Below are positions 1 to 64,000 of a DNA stretch of 64,000 nucleotides, piece after piece; the stretch's first letter is position 1; every line of letters starts with the position of its first letter. This DNA comes from Morchella semilibera. Its lineage: Eukaryota > Ascomycota > Pezizomycetes > Pezizales > Morchellaceae. Location: contig WBVU01000004.1 in assembly GCA_009192285.1 (NCBI GenBank), forward strand, positions 3,742,001-3,806,000, in the 5' to 3' direction. The position numbers and the translations under genes were made by a program. The notes under the pieces are model-generated. The model did no database searches, was not told the DNA's origin, and saw nothing but the letters and a program-made list of their open reading frames with translations.

Positions 1-2346
1 TGGGCGGGCCAGCAAGAACGCCGCTGGGAATGAGATTGATGGGATGATGATGGGTATGGGTGACGGCGGAGATGGTGCAGGAGGACCCGTTGTATGGTCG
101 AGAGGTGGCTTATTCGTGTGGCTCAATGGACTGGTGCGTTCAAAATTTCTTTACGGGCCCCTTGATCTTCCTCATTTGTGGAGGATGCCTCATCTAACAA
201 CTTATGAGGCCTCTAGTTGGTTGGAAGACCACAAGTGGACGACGAGGCAGTGATTGGATACCTGTACAGCAGATACAGAGAGGATATAAACACTCTCCTC
301 ATAGACTTCGTTACTGCCGTCCTCGACACCATCTCAAACGCAATACTCCGCAATGAACCTGCCAGTACTTTGTTCCTTCTCCGTTCCTTCCTAACGAATA
401 AGGTTCCTATTATACTAGCCCGTTTATCCCCGTCAACCTTCACTGCATCAGTTGCACTTACCCAAGCGCTTCTTCGGACTGATCAATCTACCCTTACCAA
501 CCTGACCCCTTCCTCTTTCGACCCATATGCCTACAACACTACTACAAACCCAGACATGATCTTCACCGGCGATCTTCCTGTTGATCTCCGTCAAGAGCTT
601 TTGTTTGCCTGTGCACTTCACGGAGTAGTTGGTGAAGAAGACATCCAAGGAATCCTCGGAGAGCTACCACTTGGAGCTTTGCCAATGACAGGAAAATATG
701 AGCTTAGCGATCTAATAAATTCGTGTATTCAAGACCCAGACCGGGTTGAGAAATTACTAGAAGAAATCGAAGGTGTTGAAGGAAACTCTGGGGCGGTGGT
801 GAGGGCTGTAGTAGAGAGAATGAGAGGCATGTGCGAGCAAAAGGAAACAATGCCCTTGAGGAATGTATGTTCCTTTTTAACAAAAAAAACTAGTAGCTTG
901 GATGTCATGCTACTTTTTGTTAAACCGGAGTATCTTCTGGAGCCGTTATGCGAGCTGTTGGACACGTGGCGATATGAAGAGGATCAGAGTAAGAGCCCCG
1001 CAATACCACCCGAAACCCCATCCTGACCTTCTATAGGTGAATATCAACCGATATATGAGGAGTTTGGCTACATCCTGCTTCTTGTCCTAACAATAATACA
1101 TCGTTACGACCTCTCTCTTTCTGATCTCTCCACATCTGGTACCCCAAATAATGATTCCTTTATTCCGCAGCTATTGCCAAGAGAAGCAACCTCTCAACGC
1201 ATTGAGAACCTAGGAAACTCAGACAAGCATGCACAACTTGGGGGATGGATCCGTGAGATCTTTGAGGGTGAAGGAATCTCCGATGGTCTTATGAGCTCAT
1301 GTAGGCCGCAAGACTTTTATAAGCTTATCCCCACATTATTCATGCAAAGTGTGTTGGCATGTGAAAAGGGTGTACTTGAACTGGATACACTTAAAGAAGG
1401 TTTTGCATTCCTTCTCGAGCCCTTTCTGCTCCCGTCCCTGGTGTGTGGGTTGGGTTGGCTGGGCAATCATCTTTGGGAGCATCATGAAGATATTACAACT
1501 CCTCTACAGATACTCCACTCTCTCTTGATTGTCCCAAATATTTCCGAGGCAGCAGAGATCCATCGAACAGTCGTTTCCATTTCTGCCCGCCAAATTGATC
1601 GTGTCCTCCGAGAACTTATCCGCCGTGGATCCACAGGGGCTCAGCAAAAGGTTGTGGAGCAGATTATAACCAGCCTTCAACCGTATACATCATTCAAACG
1701 AGCCGGTACTGCAACAAGGGATGAATTGGAGAACTGGACGCACCATGCAGGTGGCGGGGGACTGATCCAAAGTCTTGGAAGCGCATTTCAGAACCTCGTC
1801 ACCTGGAGCCAGGGCGATATCAACGTTGCTCGCCCAGCAACAACTTACACTCACCGCCTCATCCTTTCTGCATGGAGAGTTCTTGGCGCAAAGATTGTAG
1901 TCCAGGGAATTATTGGTGAGGTTGTTAAATGCCGAATGCAGGGCACCGCGCCTGGATATGCAGAGGACGTCGCAGTGTCCTTTATTCTCTCTGTCGGGGT
2001 AAGCTCTGGTGAGGATGGTAGTAACGGGCGAATGGGACTGCTAGAAGCACTACGAGCAGAAGAGGCTGAAGAGCGAGGTAGCGATAACATTAGAGCCGAG
2101 GCTGTAAGGGGTGTCCTCAGAAGGGTGGAAAGACAGATGTCGCCATTTAGCCCGGTACAGCATCATCATGCAAATGTTGGTGGGACTCAGGGAGGTGGAG
2201 ACGTGGGCGACGGAGGAGTTGGAGATGTCGAGGTAGATCTTGGCGGTGTTGATTTGGGAATGGGAGATGATATGGGTATGCTGGGTGATGGAGACTTGAT
2301 GAGTGGTGAGCTTTTGGGCGATGTTGGCGGAATGGATTTGAGTTGA
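1..2346 (+). CDS. MED5: Mediator subunit 5 (Med5/Nut1), C-terminal part
   Basis: This is a tail-module subunit of the Mediator coactivator, which links activators to RNA polymerase II in the nucleus. The gene enters from the left edge; about 737 residues are visible. Exons are 1-133, 217-988 and 1037-2346. The introns (134-216 and 989-1036) were placed by GT-AG sites that restore one frame. Conserved Med5 blocks include PLRNVCSFLTKK, SLDVMLLFVKP and, across the second splice, EDQ/EYQPIYEEFG. The last ~60 residues form a Gly/Asp/Met-rich acidic tail. A similar Gly/Met/Asp stretch lies near the left edge (about 38-85) and looks like a lineage insertion. Identification is from recalled family conservation. 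The amino-terminal half is outside the window. Confidence 0.88.
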
Positions 2347-3153
2347 TATATGAGGCGGTGAGCGCTATTTGTGTTTCTTATTTCAACGCTAAGGTTTGTT
2401 TATTGAGAGTGGTTTTAATTTTGTATTGGTATCTAAAAAATGATACCCTCGTGGAAATTCCCTGTGGTAATACTTTAAACCCTAAAGTCGCCACCTCCGA
2501 CCGACCCTAACCCAAGAACCCCGTCCGAACCATATATATTGGTCATGAAAGATCACTCGGTATCAATAACTCAGCCGTTGTTGTAATGCGTGCCTAGGAG
2601 ACAACCATTGTGCCTAGGACTATTCTCCGGTACAGATGTCACTACCATGAGGACACAGTACGCCTCACCCTCTAGCATATAAGATCGTATTGTCCAGTCC
2701 TAAGATTACAAAAACCGCAACCTCATTGTGAGGACTATTTCTTACACTGTGATAGTAATAATAAATAATAATAATGCTGCCAATTTCGTAAACCTCTATG
2801 ACCTACGCCGGCGGACTAATATGATGGTATTCCCATGCTCAAAGGATGTGTTTGAGTAACAGCTAGTGAGAAACAATCCAAATCTTGGTATCGCAATCGA
2901 TAGTTCGTGACCGTTAGCCCTTTATCATGACGGGCTAGAGTCAACAAACAGCCCGCCCAGCCTTGATAATATACTAGCCTTGGCAGCTATAAACTGACAC
3001 CGTTTCTTGGGTACTCCCGACATTCTATATTATAATTGATTGGAGCTGACGTTACTTTTACTTGCGTTAGTAACTAAAGATCTAGTCCTTTGAACTACAT
3101 GCATTTTCGATCCGTACATCTATCCAATAAACAAAAACCGCCGTCGAAGCGTA
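2347..3153. other. intergenic, AT-rich
   Basis: About 0.8 kb between the 3' end of MED5 and the 3' end of a convergent gene. I see no coding frame. It contains a short (AATAAT)-type run near 2757-2775 and one copy of the dispersed 18-bp motif at 2543-2560. Confidence 0.6.
2543..2560 (+). repeat. 18-bp dispersed motif copy
   Basis: Reads TCATGAAAGATCACTCGG; fits TCAY-N6-TCACTCG. Confidence 0.55.
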
Positions 3154-4251
3154 TTACACCCCGTAAAGCATCATCTTGTTTCCATCCGCATCATAAATAC
3201 ATGTCTGCCTAAACTCCAGAGTATCACTATTGCGCTGTTGCTCATCTATATTGTCTTTCCCGCTTGCACCCTGGAACGACCCGCCAATATCGCTCTGAAA
3301 GCGAGGAGATGTTTTCGCCCAAGCCTGTTCTGGCGACATTGGTTCCGGTAATGGGCAAACATCAGAAGCTGACATGTAAAACGGCACTTTGGGGCTTTCG
3401 TATTCATTAGCTAGTGACGGCAGCGCCTTGTCTAAAGAGCCAGAGTAGCAGTGTCGAGATTCTGGAATATGTATTGCGATAGGCTTAACCCTACAGATAG
3501 AAACGGCTTTAGGCCAATTAGGTCCGGAGCTCGTATCTTGTGGGTCAGAGGCTGCTACACTGTTTAACGTATATTTGCCATCTGAGCCTGGTGTGATGAG
3601 AGGGATCGACTCTCTTGTTGCCCTCTGGGAGTTGAACATAGGGCTATTACTTGAAGGGGTTGTAGGCTGAGAGTGTGCACCCTGTGAACTAGGAGCTATA
3701 CCACCCGGTATGTATTTTCCCTCCGAATTTGGTGAAATGAGAGGGATCGGCCCTCCATGAGATTTAAAGCTAGGGCTGCGTCTTTCCTGTGAATATGGTA
3801 GAATTTTCGAAGCCGGGCCTGCGGGAGAGGCGGGTTTAGTGGGCCCAAACCCATTCACATACGTGATCGATGAGCTACAGCTGGGGGTAAGATTCTTATG
3901 CGGGCATGTGTTTCCACAAGTAGTAGCCACAGATGCGGGGCTCCTGTTCGGCAGCTGTGGTGGGGGAAACTGATACTTCTCTACGCCTGCGAGTTTATGC
4001 CTGTATCTTAATCTCCATGCGGAAACTCCTAGCCCCGTCAAGCTGAATATAACAAAGATAGCTGAGAGGCCTAGCCAGAGGGTGTTTAGGAAGCCTTTTT
4101 GGTTGCTGAAGCCGAGGACTGTGCCGTCTGGGTCAGTGTAGAAGATTCGGAAGATTGCGATCGAGAGGCTATTAGTGAAGAGTAGCAAGAAGATGTAGAG
4201 GTGGAGGTTTGGGAGCGCCATTTCGTATGCGGTAGGAGTGGATGAGTGCAC
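3154..4251 (-). CDS. hypothetical two-pass membrane protein with internal repeats
   Basis: Single-exon gene of 365 residues; I do not recognise a family. Two hydrophobic segments near residues 15-38 and 55-80 should anchor the N-terminal region. The long remainder is Pro/Ser-rich and probably cytosolic. A degenerate repeat occurs twice, built on IPLI(S/T)PxSxGKY (about residues 168-181 and 216-229). This may be a short linear binding motif. A cluster with HKxxTPSC and two CxxxC-like cysteines lies near residue 112. An internal Met at 4221 (MALPNL) is an equally good start, because the first ten residues are not hydrophobic. No intron is needed. Coding status rests on length, the hydrophobic pattern and the repeats. 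Confidence 0.6.
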   Translation of the reverse strand: MHSSTPTAYEMALPNLHLYIFLLLFTNSLSIAIFRIFYTDPDGTVLGFSNQKGFLNTLWLGLSAIFVIFSLTGLGVSAWRLRYRHKLAGVEKYQFPPPQLPNRSPASVATTCGNTCPHKNLTPSCSSSITYVNGFGPTKPASPAGPASKILPYSQERRSPSFKSHGGPIPLISPNSEGKYIPGGIAPSSQGAHSQPTTPSSNSPMFNSQRATRESIPLITPGSDGKYTLNSVAASDPQDTSSGPNWPKAVSICRVKPIAIHIPESRHCYSGSLDKALPSLANEYESPKVPFYMSASDVCPLPEPMSPEQAWAKTSPRFQSDIGGSFQGASGKDNIDEQQRNSDTLEFRQTCIYDADGNKMMLYGV

Positions 4252-5750
4252 GCATGGGCAAGTGGTTGGGTGTGATTGGTGGACGGGGTGGGGTGGGGTT
4301 GTGATCGTGAAAGATGGCGGGCGTTGGAGTTATTGTATGTTTCTGGGTTTCGAGATGGAGATGACACATTCACTGGTAGTCTTCTGGATGATAGAATTTA
4401 ACATTTAACTGTCAGGTTGATCATGGATCCCAAGGGGGAAAGGCCATCAGGTCATGCAGCTTATCGTAGAAATCTGTGTAAAAATAACTACCGAATTAGT
4501 AAACATAGAAATCTTTAGTTTATTACATTTACCATAGGGGGCCCGTAGTCAACAAATATAACCGATCACACAAACCCTCCTTATCTCGGAATTTTTTACG
4601 AATATACCGGTGATCTACATGATACCGAAAAGATTATCCAGCCCGTACACTGATATATAGTGCCCGAACTTGCACGGTTGTGATCATGGCATATCACTCG
4701 GGCGAATGAACCCCGCAGTTTTTTTTTAATTCATTTGTATCCAGCCCTTCGGCTATGACAATATCACACAAAACCCCAGGACTACCCTCGCAACCTCCGC
4801 CAAAACATCAAAGAAGAACACAAAGGAAAACCAGCCGAAATCAATCTATCGCCCTCTCTCGCCTGTCCAGTTACTCATTCTCAAGATCTCCCCATCCCCA
4901 ATTAAGTTCCTTTTCTCTTTCCGCTTCCTCTTGGTCCACCTCGCCTAGCCCCTGCCTATGCTTCGTCCATTGCTTCCACATCTCTACCGCTTTTTAACCC
5001 CACAGTTTTGTGAAGAGAACGAGACTTGACTGACTACAATACAAGAGAGGTGTCTTATGTACCCATACAAGACAGTCACATGTGTGCACCGGAAAAAAAG
5101 TTCTAGGCACTTTAGTTGACTATGCTCGGAAGCAACCAATATTACAACATACAGTGATATGTATACTATGGCTTTCAAACCCGGGGTGCTGCGACTGCGG
5201 GTTCGGCACGTCTGTAGTTTTTTTTTTCAGATCTTTAAGATATATCAAGGGAATCTATCATTGATAATACTGCTATTTGATACCAAAACAAACAACCACA
5301 TACACAGATGTATTTTTGCTCTCAGTGCATCACATTCCGATTTACTTCCCGTTCCCTATGTGTCTCGAGGACAGCTAAGTAACGGGGGCGAGCTCCCTCA
5401 AAAACGTCTAGAAAGGCCTTAATGGCTTATAGGCCGGTTATCTGCATGAAAACCATCCTCATAGTAAGATCCAGAAAACCTGAATCCATTTTTCAGGTCA
5501 ATGATATATACGGAAAACTTGAACCATATTTGCGGCTTTGGCCTTTTAATACCGCAATACGTGGACGGCCGAGCTTGAATCAAACCTACAATTAATTCAT
5601 GCGGAGATTTCAATATCTTGATACATCAACCTCCTTACATATAAACGTACTCCATGGTATGAACTCATCAAACTCACATTAGCTTCAATTCGCGCTATAA
5701 ACGCTTCACCAAAAAAATAATACCAAAAAAAATTACGCATTCTCTCCAAG
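4252..5750. other. intergenic, 1.5 kb
   Basis: Divergent region between the membrane-protein gene (leftward) and a RING gene (rightward), so it should hold both promoters. It has one 18-bp motif copy at 4684-4701 and poly-T tracts near 4720 and 5218. Small open frames such as 4755-4997 lack codon bias or homology I can recognise. Confidence 0.5.
4684..4701 (+). repeat. 18-bp dispersed motif copy
   Basis: Reads TCATGGCATATCACTCGG, one of the copies closest to the majority sequence. Confidence 0.6.
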
Positions 5751-6308
5751 ATGAGCAATAACACTACTACAGGCAGTAGTGGCAGCAGCGCCAACTCACA
5801 GCCCACCCGCAGAAACACCAGGTCGTCCCCAAACCGCCAACACGGCCCCAGAGACTTCATAGACCTAATCGTCGACTACCTTCACCCCGAGACCCCGCAT
5901 GACCCCCCCGCCTCCCCCGCCTCTTCAGCCTCCTCAGCCTCAGAGACCGATCTCCCTGCGGCCCTCTTCTGCGCCATGTGCAGTCGCCGTGAGAACAAAG
6001 TCCTCTTTACCGTATGCGGCCATCGTGCCTGCATTAGCTGCACCAAGCGGCTGTGGAACTCGACCCGGAATATAAATCCTGGGCACTTGAGTCAGTATAA
6101 CCCGCGGCCTATTTCATTCCCTTGCCCGTTTTGTAGGCTGGGGGTGGTGTGGGTGAGGGATGACTTGAGAGCCGATCCTGAGTTAGGTGGGGTCCCAACG
6201 CCGGCGGGGGAGGGGGAGAGGGGGACGAGGATTGTAGAGTGGACGTTGAAGGCTCCGAGGGCGGCGAGGGAGCGACTTGAGATGGATAAGAATGCAACGC
6301 AGGTATGA
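5751..6308 (+). CDS. small RING-finger protein (copy 1)
   Basis: Single-exon protein of 185 residues. A C3HC4 RING finger is complete: Cys74, Cys77, Cys89, His91, Cys94, Cys97, Cys125 and Cys128, with the core CGHRACISC. RING domains bind two zinc ions and usually act as E3 ubiquitin ligases; ligase activity here is inferred. The N-terminus is a low-complexity Ser/Asn/Thr stretch followed by a (PASSAS)-like run. The C-terminal ~55 residues are charged. The gap between the sixth and seventh zinc ligands is long (27 residues). A paralogue with the same ligand spacing and flanking motifs (RREN, CTKRLWNS, PISFPCPFCR) lies at 22104-22676 on the other strand. The start is the first ATG in frame, after an A-rich leader. 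Confidence 0.8.
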   Translation: MSNNTTTGSSGSSANSQPTRRNTRSSPNRQHGPRDFIDLIVDYLHPETPHDPPASPASSASSASETDLPAALFCAMCSRRENKVLFTVCGHRACISCTKRLWNSTRNINPGHLSQYNPRPISFPCPFCRLGVVWVRDDLRADPELGGVPTPAGEGERGTRIVEWTLKAPRAARERLEMDKNATQV

Positions 6309-7125
6309 TATGAGTTTGATTTGGTGAGGATGCAGTTGTGGGGTGCCTGCTAACGGGTGTGAGTCCAGGCGGGGCCTGGGGGAACGGGGGGATCAGGCGG
6401 ATCAGGAGCAGGCCGGAGTTTTTGGCAAGTATTTACAAATATTGGCCGGATATGATTATTCATATTTTAGCTGAGGGCCTGGAATTGAGCACACGGCTAG
6501 AATATTTAGAATATAGCAGTTGGTATTTCGGAGTGATTGATAGAAGGTAAGTATATGCCTCCCACAGACTGCAGTCGGAAAGTATTTCTTCTGGTGGCAG
6601 TTCTATCATCCATGCATGATAGGTTTATGGAAGGGTGTTTAGACTAGAATAAAAAGAATGAAAGAGAGAGGTTAGAAGAATAAAGTTAGACCCTATCCAA
6701 TTGCAAGCAATTTCCTATAATATAATACCAAGCACTGTGGTTGAGACATGGGCTGTCGAGAGAGGTAATCTGTCCATCAGGATGTTTTTATGCATATATA
6801 TGGCCAACAGAACTGCTGTCACTGTATGCAAGGATGCTATTCGTGCCCTCCCATTTCATAAGCTCCGTTGTATAGAATCATAAACGAACTTTCGGGGAGC
6901 GGCTCTTTCTGAAACTTTCCAATACCCGCCCCGAAAAGTTAGGAAGAAACTGTACTATATTAATTGTTCGTTTTACACTAGGGCCTATATTAACCTAGAA
7001 CCCTCATATAAACCTTTCTTGAACTTTGATGTCCTAATAAATTGAGGTTTTAGTGTGAACCACGAGGGTACTATCTACCTATATGTGCTACCTTATATCT
7101 ATATATCCTTTCAATCTTTGAATGA
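6309..7125. other. intergenic, 0.8 kb
   Basis: Lies between the 3' ends of the RING gene and the convergent NmrA-like gene. I see only short AT-rich runs and no coding signal. Confidence 0.5.
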
Positions 7126-8260
7126 CTACAAGGATCTACTCCAATCTTGCGACTCAAAATATTCCTTAGTACCCTTCATCTCAACTATTCCAAGGTCCCT
7201 TGGCGACAAAGCCTCTACCTTGCCTAAACTCTTACCATACTTCTCCCACAGTTTGAACATACTAGCTATCTCTAGTCCTACCTTTCCATGCAGCTCCCCA
7301 TACGATTCCTCAGTGACCTGAATGTACTTTGAACGATCCTGTACACCCGCAGCCTCCGCCCATAATTTGACCATCTGGCCAATGGTGAGATTCTCGCCGC
7401 TCACGGCTAAGACGTACTTCCCATTCAGGGTCTTTTCCGGCTGTGCTAGAATCGCAGAAACGATTGGTCCCAGGTCGCTCGCATGATCGATGAACGGTAC
7501 AGGCGTATCAGAAGGGATTGGAAGGAGGTATGCATAGGTCGTTTCCCCGCCATTAATCTACTCATCGTTAGCCGGCCGTTCGTAACAAATTGCAAAGGAA
7601 AGAAAAACACCTACAAGCTTGGTGACCGATACCACTGGCCAATGGAAGTTTTGCAAATAATACCCAATCCAAATAAATGTTGTCTTAGGCAACAAGGCCG
7701 AATCCTTGATATACTGGTCTACATCATCCTTCCCATCGAAGTGCGGAACCGAGATGTTGCCGCCCTTGTGCTTCGATGATTGTAACGTGGACCAGATGAA
7801 GTGCTCCAGAGTGGGTATTTCGAGTGCTGCGTCCACGATATTCTTTCCTTGTTTGGTTTCCAGGGCTTGTGCTTCCAGGGCACTAAGGCCACCAAAAAAA
7901 GGCGCCCAAAAATCGGTGACAGCAAAAATGGCGTTTGCATTCTGTTAGTCAGTTAGTAACGTTTTCCATGCTACACGAATGTTGGGATATACTTGGAAAG
8001 CACTGATGAGGGATGCTTTATCATTCAAATCACCTTGGACCACTTCGATGCCCTGTTGCGCCAGAGCAAGTGCTTTAGAGGAAGTGGGGTCTCGGGTTAT
8101 AGCACGAATTTTGTAAGTGCGCTGGGCGAGGAGAGTAGTTACTATAGCTCCGCCCTATTTGTTTTGTGTGAAATTGTTAATGCTATTTACTTATAGTCGA
8201 AACTGAGATGGTGTGACCTACCTGCCCGCCAGTTGCTCCAAGTACTGCGATTGTCTTCAT
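7126..8260 (-). CDS. NmrA-like NAD(P)-binding protein
   Basis: Four exons (8260-8222, 8154-7993, 7941-7615, 7557-7126) encode 319 residues. Introns of 67, 51 and 57 bp all have GT-AG ends and keep the frame. The product begins MKTIAVLGATGGQGG: the glycine-rich dinucleotide-binding loop (residues 8-15) of atypical short-chain dehydrogenases of the NmrA/HSCARG group. The first intron falls inside this loop. Later family-typical blocks are ITRDPTS, VVQGDLND, FIWSTLQS, WIGYYLQN and PVPFIDHASDLG. These proteins sense NADP/NAD redox state or act as reductases; the ligand cannot be told from sequence. The length is normal for the family and no key residue is missing. Confidence 0.85.
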
Positions 8261-8600
8261 TTTTGGAATGAGATGAGTTGATATTTGAGTTTTGGGTGAT
8301 GCTTAAATGTGAGATCTAGCTGATAGGATGTTTTTTCTCTACTTCTGATCTTCCTTGAACCCTCTTATATATGTTTCCCCGCGACGCCAGAAAGCGTTCA
8401 CGATACCTCGGGGCCCTTCGTCTTGCGATTTGAAATCCGTTGATGTATAATACTCCGCTAAATCCGTATCTCAGCCCACGAACTTGGTATACTAATTCTG
8501 CATTTGTAAGTCATAATGTAGTTTCCAGAAGTATTATTACAATTAGGTATTCAAAAAGTGTATTTATAATCTAACAGAGCCAATGTTTCTTATAGCTACA

Positions 8601-8708
8601 TGTACAGCGGTAGGTAATAAGTGATGGAACACAGCAGTACCTAATTTGTAAAACACCACCAACGCTTGTGCCGAGTGCGTTCCATCACTTATTACCTGTC
8701 GCTGTACA
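8601..8708. repeat. 108-bp hairpin (foldback) element
   Basis: The 30-bp arm 8601-8630 matches the reverse complement of 8679-8708 at 28 of 30 positions, with a 48-bp loop. It starts next to a TACATGTA octamer. It has the size and shape of a miniature inverted-repeat element or a small-RNA precursor. I found no sequence relative in the window. Confidence 0.7.
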
Positions 8709-11700
8709 TATCTAACGTCGGCTGCCCCAGCTGACAAATCTAGTCTTTAACTACATGTATGTAATCATGTCCTCGATCCTCGGCAAGCAGCTCGATTACT
8801 TGGTGTCTGCACACAACCCACTGTGATTTGACAAATACATGTAGGTGCTTGCAATTGCTTAATTCTGCCTAAACTTAAGCGCGACAATATAAAATTTACG
8901 AAATAGTTCGATCTCCAGCAGCAGCTGAAAGTGCTGTATCTTTAAATAAAGTACTGATCAAGGTTGTCTTCGAGCTTCAGCCCCGTGGATTCATTAAACT
9001 TTATGTGGCGGGTATTTTAATGCCTGCAATGATGCACTATCGATGCTTCTCACTTATGTATGTAGTAACGATCGAATGGCCACAATATAAGCTCGTTTAC
9101 ATGTAAGTAGGTACATGTATGTAGCTATGGTACTATAGCTAGTACTTTCCTGACGTTTGGAAAATGGACCACTATTGCATACCATACTAAATTTTGGACT
9201 TGGCGCGTATTTGTATGGCATGCAATAGGGGACTACGAGTAGTGGCTTCAGTGGGGGTTCGGTTATAGTTAATTCCATTATATGTACATGCATGTAGGTA
9301 TGTACCCAGGCAGCAGCCCTACGAGCCGTTTCTCTAGATAGAGTGTTGTGCAGTTCGTTGGTGTCTGTGCCTCAATTGTCAATCTAAGACTATCAGGGGC
9401 GCCGTATAGTAGTGCGTATACCATCCGCGTGTAATCTACCGATAGTCATCCGATGGGTTATTCGACCCCCAAGGTTTGTAGATTCGAAAAGTATACCTCT
9501 CACTTACATGTATATACCTAACAGCTATTAGAATTTCTAGCAGCACAGTCGGCGAGGTGCAGGAATTCCACAACAGCAATTATTATCGAGCTATAGAGTA
9601 TATATCAATACCATAAGCCGAGAACACGAACCCTCCCCCCAACCCCCAACCCCCAACTCTTCAACCCCTAGTACTTTTGAAACAGAAACCCTGACTCAGG
9701 GTCGAGGTTCTTGTGATCGTGGCCGAACTAGAATTGTAGGTACACGGGATCGATTCCCAGTGCCTTTCGAGGCTGAGTTGGGTTTTTGTATGGTGGGGGT
9801 CCGAGCACTAAGTACTTTCACGGTATGACATCCACTCTACCCTTCAGCTTAAGTTATGAGGCCGGCTGTGGGGACTATATTTTCTTACTCATGGTATACT
9901 CCATCTGAGGACGTTTATGAGTAAGTCCTGAGGTTTATATAATTTATCGAGTAAAATCTACACAATATATTTGACTCAATCCCTTCACACTCATGAATCA
10001 AAGCTAGCTATGAACTTTCTCAACCCCATCACATACAAATTTGGTTAGCTGGCAGGTAATGAGTGTGAGGGATAGTGATCTTCAGTCCCATGAATCCAAT
10101 TGGGTCTATAACTACCGCACTAAACCTCCAGAGATATCCCAAAGCTTAGCATTTACATTACCCGCAGACGTTGCGGTGAGCTTATGGTTATAGTTAAGCT
10201 TACAGGGAAATGCGTGGAGTGCAGAGGCGCTAGCTGCGGATCTGGGGTGGACAACTATCGAAGATATGTAAGTACCCCCAGATACATGTATTTATCATTC
10301 ATGGTGCTGTAACTTCATATTCAGTTAGATAATATCGGTAACCTTACTTTCTGTCTCTATTGTCCCCTGTAGTAGTAACTGTTGCCTTGGATAGCCAAAA
10401 ATCAGAGCTGAACTAGTCCTGGCCGGTAATAGTTAGACTGTTAATCCTAGACCATTCAACATTAAAACTAGACCAGGCATTAGTCTGCATGGGTTGAACA
10501 TATAGCTCAGATATCTATACGAGCCAGGGGAAAGTACATACTTGTATTGAGTCATGATCCAGCACTCAAGTCGGAGCATATGTACCTTACCGCGGAGGAT
10601 GAAAGAGAGAGAACGGATGCCTGGGCCTAACGTGTGAAGAGCATAGCTCCATAAGTTCTGCAAAGATAGAACTTGTAGATAGCTAATTCTGTGAGGTAGG
10701 TTAAGAAGAGGCATATCTGGGGCGGTGGTGAGGGTTAGTCACGGCCCTGCAGAAAAAGATGCACTTTGTCCTTTTTAGAAGCAATGTTTTCTATCTCCTC
10801 CGCAAGCCATCGTCTTAGCAAAGCATCTATAACCAAGCTTTGCTATAGCACTAATTCAGATGCATGTGCCTGGTTCTTGAAGACACAAGACTAGAGTGCA
10901 TATGTACATGTAGTACTCTGGGTGCACATCGTCCTCGTGATATGGGTCTACCTACATACATAGCTAGAGAACCGACGAAGATTGGAGCCCCTCAGCCAAA
11001 TTGCGGGGCAAATACGGATGAACCGCCACAAACATGGAACATAACAGATCCCGATATATACAGTATGGTGCCGGCCAATAATCGACCGGCCAGGCGCGCA
11101 AAATGCAGGCCAAAAATAGCCAAGACCTTTATTCCGTGATATCCGATGGGGGAGCCCGACAGCACTCGGTGAGTGCAAAAATTCGGTATTTTCTAGGGCT
11201 CGTTACAGTAATTAAAGGACAGTAGAGTTTCCGTAACCGTAGCAACTCTCTACGCGCTCCAGCAGCCGATAACCCCTCGAATTTGTAGTTTAGGGGGTTA
11301 GAGCTAGCCAGTAGTAGGCTTCAGACCATGTAGCCATCCGACACTGCTAATATACGCCTGTATGGGGCTAGGATTAGACACAGCCACACATGTACATGCA
11401 AAAAGAATATTGGGTAGATTCACCGGCGCGCTTTTCGGATGGTTCGGCATTTGAAGGCTATGTGGTATCAGAAGTTCGTATGTATTAGGCTTGAGATTTT
11501 GTTTTGATTGACCACTGAAAACCCCAAACGCCTAGGCACCACAAACCCATTAGAGTAAGCATGAGCCATTCCCTGTCCATAGTCGAGCAATAGAGTAAAT
11601 ATGTATTCACATCTACGTACTTTTACCACTGCGTACAGCAGCTCCTCATCTCCCCAAAGAAAAAAAAGCTCAGCATACGTAAATGTGTATCTAGTGATTG

Positions 11701-11951
11701 GACAGCGGCAGAGACAGACGGACATAATTACCCGATTATCCACGTTCAAGCGGTTACTAATCCATTGAGTAGATCTATAGAGTTGAACGCTCGGTGAGTC
11801 AGCTCCAGTGTGTGGTTACATCGGCGCGGAGTAATCGGCTCTTTATGTTTAGATTTCGATGTACGCAGATGCGGATGCGGATACATACATTCAAGTGCGT
11901 GGAATTGCCAAGCCCATAGGTCTCAGAGGCTTAAATGATCTGATTAGATAA

Positions 11952-11969
11952 TCGAGTGAGAGTTTATGA
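11952..11969 (-). repeat. 18-bp dispersed motif copy
   Basis: Reads TCATAAACTCTCACTCGA on the minus strand and fits TCAY-N6-TCACTCG exactly. Confidence 0.55.
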
Positions 11970-13455
11970 TCCCGTAGAGCTGCAGCTGCAGTAGAGTAGA
12001 TACTTTATGAGACAATTTTTTTTTCCTTTTTTTTTTTTTTCGCCTAAGTATATCTGCGGCTGTGCAAACTATTTAGCAACAATGCCCCCTGACGTATGTC
12101 CCTGCACGTGTTTTTAAGCTATATATATTTACTGAACTACAATATGTAGGAGATCTAGCTCGAGAGGAATCGTCATGGACATAGATGCCATTAGAAAAAA
12201 ACCCTCATCTATATACACCGTCTCGGTGCCTGCCAACACATACCTGCCGGTGGGGCTGAAGTGAGCACATCGCTTCCTCCAAAAGCTTGTCTGCTATGGT
12301 TACCGTGGGGTTGGTAGGGTACATACATACGTGCTTTACGCCATTGGCCCCAAAAGTGCACTTTTTGTGTCTAGAAAACTGTAGAGTACGTATGCGCCTA
12401 AGTACTGGTGTGGTCGGAACTATCGAAAATCCAAACGGCTCTGCCGCAGTGTACTTACCGGTTCTATCCTTGCGACAGCAGTAGGTATTGGGTGGATGAA
12501 TACATGTAGGTATGTTCGGGGAGGGAGGGGATGTAGTTTGGGACGAGGACATGAATGGACTTACCACACATGTGCTGGATCTGATACATTCGTTCATACG
12601 ATACATACACACCCGTAGCTTCTACTTTGTTTATTTACTTGTGTTGGTTTACGGTCGACTTTGGATCGGTGGGCGTACAGGTAGTAAGTGCAGGGATTTT
12701 GACTAGGTATCGGGATGATGTGCCTAGTCTATGTACTTTGTGCCGATACGCCAATGCAATGCTTGTGTTTGCCAATGCTCGCCTCTATGCACAGTGCTGG
12801 CGTTTACAAAAAGAGGACCCTGGACAAGGTATAGCATACTCACCACCACCACCACCGCCGCTTATAGACCCCGGACATTTTAGTTTACACATAGTACAAT
12901 CCTTACATGAATATCCGTAACGCAATTCTATAAATGCCAGCATAAGGGGCTGAAACCTCAAAACAAGCTTTAGCCAACACGTTCGTAACCCTATCACCTA
13001 CTTCTCACTCACGGTTACTCTCGACTACTATCCCTCAACACGCCCACGTGGGAATCTGTAATACTGGTATATACGATTTTTCAAACACTAAAAGCAAGTG
13101 AATAGGGCTGAGTCGCATTGTTTGAATCAATTACAAGCAGGGAAGGAAGCAGGGAAGGGAAAAGAGAAGAGGAGCGGTACAGCAGTGTAGCCCAGATAAG
13201 ATTAGTGGAGTTTCAGGACAGCAAAAGTTGCGTTGTGGTTGTGCATCCGAAAGCTTAGCTTAGCGCATATATAAGTCCACCAACTTTCTCCCCTCCGGTA
13301 AACCCCACTCCACTCCATCAACATCACAGAAAAAAATTCGCTGTTCGCCCCCTCACGGTACCAAATCTCTTTGTGGGATTCCTTCTGTGAAAGTTCCCCT
13401 AACGAATTAAACGGATTTAAAGCTAGACGGCGCTAGGCACTGAAAAGCTAGAATC

Positions 13456-15475
13456 ATGCTGCCTCCATTAAGTCAAGAGTACGTTTCCTATCAAATTAAT
13501 CTCAGCCATCACAGAAATAACTAAAAAAATGAAAAATCTAGAGGTATCATTCGCATGAGAGAGTCGCAGCTCCTCTACTGGATTGCCGATCCCTTTAGCA
13601 AGCATGATCACTCTGGACACCCTGCTGAGGGACCGGACTATGCTCCAACCCCAAAGCATGAAGATTTCCAAAACGCTACTAGGTCTGAAGCTCAGGAAAG
13701 CCTTGAAGAACATATTGAAGTCGAGGAGGCTACCCCAATTGAGCTTTTCTATGATCTTTTTTTTGTGGCCAACTTGACTACGGTCACAGGCGTCCAGTAT
13801 ATTACTGAATGGAGGAGTATGTTTTCCCGCTCTTCTACCATCGTATAATGCTAACTGTAGGATAGATTTATCATCGTACATGCTGTTCTTCATCATTCTT
13901 TGGTTTACCTGGGTGCACGTTACTTTCCTAGATGTCCGCTTCTCTGTTGACTCAGTCTATGAGCGTGTCTGCAAAGCCATGCATTTTGCCGTTATGGCTG
14001 CCTTCTCATCTGTCTCTACCGACTGGGACCCTTTTAGTCCCGACGACACAGAGAGTGTAAGGGCTCTGAGGGTGATGACACTGACCTTGATGTTCTCGAG
14101 AGTCCTAATTGGGATCCAATACCTCGTGGTCATGTGGTATGGGCGTCACAGGAAGAACGCGGTGCTACCGGTTGGAATTCATGCGGGCGTGATGTTCAGT
14201 TCAGCTGCCGTGTACTTGGGAGTAAGTTGTCTTCTTACTTTGTGACGATTTTGACGAACGCTAACAGTGAGCTACGCAGATGTATTGGGGCTTTGAGGCG
14301 GCCGCCAGGAAGAAGACGTACCTGGGTTGGTATGTGATGGCCACGTTTGAGATTGTGGCATTGATTGCAACATCCAGCATTTGGAAGACTATGAGTTTCA
14401 AAAAGACACATTTGGTGGAGCGTATGGGGCTGTTGACACTCATTATCCTCGGGGAGGGTATCATTGTCATGCTGAAGGCCATCAACGCCGTCGTTAGAGG
14501 GTTTGGATGGACAAAATCGACCTTTGGAGTTGTGTCTGCTGCAATCTGTGTCATTGTGAGTTTTTAACTTCCACAGCTATTACTTTTAGCTTATCGTGGC
14601 TAATCAACACCTAGTATCTCTTCTGGATGTTCTACTTCGACTACACCCCCCGCAACATCCACTATGGTACTATCCGACAACAAATCTGGGCCATGCTGCA
14701 CTTCCCCTTCCATCTTTCCCTCGTTCTTGTCGTTGAGGGTATGCGCCAACTTACAACAATGCAGTCCTTCAACCTACTTGCATCCACAATTGGCAGTAGT
14801 GTGACTACACTGGAGCAAAACGGCGCCGAGGCTGCCGTCCCCGAAATCTTCCGCGAGACTTTCGAAATTCTCTATGAAGACGGTAGCTCCAAGTCGGTTC
14901 TGAAGTACTACTCAAAGATCCAGTCCATGATCGAGGCCCTGGAAACAACGCCCAGACCCTCTGTCAAATACGAGTCATACCTCCATGATCTTCTCTTTGC
15001 CATGTACACGGGTCTCGGCGAGTACTATGGTATCAAGGCGCCGGCCGAGACGGATAGTACTTTGCAGTTGGTCGCGATATTGAAGGTCTTTGATCTCGTG
15101 TTCCAGTACTTTTTTATCGCTTTGGGTGTTGTGTTCCTTCTATATGGAGTGTTTGCGATCATCGTCAGGAGACACATGGATATCTTTGACTACGTCTCCA
15201 TCGGCTTGAGGTTCATAGCGAGCGTGGCATTCTTCTCCATGCTGGGACTGTACTTCCACCCCATCAACAGCGATAGCTACATCAATTTCATGTGGGGCGG
15301 GCCATGGCCAATCCCCACAGTCTGCTTCATCATGATCTTTGGTAAGTCACGCAAATATTCCCTCATTTTCTACAACACATTACTAACCCGCTCTCCACCC
15401 GCAGTCCTGATTGTCGATAAAACCATGGCGTACCTCGCCCTCAAGCGTATCCGCGCTCGCACAAAACTGAACTAG
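13456..15475 (+). CDS. low temperature requirement A (LtrA) family membrane protein
   Basis: Six exons (13456-13478, 13542-13816, 13866-14221, 14280-14555, 14615-15341, 15405-15475) give 575 residues. The family signature ATPIELFYDLFFVANL is at about 71-86, and the ERMGLLTLIILGEG motif is at 265-278. Many hydrophobic helices mark a polytopic membrane protein. LtrA proteins are named for a Listeria cold-growth gene; their transport role is unproven. The acceptor of the second intron was set at 13865 rather than 13860, because 13860 gives an immediate stop and 13865 gives the conserved NLSSYMLFFIILWFTW. The last intron (15342-15404) is 63 bp with no stop, so retention would add 21 residues. Exon 1 is only 23 nt and is less certain; an ATG at 13555 is the alternative start. 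Confidence 0.87.
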
Positions 15476-16375
15476 ATTCCTCGGTTCCCTTTTTCTTTTC
15501 TTCTTTCTCTACCTCAAAATAGTTTTTTTTTTCTTTTTTTCATTTTTCTTCGGTAATGACTTCATGTACAATACTCTTTCAACGAAACGGAATCTTACGA
15601 ATTTTCTCTCTCCCCCCCCCCCCTGCCTTCTAGAAAGTCACATGTATTCTAAACACGCCTCTTTCTGCCTCTACATTACCATATGGTTCCACGCGGCGAT
15701 ACAGTAATGCCACACCACATATCCTACCCAACCCGACCCGATGGATGTAAGCACGCACACTGAGTGAGTGAGCGAGTGACAGAGTGAGTGATAATAAGCC
15801 CACAGAGCACCACCCCACCAACCAACCAGCCAACCACTGGTCATCCGCCCACCCGCCAGCACCCGGTATTACATACGTACCACGTGCCAAACATACATGT
15901 ACATAGCCACACACTAGACTAGACTAGCGATCATGTATTCTCACTCGCAGAAGTAAAAGTAAAAGTAGAAGTAAAAAAAGAAAGAAAGAAAAACCACATC
16001 TAGCAAAAGAGCCCAGAACATTACGTTACATGCGCAAGAAAGAAAGGATCTAGTCAGTACAGTAGCTATAGCTAGAGCCAGGAGCTAGACAGCAGACCGC
16101 CAGCATCACCATTAAAGCTTCACCGAACCAAACAAAACCCAATAATGTAATGTAATGCAATGCACTGAAACCGAGTAGAAGAACAAGACAGGAATGAGGT
16201 GCAAATTTTCCCGGTCCACTTTACGGATATCTATCTATCTACCCTTTCTCTCTCCCTCCCCCGCCAGCTCTGGCGCAATACAGACAAAAACGAGACAAAA
16301 CGAGACAAAGCAAAAGAGCAAAAGAAACAGACAGCAACAGAATACAGCATACAAGAGAGGAAAAAAGGAAACCAC
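15476..16375. other. convergent 3' intergenic region
   Basis: Lies between the LtrA-family and Tcp11 gene ends. It holds pyrimidine runs (15481-15545, C-run near 15611), GTGA/GAGT tandem runs at about 15761-15795, a TACATGTA octamer (15894) and an 18-bp motif copy (15931-15948). No gene was seen. Confidence 0.5.
15931..15948 (+). repeat. 18-bp dispersed motif copy
   Basis: Reads TCATGTATTCTCACTCGC; fits TCAY-N6-TCACTCG exactly. Confidence 0.5.
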
Positions 16376-19185
16376 CTACTCCCTCAAAATGGCATCATAC
16401 CACTCCCTATACACATCCCTATTACACCCGCCGCACGCCACAACCCCATCCACCAACCCCGCAACCTCGGGCAGCCACTCCGCCATCCCAAAGCCCGCCA
16501 ACGTCTCCCCGCCTCCCGTCGCGAGTGCAACCCTCTCCCTGCTCCCCTCGGCCCCCAACCGCACCTCCACGAACCCCCTCAGCCGGGCCTTGACAACGCG
16601 CACCACGGGGTCCTGGTCCCCGCGCTCGACAATGCGGCCCACGGCGCCGCCCACGTGCGTCAGCACGCCCCTGGGCGTCGCCGTCGTCTCCTCCAGGAAG
16701 GCCACGATGCCCGTGGCGAGCTCGCGCTCGGCGGGCAGCGCCGAAACTCGTTCCTTGAGCGCCTTCCAGGCACTGCGCACATCGCGCCGCAGCAGGTTCT
16801 TGGTCGTGATTGTGACGGCCGCGCCCAGTACCGTGGCCCTGAACGCCGCGCGGAACCCGTTCAGCCGGTCAATGTCGAGGTGGAGCGCCTCGGGCGCCGT
16901 AGCGGCCGTCAGCGGCGCGGTGTCCAGCGTCGCAAACAGGTCCGTAAAGGCGTGGTTGTAAATCTGGAGCGGCGTTGGGCGGGATCCGCCCTCGGTGGCA
17001 GTGGCAGCGGCGGCGAGCTTTGCGGCCTTGGCGCTGCGCAGCCATGACGTTGTGCGCGTGAGCGTTGTTCGGCCGGTGGCTAGGTCGGCGGCGAAAAGGC
17101 GGCGCTCGTAAGCGGAAGACTCGGGGATGACGTATTGGGCGGACATGAGAAGGAGGAAATTGGCGTGGTCTAGCTGGAGGAGCTCGAGGACATCAAAGAG
17201 GCGCTGGAGGCGCTCAATGTAGTCCCCCGTGTGGGCGACGAGCGCCTGGACGTCGGCGTCGCGGGCCGGCGAGCAGATCTTTGGCAGCAGGTCGAGGACA
17301 AAGGCGAAGAAGCGGTCGTGGTCGTATGAGCCTGCGCGGCACTGCTGCGCGATGAGGTCAATGTCGATCGCGTCGGTGATGAGGCGGTGGAGGGACCCGG
17401 CGGGGTCGAGAAGATGCAGGAGCTTGGTCTTGACCGAGAGCGCCATGGACGGGATCCACTTTGCGAGCTCTCCGCGGGCAATGTCGGCGCGCATTAGGTC
17501 CCAGAAGGCGCGTTTGGCCTCGCGCTCGACCAGCTGCTCGAGCGGCGGCTTGGTCCGCTGCGTCAGCTTAAAGTCCCTGTTGAGGGCGAGCTCGTGCACG
17601 ATCTGGCGGTTGCTGAGGGCGCCGGTGGTGGAGAACTGGGAGAAGGCGTCATGAGCGGGTTCGGTGCCGGCGTCGGCGGTAACTGCAGTGGGCGGAACAG
17701 CTATGGGAACCGCAGCCTGGTCGGTGGTGGGGGATGCAGGAGTATTAATGGCGACCGTCGAGTCTGCCGTAACGGCGGCCGAGACAGTATTGCTCTCCGA
17801 CGAGCTTGGAGTCTCCCTTGGCCTCGTATCGCCCTTCTCCTTCTTTGGCAGCCGGGTCCTCCGGGCCTCCTTGACGGCCTGTCTGATGAGGCCTCTCGTC
17901 TTTTCACCTGCGAGTCGGCGGATGCGCACAAGCAGGATCAGCTGGTTCTCCCTGATGCCCTCCTTGAAGTCGGCCGCGACGTGCTCTTCGGTGTCGTCCT
18001 TGACCTTTTGCCAGATCAGGTCCAGCTCGGCGTACTGCGCGACCATTGTGTTGATGAGGATCTCCGAGTCACGGGCCTTCCAGGATGTGAACGCCGTGCT
18101 GAACGACTCCCAGGTCTCGGCCAGATGCTTTGCCGGCGGGAATGTCGGCGCCGACAAGAACGACTCGAAGGCGATCAGTAGATCCTTTGATTTTGTGATC
18201 AACGCCTATCATAATAGCTCCGAGTCAGTACCCATGATGCACCACCACACCGGAGCTCCAACAAACATACCTTTTCGTTCTCGCCGTCGTTGCTCAAGAC
18301 CTCCGCCGGGTGGCCCAGAATCAGGTACGCACTCAGAAAGGTCCTGCAGGCCACCTCGACGTCGACGTCGACCTCTCCAGCCTCCGCAGAGCTGCTCCCC
18401 AACAGCCCACACAGCTTCAACAACCTTTCCGTCGCCTTCTGGACCCCTTCCTCCTGGAACCTCCTGGATATCTCCTCGAATCCGGCATCCCTCACGCTCT
18501 CGATCGTGAGCCCCAGCTCCACAAACCTCTTGACCACCTCCTTCCTCCCATATCCCCTCCAGGCCCTCTGAATGCGCCTCGCCGCCTCCGCCCTCACCTC
18601 CTCCACACACTTTTTCTTCTTCTCGACCGCCTCCTCATCGCTGCACCCGTCAGCTCTCCCCCCAATAACACCACTACTACTCCCCCTATCCCTCCTCTTG
18701 CCCCTCCTCTCCCTCAACACCTCCATGCGTCTCCTCTCCGCCTCCAGCATCCTCACCTCAACCCCCGACCTCAACTCCCTGGCCTCCAGCTCCCTCCGGG
18801 CCCTCGTCTCCCCGGCCAGACGCTTCGCCTTTGCAACCTCATTCGCGCAGCTCCCGGCAATCTTTGCGAGGATGGCGTTGCGGCTGTCCTGGGCCTGCGA
18901 GAGGGATGCCTGCAGCGCCAGGAGCCTCTCGCCGACGGCCTCGTGGCTGTGGGCACGGGCACGGCGCACCTGCTCGACGTGCTGGGCGCGCTGGCGCAGG
19001 AGCGACTTTCGGGAGTCGAGAAGGAGCTGGCGGCGCGTGGTGGCGAGGGTGGAGGCCGTCAGAGGGGTGGTGCAGGGGGAGTGGGTGCCTTGGCGACGGC
19101 GTTTGCGTGAGAAGCGGGCTTCGAGGTGGGGGGGTGGGTTCCAGGCTGGTGGGGGGCCGGGGGTGCCGTCCTGGTTGTGGAGCAT
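16376..19185 (-). CDS. Tcp11/Sok1-family protein with IQ motif
   Basis: Two exons (19185-18271 and 18205-16376) joined across a 65-bp GT-AG intron give 914 residues. Splicing joins TFLSAYLILGHPAEVLS(N) to the ALITKSKDLLIAFE block. This junction is characteristic of the T-complex-protein-11 family, which includes yeast Sok1, a high-copy suppressor of protein kinase A loss. Residues ~60-190 are a highly basic coiled coil. An IQ calmodulin-binding motif (RRIQRAWRGYGRKEVVKRF) is at ~203-221. The Tcp11 domain fills most of the rest. A Ser/Thr/Ala/Pro-rich insert follows PKKEKGDTRP. The gene is markedly GC-rich compared with the surrounding DNA. It is convergent with the LtrA-family gene and divergent from the coiled-coil gene at 20355. 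A role in cAMP/PKA signalling is inferred. Confidence 0.87.
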
Positions 19186-20354
19186 AGTTTCTGGTGTGGG
19201 TTATGTATGGGGGTTGGATGAGATGGGTGAGATGGATGAGATGAGATGAGGTCTAGATCTAAAGATGAGTATATCCTCGGTATTCACAGTAGTGGAACGT
19301 ATTGCGTGATGCAGCAGTGATGATGATGTGATGATGATGTCTGGTGTATGCAGAAGGGGAGCGAGGGAGAGGGAGAGGAAGAGGAAGAGGAAGAAGGGGA
19401 GGAGTGGAAGGTACAAGTAGAGAGGGAGAGAGGCTGCCCCAGTGATCCACTCTCTCTAGCTCCTTGTCACCAATAAAACGAACATGGCAATTAATAGATT
19501 ACATACTTACATAGGTATCAGATGAATGAACGAATGGCCTCAGATCACAGCCATGAGACGGGGGGGGTGAGTTACCAGGTATCAAGTGAGTTACCAGGTA
19601 TCAAGTGAGTTACCAGGTATCATGTAGAGTAGCTGCTATGATAGCCATCGGCATCATGAAACAGACGACAGGCACCCACAGGGCCAATTGTGACACGTGC
19701 TGTTTGAGTGATCTGTCTGCCTGTCGAGATGTGGAGAGAGAGTGAGAGAGAGTGTGAGAGAGAAGGAGAGAAGGAGAGAGAGAGAGAGATGGGATGAGAG
19801 AGATGAGATGGATGAGATGGATAACAGGTAGATATGTAGATACAAGTATATACTCGCTCTCTCTATACTCTAGATCTACTCCTCTGTGTCTCTACCTTCC
19901 ATCCACTACATCCTTCCATGCAACCGTTGTCTCTCTCGCCTGCCGTGGCTGACACAAAACACAAGAGAGACAGAACGAGGCAGGGGTGCGTGTGCCTGCT
20001 GTCGGTGCTCTACCTGTGTGTATGTACATACATGTACTTGTGTGCTCTAAGTTACTGTGTGTGCATGTGTGTAAGTATCTACTTGTATGTAACTGTACCG
20101 TGTGTGTGTCTCTCTCTCATGTGGGCAGTGTGGGGCAATACTGAAACAGAGCCTTTTTGTTTCCTGTTCACAACATGACATGACATATGCAAACATGTGA
20201 GAGAGAGACTCTCAAAGTCAAGTATCTACTTACAAGTACATACATCCAGAGTCCCTAGGGATATACACACATACAAAGCATCGTCACTTCACCTCCACCC
20301 ACAAACCCAACCCCATCCCACCCCCACCCCACAACAACAGCAACAACAACAACA
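19186..20354. promoter_or_regulatory. divergent promoter region with microsatellites
   Basis: This 1.2 kb separates two divergent genes, so it should contain both promoters. It is packed with simple sequence: (GAGATG)-type runs at 19227-19250, a 19-bp tandem repeat (19567-19623), a long GA tract (19733-19800) and CT/GT-rich segments (19855-20125). A CAACAA run directly precedes the ATG at 20355. No specific factor site was recognised. Confidence 0.5.
19567..19623 (+). repeat. 19-bp tandem repeat, three copies
   Basis: The unit GTGAGTTACCAGGTATCAA is repeated three times head to tail. The third copy ends with an A-to-T change. Confidence 0.85.
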
Positions 20355-20884
20355 ATGGACGCCGACAACCTCAGCGCCCAAGCCCGCGCCGCCATCGACA
20401 CCCTAACCCAGCAGCTCCGACACCTCGAGTACCCCCCCCCCTCCCCCCCTCCACACCACACCCCACTAACCAACCCCCGCACAGACACCAACAAACAGCA
20501 CTCCTAACCTCACTACACCTAACCAGCAGCACGCTCTCCACGCTCCCCAGCTACACCGCCATCGCCCCCACCCTCGCCCAGATCCCGCACTACGAGACCA
20601 AGCTGCAGCGCCTCAAGGCCGCGATGGCCCAGCAGCAGCGCGACGTGGCCGAGCTCAAGCGCCGCGCGCTCGACGCCGGCGCCCGCCGCAGGGCCAACCT
20701 GTGCAGGATCGAGGAGCGCCGCAGGGGCGAGCGCGAGAGGGACAGAACGGTCCTTCGGGCCAGGGTCCAGCAGGAGGAGGCCGCCGAGGGCGCGGAGACC
20801 AAGGAGCCCGAGTGGGAGAGGGAGGGCGCCGCGGCCAGGACCGTCAAGAGGAAGAAGAAGGTCAGGGTGGCCGAGATTGTGTGA
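20355..20884 (+). CDS. small coiled-coil protein, possibly snapin/BLOC-1-like
   Basis: Two exons (20355-20428 and 20485-20884) around a 56-bp C-rich intron give 157 residues. The start MDADNLSAQARAAIDTL leads into a continuous amphipathic helix. The block HYETKLQRLKAAMAQQQRDVAELKRRA is followed by a very basic Arg-rich stretch and a C-terminal KRKKKVRV. The layout, with a helix containing a central aromatic-basic YxxKLxxxK segment, resembles snapin, a subunit of the BLOC-1 endosomal complex. That match is from memory of the family and is weak. It could be another short coiled-coil subunit. Base composition is GC-rich, like the neighbouring Tcp11 gene. Confidence 0.6.
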
Positions 20885-21149
20885 TCTCGTGCTGGCTGGG
20901 GGGGGTTCGGGCTCGTTTTTTTTTTTTTTTTTTTTTTATATTATTATTATTTTTGTGGCTCTTTCTCCTCTCCGCCCGCATGTGTAACTCCCAGTCGCTG
21001 CTCTGACGTCAATATAACCGTCTGTGCAAAAAACGGCCTTCACGTATCCACACTCCCCACACACAACATAAAAACCCATACAACCATCCCGAAATACACT
21101 CCTCTAGCCAGCCCGTGCGTGGGTGTTAATATCAAGCCCGGGCCAAAGT

Positions 21150-21167
21150 GCGAGTGATATCCCATGA
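21150..21167 (-). repeat. 18-bp dispersed motif copy
   Basis: Reads TCATGGGATATCACTCGC on the minus strand, one of the best matches to the consensus. Confidence 0.6.
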
Positions 21168-21834
21168 ACCAGCATCAAACCCTTACACGCGGTTAGGTGA
21201 AGCCCGCAAACTAGCACGTTCCCAATGTACAGAGAGCTACTTGTAAGTAAGACTTTCAACTAGTGGTATATTTCGTGGTTGGTTTAATTACTACTATAGC
21301 TATAGCTGCCATGACAATGATCATGGTGGTGGCCGCTAGCTTATCCATGCGGACTCGACACGCGAAAAGAAAAAGAAAGTAATTGCTACCGTATAATGGT
21401 CTATAACTAAAAGGATTATTCCCCACGGCCGCGCATGTTAATGGCCCTAGTTTAACATGGCCAGCTACCTAGGCTGGTTACATAAACACCCGCAACACGT
21501 CCCAGCCCACAATCCGTCTATTACAGCCGTGTGTATACAGCAACCACTACCCCAAATAATAATAACAAAATTGGTAACGAGGATAACTTCTTGCCCCCAG
21601 TACTGTATTAGCTAGTCGGGCGCTGGTTAGACTTATTTATGTGTACCAGTTCATAGCACGGAAGAATTTAAACAAAGACTGCTGGGGTCGTAGGACAGCG
21701 AGGTAAGAAGGAGTCTTTATGTACTAGCCTGGTTGGAGGGGGGTGGTTTAAGAGTCGCACATGTAGAACTGACCGCAAAAGCGGGTTTTTGCTTGTTGGC
21801 CCAGCAGCTAGCTGTGCTAAGGCTGCACTTGTAA

Positions 21835-21852
21835 TCACAGGATATCACTCAC
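21835..21852 (+). repeat. 18-bp dispersed motif copy (imperfect)
   Basis: Reads TCACAGGATATCACTCAC; differs only at the CG step. Confidence 0.5.
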
Positions 21853-22103
21853 TTTCTCGGCCTGGATATATGTATGTATATGGCCCCATTTATAACGACA
21901 CATTTGGGTCAAGACTTTGTCTCTCAGCTTGTAGCGAAATTCAGCTTGAGACAAAATTCAGTTGTAAATGCAAAGATAATTTGGAGTCAGTTTCACGGCC
22001 CTAATCTATTTTCGCCCGAACCAAATTCCAAACATCACACACGGCCCGACATCCAACCCCTACCATACTGCCCGAGCCCATATACGATCGCTGGCATCAC
22101 GCA

Positions 22104-22676
22104 CTACATAAAGTCCTCGTCAGTAAACGGAGCCTCACCCTTCATCTCCGCCTCCAATCTTTCCTTAGCCTTATCCGAGACCAGCAAGATCCATTCCGCC
22201 ACCAGCACTCCCTGCTCGTCCTTTCTCGCACCACCTGTCTGCTTGTCAGCCCTCCGCGAGTCATCCCTAACACTCACCACCACGCCCCTACAGAACGGGC
22301 AAGGGAAGGAAATTGGCCATGGGTCGTGGGGCTTGCTCGGCTGGTTCCTCATGGAATTCCATAGCCGCTTTGTGCAGCTGGTGCAAGCGCGGTGCCCGCA
22401 TACCACGAACAGAACTGAGTTCTCGCGGCGGTTGCAAATGCTGCAGAGGAGGTTCTCGGGGACGTCGCTGTCCGACTCCCCGGACCCGGATGAAGGAGGA
22501 GTGATAGGAGGTAGTTCGTTGATGCCGGGAGTATACGAAAGGAGCTCATCTAGAAAATTTCCACCAATAGGGTTAGTCACGGCTGGTGGGCTGGAGCTTG
22601 ATGGGTTGTTCTGGGCGGGCTGTTCTGTATTTCTAGTCCCACTGCCGCTGCCGCTTGCGTTCGTGTTGTTATCCAT
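22104..22676 (-). CDS. small RING-finger protein (copy 2)
   Basis: Single-exon protein of 190 residues and paralogue of the gene at 5751. The C3HC4 ligands are Cys78, Cys81, Cys93, His95, Cys98, Cys101, Cys126 and Cys129. Ligand spacing is identical through the first six ligands and shorter before the seventh. The shared segments RREN, VCGHRAC, SCTKRLWNS and PISFPCPFC make common descent clear. The flanks are diverged but keep the same style: a Ser/Asn-rich N-terminus and a charged C-terminus ending GEAPFTDEDFM. The function is probably ubiquitin transfer, by family. The antisense frame at 21874-22683 is a shadow of this gene. Confidence 0.8.
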   Translation of the reverse strand: MDNNTNASGSGSGTRNTEQPAQNNPSSSSPPAVTNPIGGNFLDELLSYTPGINELPPITPPSSGSGESDSDVPENLLCSICNRRENSVLFVVCGHRACTSCTKRLWNSMRNQPSKPHDPWPISFPCPFCRGVVVSVRDDSRRADKQTGGARKDEQGVLVAEWILLVSDKAKERLEAEMKGEAPFTDEDFM

Positions 22677-23742
22677 CTTTTGAGAAGCTGTAGCTGTTTT
22701 TGTGTATCTTTGGTGTAATGGGGTTTATAACGCGAGTTAAAGTCTAATACTTTTAACGCACTCAAAATGATTGTTATAGAGTTGGGGAATTAATTCTTTT
22801 ATATATAGTCGTTTATTGAATTTCAAGAAGCCAAAACCTCTGCATGAATTGCGCATACCGACTTGTATCCATGAATATAATATGCAGGATCATGAATGCC
22901 GTAATGTGGGTAGTCAAGTTGAATTCCAAGATCAAGGTTGAGCTTGCTCCTCGAAATGAGCTTGGCCTTACTTCCAAGCAGAGGGCGCGACAGAAGAGCC
23001 CTGGGGTTTTCGCACCCACTAACTTTAAGTTAAAGACTTTCAGAGATCTGCAGATCGACTTGACTCTAAAATTGTCGAATACTGCTGGAATAGCCCTTGG
23101 GAATCGCTTACATCTCAAAGTGGGGATTTAAGAAAGCCCAATTCTATTTAGGTAGTCTCCCTATCCAAATCTGGTCATTAGAGATCTGCTCAAAGGGGAT
23201 ACATACTTTGCTACCAAGGCCCCGCCAAAGTACATCACAGTGGCTGATCTCCCCACGGGGGGGGGGGGGGGGTATTAGGGTCCCTCCAGCGCAGAGTGGT
23301 TTAGCCCCGTAGGCAAACTAGTAACGATAAATTGTGTAGCTATACCCTCCGAGGGGTGGCGAGCCAGAGGGACTTCTGGCGCTGATACATGAGAATATAG
23401 GAAGTAGAACTTCCGGTAGCAGACGGGGCCTTTAGTTGGGGAATTCGTGTTTATATGGGGAAAGAGGGAAGACCATGATGAGAGCAAGGCCGATGTGTTG
23501 GTGAGGAAGAATCCAAGGTACGTGTAGCTCGGTACTGCAAGTACGCCGCAGCATAGCTTGTCTGGTCATATTGTTATCCTTAAGCTGTCGGAACTTGTAT
23601 GGAGGGTCGATTATTTGATAAGGGGGATAATAGGATCTTTTAGCAGCTTTTGCTTTTTTCTGGAGAGTCGAGTTGTATGTATATATATGTAATTAAATTA
23701 GTTATAGGCTACATGTAGGTAAAAGAAAAAAGGGCTTGCTGG

Positions 23743-23760
23743 TCACAGAAAATCACTCGC
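23743..23760 (+). repeat. 18-bp dispersed motif copy
   Basis: Reads TCACAGAAAATCACTCGC; fits TCAY-N6-TCACTCG. It lies 60 bp left of a hairpin element. Confidence 0.5.
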
Positions 23761-23819
23761 GCGCCTAGAATCTTCGTTGCTTCCGGGGCGCAACTTATGT
23801 GTCTGGACTATATTCTCGG

Positions 23820-23924
23820 TACTAGGTGTAGCGAAAAGTGATCAGAATCTGATAAGAGAATTTACACGTATCCACCGCAACATTCACTTATCAGATTCTG
23901 ATCACTTACCCTCAACACCTGGTA
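23820..23924. repeat. 105-bp hairpin element
   Basis: A perfect 21-bp inner stem (23836-23856 against 23887-23907, core AGTGATCAGAATCTGATAAG) extends outward with mismatches to TACYAGGTGT at both ends. The loop is 30 bp. It is not related in sequence to the hairpin at 8601. Confidence 0.75.
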
Positions 23925-25530
23925 CACACAAGTGTGACTGTCTTATGGGCGTGGGTACATGTACTTTATACAAGGAATCTCTCATGTACTCAGGTCAGTT
24001 ACGTTAACAAAGTCCTATTGTTGAGAAAATATGACCTGACCGTAGTATTAATAATTGTGGCCAGGCCCAGACCACCATCACCTTATGTCATTACCGGTTC
24101 TTTGCCAAGGCAAATACTGTTATATATAAGCTTAAGGACTACTACACTTCCTCCGGCATTATTATTATTCCGATATGACATGAAGAATTTACCCCTCTGC
24201 TACGGCTAATATTTCAACAACCTCCCATATTACGTCTGCGGCTAACCAGGCGCGATTGCGCTTGCTGCACCAAAACATGAAAATACACCACTTACAATAT
24301 TTTCAAGGGAGGCGAGTCCCTCCCTAGCCCCCGTAGGCTACAGGGTTGAAGAGCCTACTAATAGTGTGAGATGTGAAGGTGGTGTTAGGTTTTTTTAATT
24401 TCTACCTTAACTAACCAGACTACGCGAGAAAACTAACAAGTCATTCAGACGAGCGCACTGCTGATAACATCCCGGGTGTTTCCCACAGTTGAACTCCCTA
24501 CTCGTCATCACGCTTAATGACTATCACCTACAACATGCATGGCTTCCGTCCGGTACCGGACCAAACAACACAGCTCTTTTCCCTCCGATATACAGAGGTT
24601 GTGCGTGTTGGGGCTTATTAATTATTGGCCTTCTGATATGCTCGGAAACTTCAATTTCTCACCCCTGAGGCGAGGAGTATAGCACATCAGCCTTTGTACT
24701 GTATTATTTCACATCCTCTCGACTCAACGGCCGCCGAGTTGAAATATGTAGGATATAGGGGCAGGTATACGCACGCTCAATGAGGCCGAAATTTCAAATT
24801 CATCTAGGAGCAAAGCTACATGATTCAGACCCTGTTTTCAAAAAAAAAAAAAAACAGATCGATAAGTGTAGTGATTAATTTTATCCCGTATGCACAACAG
24901 GCTCACCATTAAAACAACTAGCCTGGCATCAAAGCTTTATCAACACTCTTATGATTATCACCACAATCTCACCACCCATCCTGGTTTACTCATGGCTCCT
25001 GACGGACCCCTGTCACTCCAATACCGCCCGCATCTGCAGAAACAAGCTTCGAGTAACAGGTCGCAACGAGCCTAGGCCAAGCCAATCGAAATTCACTGCC
25101 ACCCCCACCGACATGAGGGTACATGAGCTTGCATAACCGTTTAACCAAATTCGCAAGAACTTGGGGTGATGGCGCAATCGGAGGTAACTATGGGATTACA
25201 GAGCTGCTCTCCGCGCTTCGGTGAAACAATTGATGATGTAGGATATATGATTTTTCTCTATAGCTTCGGGTGATTATGCTTCCGGTGTGTTTTCAGTTGC
25301 GGAGGAATATGTGGATGGTTAGTGTGCCCCTTCAAGCTTGTAATTGTAGGAAAGGGCGGAAGTGTTGAAACAACAATACAGATAAACTTAAGCTCATAAT
25401 CAAATAAAGGGATACAAACAAAGCTTATACCAACTAAAAACATTGACCTTGAGTTACAGCATACTCTCAAAAAAGGGAACAAAACCATGAAATTCCTATA
25501 GAGAAAAAAGAAATAACTAAAAGCTAGCCA

Positions 25531-26877
25531 CTATTCCAACGCTTCACCCTTATCATTCTTAGAGGATTTGCTTCCACCATCACCACCATCCTTTGTCACG
25601 GCAGGCACCGCCCTCTTCTTCTCCAACAACAGGCTCTTCAGCCATTCATTTTGCTCCTCCAGCTTTTTAATCCGTGCTTCCATCAATTTAACCTTCTCCG
25701 CGGCATCCTTTGCATCCTTTGCCAGTTGCGCTTCCTTTTCCTTTTTTTTGACTCGGAACCTAGCTGACGCTGCGGTGTTTCGCCGACGTTTATCTTCATC
25801 CACTGCCGCGCTCGACCGAGATAAAGGCTCATCCCCGAATCGTTCGGCAGATGGGGATCGAATATGATCAGAGGAGCTCGCTGTCGACGCTTTTCGGGCT
25901 CGCATGTTATTGCGGGGCGGATAAGGCGACTGCCCAGGAGATGATGCCTCTGATAGTGGTGCAGGAGGAGCTGAAGGAGCTGGAGCTAATGGTTGGGTAG
26001 TAGGATGGCGGGTGGTGGGAGAGACCATGGATGGCGTAAAGCTTCTATCGACACTTGGAGAGGATGGAGTGGGTTGGGTAGATCCAAAGGGGTACGTATC
26101 ATAACCGTAGGGATCAAAGTCTACATATCGAGAGAGGTGTGTGGTTAGCTGTCAAGATCTACATAAATAATTGACATAGGCACGCCAGAGCCTGTGCTTG
26201 CTGATGTAAGTACCCCGGCAGGTAAAATACAAAATACATGGGGATAGATAAGTATATTGATTACTATGAGGCAATCAAAAAAAAAAAAAAAAGAGCCGGT
26301 AACGAGTCTGAGCTCCTCCTTCTTTGTAAGGAGGTGCTCGCCAGAAAGGCCATGGGTATGGGGTACGGGGAGTTTCATGCTTAATTGGTAAGTATCAAAG
26401 CCGAGTAGATGTGATGATTCGTGCAGGGCAAGCCGCGTGCAGAACCGAAGGGTGGTGGGTTTTCTTTCTTTCTTTCTTTTTTTCTTTACTGCTCGGGATG
26501 AGGGTGTGCTCACCCACCACTTCCTGCATATTTGGGAGAGGGACATGAGGGTCGAAAACGGCTCCCAAGTGCTGGGGACCAAACAAGCACATCGGTAACC
26601 TCACTCTCACAAGTAAAATAGGAACATATCTCTTACCATTAAGAAAATCCATACCCCCATTCTTAAGCTCCGGATCAATCAAATCCGTCCTTCCAGCCCC
26701 TCCACCCTCCCTATCCTGGTTGCGCCTTTCATCAGGACCAATATCGAAATCAAAAAACCGTGTGTTCGTAAATAGTGCCAGGTCATCCGGGTTGAAAGGA
26801 ACATCAGTATCATCGATATCGGTGGATGATAATGGTAGGGCATTTAGGTCCTGAAGACCACTGCCGGGAGCAGACAT
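25531..26877 (-). CDS. metR: bZIP sulphur regulator, CYS-3/MetR type
   Basis: Two exons (26877-26637 and 26120-25531) give 276 residues. The N-terminal half holds LALFTNTRFFDFDIG and a second acidic/aromatic block, DFDPYGYDTYPFG, split exactly at the splice; these are typical of CYS-3/MetR activators. The basic region RRRNTAASARFRVKKKEKE (about 190-208) is followed by a leucine zipper to about 250. In Neurospora and Aspergillus this factor switches on sulphur uptake and assimilation genes when sulphur is limiting. The family is controlled by an SCF complex, which this sequence cannot show. The single intron is 516 bp, about eight times the local norm. The upstream in-frame extension to 27078 reads through a leader of pyrimidine-rich DNA and is rejected as the start. 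Confidence 0.85.
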
Positions 26878-27665
26878 GGCTTTTGGATATGGGGAAACGA
26901 CGTTGCGAAGACTGTTTCCAGAATTGTAACGCAAGAGTAAAGTTATTTTTTCGAAAAAGAAGGAAAGAAAGAAGGAAAGAAGGAGAGAAAATAATGTTAC
27001 TCTCGTGCCTAATATTCTTTTCACAACTCCCCCCCCCCCCCACGCTGACCCACATTTGCACCTTCCCACATCCAACATCCCTCGCTAGAGCATGTATCGT
27101 GCCTCACACAGCCGGTGCCAAGCTGTGATAACTGATCTATCTGATCAGAGCTTGAATCGAGATTGTAAATGGTATCTCATCTCAAACGTAGAAGGTCCTT
27201 CCTTCGCTGTCCGATCTCTACTTTAGGCTTATGATGGGTTCGGTACGATTTTGGTTATAATCTACATGGGGGGGGGGGGAACTTATATATCCAGCTGTGG
27301 AGGTACATACATCTGTTCATTGCGATCGTAGGACTTCGTGTCAGTATTTTATGTTGACTCCGAAGACGCCATCATGGTGGGTTCTGTCGAAATATCTAAT
27401 TGCAGGGATTAACGTTTTGGGAGCATTTTTTATTGGGTAGCATTGACGCTAGCTGGGAAGCTGCGTATGCAGGTTTACAAGATTTCCGTTTATGGGGTAG
27501 AAATAGTAGGGTTATTACACTAACGAGGAAGACTCTAATTTTCCTTTTTTTAGTCTTAAGACCCTCATTCTTCTGAAACTACGACCTTCCGAGAAATGAA
27601 TAGGCCTGAAAACCTTCGGGAAAGAGTGCATGCTCACCGCCTCGACTAATAGGCCCAAATTCAAC
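26878..27665. promoter_or_regulatory. presumed metR promoter / 3' region of aldo-keto reductase
   Basis: 0.8 kb upstream of the leftward bZIP gene. It contains GAAA-rich runs (26950-26990), a C-run (27029-27040) and a G-run (27270-27280). A CYS-3-like site could not be assigned with confidence. Confidence 0.4.
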
Positions 27666-28967
27666 TTAGGGCTCTTCCCTCTCCTCGGAGTAGATATCAA
27701 AACCTGTATGAGCAGTCGGATCATTCGCCCTTCTCCCGCGTTTTCCCTCTCTGAACTCTGGTAGGCTTTTCCAAATCCCATTTATCCTCACCATGTCATC
27801 TTCATCTAAAACAAACAGCTCCCTGTTCTCCCTGATTCGCTCCCTCGTTGCAGATTTCGGGACAACACTAGTTCCTCTCTGCACACCCCATGACAGCAAG
27901 ACCTGCGCTGGAGATTTGTCATATTTACCCGCAATATTCAGGATCGTAGGATCGGTCAGCGGGCCCGACAAGTGGGCATTTAAGGCTACTGCCGGGACTG
28001 GGCGCCCGCCGAGGGGTGAGTGCGCAGTGACGTGAATACCATGTGCGGTGAGAAAGGCAATTAGATCATGTTGGGGTAGGTATGGGTGTAGTTCAATCTG
28101 GTTTATTGCGGGGAGGATGCGCGGGTTTGATGAGAGAAGACGTTTAGTTTTGAGGAGAGAGAAGTTGGAAATCCCGATTGATTTTGTGTGGCCGGTGTCC
28201 ACAAGGTCTTCCATTGCGCGCCAGGTAGATATGAAGTCTCTAGATCCAGAAATATCTACCTCAGGCTACAATATCGTTAATGTATTTCCGGAAGAAATGA
28301 TTGTGCATTTTTCGATCAATGGGAGACATACACCTCCATCGGGCCGTTTCTTGGTGGAATAATTTTCGCCCGGAACATATGCAGTTGGAACTATCATTTG
28401 TAAGCTCTATATTGGACCTTTTTGGTAAGTATGGCATCATACAGTGCATAAGATACAAATCAACTACATGATCCATGCGTCAGTTAAATTCGTACATATA
28501 TTGAAGTGCAGTCCTAACCGTAATCAAGACGCAAGTCTTTCAAGCTGATCTCGATCCCAACTTTAACATCCTCCGGCTTATGAAAGGTGTTATATCTGAA
28601 TGATTCCAAACCCCGCCAATCAGCATTCATCCTGGTATTACCACCTCATGCAAACAACATACAATTTGCTGGTAACCCATAGATCCTCTCTTTTACCCTT
28701 GCCCTCCGCGATCCACTGAGAAATTGCTTCCCCCACTTCTTTTTCACTCCCATACGAGAATGCAGTATCGATATGACGATACCCGGCCTCCAGTGCCTCC
28801 AGTGTCGCAACTCTCACCGGATCTTTCGACTCGGTAGGATTGATGAAGAGTCCCGGATCGAAGGTACCGAAGCCAATTGAAGGGATTGATAGATGACCTG
28901 GAGTGTTCTTGAGGAGGTAAAAGGCGGGGAATTTGGAGGACATAATTGCTTTTTTAGTGGTGAACAT
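27666..28967 (-). CDS. aldo-keto reductase
   Basis: Five exons (28967-28663, 28595-28519, 28463-28443, 28390-28332, 28265-27666) give 353 residues. Starting at the Met at 28943 gives 345. The catalytic tetrad is complete: Asp67 and Tyr72 in HIDTAFSYG, Lys101 in VTSKL, His134 in LYLMHFP. Later motifs are SIGISNFS, QIELHPYLPQ and VVPKSAT, the last in the NADPH 2'-phosphate region. These enzymes reduce aldehydes, ketones or sugars in the cytosol; the substrate is not predictable. Exon 3 is only 21 nt and is required to join DY to VDLYLMH. The final acceptor is ambiguous: AG at 28266-28267 or at 28260-28261 gives a two-residue difference (PE present or absent). All introns (52-67 bp) are GT-AG. 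Confidence 0.87.
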
Positions 28968-29648
28968 GCTAAAGGTCTAGAGAGGTATGGGACTAACTAG
29001 ATATATAAATACATGTAGTGGGGCCAGGTCAACATGTAGATACATGTACTCTACTACGCGAGAGCCAAGCTTTATCGGAGTTGAGGGCGGGGGAGGGAGC
29101 TGCCAATCCAGACTTGGAGGTGTGGGGTGTGTGAGGTTCCTGGGAGTCGGGATTTCTAATACTAAGGCCAAAGGGGATCCCAAAAACATTCTTTTTTTCG
29201 GACTGGTCTAAAACATTGGGGCCGCTTTTACCTGCATATTGCGGAGGTATTGCAAAGAGTGTTTCCAGAAGCCTACTATGACTGGTCATGCAGGGTCACT
29301 CAGGTAGAGCTAGATCAGGAGTGCGGGGGATTTTCTGTCGTTGGACGATTTCATTTAATGGCTAGCCAATAAGATCGTATGAACAAACTTTTTTAGAGTA
29401 CATATCCTTCTTACCTTTTGTGCCGGTGAGTTTTTTATGGTATTTATGATAGAGTTGATTGTTTCTATTGGCCTTTTACCATGCAGTAGTACGATTTGGG
29501 TGGTGGTGATTGAACATCTTAGAGTTGTGGTGGTCGATCAGGCGATACGTGTCTGAAATCTTAATTTCGGCTCAATCTATCAATGCCTTGAGAAATTACT
29601 GTCTTTACCACAAGATTTAGGAACCACCTCATATTTTCATCTCTGAAA
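28968..29648. promoter_or_regulatory. divergent intergenic region
   Basis: 0.7 kb between the leftward aldo-keto reductase and the rightward unknown gene. It has TACATGTA at 29010 and 29041 and an imperfect 18-bp motif at 29286-29303. It probably contains both promoters. Confidence 0.45.
29286..29303 (+). repeat. 18-bp dispersed motif copy (imperfect)
   Basis: Reads TCATGCAGGGTCACTCAG; one mismatch (CA for CG) to TCAY-N6-TCACTCG. Confidence 0.35.
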
Positions 29649-30964
29649 ATGACACCTGCCTCGTTATTTATCGATGTTCCCTCGCTCCTGTTAGGCGGCA
29701 GTGCCAGCGAATTTAACTTAAAATTCACATCTTCCATTCACCTTCGTCTCCCTGATTCGAGCTGGTTGGTGGATTTGAAGTGGAGAGAATTGGAAATCGT
29801 TCGGGGATCAGGGTTCTGTGTATGTTTCCCTAATTTCCTTTTTGCTTCAAGCGCTGAATATGTTCTCAAGTTGAAAATCAAGTTTCGATGGAACAGACAG
29901 CATATGGATGAAGTTTTGGTAGAGGAATTGGGGAGATGGATATCAAGGGCCGAGATGTGGACTCAACTACTGTTTTCAGCATCGCTGAAGGTTCCAGAGC
30001 GGGTGCAAATCGGGATTGATTCAAGTGAGAAAAGTGATGGTGAGGGGTCAGATGTGATAAGTAAGGCCCAAATCCCGTTGAGAAGACCTGATTACATTAC
30101 TATTCTATTCTAAGGCTTTTTGCAGTTGTACTAGTCCGGACATCCCAGTTATCAGCAGCTACCGAACTTCTTATACCGAAAATTCTACCCACTGCCTTCC
30201 TTTCAGATATAACTCTCGACTTCCGCTTCAGTTTGGGTGGACCTCACTGCCCCTATGGAACACCCCCAAGCGCTACAGAACTAATGCCCTATATTGATGA
30301 GGCTATTCGCGGTCTCTGGAACAATAAAATAGCACAGCTAGCACCGATTTTAGGAAAAATTGGATTCTTAGAAAGTGTTAGCCAGAAATCCGAGTACATT
30401 GCTGCCATTAGCGATGCAATTATAAATGTCGGTGAAAAAAGTCAGGATAAAACGTTGGAGAGATCCATCGAAAGAATGAGGGTTAATGGTGGAATGGAAA
30501 GTAAAATCTGGGGGTGTTTATTGAGAATTTCGAGGGAGAGCAGAGGGAGGACAAGAGATACTTTGAAAAGCCTGATGGCTGTCAAAGGAGAATTGACAAC
30601 TAAGAAGTCTGCGGATGCGGAAGAGAGGCGGGACATTTTACTGCTTTATGAGAAAGATTTTGAGGGAGAAGACAAAAAGGAGGAGTTGTTTTTTGATGAT
30701 GAAGTCTCTACGGACGAAAATAGCCTTTTTACATGGGACGAAGAAGGCGAATGCAGCGAGGGAGGCGGCAGCGACAGTTTATTTGTTTGGGAAGACGAGG
30801 GTGACTCGTCGTTGTTTGGGGCGCCCGGAGGCCCGCCTAAGGACTTGAAACACTTTGCAAACAAAAATGATCACTCTTCTTCTGACGATCATGAGCCTGA
30901 AACTTTGTTTGAGTTCGAGACATTCCCCCAGTGTGTCGAGGATGGGGATATGATATTGATTTGA
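29649..30964 (+). CDS. unrecognised protein with acidic C-terminus
   Basis: Two exons (29649-30060 and 30126-30964) around a 65-bp GT-AG intron give 416 residues. I recognise no family. The first ~150 residues look like an alternating beta-strand domain: LHLRLPDSSW-type strands, then VLKLKIKFRW. After the splice, LDFRFSLGGPHCPYG is followed by a helical stretch (about 215-320). The last 90 residues are strongly acidic and repeat a (S/D)SLF(T/V)WxxEG motif: LFTWDEEGE and LFVWEDEGD. No signal peptide or membrane segment is visible. The splice joins two long frames with matching style, supporting one gene. Without splicing the first exon would end at 30113. It is divergent from the aldo-keto reductase and upstream of KEX1. 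Confidence 0.6.
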
Positions 30965-32012
30965 CGTTTATGTATTGCTTATTTACATGTAGCTACATGT
31001 AGCCATAAGGATATCAATGGCCGTCCGCTTCTACAGTCTTATTTTCTTCCCGCACTCACCTTATACATTGATATTCATCCGTATACCTACTTACATGTAG
31101 AGTAGAGTAGGTAAGTACATGTACTTGTGTGGAAGTCCTGCAGGAATTCTACACTGTTTCTAAATATATATATATATATTAATGCCATTCGAAACATGTA
31201 CGGCCTGTCTTTTGGCTGCTTTATGTTACGGTTACATGGCAGCAGGCGACGTTTGTGGACCTCCGGGCTAGGCCGGGTTGCTTGCAAGTACATAAATGTA
31301 CTTATGAAACAGTATGCATTGCAGTTAGGGGATTCAAACTTGCTATAAGAAATTTTGGGGGGATTTTTGCTATAAGAAACAAAAACCTCCGCCACCTTGG
31401 CGTTTCTTATAGCGAGGTGTCGCTGTAGTTCCTTAAAAGTTTCGAATGAAACAAATACTTTATAGTTGGTATCTACTTTCTATTCAATAGTAGGACTGAT
31501 ATAGACGCCACACCGGGATCATCACATACTGCTAGTCCCAAGGTGGCACAGAGTAATTCTAGCAGAAAGGCGCAGTAGCAAAGTGGATCAGATATCCTTT
31601 GGTGATTGGAGGATTTGAACAAAATACATGTAGGGTACATCGACATGTGCATAAGATTATCGGGCCGTATACAGAGGAGATTCCATGAACGCAACGTGCA
31701 ACGTTGGGGCCCAGGGGGGTGGTGAATTAGCACCGCCCAAACGCGCCAAGACTCCGGTCCAGGCCACGAACGCTTTTCTCGAGGTTCAAACATCATCTTA
31801 AAGGTCCAGGGTCGGTAAACCAAAGCTGACGACGACCCATCCAAACTTTCCCCCACTTCAGTCATTCCTTCCCCCACGATATTCTCTGATCTTCATCGTC
31901 GGGCTGGATCAGATTGATACACTTCCAAATCACTACCCTACAGACCTTTCCACTATTACAGCAACATCTCTTTCATCCCTTGTCTAAGCACATTGCGAGC
32001 CAGTCAGTCAAG
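30965..32012. other. intergenic, 1.0 kb, KEX1 upstream region
   Basis: Five TACATGTA octamers lie here (30984, 30994, 31092, 31116, 31625), plus an (AT)n tract at 31164-31180 and a small direct/inverted repeat set at 31340-31415. The final ~200 bp are pyrimidine-rich, as expected for the KEX1 promoter and leader. Confidence 0.5.
31340..31415. repeat. direct and inverted TTGCTATAAGAAA repeats
   Basis: TTGCTATAAGAAA occurs at 31340-31352 and 31367-31379. Its near inverse, GTTTCTTATAGCGA, is at 31402-31415, so the second and third copies can form a stem with a ~21-base loop. Confidence 0.6.
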
Positions 32013-34070
32013 ATGCGCTTAACAGCGTCCCTCTTCGGAGCTATTACGTTATCAGCTATAGGAGGAGTTCTTGCAGCTCCTACAGATGCGCCCACTTCTT
32101 CTGCGCAATATTTTCGTGAAGTCCCTTCCCGGGCAGCCGGAGGGGCCTCTGGTCAAGATGCATGCTGGGTATGTTGATGCTCCCCTTTATCCCCTGCCAT
32201 CCCGTGTTTCGTCCATCATCGTCAACTACTTAGTTCTAATAACCACGGAATAGACACATCGAAGTTGACAGCGCCACGAACGGGAACCTCTTCTTCTGGC
32301 ATTTCCCAAAACAAACATATTGCTAACCGACAGCGTACGGTAATATGGCTCAACGGAGGCCCGGGATGTAGTAGTATGGATGGAACCTTGATGGAGATTG
32401 GTCCCTATAGAGTCAAGGAAGATCAGACGCTCGAAGAAAAATCCCGGGAGCTGGCATGAATTTGCCAACCTACTATTTATAGATCAGCCTGTTGGAACTG
32501 GTTTTAGCTTTGTCGACAGCAACCATTATCTGACGGAGTTGGATCAGGTACGGATGATTACTACTTTGGCAGCGAGATAACTAGAGCTAATTTATTTATA
32601 GATGGCAGATCATTTCATCATATTTTTGGAGAAATGGTTCTCATTATTTCCAGAGTATGAAGCTGATGATGTAAGCTGATGAACTCTACACCGAGCCTAA
32701 AACTAGACTGGAGCTTATGAAGAATTTAGATCTACATAGCTGGAGAATCGTACGCCGGGCAGCATATCCCTTACATTGCTCAGGCAATTCTTGACCGAAA
32801 TGCTAAATCCACCTCAGCTACAAAATGGAAAATTGAGGGTCTTCTCATTGGCAACGGCTGGATTGACCCTGCCCCACAATACCTCTCCTATCTAACATTT
32901 GCATACAAGGAAGGGATCATTGAAGCTGGTACCGATGTTGCAAACTCGCTGGAGAAACAGGCTTCAATCTGCGCAAAGACACTTTCCGAAAAGGGGGCTA
33001 ACCATGTTGACGTCCCTATCTGTGAGAGAGTCCTCACTGATCTTCTCGAGAAGACAAAAAAGATGAAGAATGGAAAGGAAAGATGCATAAACATGTACGA
33101 TGTTCGGCTTGACGACACCTATCCCTCTTGCGGAATGAACTGGCCCCCAGATTTGAAAGACCTGACTCCATATCTAAGGAAGCCTGAAGTCGTAAAGGCT
33201 CTGCATGTTAGCCCAGATAAGAAATCCGGTTGGACTGAGTGCGCTGGTGGCGTTAGTTCTGCTTTCCGCGCGAAAAACTCCAAACCTGCAATCGGGCTCA
33301 TGCCAAATTTGCTAGAAAATATGCCTGTGTTACTCTTCTCTGGCGACAAAGATTTGATTTGCAACCACATAGGCACTGAGGAATTGATTCATTCCATGGA
33401 ATTCAATGGAGGAAAAGGATTTGAACTCGATGCCCCTGGAACCTGGGCTCCCCGGCAAGACTGGGTTTTCGAAGGTGAACCGGCCGGATACTATCAAAGT
33501 GCACGCAACCTTACATACGTCCTCTTTTACAATTCATCACACATGGTTCCCTTCGATTTCCCTCGCCGCACACGCGATATGCTCGATCGTTTCATGGGTG
33601 TTGATATCGGGAAAATCGGCGGTATTCCTACAGATTCTATCATCGGTGGTGAGAAAGGCCCAGTCACATCTGTTGGCGGGACCCCTAACTCCACCACCGC
33701 TATTGAGAAGGAGAAGTCGAAGGTTGATAAGGCACGCTGGGACGCATATTACCGCTCGGGTGAGATTGCTCTTGTGTTCGTTGCCATTGCCGCCATCATT
33801 TGGGGTATCTTTGTATACCGCCAAAGACGCAACTACAGGAATTCCAGAAATGATGGAAAGGGCGCATATAGGGGCGTTGGTATTGGTATGAAGAGAAGAA
33901 ACATGAGGAGTGAGGAGAGCTTTGATGAGGATGAACTGAAAGACCTTACGGTTGAAACACCGATGTTTGAGAGAGATCCCGAAATCGGAGGCGCAGCGAG
34001 GCATTCGAGGTACAGCGTGGGAAGCGATGAAAGTGATGGAGAAGGAAGTGGCACAAAGGAGCGAAAGTGA
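32013..34070 (+). CDS. KEX1: pheromone-processing carboxypeptidase Kex1, with three +1 frame breaks
   Basis: This Golgi serine carboxypeptidase trims C-terminal Lys/Arg after Kex2 cleavage of propeptides. Exons are 32013-32168, 32254-32547, 32602-32670 and 32730-34070. The conceptual product is about 618 residues. A signal peptide ([22 protein letters not shown]) is followed by [20 protein letters not shown] and [11 protein letters not shown]. The catalytic triad is Ser179 (AGESYAG), Asp380 (GDKDLICN) and His443 (SSHMVPFD). A membrane helix is at about 518-535, with an acidic cytosolic tail. The frame shifts by +1 at three homopolymers: T-run 32111-32114, C-run 32305-32307 and A-run 32437-32441. 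No intron explains these shifts. Everything else, including all of exon 4, is intact. It is either a recent pseudogene or assembly error; the clean remainder favours error or very young decay. Confidence 0.85.
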
Positions 34071-34640
34071 TTATATGAGTAAGAGGATAGTTGCAGAACT
34101 TAGTGGCTGATCTTATTTTTGTTTTGTTCGAGCTGTGCTGGTGTTTGGTTCTTATACTTGCAGGAGGGCGAAAGTAGTTAGTAGATACATGCAGTTTTGC
34201 GAGGACAGAAGAGAAGGAACGACACTAAAGGAGGAGGCTCTAGTTGCGAGCTACCTCTTTCTTGAGGAGTTAGCGAATTGGGGGTGTATATACTGTCTTG
34301 TTCTGTTCTGTTCTGTTTTCTTTCTTTCTACCTCGCTTTCTTTGTTTATGAGTGTAATATGATGTTCAGGGCGGGCTTATTTCTTATTTCTTATTTCTTA
34401 TTATCTTATATTCTCCTGATTTCCTTTCGGATCTGTGTTGTCGATGAGGGAGGAGAGTAGGAACCTAGGAGTCCTTTTATTGTATTAAGCTCCCCCACCC
34501 TCCCCGGGTCTGCCTAAAATGGTCAGATTGTAACAGTAGTTTATATATATTCAATTATAGATTGTTTTTCTAGCCTTGGGCCTACCCGCAAAACCCCACG
34601 GACAGATCTATCCTAGCCAGGAACCCCGGCAAGACGTCAC

Positions 34641-34658
34641 TCATATAATATCACTCGG
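34641..34658 (+). repeat. 18-bp dispersed motif copy
   Basis: Reads TCATATAATATCACTCGG; a full match to TCAY-N6-TCACTCG. Confidence 0.6.
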
Positions 34659-35657
34659 TTACCCAGAATTTGCCAAAACATCTAGTCAGATAACAATGGA
34701 ATGACACAAGCCTGTAAGCTAGGCTTATATTTCAAAATTATTTCCCTTTTTCTTTTTAATATCATATAACAAAGTCCTTCCCGTTGGAAATTAATTCTTG
34801 ATTGTCCCGGCCCCACATGATCATTCGTAACAGTTTTCCCAACAGAATAGTCACTCCTAAAGGATCTTCCGCGCTCCGTTGGCTCATATAATAGCTATAA
34901 ATGTTAGAGATCTATCAATGCTGAATATTACCTATGCCCTGATCTTAGTCCTACCCATGTTCACCAAGGTTCCATCATGAGGTACCTGGAGATGATCTAC
35001 GATCATATGGGCTCCATTTGATAAGGGGTCAGATACAAGGCACTATAGCGATGTAGCCGCAATTAACTTTGCGCGGAGGATTTATCCTTGTTTAAGAATA
35101 TCACAGCGAATGTTCGAATCTCACTGTCGAGCCCGGTGTGGATGAGTGGACAAACAATCGTCCGTTGAAGGAGGCTAAATACTTTGTTAGTAGTTGAGGA
35201 GTTTTAGCGTTATTGATGGGCCGGATTGACTCAAACCTTTAGTCTACAGCTAGGAGACAAGACGGCCATCGGATACCCCCTTCTTTGACTGACATAAACA
35301 TATTCAGGGACAAGAGTGAGCTTACTACATACAGAGAGGGTATTGTAGAATTATTGCAAATGTGAGTCTTACGTGGCCCGGTAGTCCTATATTGGCCCTT
35401 GAAGGAATCTTTACGGATCAAGAAACTCATGAATGGAGATACATGTAGATACTCCTGAAGAAAAAAAAAGTTAGTCCACCAGGGGTGGGCCCCATGCGCG
35501 GCTGGGGAACCTCTCCTCCACGACCACCCCATATCCATCCCCCACAACCACTAGCCCACAGCCTCTCAACGCATGATTGTGTGACCTTCGTTGCTGTTTT
35601 AACCTGATTTGTATATTTGGGGTGGAAAGATGGAGCTTACAGCCAATTGGACAGTGG

Positions 35658-35680
35658 GTCACGTGTAATTCCCACGTGAC
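35658..35680. promoter_or_regulatory. paired CACGTG inverted repeat
   Basis: GTCACGTG (35658-35665) and CACGTGAC (35673-35680) are perfect inverted arms around seven bases. Each arm holds an E-box (CACGTG), the site bound by bHLH factors such as Cbf1/Pho4 types. No gene start lies nearby, so a regulatory role is unproven. Confidence 0.45.
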
Positions 35681-35711
35681 ACTTACAATAATTCCAGGTA
35701 CATGTACCTAC

Positions 35712-35793
35712 TACGGGTGTAAGGGTAAGTCTGGCGACAGTAAGAACTGTTGCAACGACGGCCAGTGTCGCCAGACTTACCCCTACACCCGTA
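35712..35793. repeat. 82-bp hairpin element
   Basis: The arm 35712-35739 pairs with 35766-35793 at 27 of 28 positions (core GGTAAGTCTGGCGACA), with a 26-base loop. TACATGTA lies just outside the left arm (35699). Confidence 0.8.
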
Positions 35794-36824
35794 TACATAC
35801 CAGACTCTGTACATGAAGTACATCTCCATGTACATACATGTAGTTACCTTCCTCCCGTCCTTTAATCTTCTTTTACTTTGACGAGAACATCTACACGATA
35901 CACCGCCGCCCAACATCCTACCACCATCACCACCACACCCCCTTCTATGGACCCCCCTGCTATGACCGCCCCGGTCAATATTACTGAAGAATTAAAGCAA
36001 CGAATCACCTAGAAAGATGCTAACGTTCGAAGTCTATCACAGGGTGAGAGATATACATGGTCTCCGTAGACGTAGAGCCGAAACCATGAGCTCTGCTACC
36101 TATCCCCTGATGCTACACGCGAGAATCTCTCATACCGCACTGTACTCGCCGCGCGAAAATATCTGTTCTTCCTTAGGAGATATCAAGCTAACTTGGGAAC
36201 TCACCGCGAGCCCGAGACTGTTCCCTAGCTCGCTCAAACCATCTCCCTTTCTTACTCAGAGTTAAGTAGCTTTTTTCTTAGACCAGCCTAGATTGTTTAT
36301 AGAAAAAAGAAAAAATTACAGTTTAAGGGCTCCTCCCTATCGATACCATTACTACCAACCATCCCAAATTCACCATATCACAGAGAAATTTATCTGGAAA
36401 TCCTGATCATTGACCTATAGGTTTGCGTCATATAACCGGCCTATCAACGCTCGAGCTATAAGATCATCATTCTTGGCAATCTGAGTCAGATCCACAAACC
36501 TAACCGGTATGCTGTAGTATCTCCCTCAATAAACACATGAGACGAGCAGAACGATCATGACCCTAGAATACAGAAACATCAGAGGCGGTGGGAACCATTG
36601 AACTATGGCCGTTCAAGATCGCTGATCTCTGGTACTACCATTTATAACTTAAACTATAGAATTTTAAAGTCCATAATCAACCAACAACATAACCAACGCC
36701 TATCAAGGGAAAGAATATCCCAACCTAAACGGGAAAAATTAAGGTCTAGTCTAGATCTAGGTAGACATGGGCACTAAGGTGCTTCTTCTAATCTATGGGG
36801 GGTTAGGGTATAAAAATATACCGC

Positions 36825-36842
36825 CCGAGTGATGTATCATGA
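36825..36842 (-). repeat. 18-bp dispersed motif copy
   Basis: Reads TCATGATACATCACTCGG on the minus strand. Confidence 0.6.
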
Positions 36843-38288
36843 ATCATTTAAATCTAAGAAAAACCCGGTAGCATGGGCATTTAAAACGCTTGAAAATTTT
36901 TACAGCTGGTAAATTATCTCAATATAGCGGCTACATTTATTTAATATAATCGATCATGATCAGCCGATTCGAGTGGCCCGGGCGATCTAGTCGTCGATGT
37001 TACATCTAATCCGGCAGCTACTGGCTTTTGAAATTGGTATCAGCGTATTTACCTTATTACTAAAACAGGACTTTAGTTGAAATGATCAGTCTCGCCTTGA
37101 CCACGAGAGGTGTCCCTGTTTATGGTCGTGCAAAAAGACTAGTAACATAACACAACTACGGAGCATCCAGATTCCGTAAAGTAGTCTTGATGCGAAGAAT
37201 CGTAACATTAATTTAACGGGGAGACACAGAAGTGGATCAGGAGATTGATGTGCCCAAACGAAACTGTATTCCTGCATACTTGTGATCCTTGTCAAACCTT
37301 GTCGGCCGTCGGCTGCTGAAACGCATCTACAGGCCTATCCGGGAGCATCCTCGTTACTCTGAACAATTTCTCAGATGTACACTCGTGGGTCTTTCTGGAA
37401 GTCCATTTCGAGAGCTTAATAGCAATCTGCAGACATAGCCAGAGGATATGTGCCTTCACGGAAGAAATTTAAATATATGCAGGGTATATATGTAGGTTAC
37501 CACATGTACCTGCGTACATGTACTTACGGGATATTGCAGAAATCCGAAAACAGATGTTACGCCAGCATACTACCGGTTTTCAACCTGTGATGGGATATGG
37601 TGAGCATTGTTTCATAACCTCTCTTCCCTGTCTACAGCTAGCAGAAACTTTTGAGCATACAAAACTGATGAGTACTCGAGATTAGACAGCCAAACTTAAG
37701 CTTATTTGATCATGAAGGCACTAAATGCCTGCCTTTAGATAGAGAAATCTCGAACCGCTTCCTTGGCCGGCTCTCTTCTCTACTTTATATATATACCACT
37801 TTGGTCCTCCATATTTGAAGACTGGCATGAGGTATGAGTGAGATTGTTAGTCGCCTGGTAATTTTGAATTCATCTCTAACTACATTTATAGTAAGACTAT
37901 TATTAACCAAAAAAGAAAGAAAAACATAGCTACATATGTATATGGCTACTACCCATGTGACAAGACCAAAGATAATACATACATATGTATGTAATAGTAT
38001 CATTTTATATAAACGGGTGCCTATGGGGAAAGATAATTAGTCCTATTGACCCAAAATCTGAACATACATGTAGTTCTTTGAACAGTGGATACCTCTGCGA
38101 TGGATACCTCTGGCTTCTAAATATTCCCTTGCATGATAACTCGATACCAAGTACCGAGAATTAATACTTAAGTGCCTAATCGAATAAAAACATAGTAAAC
38201 TGAGTCGGCAACCGATCTGCACTTTACTGACCTGAGCACGAGATCGTTGTTATGAACTGCCACCACCATAATCCGGCGATTGTGTCGA

Positions 38289-38306
38289 ACGAGTGATATG
38301 TCGTGA
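38289..38306 (-). repeat. 18-bp dispersed motif copy
   Basis: Reads TCACGACATATCACTCGT on the minus strand. Confidence 0.6.
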
Positions 38307-39838
38307 TTAGGATAAATGTGGGCAACTTACTAAACGCGTATACCCCAATGCTGTGCTCAGGAGAAGAAATGGTCAATTGACCGCTTTAGGTATGTCAGCT
38401 ATTCTACAGCTCCGGATCCATAATACCGCTAGTAGTGTTATCTAGTGCAGCTCACTGATAGAATATTGTTATACAATCCAATTACATATATAATAAGGGT
38501 ACGATTTCGCACCTTATAGAGCGGTTCGCCTGTAGCGGACTAGTTACTACATGTAGTTAACAAAAGGCTGGGTTTGCTACAGTATTCTCGCCAATGCGCT
38601 AGTAATGAGGTCGGGATATATACGGTATACATCTTTTTTTCTACAATGCCGTTTGAAAGTCCACTGAGAAGGTGACAAGCGAGCTAAAGTCGGACATTCA
38701 TAAAACACTACTTCTATAATCAGGATGAATCAGTACCTACGAAGTGCAATAGTGATCAAGAGTTTATATCCCCTCACAGTTAGCACCTTTATAATTGTTA
38801 CATGTATCCCAATTTAGATAGTTAACCGCCGCACCCAGGCCAAGAAAGGAAACCTTGCTAGTAATTTATCTGCGTGTCAATACAAAGTTCCAAGGCCCTC
38901 AAAAGTCAGATACTTGAACGCGTACAGGACTATCTCCAAAGGATTTATCCTCTCACCGATGAAAATTCGATACTCTCTCTGGAAAAGGGAGAAAGGTGCT
39001 TATTGATATTATACCGCGGTAAACATAACTAGATGTCTGAGATCTGAAATGAGCAACTGAGACATACTAGACTCAGCTACAAGTAGATAGGTACATGTAG
39101 GTGAGGTTATTAGCCGAGAATTGAGCTCGGGCTTGCCCGAGAAACTTACCGGTCGGCCCGATTGAGCAGGAAACTGATTACGTACCCAAAATACACCCAG
39201 GTCTTAATTCGGCAGCACGTGTAAAGGAGTTCTAGATAAATTGACGTAGTTTTGGAGAGTAGCAATCGAAGGTGGAACATATATTCATTAGCTGAAACTT
39301 CATCTCTGCCTAGATCTATAGCTAAGTACTAGACCAAGCACATTTTAATCCCCGATCCTTTCTACTCTAGCGGAACCCACGCGTACGGTCCTGTATAAGC
39401 GATTTACACCAATGTGCTAGTTCTGGGGATGTCTCAAATGCAGGCAGGGCTATGTTTTCCTGTCGCCTGGCAGTTGGGTCGCAATTGACGCGGGTTTCTT
39501 AATATTATGGAAAATCCAGTTAATTTAATATAGTATGTGCACTTATATGAATCGCCGACTATTTGAAGAGGGCAGAAACATACAAATATATTACATGTAG
39601 TCTATATCCAACATTTCGACCTCTTTCAGGTTCTTCTACAAACTCCCAACATAGGGGGAAACCATTGTAACTTCAATATATCAATCATCCTCTAGGTCGA
39701 AGAGTCAACCAGCTTTTTGGCGCTGCGCTCATTATTTTTTTACAGTTCTATCTTGAAAGAGGATCTCCAGGCGATCCGTAGTAAGGAAGACGCCCCTGGG
39801 GCCCACAAACCTAAAATAGTGGCAGGTTAGCGTTACCA

Positions 39839-39894
<56 letters not shown>
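39839..39894. repeat. C-run joined to A-run
   Basis: About 21 C are followed directly by about 35 A. It could be slippage expansion, a retroelement tail on the plus strand, or an assembly artefact. No retroelement frame is visible upstream. Confidence 0.9.
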
Positions 39895-39897
<3 letters not shown>

Positions 39898-42694
39898 CGG
39901 TTATGTATCGTACCCGATTATCATGAAAACTAAAGGAGTGGTTGATGCCTGCAGGTGGTTAATGAGATGAACTACCATACATATGCAGGCCTGGGCAATC
40001 TAGACCATCAATGCCTGGACTTTGGGGCGATGTTGCACAGGAAAACCCTGTCTCGTAGTATCATGATTGCCAGCCTTCTTTCCAGTGTTCGTAGGTAAAT
40101 TTATAAACTGCCTTGTGTGTTTTTTTTTATTTCCACCTCCTGAATGCAATGTTTATCAACGCACTGATTCCCGCAACTACCATCAACTCGATATCTTTAC
40201 CCGTCAGATCGTAGGTTTCCTTTTCTTTTTTTTTCTTTTTTTCTTTTTCAAGTGATGGTATAAGCGTCATCCGGATATAAGAATCGATAACATGTGTAGC
40301 GTAGTTCTCTCCATGATCGAAGTTAAACCCCTTAACCTGGCACTACAGGGGCCGTGACTAAACGTTTAAGGCAAATAGAAGTAGAAACTGCTGGTATTAA
40401 GACTGACTGGTTCCCCAGGTCCATGTATCTCTCTAGGCCATATCAATCTAAGCTTACCCCAATACCTTGACGTGGTGGAAGTTACAGACTTACAGCTGCC
40501 ACCACAGAATACCTCCCGTGAAGGGATATTGTTCTATGTTCATGAGGCCCCCTATAGGTACATCTGTCACTGCAGTATGCCCACTGTGGAGCCTTTCACG
40601 CTTTGAAAAGGCTTCCAACAAGAACCATTATATTACGGTACTGTAGCTTTGGTATTGACCTCCTTTTTTCTTACCCAACTCGGTTGCAGCAGTAACAGAA
40701 ATCTTGGCGTCGTTACTGGCGCTAGTAACAATGTTGTATCAGGTAAAAAGTGGGCGGGTATTTAAACCGGATCGACAAGATCAGTGGGGTTGTTTGCTGA
40801 AGAACTAAACTGGCAATTGATAAACTACTCTAAGTGACACAACCCATCTTTTGACCTTTTGACATTGACAGCTGACATGACTAACGTCCGTCTGAGTTCC
40901 GTATTATCGGAATTGAGGAGATTTTATCCGCAGATAGAGTCAAGTGATCTTAGATAACAGAGTTATAAAACTCCTAAAACGTTTGAAAGCGTCTCGCATG
41001 CTCTCGCAAGATCAAGTACTATCTATACCCTCGTGGTCATCTTGCGAGGAGGCCAATATTTCGTTCATAAATTCCCCTTATAAAAAGGACCAAAAAGTCG
41101 TAACAGCACTAATAATAAGAATACCCGGTTTTGAATATGTACGTACTAAAGTTGTAATTACTAGCTTCTTTTGCGTAGCCAATCAGCCTCTTTAGCAGAA
41201 AATTAGGGGTGAAGTAGATGCCTTTATCCAATCTAGTGAGCCTCTTGAAGAGTAGATTGATTCCCGAAGTGCCCATCCCGCATTGGAATTTCATCAGGCT
41301 ACGGCGCGCCTAGTCGGGCTTGAATGCACCTACACTAGTACTGGAGAATCCCAATGTCGTACAGATAGTGTGAACATGTATGCGTCGCATGGCTACCCCA
41401 ACACCCAAAATCTTATGGTGTCCGAGCAGTGTAGAATCTTCGTCATCGGATACTGGTGTAAATCGCCGAAGACAGTCCTTTTATATGTAGTGATCAATCT
41501 ACTATACAATTAGATGTTGGTTCAGATCAGGGCTACATGTAGATCTAAGTTTAGCAAGAGAATAAAAACATACCAACCGCTCATTCCAATCAATCATAGT
41601 GCAACATTTGAGCCGTGCGTTCAACGTGTTAAACACCGGAGTAAACTGTCTCACCAACGGCTAGCAAGGTCATACTCTTCATGGGGAGCTGTTTTATCCA
41701 GTAGTTTGTTAGCTAGCGACCCTCAGCCGACAAACGTAGGGCAAAAACTTATCTCAAGCAAAAGTTTAGCTTTGCAATAAAAAAGAGAAGGAGAAAATGT
41801 CTGTTACTGTTTTAAGAATCTTTCAACTCGTATCGGAGTGCAGAGAAACAGGCATCAAGGACCTAAGCTGGTGCTACTAGCGTAACATTCTTGACCACGT
41901 TTACTGATTGGTCCGGTAACTTCGCTATCAAAAACGTAGATCATAAGCATTTCTTTCCCGGGAACAAGATGGATGATTTGCCCACCACCCACACTTCCAC
42001 TGGTAACTGTAAGTACACAAGAACTATCACAACACCGGCACCTTAGTGGCTCATTTCAATTATTGATGAGGATCAGTCTGGATGGATGTTCTAGGCAGAT
42101 GCTAATGCAAAAGCAGGCGGGCGGTCCAAGATCCCAAATCACAGCCGAAATCGTCCTCCATGATACCCTCCCTGCTGGTGGATCTCCAAAGACAGCTGAA
42201 ATGCTTACCCTTGGAGAAATAACAGTACCAAGGGTACTAAGTTCGGCGACATGCACCGCGGCCGGGACTAATGGCTCCGCTTTCCCACTACCGATATTTT
42301 TTCTTTTCTCAAGCAATTGCTTTTTGTTTCTTTTTTCGATGGTAATCGCTTAACACCAATCAGGGCCATCTCAGTTGATAGACCCGCGTTCCAGTTCCCA
42401 TAGGCAGAACCCGACGGTACGACGCCTTTTGGGTCTGCCTCAAAAACATAAGATTCGCCCCTAATACTTGTTTTGGGGTCTTTCACGAATCACTGGCAAC
42501 CCTAAGCTACGTGTCCGACAATCCTATTTGTCGTTTGCTGGCACCCAGCTAGCTTACTACTGAGCGAGTAGTCACGGACAGAGCCCGTAGACGTCAATCC
42601 ATCCTTCTAGACGCCGCTCGACCTAAACCATCCCATCCCAACCTTATCAAAGCCACCAAAGTCATCTCGAGTTTTAGACCTCACCATCATCATC

Positions 42695-45260
42695 ATGGCT
42701 GTAGAGTATGCCCCACAGACCTTTTCAGCGGGGTATATCGCTTTATCCTACATCATTTCTTTTATTGGATCACTCTCTACAGTTGAGTTGTTACAAAGAA
42801 GAACCTCAAGGAGGGGAATGTACAACTGGTATGGAGTTACCTTTATTCCTACTGCTTATTTAGAGCTATCAATGAGTCTACACCAGTCATTTACTGACGC
42901 AGTGCCGTGGTAAAGGTATCTCCTTGCAGGCTCATCATTAACCATGGGCGGCGTTGCTATCTGGGCAATGCACTATATCGGGAATTGTGCAATTGTTCTT
43001 TATCCTGGTCTTGATGGGCAGAGTAAACTACAACTTATCTACAGCCCTGGATACACTACTATATCTTTCTTTTTACCAGTTGTTTTCATTTTTTTCTCGT
43101 ACTTGTTGATGGGTGCAAGTGAATCCGTGTCATGGATTCGACTTGGTGCAGGTGGAATGTTTGCGGGACTGAGCATTTGCGGCATGCACTACCTTGTATG
43201 TCCTCCATTGGAAATTTCTGGTGCGGAATATTACTGATAATCTGTAGGGGCAAGCCGGTATCTACAACTATAAGCCTATTTACGTCCCTGGGCATGTGGT
43301 AGGATCTGTCGTGATTGCAGTAGTAGCCACCACAATCGCCTTGACTCTATTCTTTATATTAAGGAAGAATTTCACCAATTCTTGGTATAAAAGAGTCATG
43401 TGTGCGATTGTTCTCAGTGGGGCGGTCAGTGGAATGCATTGGACTGCGGCCCTTGGGACCGTATATCAAGTAAATGAAGAAACCAACAATAGGCTCGGAC
43501 GTGACACTAGACATATGACCGTGGTTATTACAATTGTGATGGTAAGCCATTGATATCACTTTTGTTGGGCCAATTCTAATGACCCAGGAAGTCTATAGTC
43601 TCGTGTTTTCTCATGCTTTTCTTTGCTATCGGGGTCAAAAAGGCAAGAGCACAGAAATACAATCGTGCCCAAAAAATTGTTCTTGCATCGGCAACATTCG
43701 ACCCTCTTGGTAGGATTATGGTACTACCAGATGGAATTCTCCCAACCAAGGAGATTACTGATGCTTTTCGTGAGAAAGTAAGTTCACCGCACATATATAA
43801 CACTCCATTTAGCCAACAGTATACTAATCATTGGTACGCTACAGTCCTTTGAAGAAGGCTTTGATAAGTCGCACACCGTATTTCAATGGATCTATCGAAC
43901 AACAAGAAATTGGAACTCCTTGAACGGCCTTCTAGAGGGGATGAAAGCACACGTTCAACGTTACAATTCTCAAGCCCGTCCGGCAGATCCTGTTGAAGAA
44001 TATGGCTTTATTTTCCGGGAACAGTTTTGTGTCGCTGCTCAGGACCTAGCTGATGGCACTCACCGTCCCCTAGAAAAGATGGGGTTCCTCTATGATGAGA
44101 TAATTATCACTGGGGGAACATCTTTTTCTAGAAAGCAAACTGATCTCGAAGCCAACCATGGAAAGGGAAAGTTTCTTTTCCTCATAAATGAAGTCACTAA
44201 ATCCGACGCTGTACGCCTGGCCGCGCACGGCTTCAGGTTTACCAGTCCCAGCAATGTAGCGGAAAACATCGCCAGATCGATGCAAGTCACTAAGGAAACT
44301 ATCACAAAACATATGAGCGCGATGAAATATTATGCTTCTACAGAGCATGAGCTTCATCCAGGCGTCTACATTGGTTGTTTTGCGGTCCGTGCGAATGTAA
44401 AGGGTAGTTTCGACGTTCTAGTTCGTGCAAACTCCCGTAATCGGCTCCCCACCATAAAGCTTCCGATAACCACACTTGAACAGACCCAACTCCATTACTT
44501 ACAAGAGCAAGAGAACAAAACTGCAATGCAAATAATTCACGGCTCACAAGCATTACGACGGCCTGAGTCGGGTGGAACGCTTGACGTCTCCCCATTCGTC
44601 GCCATGTTCCACGATGCTTTACAAGAACTCATTGATGAGATCCAAGATCCCTTTTTTGCCGATGCTACGCTCGTTCTTACCCCTATCTCTATACCGTATT
44701 TGGACCCCATCAAAAACGAAACAGGAACCGCTCTTGTAATAACCTTCAGGACCATGGTGCCTATACATTCTCGAACAATTGCCAATAACACCGCATTCGA
44801 GTTTGTACCGTTTCCCTTTTTCTCTTTACAGCAACGGTGCTACCCATTCTCCCCGGACCATGGAATACACGCAAGACGAACCCATAGAGAATTTTCAGCA
44901 AGGATCGCACATATACCAAAAACCACCAAGCCAATACGCGCAAAATTTACGAACCCATTAACCCCCTGGCAGAAAGAGCCAACTGTCACAGCAACCACCC
45001 TTTCGAGTCGTGCATCTTCATCCTCGGAGAAAAACTTAGTCCTTGAGTACCCGGCTACAAACCCTTTTCTCAATGGGGGAATTATGATTTCTCAATCAGT
45101 CTCTGTTGAGCATGATGAGGTCAAGGGGGGTAGTAATATTGAGATGCGCGCAATGGGTCCAAGTACTGCTGTAGTAAAGGAGGAAGATGTTGAGCAACCT
45201 ACTTGGGTGGACACATTATTTAGGGCGACAATTGCTACTGGAAGCACAAGAAGATCATAG
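42695..45260 (+). CDS. MHYT-domain membrane sensor protein, one +1 frame break
   Basis: Five exons (42695-42828, 42916-43195, 43248-43541, 43588-43777, 43845-45260) give about 770 residues. Seven-helix-type MHYT domains carry repeated Met-His-Tyr motifs thought to bind copper and sense oxygen, CO or NO. Here they are MHYIGN (63-68), MHYLGQAG (135-142) and MHWTAALG (201-208), at the usual ~70-residue spacing. The C-terminal half is cytosolic and includes RAQKIVLASATFDPLGRIMVLPDG, a block common to fungal members. In exon 4, the frames EVYSLVF and LMLFFAIGVKKA are joined only if one T of the T-run 43606-43609 is ignored. An alternative acceptor at 43598 does not restore the frame. All other junctions are clean GT-AG. 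Confidence 0.82.
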
Positions 45261-45563
45261 TTTGGTTGTAATATTTTTCTATTAATTTAGTACCTTGAGA
45301 CTGGCACCGCGTGTAATAATATCTATGGAGGGCGTTAATGGGACATATGGTAAATGAAATTGATGTGGGATGGGATAAATGGGCGTTTAAAACAATTCAA
45401 TTTTTATGTTCTTAGTCAGAATTCACGCTTTATTGCTATTTAAAATTTTAGTCTAGCACTCCTAAACCAGATTACTATTCAAAGAGCGCTAACAATGAAA
45501 AATAATATATTGTACGAGATCACGCACTAAATAAAGACAACTGTGAGCGCTGATGCATATATA

Positions 45564-45994
45564 CACTTGGGTGACAGAAGTTTTGGCGATTACACTTTTT
45601 ACAGCCAAAGTAGCCATTTTTAGCAACATGAACAAACAACTCAACGCTAGGCAAAAAATTCAACCTTTAGGCAGAAGCTCGGAACTTATCTCGAGATCAT
45701 GATAAATGAGTTCCAGAATTTTAAATTCAATTATCAAGAATTTGTGAAGCATCTTCTAAAATTTGTATGTATTCTCATACAAATTTCTGCATGGCAACAG
45801 GCTCAAGATTACAAAATACACCACCAACACTGCAGAAGTAAAATTTAAATTCCGGAATTCATTTATGACAATCTTAAGATAACCTCTAAGCTTTTGTCCA
45901 AATTCCAAATCATTTGGCCAACGTTGTGTGGTTGATTCAGGTCCCTAAACATGGCTACAAAGGTGTAATCGCCAAAACTTTTGTCCTAGTACTA
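45564..45994. mobile_element. non-autonomous Tc1/mariner-like foldback element
   Basis: GACARAAGTTTTGGCGATTACAC occurs inverted at 45573-45595 and 45963-45985. Both ends are flanked by TA (45562-45563 and 45995-45996) at the same distance. A second inner inverted pair (roughly 45695-45735 against 45840-45885, sharing ATAAATGA-TTCC-GAATTT) makes the whole element a foldback. TA flanks and GACAAAAGTTTTGGC-type ends suit the Tc1/mariner class. There is no transposase frame, so it would have moved in trans. Confidence 0.75.
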
Positions 45995-46184
45995 TACACG
46001 GTCAATTAAATGATAGGGTACAGTCTTCAATAGATACATGTACTTAAATACATACAGTAATAAATACATACTACAATACATGTATGAAGTATAAATAAAT
46101 AAATAACTACATAGTACATGTATTTATCTAGCCCTTATCTTAGCTATAGTAAAACGTTACTGTAACTTTGTCTGAATAGTTCAT

Positions 46185-46202
46185 TCATGGAATATCACTC
46201 GC
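46185..46202 (+). repeat. 18-bp dispersed motif copy
   Basis: Reads TCATGGAATATCACTCGC. Confidence 0.6.
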
Positions 46203-46539
46203 TAATTCAGCGTGGTACAGCTTTAGAGACATCGGTATAAGGTGCTTGGTTTCTGGGTTATAGGGCCATAGGGCCTGTAATATACCATTATATCTGGTAT
46301 ATTTTTGTCTAACGTACTACATGTCACCATGGGGTACCAACACCACTAATAACGACTGCACAGACGTACCCACCCAGCCCCGAAAACCCACGCCCAATAC
46401 ACAGGAGCACCACCTACTCCTCAAGAGAAACACCACTCTGAGACTTTATTTTGTCCTCTTAAATTGATTAGATCTATATGTATGCACCCCCAAGAAATAC
46501 ATAAAATGGAAAACCGAAATTCGAGGGGGTACATGATGT

Positions 46540-46679
46540 ATCCCATAAACCGTCGAGACAATGCTGACACCCCTTCCCAAAATTCCAACGAGTGGCTAGT
46601 GCTAATAAATTCTATGGTACTTGTTGGTGGAGCTTTCGGTCTCACATAAGGGGTGTCAGCAACGCTGGTTTATGGGATC
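46540..46679. repeat. 140-bp imperfect hairpin element
   Basis: The arms at 46540-46575 and 46648-46679 share ATCCCATAAACC and GCTGACACCCCTT in inverted order. The left arm has about four extra bases between the blocks. The loop is about 72 bases. Confidence 0.7.
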
Positions 46680-47656
46680 CGTGCAGAGAAATTGAGCATC
46701 AGCCACAGTGATATCCATACATGTATCTATAACTCCCGCCCCATAGCCCTAGGTCTATAATCTTATTTTGTTCTATCAAACTTCACAGATAAGGGTCCCA
46801 TCTCGATCACCAGTAAATCACTTAAGTACCAAGTTCCTGTTGACCGCCCAATGTAAACAGCTCTCCCTAATTAAAATTAAACTTAAACCCAAATATGCAT
46901 AACCAAGAATTAAAGAGACACTCGCCAAACCATAGCTGCATGCAACGGACTAAACTAATCTTTCCAGCCCAAGAACCCCCCACACCAAGACGCAAGATTA
47001 ACCACGCTCAACACAAACTCCATCAACAGTGAGTTTACCATTGCCCTTAAAACCCCATCCCCACCCCCACCCCTCCTCATAGCTCTCCTCCTGCTAATCA
47101 CCATCACCCATAAACTGTTTTTACAAGCATACACCTCACGTTTTTAGGGGCCGTATATCTTTCATGTAGGTTTGTGGGGTCGCCGCTGGGGTGATTTTCG
47201 CGGAGAAAGTGGAATAGGTACCTCTTGGGGCCGGCGGCTGTGGGGGGGCTGGGTATTCTGGTTTACCCGCCTCTTCTTGATCTATGACTGACATTTTTTT
47301 ATTGACGGTGGTTTGTTTAGCTTGTGTGATGAGGGGTGGGGGTATGCTCTGAGCTTTTATAAACCCTTAAGGAATGCAAGCGTGAAATTGGTCCCTATGA
47401 TAGGTAGTTATCAGCTCGCTACTCACAGCGACTTAAGTAAATATATGGAACCAATATTTAGTGGCTTCACGGTCGATATATCCTAAGAATACGGGACCAT
47501 CGAAAGTCAGACCAAGGGGGAACGAGATCTGTACAATGATATCTGAGATTACTTGCTTATCAATACAGGATGATTGCAAGCTTCGGTCTTCCGTGCATGG
47601 TTCCCATTTGTTTAATTACTGAAAATAGTTTATGTTACTATTTCAGGTAATTACAG

Positions 47657-47674
47657 TCATAGGATATCACTCGG
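47657..47674 (+). repeat. 18-bp dispersed motif copy
   Basis: Reads TCATAGGATATCACTCGG, close to the majority sequence. Confidence 0.6.
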
Positions 47675-47834
47675 TGGGAAGGCCCATCATTACCCAAATT
47701 TCTACAAATATTACGTCTACGCGGTATTCCGTAACGCTACACGCCGCTTTAAGTCAATGCTCCAGGGGCCTGACGTTTTACTTAGGGCAGTCTATGAGCA
47801 GAAACGGTTTTTAACTAAGATGAGTCGATCATGA

Positions 47835-47981
47835 TAGACGACTTCCCTGGCCACTCGGACACCCCCCCACTCGGACAGTCAATGATGATTGGTAGAGAAG
47901 CCACTTAAATTGTTGATCCTCCCTTTTTTACGTTAACCGTCCGAGTGAGGGGGGTGTCCGGGTGGCCAGGGAAACCGTCTA
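47835..47981. repeat. 147-bp hairpin element
   Basis: The ~42-bp arms 47835-47876 and 47939-47981 pair with only a few mismatches and one indel. They share TAGACG at the tip, TTCCCTGGCCAC and CACTCGGAC. The loop is about 62 bases. It has the longest arms of the hairpins found. Confidence 0.8.
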
Positions 47982-48302
47982 CTTCAAAAACTAAAGATGT
48001 TAGCGTCCGACAACCAAAAAAATAGTGACTTTTGCGGGTAGTTGTAATTAACTACTGTATATAGTACGTTTGTTATGAGGAACGTACTTTTATTGCATTC
48101 ACAACATGCAGTACTAATAAGCCTAGCTAGCCTCTTCACAGTGCCAAGAAACTATGGGCGGGGTGCACCCTTCTTTGCTTTGTAGTTTATGAAACACAAG
48201 GTGTCAAAGATCTATCAGCCTTGTAGACCAGGATCCTAATGTTTTGCCGAATCAGAGGAGCTGTCGACCCTCCATCTCCACCCTCCCTATATTAACAACC
48301 CT

Positions 48303-49317
48303 CTATGAGACTACACGAGGGCGTGATTCCCTTTCTATTAAGTTATCCCACTGGATATCCCTAAGAACTTTCTTGACTTCTCTAAGAGTCAACTTCCTAA
48401 AGCCATTTACTCCTACAACCCCAACCTCAACCTCATCATTCTCCAATGTAGTCGCCAGAACCGTATTCAAGGCTTTGACACCTATATTTGCAAGTAGCCG
48501 CCAGTTTCCATAGGCATATCCCCTATCTCCAAACTTTCTTTCAAGATAGGTGAGAAGTTGCTGCTCTCTGGGGCCCGAAGCAACGGCTTTGTATTCGATG
48601 CATTCAGCAGCAGGGTTGACTTTGAAGATCCGCGGACCTGACTCGTCATCTATAGATATAAGAGTCATTGCCGCACCAAGTGGGCGCATATGCGCCTTGA
48701 CTTTACTTTAGCGATTTCCCAATTGGCTAGGCTGGGGAGAAAGGGCTCCTTACACGTTGGGTATAAACCTGGCTTATATTTGCCAGCCTCTGTGAGAGGG
48801 CATTGCACGGTATCTCGTAGCCGTTCGTTTTATAGAACTCTGCAGCTTCGCTACGAGCACGGGTGACAAGGGCACGGGCATCGGGCACACTGCCAGTCAT
48901 CACACAGCCGATTGAAGGGGATATCTGGAATATGTGAGTTACTGAAATTGGATCAATGAGTTTCTCCTGATAATAACCGTCATTGAGCACTCCCTCCATA
49001 GTAGTAGTAAGATAAGAAAATCATTCTTACCGGTAAACGCTTATACGCGATAACAACGGCACACTCTTTGCCACGAATACCAACGGAATTGACATGTGTT
49101 CCTGATCCTGAAACTGCCTTTGATGCGTACTCTGAAGGATCATCAGCAAGCTCGATGACAATGGAATAGTGGACTCACCAACTTGAAAGATCCTTCCTTC
49201 GGGCGAGAATACAGTAATGTGTCTGTCTGTGTAGTCTGCTTCACACTTTCAGCTGCCAATTCCGGTCATATCATGAAATGCAATTCGATGTTTTCTTATG
49301 ATCAACAAACCTGACAT
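48303..49317 (-). CDS. SCL1: 20S proteasome subunit alpha-1 (Scl1/PSMA6 type)
   Basis: Five exons (49317-49311, 49235-49179, 49131-49031, 48966-48754, 48695-48303) give 256 residues. The start [28 protein letters not shown] is the alpha-subunit signature that gates the 20S core. SVGIRGKE, SPSIGCVMTG, PDARALVTRARSEAAEF, ISQVYTQR and MRPLG are specific to the alpha-1 type. Alpha subunits are non-catalytic and form the outer rings. Exon 1 is only 7 nt, placed because it supplies ATG and joins in frame to the signature. The C-terminal ~20 residues (IERESRPRVVS) diverge from the usual end. Introns are 47-75 bp. Confidence 0.88.
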
Positions 49318-52190
49318 GTTGATCTCTCTGAGTTAGAATTCTTATAACTAGATGATATGCAGTTGTTGGAGGTGTTAATGAGCCGATGAATGTTAATGTC
49401 ACGAGAACGTTGTACTCTAGTTTATGTTTTACGTTCACAGCACGTCACTCGATATGAACAGGTGGCGCAAATCACCGCCACCACAACCTACCCGTTTATC
49501 CTATCCTATCTTTCCGCGGGAGTTCTCTAACACAGTCAAAGGTGTATTCACTCATATATGTCTAAAATCATCTCCTGATTCCCGTTATCACGCGCGTGCG
49601 TTAATGATGCAAATCTACCACAAATGACGATCATCTCTCCAGAAAGCTGGAGCGAATGCAAGATTAAGTACCCTTGATTGGATATTTATAGGTTTGATAA
49701 GGCTGGAGCGAGACCTCTGGGCAATGTACGTGTGTATGTGGATAATCTCTTCTCTGTTTGACCCAGAGGACCTACATATTCTCAACCAGCCCACAGCAAC
49801 TTCAGTAGGTCAAGAACTCTCGACGATACATACCCCCTAAAGATAAAAAAACACTCCCACAACTTATAACCCAGCCCCACGCCCCCCAGGAATTCCACGA
49901 TAACGGAGACGATCACAACACAAAATGATATCACGTTTCACGATTTCAAACCACAAACCGAACAGCGTTGGAAGAAACACGCACAGAATCAAGATCTGAG
50001 AAGGACATAGGACCACATTTTCCTTTTCCTCACATTTACAGGTCTAATTAAGCCACGCACCTGAGTAGCTAGTATAGGTATAAAGTAGGTATGATGCGGA
50101 CCGCGTGCACGCATCATCGCCGACCTGGAAACTTCTCTATCGCACGGAGATTTCCACATACCTGCCGGTCCGTTACCAACACCTGCCTTGGAGGAGGAGG
50201 AGGAGGAGAGCGTGTTCAGTTAGGGCACAGTTGTTGGAACCTTAACCCTACGTGATATTTTTGTGGGGTAAGAAGTTGACACATCACGAAAAAGCCTAGT
50301 ACGGAACGGGGGATGTGTGCAGGTACGAGCCAGCTAGCATTTGAGCGTTTTTTTTTCTCGATATCAACAACCAGAATACATCCTTGTTGATGCAAGTTAT
50401 CGAAAAGATATCGAGATCGCTGGCCTGGGAAACCGCCCAACCCCGCCGGGGGCAGCCTCACCTGAAATGGTGTCAATGAATCCCCAACGAGGCTAGAAGC
50501 CGTCATCGTAAAATACACCATGTTTCTACTGGCCAAAGCTCCCGTACTGGAAGGTTCTTTGGAACATCGGGAGGTTTCCCAGATTCCGAGAAAGTTTCTC
50601 TTGGGGCTCTATGTAGTGTTCCTAGGGTTAGGGCTCTACCATTAATACCCGCATATTGTGCATAGAGAGTACCTATGTCGAATTCATCCCCTATTTGCCT
50701 ACCACGTCTCACCTCATCTGAACACATCAACACCCAGCGGAACCCAGGGCTAAGCCCGTGCTATACATACATACATACGTATAACACTGACAACGTCAGC
50801 AAACCAACTTCGACAGAGGCTCTAAAAAAGAAGTTGCCCCCCATCAAGTGGCTGTTGGCAAAAGCACTAACTATGGAGAAATGTCCTATGTCTGGATCCG
50901 GATCCAACGCCTGAAGTGCGAATTTCCGCTGCTGACCTTGGCTTATCAATTGATGCAAGCCGCAAAGACGTAGTAACGTGCGCAATTCCACTGCCATGCT
51001 GCTCCAATAGAGTGTGACCCACACGTTCGTTGTGCTGAGACTATTGGAGGAAGGGATACCAATCGCGTGAGCCTATGCGTTGGATGGAACATGGACGTCC
51101 ACATACACTTCTTTCGGAGATAGGGAAGGCAACAAGCGAGCCGTGAGCGCAGCAGGATGGAGGGAGGTTAACCACATAGTCCGGCTCCGAGTCATGCGGG
51201 CCGTTGGGTTCAGAATGCTTATGCTGGCGCTCGGGAATATTGTGGGGGTGTATTGGAAGGGTTTCGGAGATACAGTATATAGTTGCTCCAAGTTGGGCTC
51301 TGCAGGCAACATAAGGGGAACCAGGGTTTAAAAGGGAAGAGAGCTAGGCAAATGGACAACGCAGTGAGAGTTGTTGACAATCACGAGGACTCGAACATAT
51401 GCATGATATGATCTGGACAGCAATATTTGTGGTGCCGCGACACATAAACCTTTTCATGAAGTGGACCTGTAGAGTAGAATAGCTACATACACAACTCCAA
51501 AGGGAGTCAAAGGTCGGATGTCATCGGCTAATAGTTCCCTAGAATAGCTGAAGATAGCCTGTCTGCGGTGCTGAGTGCAGGAGTTCACAGCGAGCAGGAA
51601 GTAATCTTTGTCGGTAGTTAGATCTTCTGAAAGGAAATTGTCTTAGTTGGAACTCCAGGAGATGCGAATGAGATGCTCATCAACTTACCAAATTTCACTT
51701 CTATGAAACGGGCGTTCCATGCACTCCTGCTCGGAAGCGAAAATTTGGAATATGGATATCAAATCTACGAATGCCTGGCGGCTTTCTATACGCCTACCAG
51801 TACCTAAATGCGCATCATATACTCACATGCAGCATAGCCATTCAGTCCGTTTCACCCTGAGTATCAAAAAAAAGTGGGAACAGAACCAGGCGTGGCGTAA
51901 ACAAAATTTAACTGGTGCCATGAAAATTTTTACGAAACCACCCTAAATACTTCACATGTGAAGTTAGATATTTGAAGTTGTAGCTTTAAGGGTTAGGCTT
52001 TCAATCCCATGGGCTAGGGTTACCATTGAGGCTCTTCCCACCCTATCCAGATTAGTCTAGCACCAGCATGGTTAAACTTTTTTCTTCAACCTCCAACAAC
52101 CAACCTCACAGCGCCCACCACCACCACCAACCCAACCCAACCCAACCAGCATTGACCCTCTCCCCCCATCCAATTCTATATCAATTCGCA
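49318..52190. other. intergenic, 2.9 kb
   Basis: Divergent region between the proteasome gene (leftward) and NHP2 (rightward). It has an 18-bp motif copy (49435-49452), a (GGA)n run (50195-50210) and short open frames near 50216-51331 that I do not recognise and would not annotate. The last ~100 bp before the NHP2 ATG are rich in CCACCA and CCCAA. Confidence 0.5.
49435..49452 (+). repeat. 18-bp dispersed motif copy
   Basis: Reads TCACAGCACGTCACTCGA. It lies about 120 bp upstream of the proteasome gene start. Confidence 0.45.
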
Positions 52191-53060
52191 ATGGCTAAAG
52201 ATAGATCACAGTCCAAGGACAAGAAAGAGAAAAAGGACAAAAAGGACAAGAAGGAGAAGAAGTCCAAGGACATAACCTCTCCGGTCGAGGACGACTCAAC
52301 CAAGGTCTCAAAATCTTCAAAGAAGGAAAAGAAAGACAAGAAGGTCCCCAAAAGCGAGATCGATGCCGCCGAGGCCCTCCTCGAGGCATTGGCCAAGAAA
52401 GATGAGGCGGGTGAGGGTACCAGCCGTGGGACCACCGCAAGCGCAATCATCTCTGAGGTTACAAAGACCCAGGGCCCATTAAGCGACCTGCTGGTACCAT
52501 TCGCGAAGCCGCTCGCGGATGAGAAGCTGAGTAAGAAAGTGTTGAAGACAGTCAAGAAGGGTTCGTCCTTCCTGCTCCCGCTATGATCCAATTGCATTTT
52601 TTTTATAGTCCTTATCTTTCCTTCTTGGTCAATACATTAGTACTAATTAGGATATGCAGCATCCAAGAACAAGTCTCTCAGGCGCGGTGTCAAGGAGGTT
52701 GTCAAGGCGCTACGAAAGTCCCCCAGCGGTACCAATGCCGCCGCCTCGGGCGGGCTCGTTGTCCTCGCCGCCGATATATCCCCTATGGATGTGATCTCGC
52801 ACATCCCCGTCCTGTGCGAGGACCACAACATCCCCTACATCTTCGTTACTTCCCGGGCTGAGCTTGGCGCCGCAAGCTCCACCAAGAGGCCCACCAGCGT
52901 GGTTATGATTTTGCCCGGCGCGGGCAAGAGGAAGAAGAGCAAGAAGAGCAAGGATGACGAAGATAAGATGGATTTGGTTGAGGAGGGTGATGACGGCTTC
53001 AGAGAGGCATACGATGAGGCTGTGAAGTTGGTGGAGGCTGCTACCATCTCGGGTGCTTAG
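52191..53060 (+). CDS. NHP2: H/ACA snoRNP protein Nhp2 (L7Ae family)
   Basis: Two exons (52191-52560 and 52660-53060) around a 99-bp intron with a good branch site (ACTAAT) give 256 residues. Residues 1-60 are an extremely Lys-rich stretch of KDKKEKK repeats, a nucleolar-type tail. The L7Ae RNA-binding domain follows: KASKNKSLRRGVKEVVKALRK across the splice, then LVVLAADISPMDVISHIP, CEDHNIPYIFV and TSRAELGAA. Nhp2 binds H/ACA guide RNAs with Cbf5, Gar1 and Nop10 for pseudouridylation. The domain order and the IPVLCEDHNIPY block favour Nhp2 over the related Snu13 or ribosomal L7A/L8. An in-frame ATG at 52068 would add 41 low-complexity residues; 52191 is preferred. Confidence 0.88.
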
Positions 53061-56000
53061 AATTGGGGCGTTTCCCTTACCTCCTCCTCCTCCTCCTCCC
53101 TCTCCTTCTCCCCTTCTTTATTTCGTAACTACTTTCTTCCCCCTTTGCTACTTCTTTCCCTGTTTCTTTGTATCAATTCAACTGCAGCAACTTTGTTAGT
53201 GGGGGGGCGGAGTTGGCCAATTGGCCAGTTATGGAAAGCGGGATACAGGACATTGCTTGAGTAACTATCAACCATGTCCTGTTTTATGTAAAATAAATCT
53301 CATACTAAAAGTTGTCTTTATGCTTGTCTCTTTTCTTTAGCTCTCATAATGATACCCTCCACCTAGGGTTGCTTGCACATACCTGCTCTAACGATCATTT
53401 CTCACTGTACCACCCGCAAGCACAGCACACAACCAACCCACAAAACACCGCTACCGGACCCTATCTAGGTCAGACCCGGTACTACGACTACAAACACTAG
53501 TATATGTACTTAACGCTAAACTAACCAACACTACCTGTCGGTCCCTCACCCGCAACCGTCGGGAAGTCAAAACTTGCGGTAGGGACTGAGTGGACCCGGG
53601 TTAATGGTTTATGGTTTGGGAGAAGTCCCGGTGATGGTGGGGTGATTGGATGGTATGAGAGGATAATGAGGGTTTTACGGCTCGTGCCTTTTTACCCTTC
53701 CTATGCTATATGTGGATGTGGGCAATTCCAGGTACAGAACGCTGGGCGTTTCTTTTTTTATTGCGGGAAGACGATGTGTTCACTGGGGGTTCCTGAAACG
53801 GCTGATATCGAAATGGCCTTGGATGGGTTAATTGGTAGGTCATGGTAAACAGAGCACCAACATGCCTATTGTATAGGGTACGGACGGTTCGGGGGGGGGG
53901 GGTAAATAACTGGCGCCATATGAAGGTGGTGCGGCCAATTGGGTTCTCGTTAGACACTCACATGATGTAGTACATGGCACGAGATCATAGAGTTGGTACA
54001 ACTACGACCCATAGGGGTGTAGGTACTCTATTATATTATAAACCTCATGCCGTACGTACGTTTCCTCCTAGGCGATATCGATATCCCATCCCGATGAATA
54101 CATAGATATATTGAAAACCGTGGTAGATAGCTCGTTGTTAGCAAGTCCGATTGAAGATTTTTTTTTTCTCTTTTTCCTTTCTTCTTTCTTTGTTTCTCCT
54201 TTGTTTCTTTTCTTTTTTTCTTGATCATGATGGTCGACTTTGACCATAAGTATGTGCCCTGCTTTAGTTTGGGTTAGTTTGGGTTAGTTAGTTCTCCCCG
54301 AATAAAAGGAAAAAAGAAACATTGTGGGCCATGATCACGATCCCCATCCACCCATCAATCCATTCATCCATCCGTCTACCCATCCATCCACCCATCCATC
54401 CATCCACCCATCCCATCCCATCACCAAACTAAACAGAGGAGAGGAGAGCAGCAGCAACAGAGTGGAACAAAATACCTCACTTCACCCGGTCCTGTCCCGC
54501 CCCTTTTTCGCGGGTGCGCGACCCGCCAGCATGGAAAAAGTAAGCATGGGAAAGTAACTTTCCTACTTCTACTCTAATCTAGTGTGTAGGTATTTTCCCC
54601 TCCTATTTTTTTTTATTTTTTTGCCATGACTAGTACTACACTCACTCATACAGTACCTACAACCACCACCACCACTCCCTATGCTAGCAGAGGTTACTCA
54701 ACTTGGGCGGTGTGTGTGTGGCCGTGTAGGTTCCATATTCCAAATCCAGCTCAGCCAGCCCCCCCCCCCTCCCCCCGTGGCTGGTTTCAACAATTAACTT
54801 AGAGTGCTGGAGTAGGCATCCTTCTTTCTATTTTTCTCTACAGCTCAGCTTCGTTCTTTCGTTCGTTCGCTCGTTTCGCCCGCCCCCGATTACATTACCT
54901 TCTACAAATATCTACCAGGATGTATTGGGATGTGTTGTGTGTTCCATGCATGGTAGGCATGACCCGCCAAGGCCAGTCTCCCATTAATGTTTGAAACCGG
55001 GCAGATCAGAGAAACTGTACCTAACATGATGTATATGTACCGCCCATCAAGTTAAACAGCGGGATGAACTGCCCCCCTCCCTCGAGAGTACGTACTCCAG
55101 CGCAGAGCAAAAAAAGTACTACATGTATCTACTAGGCAACCAAGGGTTGATACATGTGAAAGAAGAAGCACGCGTCAACCAGCCAAGCACGTGACGTGAC
55201 GTTTCGAAACAACGAGTGACGTCCCATGTCTCAACCGTCCACCCCTCTGATCCTGATCTGCGTTCTCCTTTTTTTTTTTTTTTTTTCTTTTCCTACTCCA
55301 TCCCTTCCATAACTACGTTCCAGAAAGATTCCTGTTTATGCGCCCCAGTACGCCGATCACCGCCTATCGATTCCATCCATTCCCGCCAAGTCAGGGAAGT
55401 AAAAAAAATAAAAGTGGGGGATGATCACGGAATAAAGAGGAATAAAAAAAAACGTGGTCCGGAGGAGATGATGTTAGGAGGAGGATATCACATCTAGGAA
55501 AGGATCCACAACATGAGATGCACACATGGAATTAGGTGATGGTGGTGGTCGCTTAAACAAAGTTACGTCGATAGAGAGATATCTCTGCAAACACAGATCT
55601 ATCTGGTCATTACTACGGGATGTTATGGGGGGGCGCGTGCGCACTCCCGAGCTGCATTGAAGACCGCTCACCTCATTCCCCCCTCAAGAGTTACTCTGGT
55701 TTTTTTTTTTTTTTTTTTTTCCTCCTCGCTCGAAATTTTTTTTTCTTGCCATTGCTGGGATCAGCATTTTCAGGCAATGACCCTCTTACTCTAGATCAGT
55801 GAGGACTCAAGAGGGAGCTTCCTCATCCTCTCTGCCACGAGATTGCACTGCATTGCATTTTACAGCCTTCAGCCGGGCCGGCGATGGCGGTCCACGGATG
55901 TGGGGTTAGTGTATACGTACGAACGCGTGGTGGTGATGGTGGTAAATGGTTATGGGTGGTGGTGGTGGATCGATATCTCTCTCTCCAGCAAGGGTGTACG

Positions 56001-59000
56001 CCCGCTCACTCAACGCCGGTAAAGATAGAAGCAAGGCATTAATCACCCTCACGACTCGACCGACCCATGATCAACCCAGTTAGCTTAGCTTAGCTTAGCT
56101 TAGCTCACCCTCCTGTCTTTCTCAGTATCCAGCTTAAGGCCGAATCGTCTCCCTTGTTTCCCATATTATAAGTCATTAAATCAGCCCGTTGCGTCTCGTC
56201 TATACATATACAGATGGGGCCCTTTCGGGGGGGGTGCATCGCGATACCTTCGGCCCCACAAGTTTCTAAGCGCCCCGATGCAGGAACGCAAACAGGCAGG
56301 AAAAATAATGGGGGGGAAAAAATGAAAGGGAAAAAAAAAAAAAAAAAGAGGAATCGCCTCCCCTTCCTACCTGCTGGATCCAGGAACAATTCGCTGCCTG
56401 TGGCAAACAAGAGGTCCGCGGGCCTTACGGCTTGCGCTTGCTGGATGGTTATAGCGAATAAGGTATTGCAAGAAAGCACGCAAGTAGGCAGTATACCACC
56501 CACCCGGCAGTGCAAACGAAAAAAAAAAAAAAGCCCGCATTAAAGGCAGTTTTGTTGTAACGCACACCCGCCCCCTCCCCCCCTACCTACCCTAGATGCT
56601 TTACCTACTATTTCCTCCCTACCCTAGACATCCCGAGTCTCACCGTCTTCAGCTGGTTGCAAACCGGTAGGTAGGCAGGTAAGGTAGATATAGATCGGTT
56701 ATCTGCGCCGTCGTCATGGAATATTCTGTGGCACAAGCCCGTTCGGAGATTTGAAGAGGGGGGAAGAGTGAGGGTGAGACGGTACGGTTATAATAATATG
56801 TATGTAGTTGGTTAATTAGTTATTTGCATTGTATTGCATTAGGAAGGGAGGGGAGGTGGAGGAGCTGGTGGGGCAAATTGGATGGAGCAGGTGGGAGAAA
56901 GAGAGAGGGAGAGGGTTTGATATTGATATTGGAGATGAATCTGAGTCGAATCTGGTTCAATGGGTTGGTTGGCCGGTTTTTTTTTTTTGTTAGTTTGTTT
57001 GGGTTGGTGGTGGTGGGTTTTAGATGTAATTAATTCCCCACAGTTGTTAGACTTGTAGCTGCTATCTACTTTAGTTTTTTTGCTCCTGATTCAGTAGTAG
57101 CAGCTATCTTACTCTCTCTACAAAAGTAAAGACCTGTCTACTAACTTACCCCACTAACCCAATCGGCGCCGGTTCTACTACAATACCCCAGCCAGTCCCC
57201 ATCAATCAGCTGCTAGCCCCATCTCCGAAGTCAACAACTGTCTCTCACCCCTCTACTCCTACCTACTACATACATTGCGGAGTACAACCCCCCCGATCAC
57301 TTGCTACTACATACATACATCCTAACCACCAAACAAACCCTATTCCCACTCCCAACTCCCTCCAAAAACCCAAACCCATCCAATTACCCCCCACCCCCTC
57401 CCCTCTCTCACGGCAATCCCCGTCCCTCTCTCCCCTCCCCGCATCAAAGCGAAGAACGACCCTCCCGATCCCACCATTCATGACGTCCACACCCGCCCTC
57501 CGCAGATCCACCATCTTCCAAACCACTCCTCAAACCCCCCCCCCCAAGCACCCAGTAAACGTCCGCGCCCTGCCTCCCCCTCACTCCCCCGAGATCAGGA
57601 AGTAGACGTAGAAGCCCCATAGAACCCCGTTCACCCCGCACACAGATGTGGGGGGGAGTAGTAGGAGGAGAAGGGAGGCTGGTTGGAATGGTTGGAATGT
57701 AGGTAGCGTAGCGTAGCATATAGCAGCAGCATGATCAAACCCACAACGCAATATCACTAATCACCGTCAACTGAGAACTAAGGAAAGGCGTGGAAGAAAG
57801 GGAAGCAAAAAAAAAAGATACAAACCAAAAAAACTGCACTTGGGGCCTAGGCGAACATGAGGTCAAAACTCAGTTCTGCATGAGCTAGGTAGTGTGTAGT
57901 GTAGTGTAGCTAGGGTGCTCTCTACCTACTCTAGAGTAAGGCAGGCAGGCAGACAGACAGACAGGGTTATCGAGAGAGGGAGGGAGGGAGGGAAGGGAAG
58001 GAGGGTATGATCATGATGCTTGCTTGCTTGCTTGCTTGCTTCGCATGGATGAATTGAAGACGATGATCACGGAAGCGGAAGAGTAATTGAGCAGACATTT
58101 TTTTTTTGATTGCTCACATAGCAAATGTAGCTTAGATGTGAGTTTATGAACCCTTCTTCTTTTATTTATTTTTTTTCTCGCAAAAATGTGTAGCTTTTTT
58201 CTTTTTTCCTCTTTGCGAGTTGTAAAGTTTTTGGTCCAAAAAGGGTCCCCAACCAAAAATAAAACAGGAACGAAAAGACCGCACGAACGCCAGCTCCAAA
58301 TCCAGACGCCGTTACATGCAAATGGTGATGAAGAGTCTCAAAAAGGTGATAAAACGAAACAAAACCGTAGCCAAAAAAGTAACATAGGAAAAAGAATCGA
58401 ATAAAAGAAACGACCGACAAAAGGAAGTGTAAGTAATACAAAGGTCTTTTTTCAAATATAGACCTATAAAGTAAGCTGGCTAGCTTGGGAAAAAAAAGAA
58501 GAAATAAACCCCTCCCTTTCCCAACCCATTCAACCCCCATTACTTATCCCAAAGCGCCAGGAGAGCAGTAATATCACAGCGTTAATCGGATAGTTTCCAA
58601 TCCGTAACCGCCAGCCCAAAAAAGTCCCAAAGTACTCCCCAGTCCCATCCCATACCTTCCGCCCTTTCTCATCTGACAAAACCCAAAAATGTTTCCATCT
58701 TACTGTTCGCCCTAATCTCCCATAAAAAAACAAAGCACACCCCGCATGCGCCAAAGTACAATGCAATGAGTAAACAAAAAAGAAATCCCCGTAATAGTGA
58801 TGCAAGTGTAAAAGAGAATAGGAAAGAAAAAAAGAAAAACCCAATCCGTTTTTTTTGTAAAAGTACAAGAGATACTATTTCCGTTCTCTTTAGAGGTCTA
58901 TTAACATGCGAAGAAACTTCGCGAGATATGAGGAGGAGATATGAGGAGGGAAATGAGGAGGAGGAGGAGGATGGAGAGGAGGATGTGAATGATTATGTTG

Positions 59001-59134
59001 GATGATGATAATGCCAAAGCTGCGTAATTCTCGTGTCGTATGAAAACGGTAGGAAGCAACGTTGTAAAATGCATGAGTTGTATAAGGAATTCGTGGTCAC
59101 ATCAACGACATGTCGAGAATTTCAGTGGTGGGAG
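53061..59134. other. gene-poor region, 6.1 kb, homopolymer-rich
   Basis: No convincing gene. It is dominated by pyrimidine tracts and simple repeats: (CATC/CCAT)n at 54345-54420, T-runs at 55268-55286, 55700-55720 and 56976-56985, A-runs at 56330-56347 and 56520-56532, (TTAGC)n at 56083-56104, (GGCA/GACA)n at 57941-57964 and (GCTT)n at 58017-58041. One TACATGTA is at 55120, and a near match to the 18-bp motif lies at 55212-55229. It lies downstream of the RGS gene, which reads leftward. Confidence 0.5.
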
Positions 59135-60220
59135 TCAATATCCATGTTCTCCCCAGATCTGAGTAGTAGTCTTCTTCTTGCCAAAGCCAAACTGCTTCCC
59201 AAAGCCCCCAGCCATCTTCTTCCAGCTCTTCTCGGTCTTCATGTGCTTTGGTGAGCTAGTGATTGATCCGTGAAGCATGGCCTCGCAAGTTGGGGGGGTT
59301 GTGGGAGGAGTCATGGGGCATGATGAAAGTGTTGGCGAAGAAGTGAAAGATTCCTCAAAGCTGTCACCACTGGTAGACCACGAACCCGGACCCATGTGGG
59401 ACGAGTGTCTATGCCATCCCAAGTTCACACTGAAGGGAGAAGCTGCTCTTTGGCTGGGACGCGATGACCCAGTAGGGTACGAGTTCGAAACGAATCCCAA
59501 CATTGGTGGAGGCGAGTTCGAGTTCCTTTTCCTTTGCAACAACCGCTCGTCGAGGCTCCCACGCATATACAAGTTCTCATCTGAGCCCTGAGCACTCCAA
59601 TGACACGAGTTCCCACAACTCGCCTGCTGTTGGCAATCGCTGATGAATGGCATCAACACACTCTCCTGCATAAGCTCGTAGACAATGTGGACTGCTGAGT
59701 CGAGTGCTTCGGGTGGAGGGGGAATCTGGTTTGTTGGGATCGACAAGATGTGGTTCCTGACTGTGCATGGCAAGTTCACCTCCTTTGGCCCATTGGGAAC
59801 GATGTAAGTATTCATCAACCTATTCCAAAGCGATCGTACGTATTCACATCTCTTGTTCTCGGGTGTTGGTTGAGTGTCGTCGCCAGTAATCGCTTTCCAG
59901 TGGTCCTTGTAACGTCCAGCATCCATTGTAAACTCCAAAGTTTCCAAGCAGTGATTCTGTGAAAGGTAGGCTGTAAAGGCACTCAATGTGTAAGGAGCTG
60001 GTGCATTTCCATTCAACACCTCTGATAATGAAGGTCTTTTTACACAGTAAGGTCCCTGTGGATATCCTGAGCTCAACGGCCGACTGCTACTGCTACTCGA
60101 CATCCTCTCGTCGTCTGTGTCTGGCTCGGGTGAAGGGGTTGTTCGGTTTGCAGGTGAAGTTTCGCGAGATGAAAGAGAGAGGTTCAATGAAGGCGGACGG
60201 CGTGATCTTCGGCCAGACAT
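59135..60220 (-). CDS. RGS-domain regulator of G-protein signalling
   Basis: Single-exon protein of 361 residues. The RGS domain spans about 62-210: SLSEVLNGNAPAPYTLSAF, then LSQNHCLETLEFTMDAGRY and, after a family-typical insert, the final helices around FISDCQQQ. RGS proteins speed GTP hydrolysis by G-alpha subunits and shut off receptor signalling at the membrane. The N-terminal 60 residues are Ser/Arg-rich. The C-terminal 150 are Ser/Pro/Thr-rich and end in a basic, amphipathic, Gly/Phe/Lys-rich stretch (GGFGKQFGFGKKK) that may contact lipid. Size and layout match the single-domain fungal class of A. nidulans RgsA (yeast Rgs2-like); this assignment is tentative. Confidence 0.83.
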   Translation of the reverse strand: MSGRRSRRPPSLNLSLSSRETSPANRTTPSPEPDTDDERMSSSSSSRPLSSGYPQGPYCVKRPSLSEVLNGNAPAPYTLSAFTAYLSQNHCLETLEFTMDAGRYKDHWKAITGDDTQPTPENKRCEYVRSLWNRLMNTYIVPNGPKEVNLPCTVRNHILSIPTNQIPPPPEALDSAVHIVYELMQESVLMPFISDCQQQASCGNSCHWSAQGSDENLYMRGSLDERLLQRKRNSNSPPPMLGFVSNSYPTGSSRPSQRAASPFSVNLGWHRHSSHMGPGSWSTSGDSFEESFTSSPTLSSCPMTPPTTPPTCEAMLHGSITSSPKHMKTEKSWKKMAGGFGKQFGFGKKKTTTQIWGEHGY

Positions 60221-63200
60221 ATTTGATATTTTTTTTATGAAAAAAGAATGAAACTATTTAAGAATCCACCACCGAGTTGTAACGAAAGACAGTTGATGGG
60301 GGGGGGGGGGTTGAAGTAGTGTGGATGAGTTATGATGTATGTGTATGATGTATGTGTTTGACGGATCGAGTCAAGGCGTGGGTAGACTGAATGGAAGACA
60401 GTTTAGAAGCGTGGGGAGAGCGCTAAATAACAGTGTTAGAGAATGGCATTGGGCTGAGTTTGAATATTCATTCGGAGGCCCACCTTGTACAGCGCGGGCG
60501 TTGATGAATAGATAAAGGGGGGTGTGGGTAGGATGTTGAGGGGAGGGTAGAGTGACTGGGGGGGGGTGGGAAGGGTTAAAGAAAGAAGGAAGAGGGTGGT
60601 GAGTGAGTGTGTGTGTCCGTGTGTCTGTGTGTCGGTCGGTAGTCGGCCGGTGGAGTGTGTCTGGGACTCTAAGACTGACTAGGAAGAGAGAAGTGGAGCA
60701 GAGGAGTAATGAATAATAATTCAACTACCCAGCAAGTTGAAGCGCCTGTTTCCCTCCACACTACGCTTCCCTCTTCCCTTCTCGTTACCTGTTCCAGGTA
60801 TAATCTCTGTGGTTAACGAGCCAGTCCGATAATCTTCCGGGGTCTAACAAAAAATGGTTTTTTTTTGTGGCCTGGTCTTATCTTTTTCTCGAAAAAAACT
60901 ACTTTAGTTCCCGCCCCTGTCCCTCGATGATGGATGGTGACGGTGACTTGATTATCACTGAGTATGTATGATAAAAATAAAAAAAGAGGTCCTAGACTCG
61001 ATAATACTTGCTGCTGATGCAATTACATGTAGTTTTCGGTAGGCTGCAAAAAAAAAAAAAAAAAACGGAAACAGGCGTTAGAATAAAGGGTAATTGGGCA
61101 GTAACTGATACGACCAAAAAGTATATGTATACAAGACCTCTTTTTAAAGAATTAAGGGGAATAAGTACATCATAGTAACAGATTAAAGCAAAAAAACAAA
61201 TTGGCTGGCGGGCTTCAAGTTGCCATATGCAGTTCTCCCGAGAGACGGACGGTGGCAATGAAGATGGAAATACAGCAGCAGAGCAGGCGAACAGAAAAAA
61301 AAAATTGGGTTACAGAAACTACTAGGCAATTCGAGGGTGTGTGTGTGAGACCCGTCTGGTATGGTATGGTGTTGCTTGTTTACTATGACTGGCTGAGTCG
61401 AGAGGGTGATTGAAGGGAGAGAGTTATGGGTGGGTATGGTTCACAGCAGCAGCAGCAGCATCAGCAGCTAGCAAGCAGTAGAGTAGCCCAGGAGGGGTTG
61501 CTTGTCTTTTGTCTGTAAATGTGCAGATTGGGAGGGGTGGTCTGGACGCATGTAAATGATCTTGGTACAGAATGCGACACGAACCTTGACCACCACTTGC
61601 AGAAACCCTTGTCCGTGATTCGAGGCAAGGGACTGATGAATGCTTAGGTACGGTAACTCACGCCGCTAGTTACGGTACCCTACGGTGAAAGGCTGTCGCG
61701 GTGAGATAGTGGAAGTAAACCTGGATTGACCTGATTGTTTTGGGTTTGGGCAAGGGCTGGGGTTTCGATAGAGGAAGAGGGGGGGGGGACTTGCTGATGG
61801 GGGCTGGCCGTTGCCCGTCAATTGGCTCTACTAATCCAAAACAGCATACAAGCGCCGTTCCACAGAGTTGTCTGATCTCGAAAGAGTGCTGCTGTTGAAA
61901 AAAATCGCGAGACTGTGGTGTGCCTTGGTATGGGAGAAATCAAATCACGCCGGGAAAATACCTTTGTATCTTTCTCTGCAAGGGATCATGGAAAATTCGT
62001 TTACATACATATACATATACATACATATACACATAACTGATAAATGAGAGGGAAAAGAAAAACGTTCCTGGTCAAGTAAAAAAGTGAGAACTGAGGTCCA
62101 TGATCAAATACCCCAAGTCACGACTTTCGAAGGATACCTGCATCAAAAGTACATTTTCTTGGAACCATCAAAGATACGTGGATACCACCACCACAAAGGA
62201 GAAAGCACCAACCGGGAAGTAAAGGATAGCAGGGGGTGGGGGAAAAAAATAAATATAAAATAAAATAAATAAATAAAGTGAGGTCCTATAAAATAAATAA
62301 TAGTCCCATAAAGTACTGTAGAGAGAAAAGAGTGGAGAGTACAGTTACCGTTCTAGGTCGTTGTGGAGTAGGAACGAATGCACTTTGGCATGCCTGCTTT
62401 TACTTGGTTTTTTTTTTTTGCTGACAAGGTCCCGGAAGACTCCAAGTCCGAGACACAAATCGGGCTGGCCCGAATCTCCTTCTATGTACGGCAACTTCCT
62501 GAATGAGAGTTTGATGGGAGAATCCGCTTCCCTTTCGGCCTGGAGAAGATCAAGGGTGGAAGAGGAAAGGGCAATAACGTTCCAACAATAAACCCAAAGA
62601 AAAGAAAAGAAAAGGCAAAAAGAAGAAAAAAAACTACACAGTAGCTGCGAAAGAACACTCAGCGAAGTCCAGAAAAACCCAACTCCGGTGAGAAGATCAT
62701 CACGAGAGTGGTCAGCGTCTTACCATGGTTTCACATAGTGGCTGGTGAGTCTCCTTCCCTTCCCTTCCCTTCCATCATGCTGCCAGGCTGGAGAGAGGGG
62801 GGGGGGGTGGGAGCCAAGGAACAGCATTTCTGGTTGTTGCTGCGAGCCATGATTACTCTATGGATGCGGTGCTTGTAAGGGTCTCACTTCGTAGTGTCCA
62901 TGCACGTGTCGCAAGGCCCATCGTCTCCCTGTAATTATTCTGTGCTGCCGCAACAAGAGACGAAAAATAAAAGAGGTAAAGCAAAAAAAAAAAAACAATA
63001 ATATGATATGTGATATGAGAACCTAAAACCGAAGAAGAATATGTGAGAAGCCGGTATGGAAGGACACTGTGATAGGAACCCCATGAAAGGCTAAAATCCC
63101 TTTCAGGCATTCAACTAACCGCTCACGACAATTTATATGCGGGAGGGTCAAGTCAACAAGGGCGAGGAATCAGTCAGGACTTCTGTACTTACTTGAACCC

Positions 63201-64000
63201 GCATGAGTACAACGCTGACAGGGACCAAACATCGTGAGAGCTTACTGCGCCAAGTCTTTAATTGCCATCGGGCGACCACTTAAAATGCGGACGACGTACG
63301 TGACGGTACGTACGTCAGTCAATTTACATACCTACATGTACTGGTAGGTATTTGATTGTTGGTTCCACATTCTTTTCTTCTCCTCTGTTTAGAGTCTCTC
63401 TCTCTCTCTGTGTCTAGGTAAAGAAGAGTAGGTAGTTAGGATGGATAATGCCCCTGTTCACTGTAGCGAATCATTTCCCTCGGTGAACCCTCCGGTTCGA
63501 GAAATATGCCCACCCCCCAGTTCCCTGACCCTGAAAAAAGGCCTTCCCTGATAGGTTCGGACATGCAGTGTCACATTTACTGGCGCCTTTCCGTGTTCGG
63601 GTGAAACTTCCAATCGACGTTAGGGATGATTCCACAAATTACGCAACTGGTCAGTCGTCTTTCTGCCCTCATCCTTCCATGAGTCCTTCCAGAAGCCGTC
63701 GATCATTTCGTCCATTTTTTTTAGTTCCCTTGCCGCGATTGACCTTGGAAAAGCTTGGCAGGTACTAAAAAATCTAGTATTGATTTGCCTTCCCTTCGCA
63801 TATGGCGAGCGGTCATCCCCGCTTGGCTCTGGACCCCCCCCCCCGGGTCTTAATTCGGTTTGATTAGGAAGTTCGTCATACCTCAACACCATAAACAGCC
63901 CACTAAAAGTCTTTCATTATCCTTTCCTCCCCCCCCCCCCACACTTCAACCAATCACCACACGTGCCTCATCGAAACTTTCTGGAAATCTTATATCGTCA
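60221..64000. other. gene-poor region upstream of the RGS gene
   Basis: 3.8 kb holding G-runs (60299-60311, 60559-60566), A-runs (61048-61065), (CAG)n at 61446-61468, and TACATGTA at 61024 and 63333. No frame has a domain; the 63620-63892 frame is not recognised. The first few hundred bases should be the RGS promoter and leader. Confidence 0.5.

What the first reader, a model, noticed from the sequence alone, without database searches (positions are those of the whole stretch)
2543..49452. Bipartite 18-bp motif TCAY-N6-TCACTCG repeated about 14 times in non-coding DNA
Copies at fixed spacing: 2543, 4684, 15931, 23743, 34641, 46185, 47657, 49435 (plus strand); 11952, 21150, 36825, 38289 (minus strand); near matches at 21835, 29286 and a weaker one at 55212. 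Most also read ATA before TCACTCG (majority TCATGGRATATCACTCGG). Chance expectation for the exact pattern is well below one in this window. Bases on either side do not align, so these are not obvious fragments of one long repeat. None is in an exon. It could be a protein-binding site, the conserved tip of an ancient element, or part of an unannotated small RNA gene. I do not know a named motif that matches.
Basis: seen in the sequence. Interest (0 to 1): 0.72.

Follow-up and report, generated by a model that had tools for sequence, protein, structure and literature searches.

The report
Morel genome-wide bipartite DNA motif
A morel mushroom genome carries about 8,500 copies of one short, sharply defined two-part DNA word scattered through its non-coding DNA with mostly unrelated surroundings, which looks like the landing site of an unidentified protein rather than debris of a mobile element.

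Summary
TCAYN6TCACTCG occurs 12 times exactly in the window (0.03 expected) and 8,470 times in the 56.76 Mb genome (44 for the pattern reversed). By size, scaffold number, longest scaffold and telomere unit the genome matches Morchella crassipes. The spacer is exactly 6 (44 sites; at most 3 at any other spacing 0-15). No column outside about -2..+16 is conserved (81 sites). 0 of 44 copies lie in predicted coding DNA, 8.7 expected. The motifs at 46185 and 47657 lie outside every match found elsewhere in the genome. The two transitions of the terminal CG differ tenfold: TCACTCA 890 (control 125), TCACTTG 118 (control 40). Decay of dead copies does not predict that; base-specific recognition under selection does. 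Best reading: sites of a DNA-binding protein with two contact modules one helical turn apart, probably distal or architectural, since sites look sparse upstream of genes (tentative). Protein and function are unknown. Not supported: transposon tip, small-RNA gene.

The parts
2543..2559 (+). exact motif copy TCATGAAAGATCACTCG
4684..4700 (+). exact motif copy TCATGGCATATCACTCG
11953..11969 (-). exact motif copy TCATAAACTCTCACTCG
15931..15947 (+). exact motif copy TCATGTATTCTCACTCG
21151..21167 (-). exact motif copy TCATGGGATATCACTCG
21835..21851 (+). near copy ending TCACTCA, a variant with 890 copies genome-wide
23743..23759 (+). exact motif copy TCACAGAAAATCACTCG
29286..29302 (+). near copy ending TCACTCA
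34641..34657 (+). exact motif copy TCATATAATATCACTCG
36826..36842 (-). exact motif copy TCATGATACATCACTCG
38290..38306 (-). exact motif copy TCACGACATATCACTCG
46185..46201 (+). exact motif copy TCATGGAATATCACTCG; not covered by any match elsewhere in the genome
47657..47673 (+). exact motif copy TCATAGGATATCACTCG; not covered by any match elsewhere in the genome listed
49435..49451 (+). exact motif copy TCACAGCACGTCACTCG
55213..55229 (-). one-mismatch copy (first base A); may be chance

Best explanation
The motif is the recognition site of a sequence-specific DNA-binding protein of the morel. SHOWN: about 8,500 exact copies, exact 6-bp spacer, both strands equally, absent from predicted coding DNA in the 264 kb examined, no conserved flank columns, and a tenfold difference between the two transitions of one CG. 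INFERRED: the two halves (A)TCAY and (A)TCACTCG start 10 bp apart, one helical turn, so a protein with two tandem DNA-binding modules would contact two successive major grooves on one face of the helix; copies packed end to end at 18-19 bp suggest a footprint of about 18 bp. INFERRED, weaker: because sites are sparse within 1 kb upstream of predicted gene starts and occur in long intergenic stretches (seven in 6 kb of L029), the protein acts mainly as a distal or architectural factor (boundary, insulator, chromatin organiser) rather than as an ordinary promoter factor. My estimate is 0.85 for 'selected protein-binding site' and about 0.4 for 'distal/architectural'; the confidence below is for the combined statement, the second part being only 'more likely distal than promoter'.
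For: 8,470 exact copies (4,244 + / 4,226 -) against 44 for the reversed pattern. Spacer: 44 sites at N6, 0-3 at each other spacing 0-15; 85 of the first 100 listed genome matches with free spacing 0-30 have 6. Information confined to about -2..+16. Apart from telomere repeats and TACATGTA words it is the top pair of 5-mers (gap 0-20) in the 264 kb sample. TCACTCA 890 (control 125) against TCACTTG 118 (control 40): tenfold difference in excess. Single mismatches pooled are few beside the exact sites: TCAYN5ATCACTCG at <=1 mismatch 11,482, control 394. 0 of 44 in coding, 8.7 expected. Motifs 46185 and 47657 outside all other-place matches (40 of 119 candidates scored). Very short range clustering: 160 tandem pairs with gap 0-30 against about 20 expected, 31 of the 100 listed at gap 1-2 (29 of 94 without rows from near-duplicate scaffolds); 65 outward-facing inverted pairs against about 10, 11 of the 50 listed at gap 9 (10 of 48 without near-duplicates). 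Upstream: within 1 kb of predicted 5' ends 5, 2, 1 and 1 sites against 10.2, 8.4, 8.0 and 6.1 expected at thresholds 12, 15, 20, 25.
Against: No binding protein identified and no chromatin or expression data. Upstream depletion rests on 44 sites and home-made coding predictions (Poisson 0.06, 0.010, 0.003 at thresholds 12, 15, 20) whose false-call rate is high at low thresholds (40 of 107, 20 of 85, 7 of 64 by reversed sequence); excess between convergent genes is not clear (15 against 10.2, 9 against 6.4, 7 against 6.9, 9 against 7.6). At kilobase scale the sites are close to randomly spread (gaps <500 bp 17 against 14.7), so there is no sharp anchoring to genes. A 138 kb stretch of scaffold C1 has no copy on either strand, about 21 expected, though it holds at least one gene-like ORF. 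The CpG asymmetry was not calibrated on neutral CpGs; sequence context could contribute, though hardly tenfold. The only diverged duplicate found (C1:49761/55822, 74% over 351 bp) keeps the motif, but its near flanks are also well conserved and one copy has 26 extra bases carrying a second site, so it is weak evidence. Near-miss numbers alone would also fit a young burst.
Confidence: 0.55

Rival explanations
1. A promoter-type general regulatory factor site (working like yeast Abf1/Reb1/Rap1): a two-module protein opens chromatin at thousands of promoters.
For: Density of one per 6.7 kb and a sharp bipartite consensus are what such factors show (recalled); 0.73 sites per gene using the 11,565 genes of the genome paper.
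Against: Fewer, not more, sites within 1 kb of predicted 5' ends; seven sites in L029 lie between what look, from ORF scores, like the 3' ends of two genes; flat G+C around 44 sites, no A/T-rich dip.
Confidence: 0.2
2. A hyper-iterated word spread by molecular drive (biased conversion or repair at the recognised word) with no use at each individual site.
For: Near-random kilobase-scale spacing, strand symmetry, no gene anchoring; a second hyperabundant word, TACATGTA, with the same avoidance of coding DNA.
Against: Drive towards the word still needs a recognising protein; short-range clustering with preferred pair geometry is more typical of cooperative binding sites.
Confidence: 0.12
3. Remnant of a transposon or SINE (conserved tip of an ancient element).
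For: High copy number and even spread; the genome holds many short dispersed repeats, some near motif copies.
Against: No conserved column past about 20 bp; motifs 46185 and 47657 lie outside all other-place rows, while neighbouring short repeats are found in many copies; variable spacer inside a fixed frame; CpG asymmetry.
Confidence: 0.04
4. Upstream element of thousands of small-RNA genes, as the motif upstream of nematode 21U-RNAs (recalled).
For: Thousands of copies outside coding DNA; close neighbours (<2 kb) tend to share strand, 48 of 71, or 42 of 65 without the L029 cluster (P 0.004 and 0.025).
Against: No second signal at a fixed distance within 200 bp (44 sites); no strongly enriched 6-mer within 100 bp (81 sites); no Rfam hit in the window.
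Confidence: 0.05
5. Replication-origin or other chromosome-maintenance element.
For: Even genome-wide spread, avoidance of coding DNA.
Against: One per 6.7 kb is dense for origins (recalled comparison), no A/T-rich flank; a 138 kb stretch has none.
Confidence: 0.04

Closest known systems
Yeast general regulatory factor sites (Abf1, Reb1, Rap1; recalled)
   Same: sharp, long, partly bipartite consensus; roughly one site per several kb; two DNA-contact modules in Abf1/Rap1
   Different: sequence differs; those lie in promoter nucleosome-free regions, these look sparse upstream of genes
CTCF insulator sites of animals (recalled)
   Same: thousands of dispersed, oriented, long, sharp sites outside genes; close neighbours tend to share strand here
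   Different: unrelated sequence; no such factor is known to me in fungi; no contact-map test done
CENP-B box and bipartite sites of domesticated pogo-type transposases (recalled)
   Same: 17-bp two-part site read by tandem helix-turn-helix modules
   Different: different letters; not in satellite arrays; dispersed, mostly single sites
Motif upstream of nematode 21U-RNAs (recalled)
   Same: thousands of dispersed copies of one short motif
   Different: no fixed-distance partner or start signal seen here
Hyper-iterated words such as HIP1 of cyanobacteria or DNA uptake sequences (recalled)
   Same: extreme over-representation, both strands, spread genome-wide
   Different: eukaryote, not found in predicted coding DNA, 17 bp with a free spacer

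Membership tests
Promoter general regulatory factor site | located in a window just upstream of transcription starts | tested here: not met
   5, 2, 1 and 1 of 44 sites within 1 kb of predicted 5' ends against 10.2, 8.4, 8.0 and 6.1 expected at thresholds 12, 15, 20, 25; coding ends stand in for mapped starts, so this is a rough test
Promoter general regulatory factor site | bound by a sequence-specific protein in vivo | not testable with these tools
   no ChIP, ATAC or footprint data held
Transposable element remnant | copies align beyond the shared core | tested here: not met
   no conserved column beyond about -2..+16 at 44 and 81 sites; 2 of 44 sites in self-similar DNA at E 1e-10; two window motifs outside all repeats found genome-wide
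Transposable element remnant | equivalent mutations decay alike | tested here: not met
   CG to CA 890 (control 125), CG to TG 118 (control 40); not calibrated on neutral CpGs
Small-RNA gene element | fixed-distance start or structural signal downstream | tested here: not met
   no conserved column within 200 bp; no Rfam match in the window
Small-RNA gene element | small RNAs transcribed from the sites | not testable with these tools
   no RNA data held
CTCF-like insulator site | many dispersed long sharp sites outside coding DNA | tested here: met
CTCF-like insulator site | sites at borders of contact domains | not testable with these tools
   Hi-C was used for Morchella sextelata (PMC13208314, passages seen) but no contact data are held here
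Hyper-iterated word spread by drive | transmission or repair bias towards the word | not testable with these tools
   needs crosses or population data

The most novel reading that the evidence does not exclude
Morels carry an architectural DNA-binding protein, a fungal functional counterpart of an insulator factor, with about 8,500 oriented intergenic sites of a previously undescribed 17-bp bipartite word that partitions the genome.
Probability: 0.25. Interest if true: 0.88.

Novelty: new variant of a known kind. Interest (0 to 1): 0.68.

Why it matters
An exact two-part 17-bp word kept some 8,500 times in non-coding DNA implies a dedicated reader protein acting on the whole genome. I know of no distal genome-wide site factor of this kind in fungi. 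Morels are cultivated; RNA-seq for M. crassipes and Hi-C for M. sextelata are reported in the two genome papers I saw in part, so a cheap test could show whether fungi evolved their own genome-organising site system. No listed paper of my searches names this motif, but the lists show only 20 of 70, 15 of 222, 12 of 206 and 12 of 10,288 papers, and the library lacks most subscription journals.

Tried and rejected
Transposon tip, SINE or MITE: rejected on the 20-bp limit of conservation and the placing outside repeats. RNA gene: no Rfam hit at gathering scores and no tRNA in the window, no conserved column in the flanks. Companion motif nearby: best 6-mers within 100 bp are weak; TACATGTA lies somewhat closer to sites than to random points (medians 744 against 978 bp in the window, 655 against 1,507 in C1:1-200000), but random points included coding DNA, so I make no claim. 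A first coding model of order 4 kept only its own training ORFs and was dropped; the order-2 model still segments on reversed sequence against 107 real ones at score 12, 20 against 85 at 15 and 7 against 64 at 20, so gene distances are approximate. The motif-poor 138 kb stretch was first taken for a transposon region; L050 from its middle showed one short repeat of about 86 bp (40 of 90 candidates scored) and an ORF that I read by eye as the start of a protein disulfide isomerase (no family search), so that idea was dropped. Diverged duplicates as a conservation test: one pair found, too little. Literature, all as search listings unless said: CGAGTGA in an Aspergillus nidulans promoter paper was only a PCR primer (PMC4046813, passages); the 15 papers that hold TCACTCG were listed, not opened; searches listed nothing on this motif (one search lists two Phytophthora infestans promoter-motif papers that hold TACATGTA, not opened). 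A PDB search with the Tcp11-like protein found nothing.
Full report
WHAT WAS CHECKED. The pattern TCAYN6TCACTCG occurs 12 times exactly in the window against 0.03 expected from dinucleotide shuffles, and 16 times with up to one mismatch against 1.69. The eighteenth base is not conserved.

WHERE THIS IS. The window is scaffold C20:3742001-3806000 of a 56,756,124-base genome in 23 pieces. The longest piece whose length I saw is C1 at 7,341,407 bases, and C1 begins with a telomere of unit CTAACCCTAA. The Morchella crassipes genome paper reports 56.7 Mb, 23 scaffolds, a longest sequence of 7.34 Mb and telomere unit TTAGGGTTAG or CTAACCCTAA (PMC7014384: abstract, passages, outline and section 2.3 seen); a later paper gives 56.76 Mb for it (PMC13208314: start of abstract and passages seen). 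I take the genome to be M. crassipes; this is inference from matching figures. Proteins in the window fit a fungus: Med5, Tcp11, serine carboxypeptidase closest in the PDB to yeast Kex1, aldo/keto reductase, RGS.

GENOME-WIDE NUMBER. 8,470 exact copies (4,244 and 4,226 on the two strands) against 44 for the pattern read backwards, one per 6.7 kb. Some scaffolds look like near-duplicates of each other (see noticed items), so the number of independent sites is somewhat lower. In 264 kb (window plus C1:1-200000) there are 44 exact sites at spacing 6 and 0-3 at each other spacing from 0 to 15. With the spacing left free from 0 to 30, 85 of the first 100 listed genome matches have spacing 6 and the other 15 are spread over 11 spacings.

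ANATOMY. Over 81 sites (44 from window and C1 stretch, 7 from L029, the rest from L033-L049, fetched because each holds a TCATGRRATATCACTCG site, so the spacer is biased; 17 of the 31 sites in those loci are of that type) the signal runs from about -2 to +16: weak R at -2, A/G at -1, TCAY, then a soft R-R-R-H-T-A, then TCACTCG; A at position +9 in 68 of 81. The 44 unpicked sites show the same trend (36 of 44 A at +9). No column within 200 bp outside the motif exceeds 0.31 bits (44 sites). The halves (A)TCAY and (A)TCAC start 10 bp apart, one turn of the helix; that a protein with two tandem modules reads them is inference.

SELECTION OR DECAY. If copies were dead and decaying, the two transitions of the terminal CG should be about equally common, because they are the same chemical event on opposite strands. 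They are not: TCACTCA 890 (control 125), TCACTTG 118 (control 40), excesses of 765 and 78. I did not calibrate this on neutral CpGs. With up to one mismatch the pattern TCAYN5ATCACTCG gives 11,482 (control 394). Since all 8,470 exact sites should be counted in this, about 3,000 have A at +9 and one mismatch elsewhere, before subtracting chance; the TCACTCA class probably makes up some 700 of these (estimate). Near-miss numbers alone would allow a young burst, but then long flanks should align. I read the whole as base-specific recognition kept by selection. One diverged duplicate (C1:49761/55822, 74% over 351 bp) keeps the motif in both copies, with one site in one copy and two sites 26 bp apart in the other, the second ending in TCACTCA; this is a single weak case.

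NOT A TRANSPOSON. The 2.4 kb around 46185 and 47657 was compared with the whole genome. 51 matches were listed (40 of 119 first-look candidates scored); none other than the self-match covers either motif, although neighbouring short repeats at about 45557-45998, 46535-46692 and 47830-47900 have many copies. Within the 264 kb sample 2 of 44 sites (the duplicate pair above) fall in self-similar sequence at E 1e-10. At the lax E 1e-3, 8 further sites of 44 have some match within 300 bp; the only one of these that covers the motif is a 21-bp identity between 47657 and C1:93594. Two sites, C1:82418 and C1:120616, share a short dispersed repeat 50-180 bp away, in opposite orientation, with further copies at places without the motif. 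I read these as chance neighbourhood of a common repeat.

PLACE RELATIVE TO GENES. With a self-trained coding model, 0 of 44 sites lie in coding segments where 8.7 were expected (7.7 at threshold 20). Within 1 kb of predicted 5' ends there are 5, 2, 1 and 1 sites at thresholds 12, 15, 20 and 25 against 10.2, 8.4, 8.0 and 6.1 expected (Poisson 0.06, 0.010, 0.003 for the first three). Sites between convergent genes are 15, 9, 7 and 9 against 10.2, 6.4, 6.9 and 7.6, no clear excess. The model is crude, so I call upstream depletion tentative. L029 (C1:857001-866000) holds seven + strand copies in 6 kb of mostly low-scoring, presumably non-coding DNA.

SPREAD AND PAIRING. On C1:1-1,090,255 both strands could be listed: 184 sites. 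Spread is close to random at kilobase scale (gaps under 500 bp 17 against 14.7; under 1 kb 37 against 28.4; under 2 kb 71 against 52.4, and after removing the empty stretch 72 against 58.7, P 0.012). Neighbours under 2 kb share strand in 48 of 71 cases (P 0.004); six of these pairs are the L029 cluster, and without it the figure is 42 of 65 (P 0.025); over all neighbours 96 of 183 do, against 91.6. A 138,304-bp stretch (635,606-773,910) has none on either strand, about 21 expected at the genome mean. Very short range shows pairing: 160 tandem pairs with gap 0-30 against about 20, 31 of the 100 listed at gap 1-2 and none at 0; 65 outward-facing inverted pairs against about 10, 11 of the 50 listed at gap 9; 46 inward-facing pairs of the ATCACTCG core. 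Dropping rows that look like the same site on near-duplicate scaffolds leaves 29 of 94 and 10 of 48. Some tandem pairs are plain local repeats (four 23-bp units at C1:5477752).

VERDICT. A real and extreme signal, best explained as the site of an unidentified two-module DNA-binding protein. Whether it works as a promoter factor, a distal or architectural factor, or is spread by drive is open; the location evidence leans to distal. No paper listed by my searches names this motif (several lists were cut, and three papers were opened in part). Statements on yeast factors, CTCF, CENP-B, nematode small RNAs and HIP1 are recalled, not looked up.

Noticed in passing
whole genome; e.g. 121 sites in window plus C1:1-200000 (L009-L028): A second hyperabundant word, the palindrome TACATGTA: 22,206 sites against 3,723 for the reversed word; 0 of 121 in predicted coding DNA, 24 expected; extended form TANNTACATGTANNTA.
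   Followed up: partly
scaffold pairs C9/C10, C12/C13 and, by fewer matches, C21/C22: Matches recur at nearly equal coordinates on both scaffolds of each pair, as if two haplotypes or duplicated chromosomes were both kept in the assembly.
   Followed up: no
C1:635606-773910 (L050 = C1:700001-703000): 138 kb with no motif copy on either strand although at least one gene-like ORF lies in it; cause unknown.
   Followed up: partly
window 45557-45998: Self-inverted repeat (about 424 bp, 66% to its own reverse complement) with direct relatives of 73-94% identity over 99-460 bp on several scaffolds; looks like a palindromic short mobile element.
   Followed up: partly
window 46535-46692 and 47830-47900: Two short dispersed repeats; 28 of the 51 rows match the first, at 79-96% identity.
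   Followed up: no
C1:1-200 (L009): Telomere with the ten-base unit CTAACCCTAA instead of the plain six-base unit, as reported for M. crassipes.
   Followed up: yes
C1:857001-866000 (L029): Seven same-strand motif copies in 6 kb, apparently between the 3' ends of two genes as judged from ORF scores.
   Followed up: partly
window 5751-6308 (+) and 22104-22676 (-): Two similar-looking RING-finger-type proteins about 16 kb apart (Pfam was run on the first only and its two RING matches are below their cutoffs).
   Followed up: no
e.g. C1:1693584-1693626, C4:789553-789595: 11 of 50 listed outward-facing inverted motif pairs (10 of 48 without near-duplicate scaffolds) have a gap of exactly 9 bp; preferred dimer geometry or a small palindromic repeat family.
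   Followed up: no
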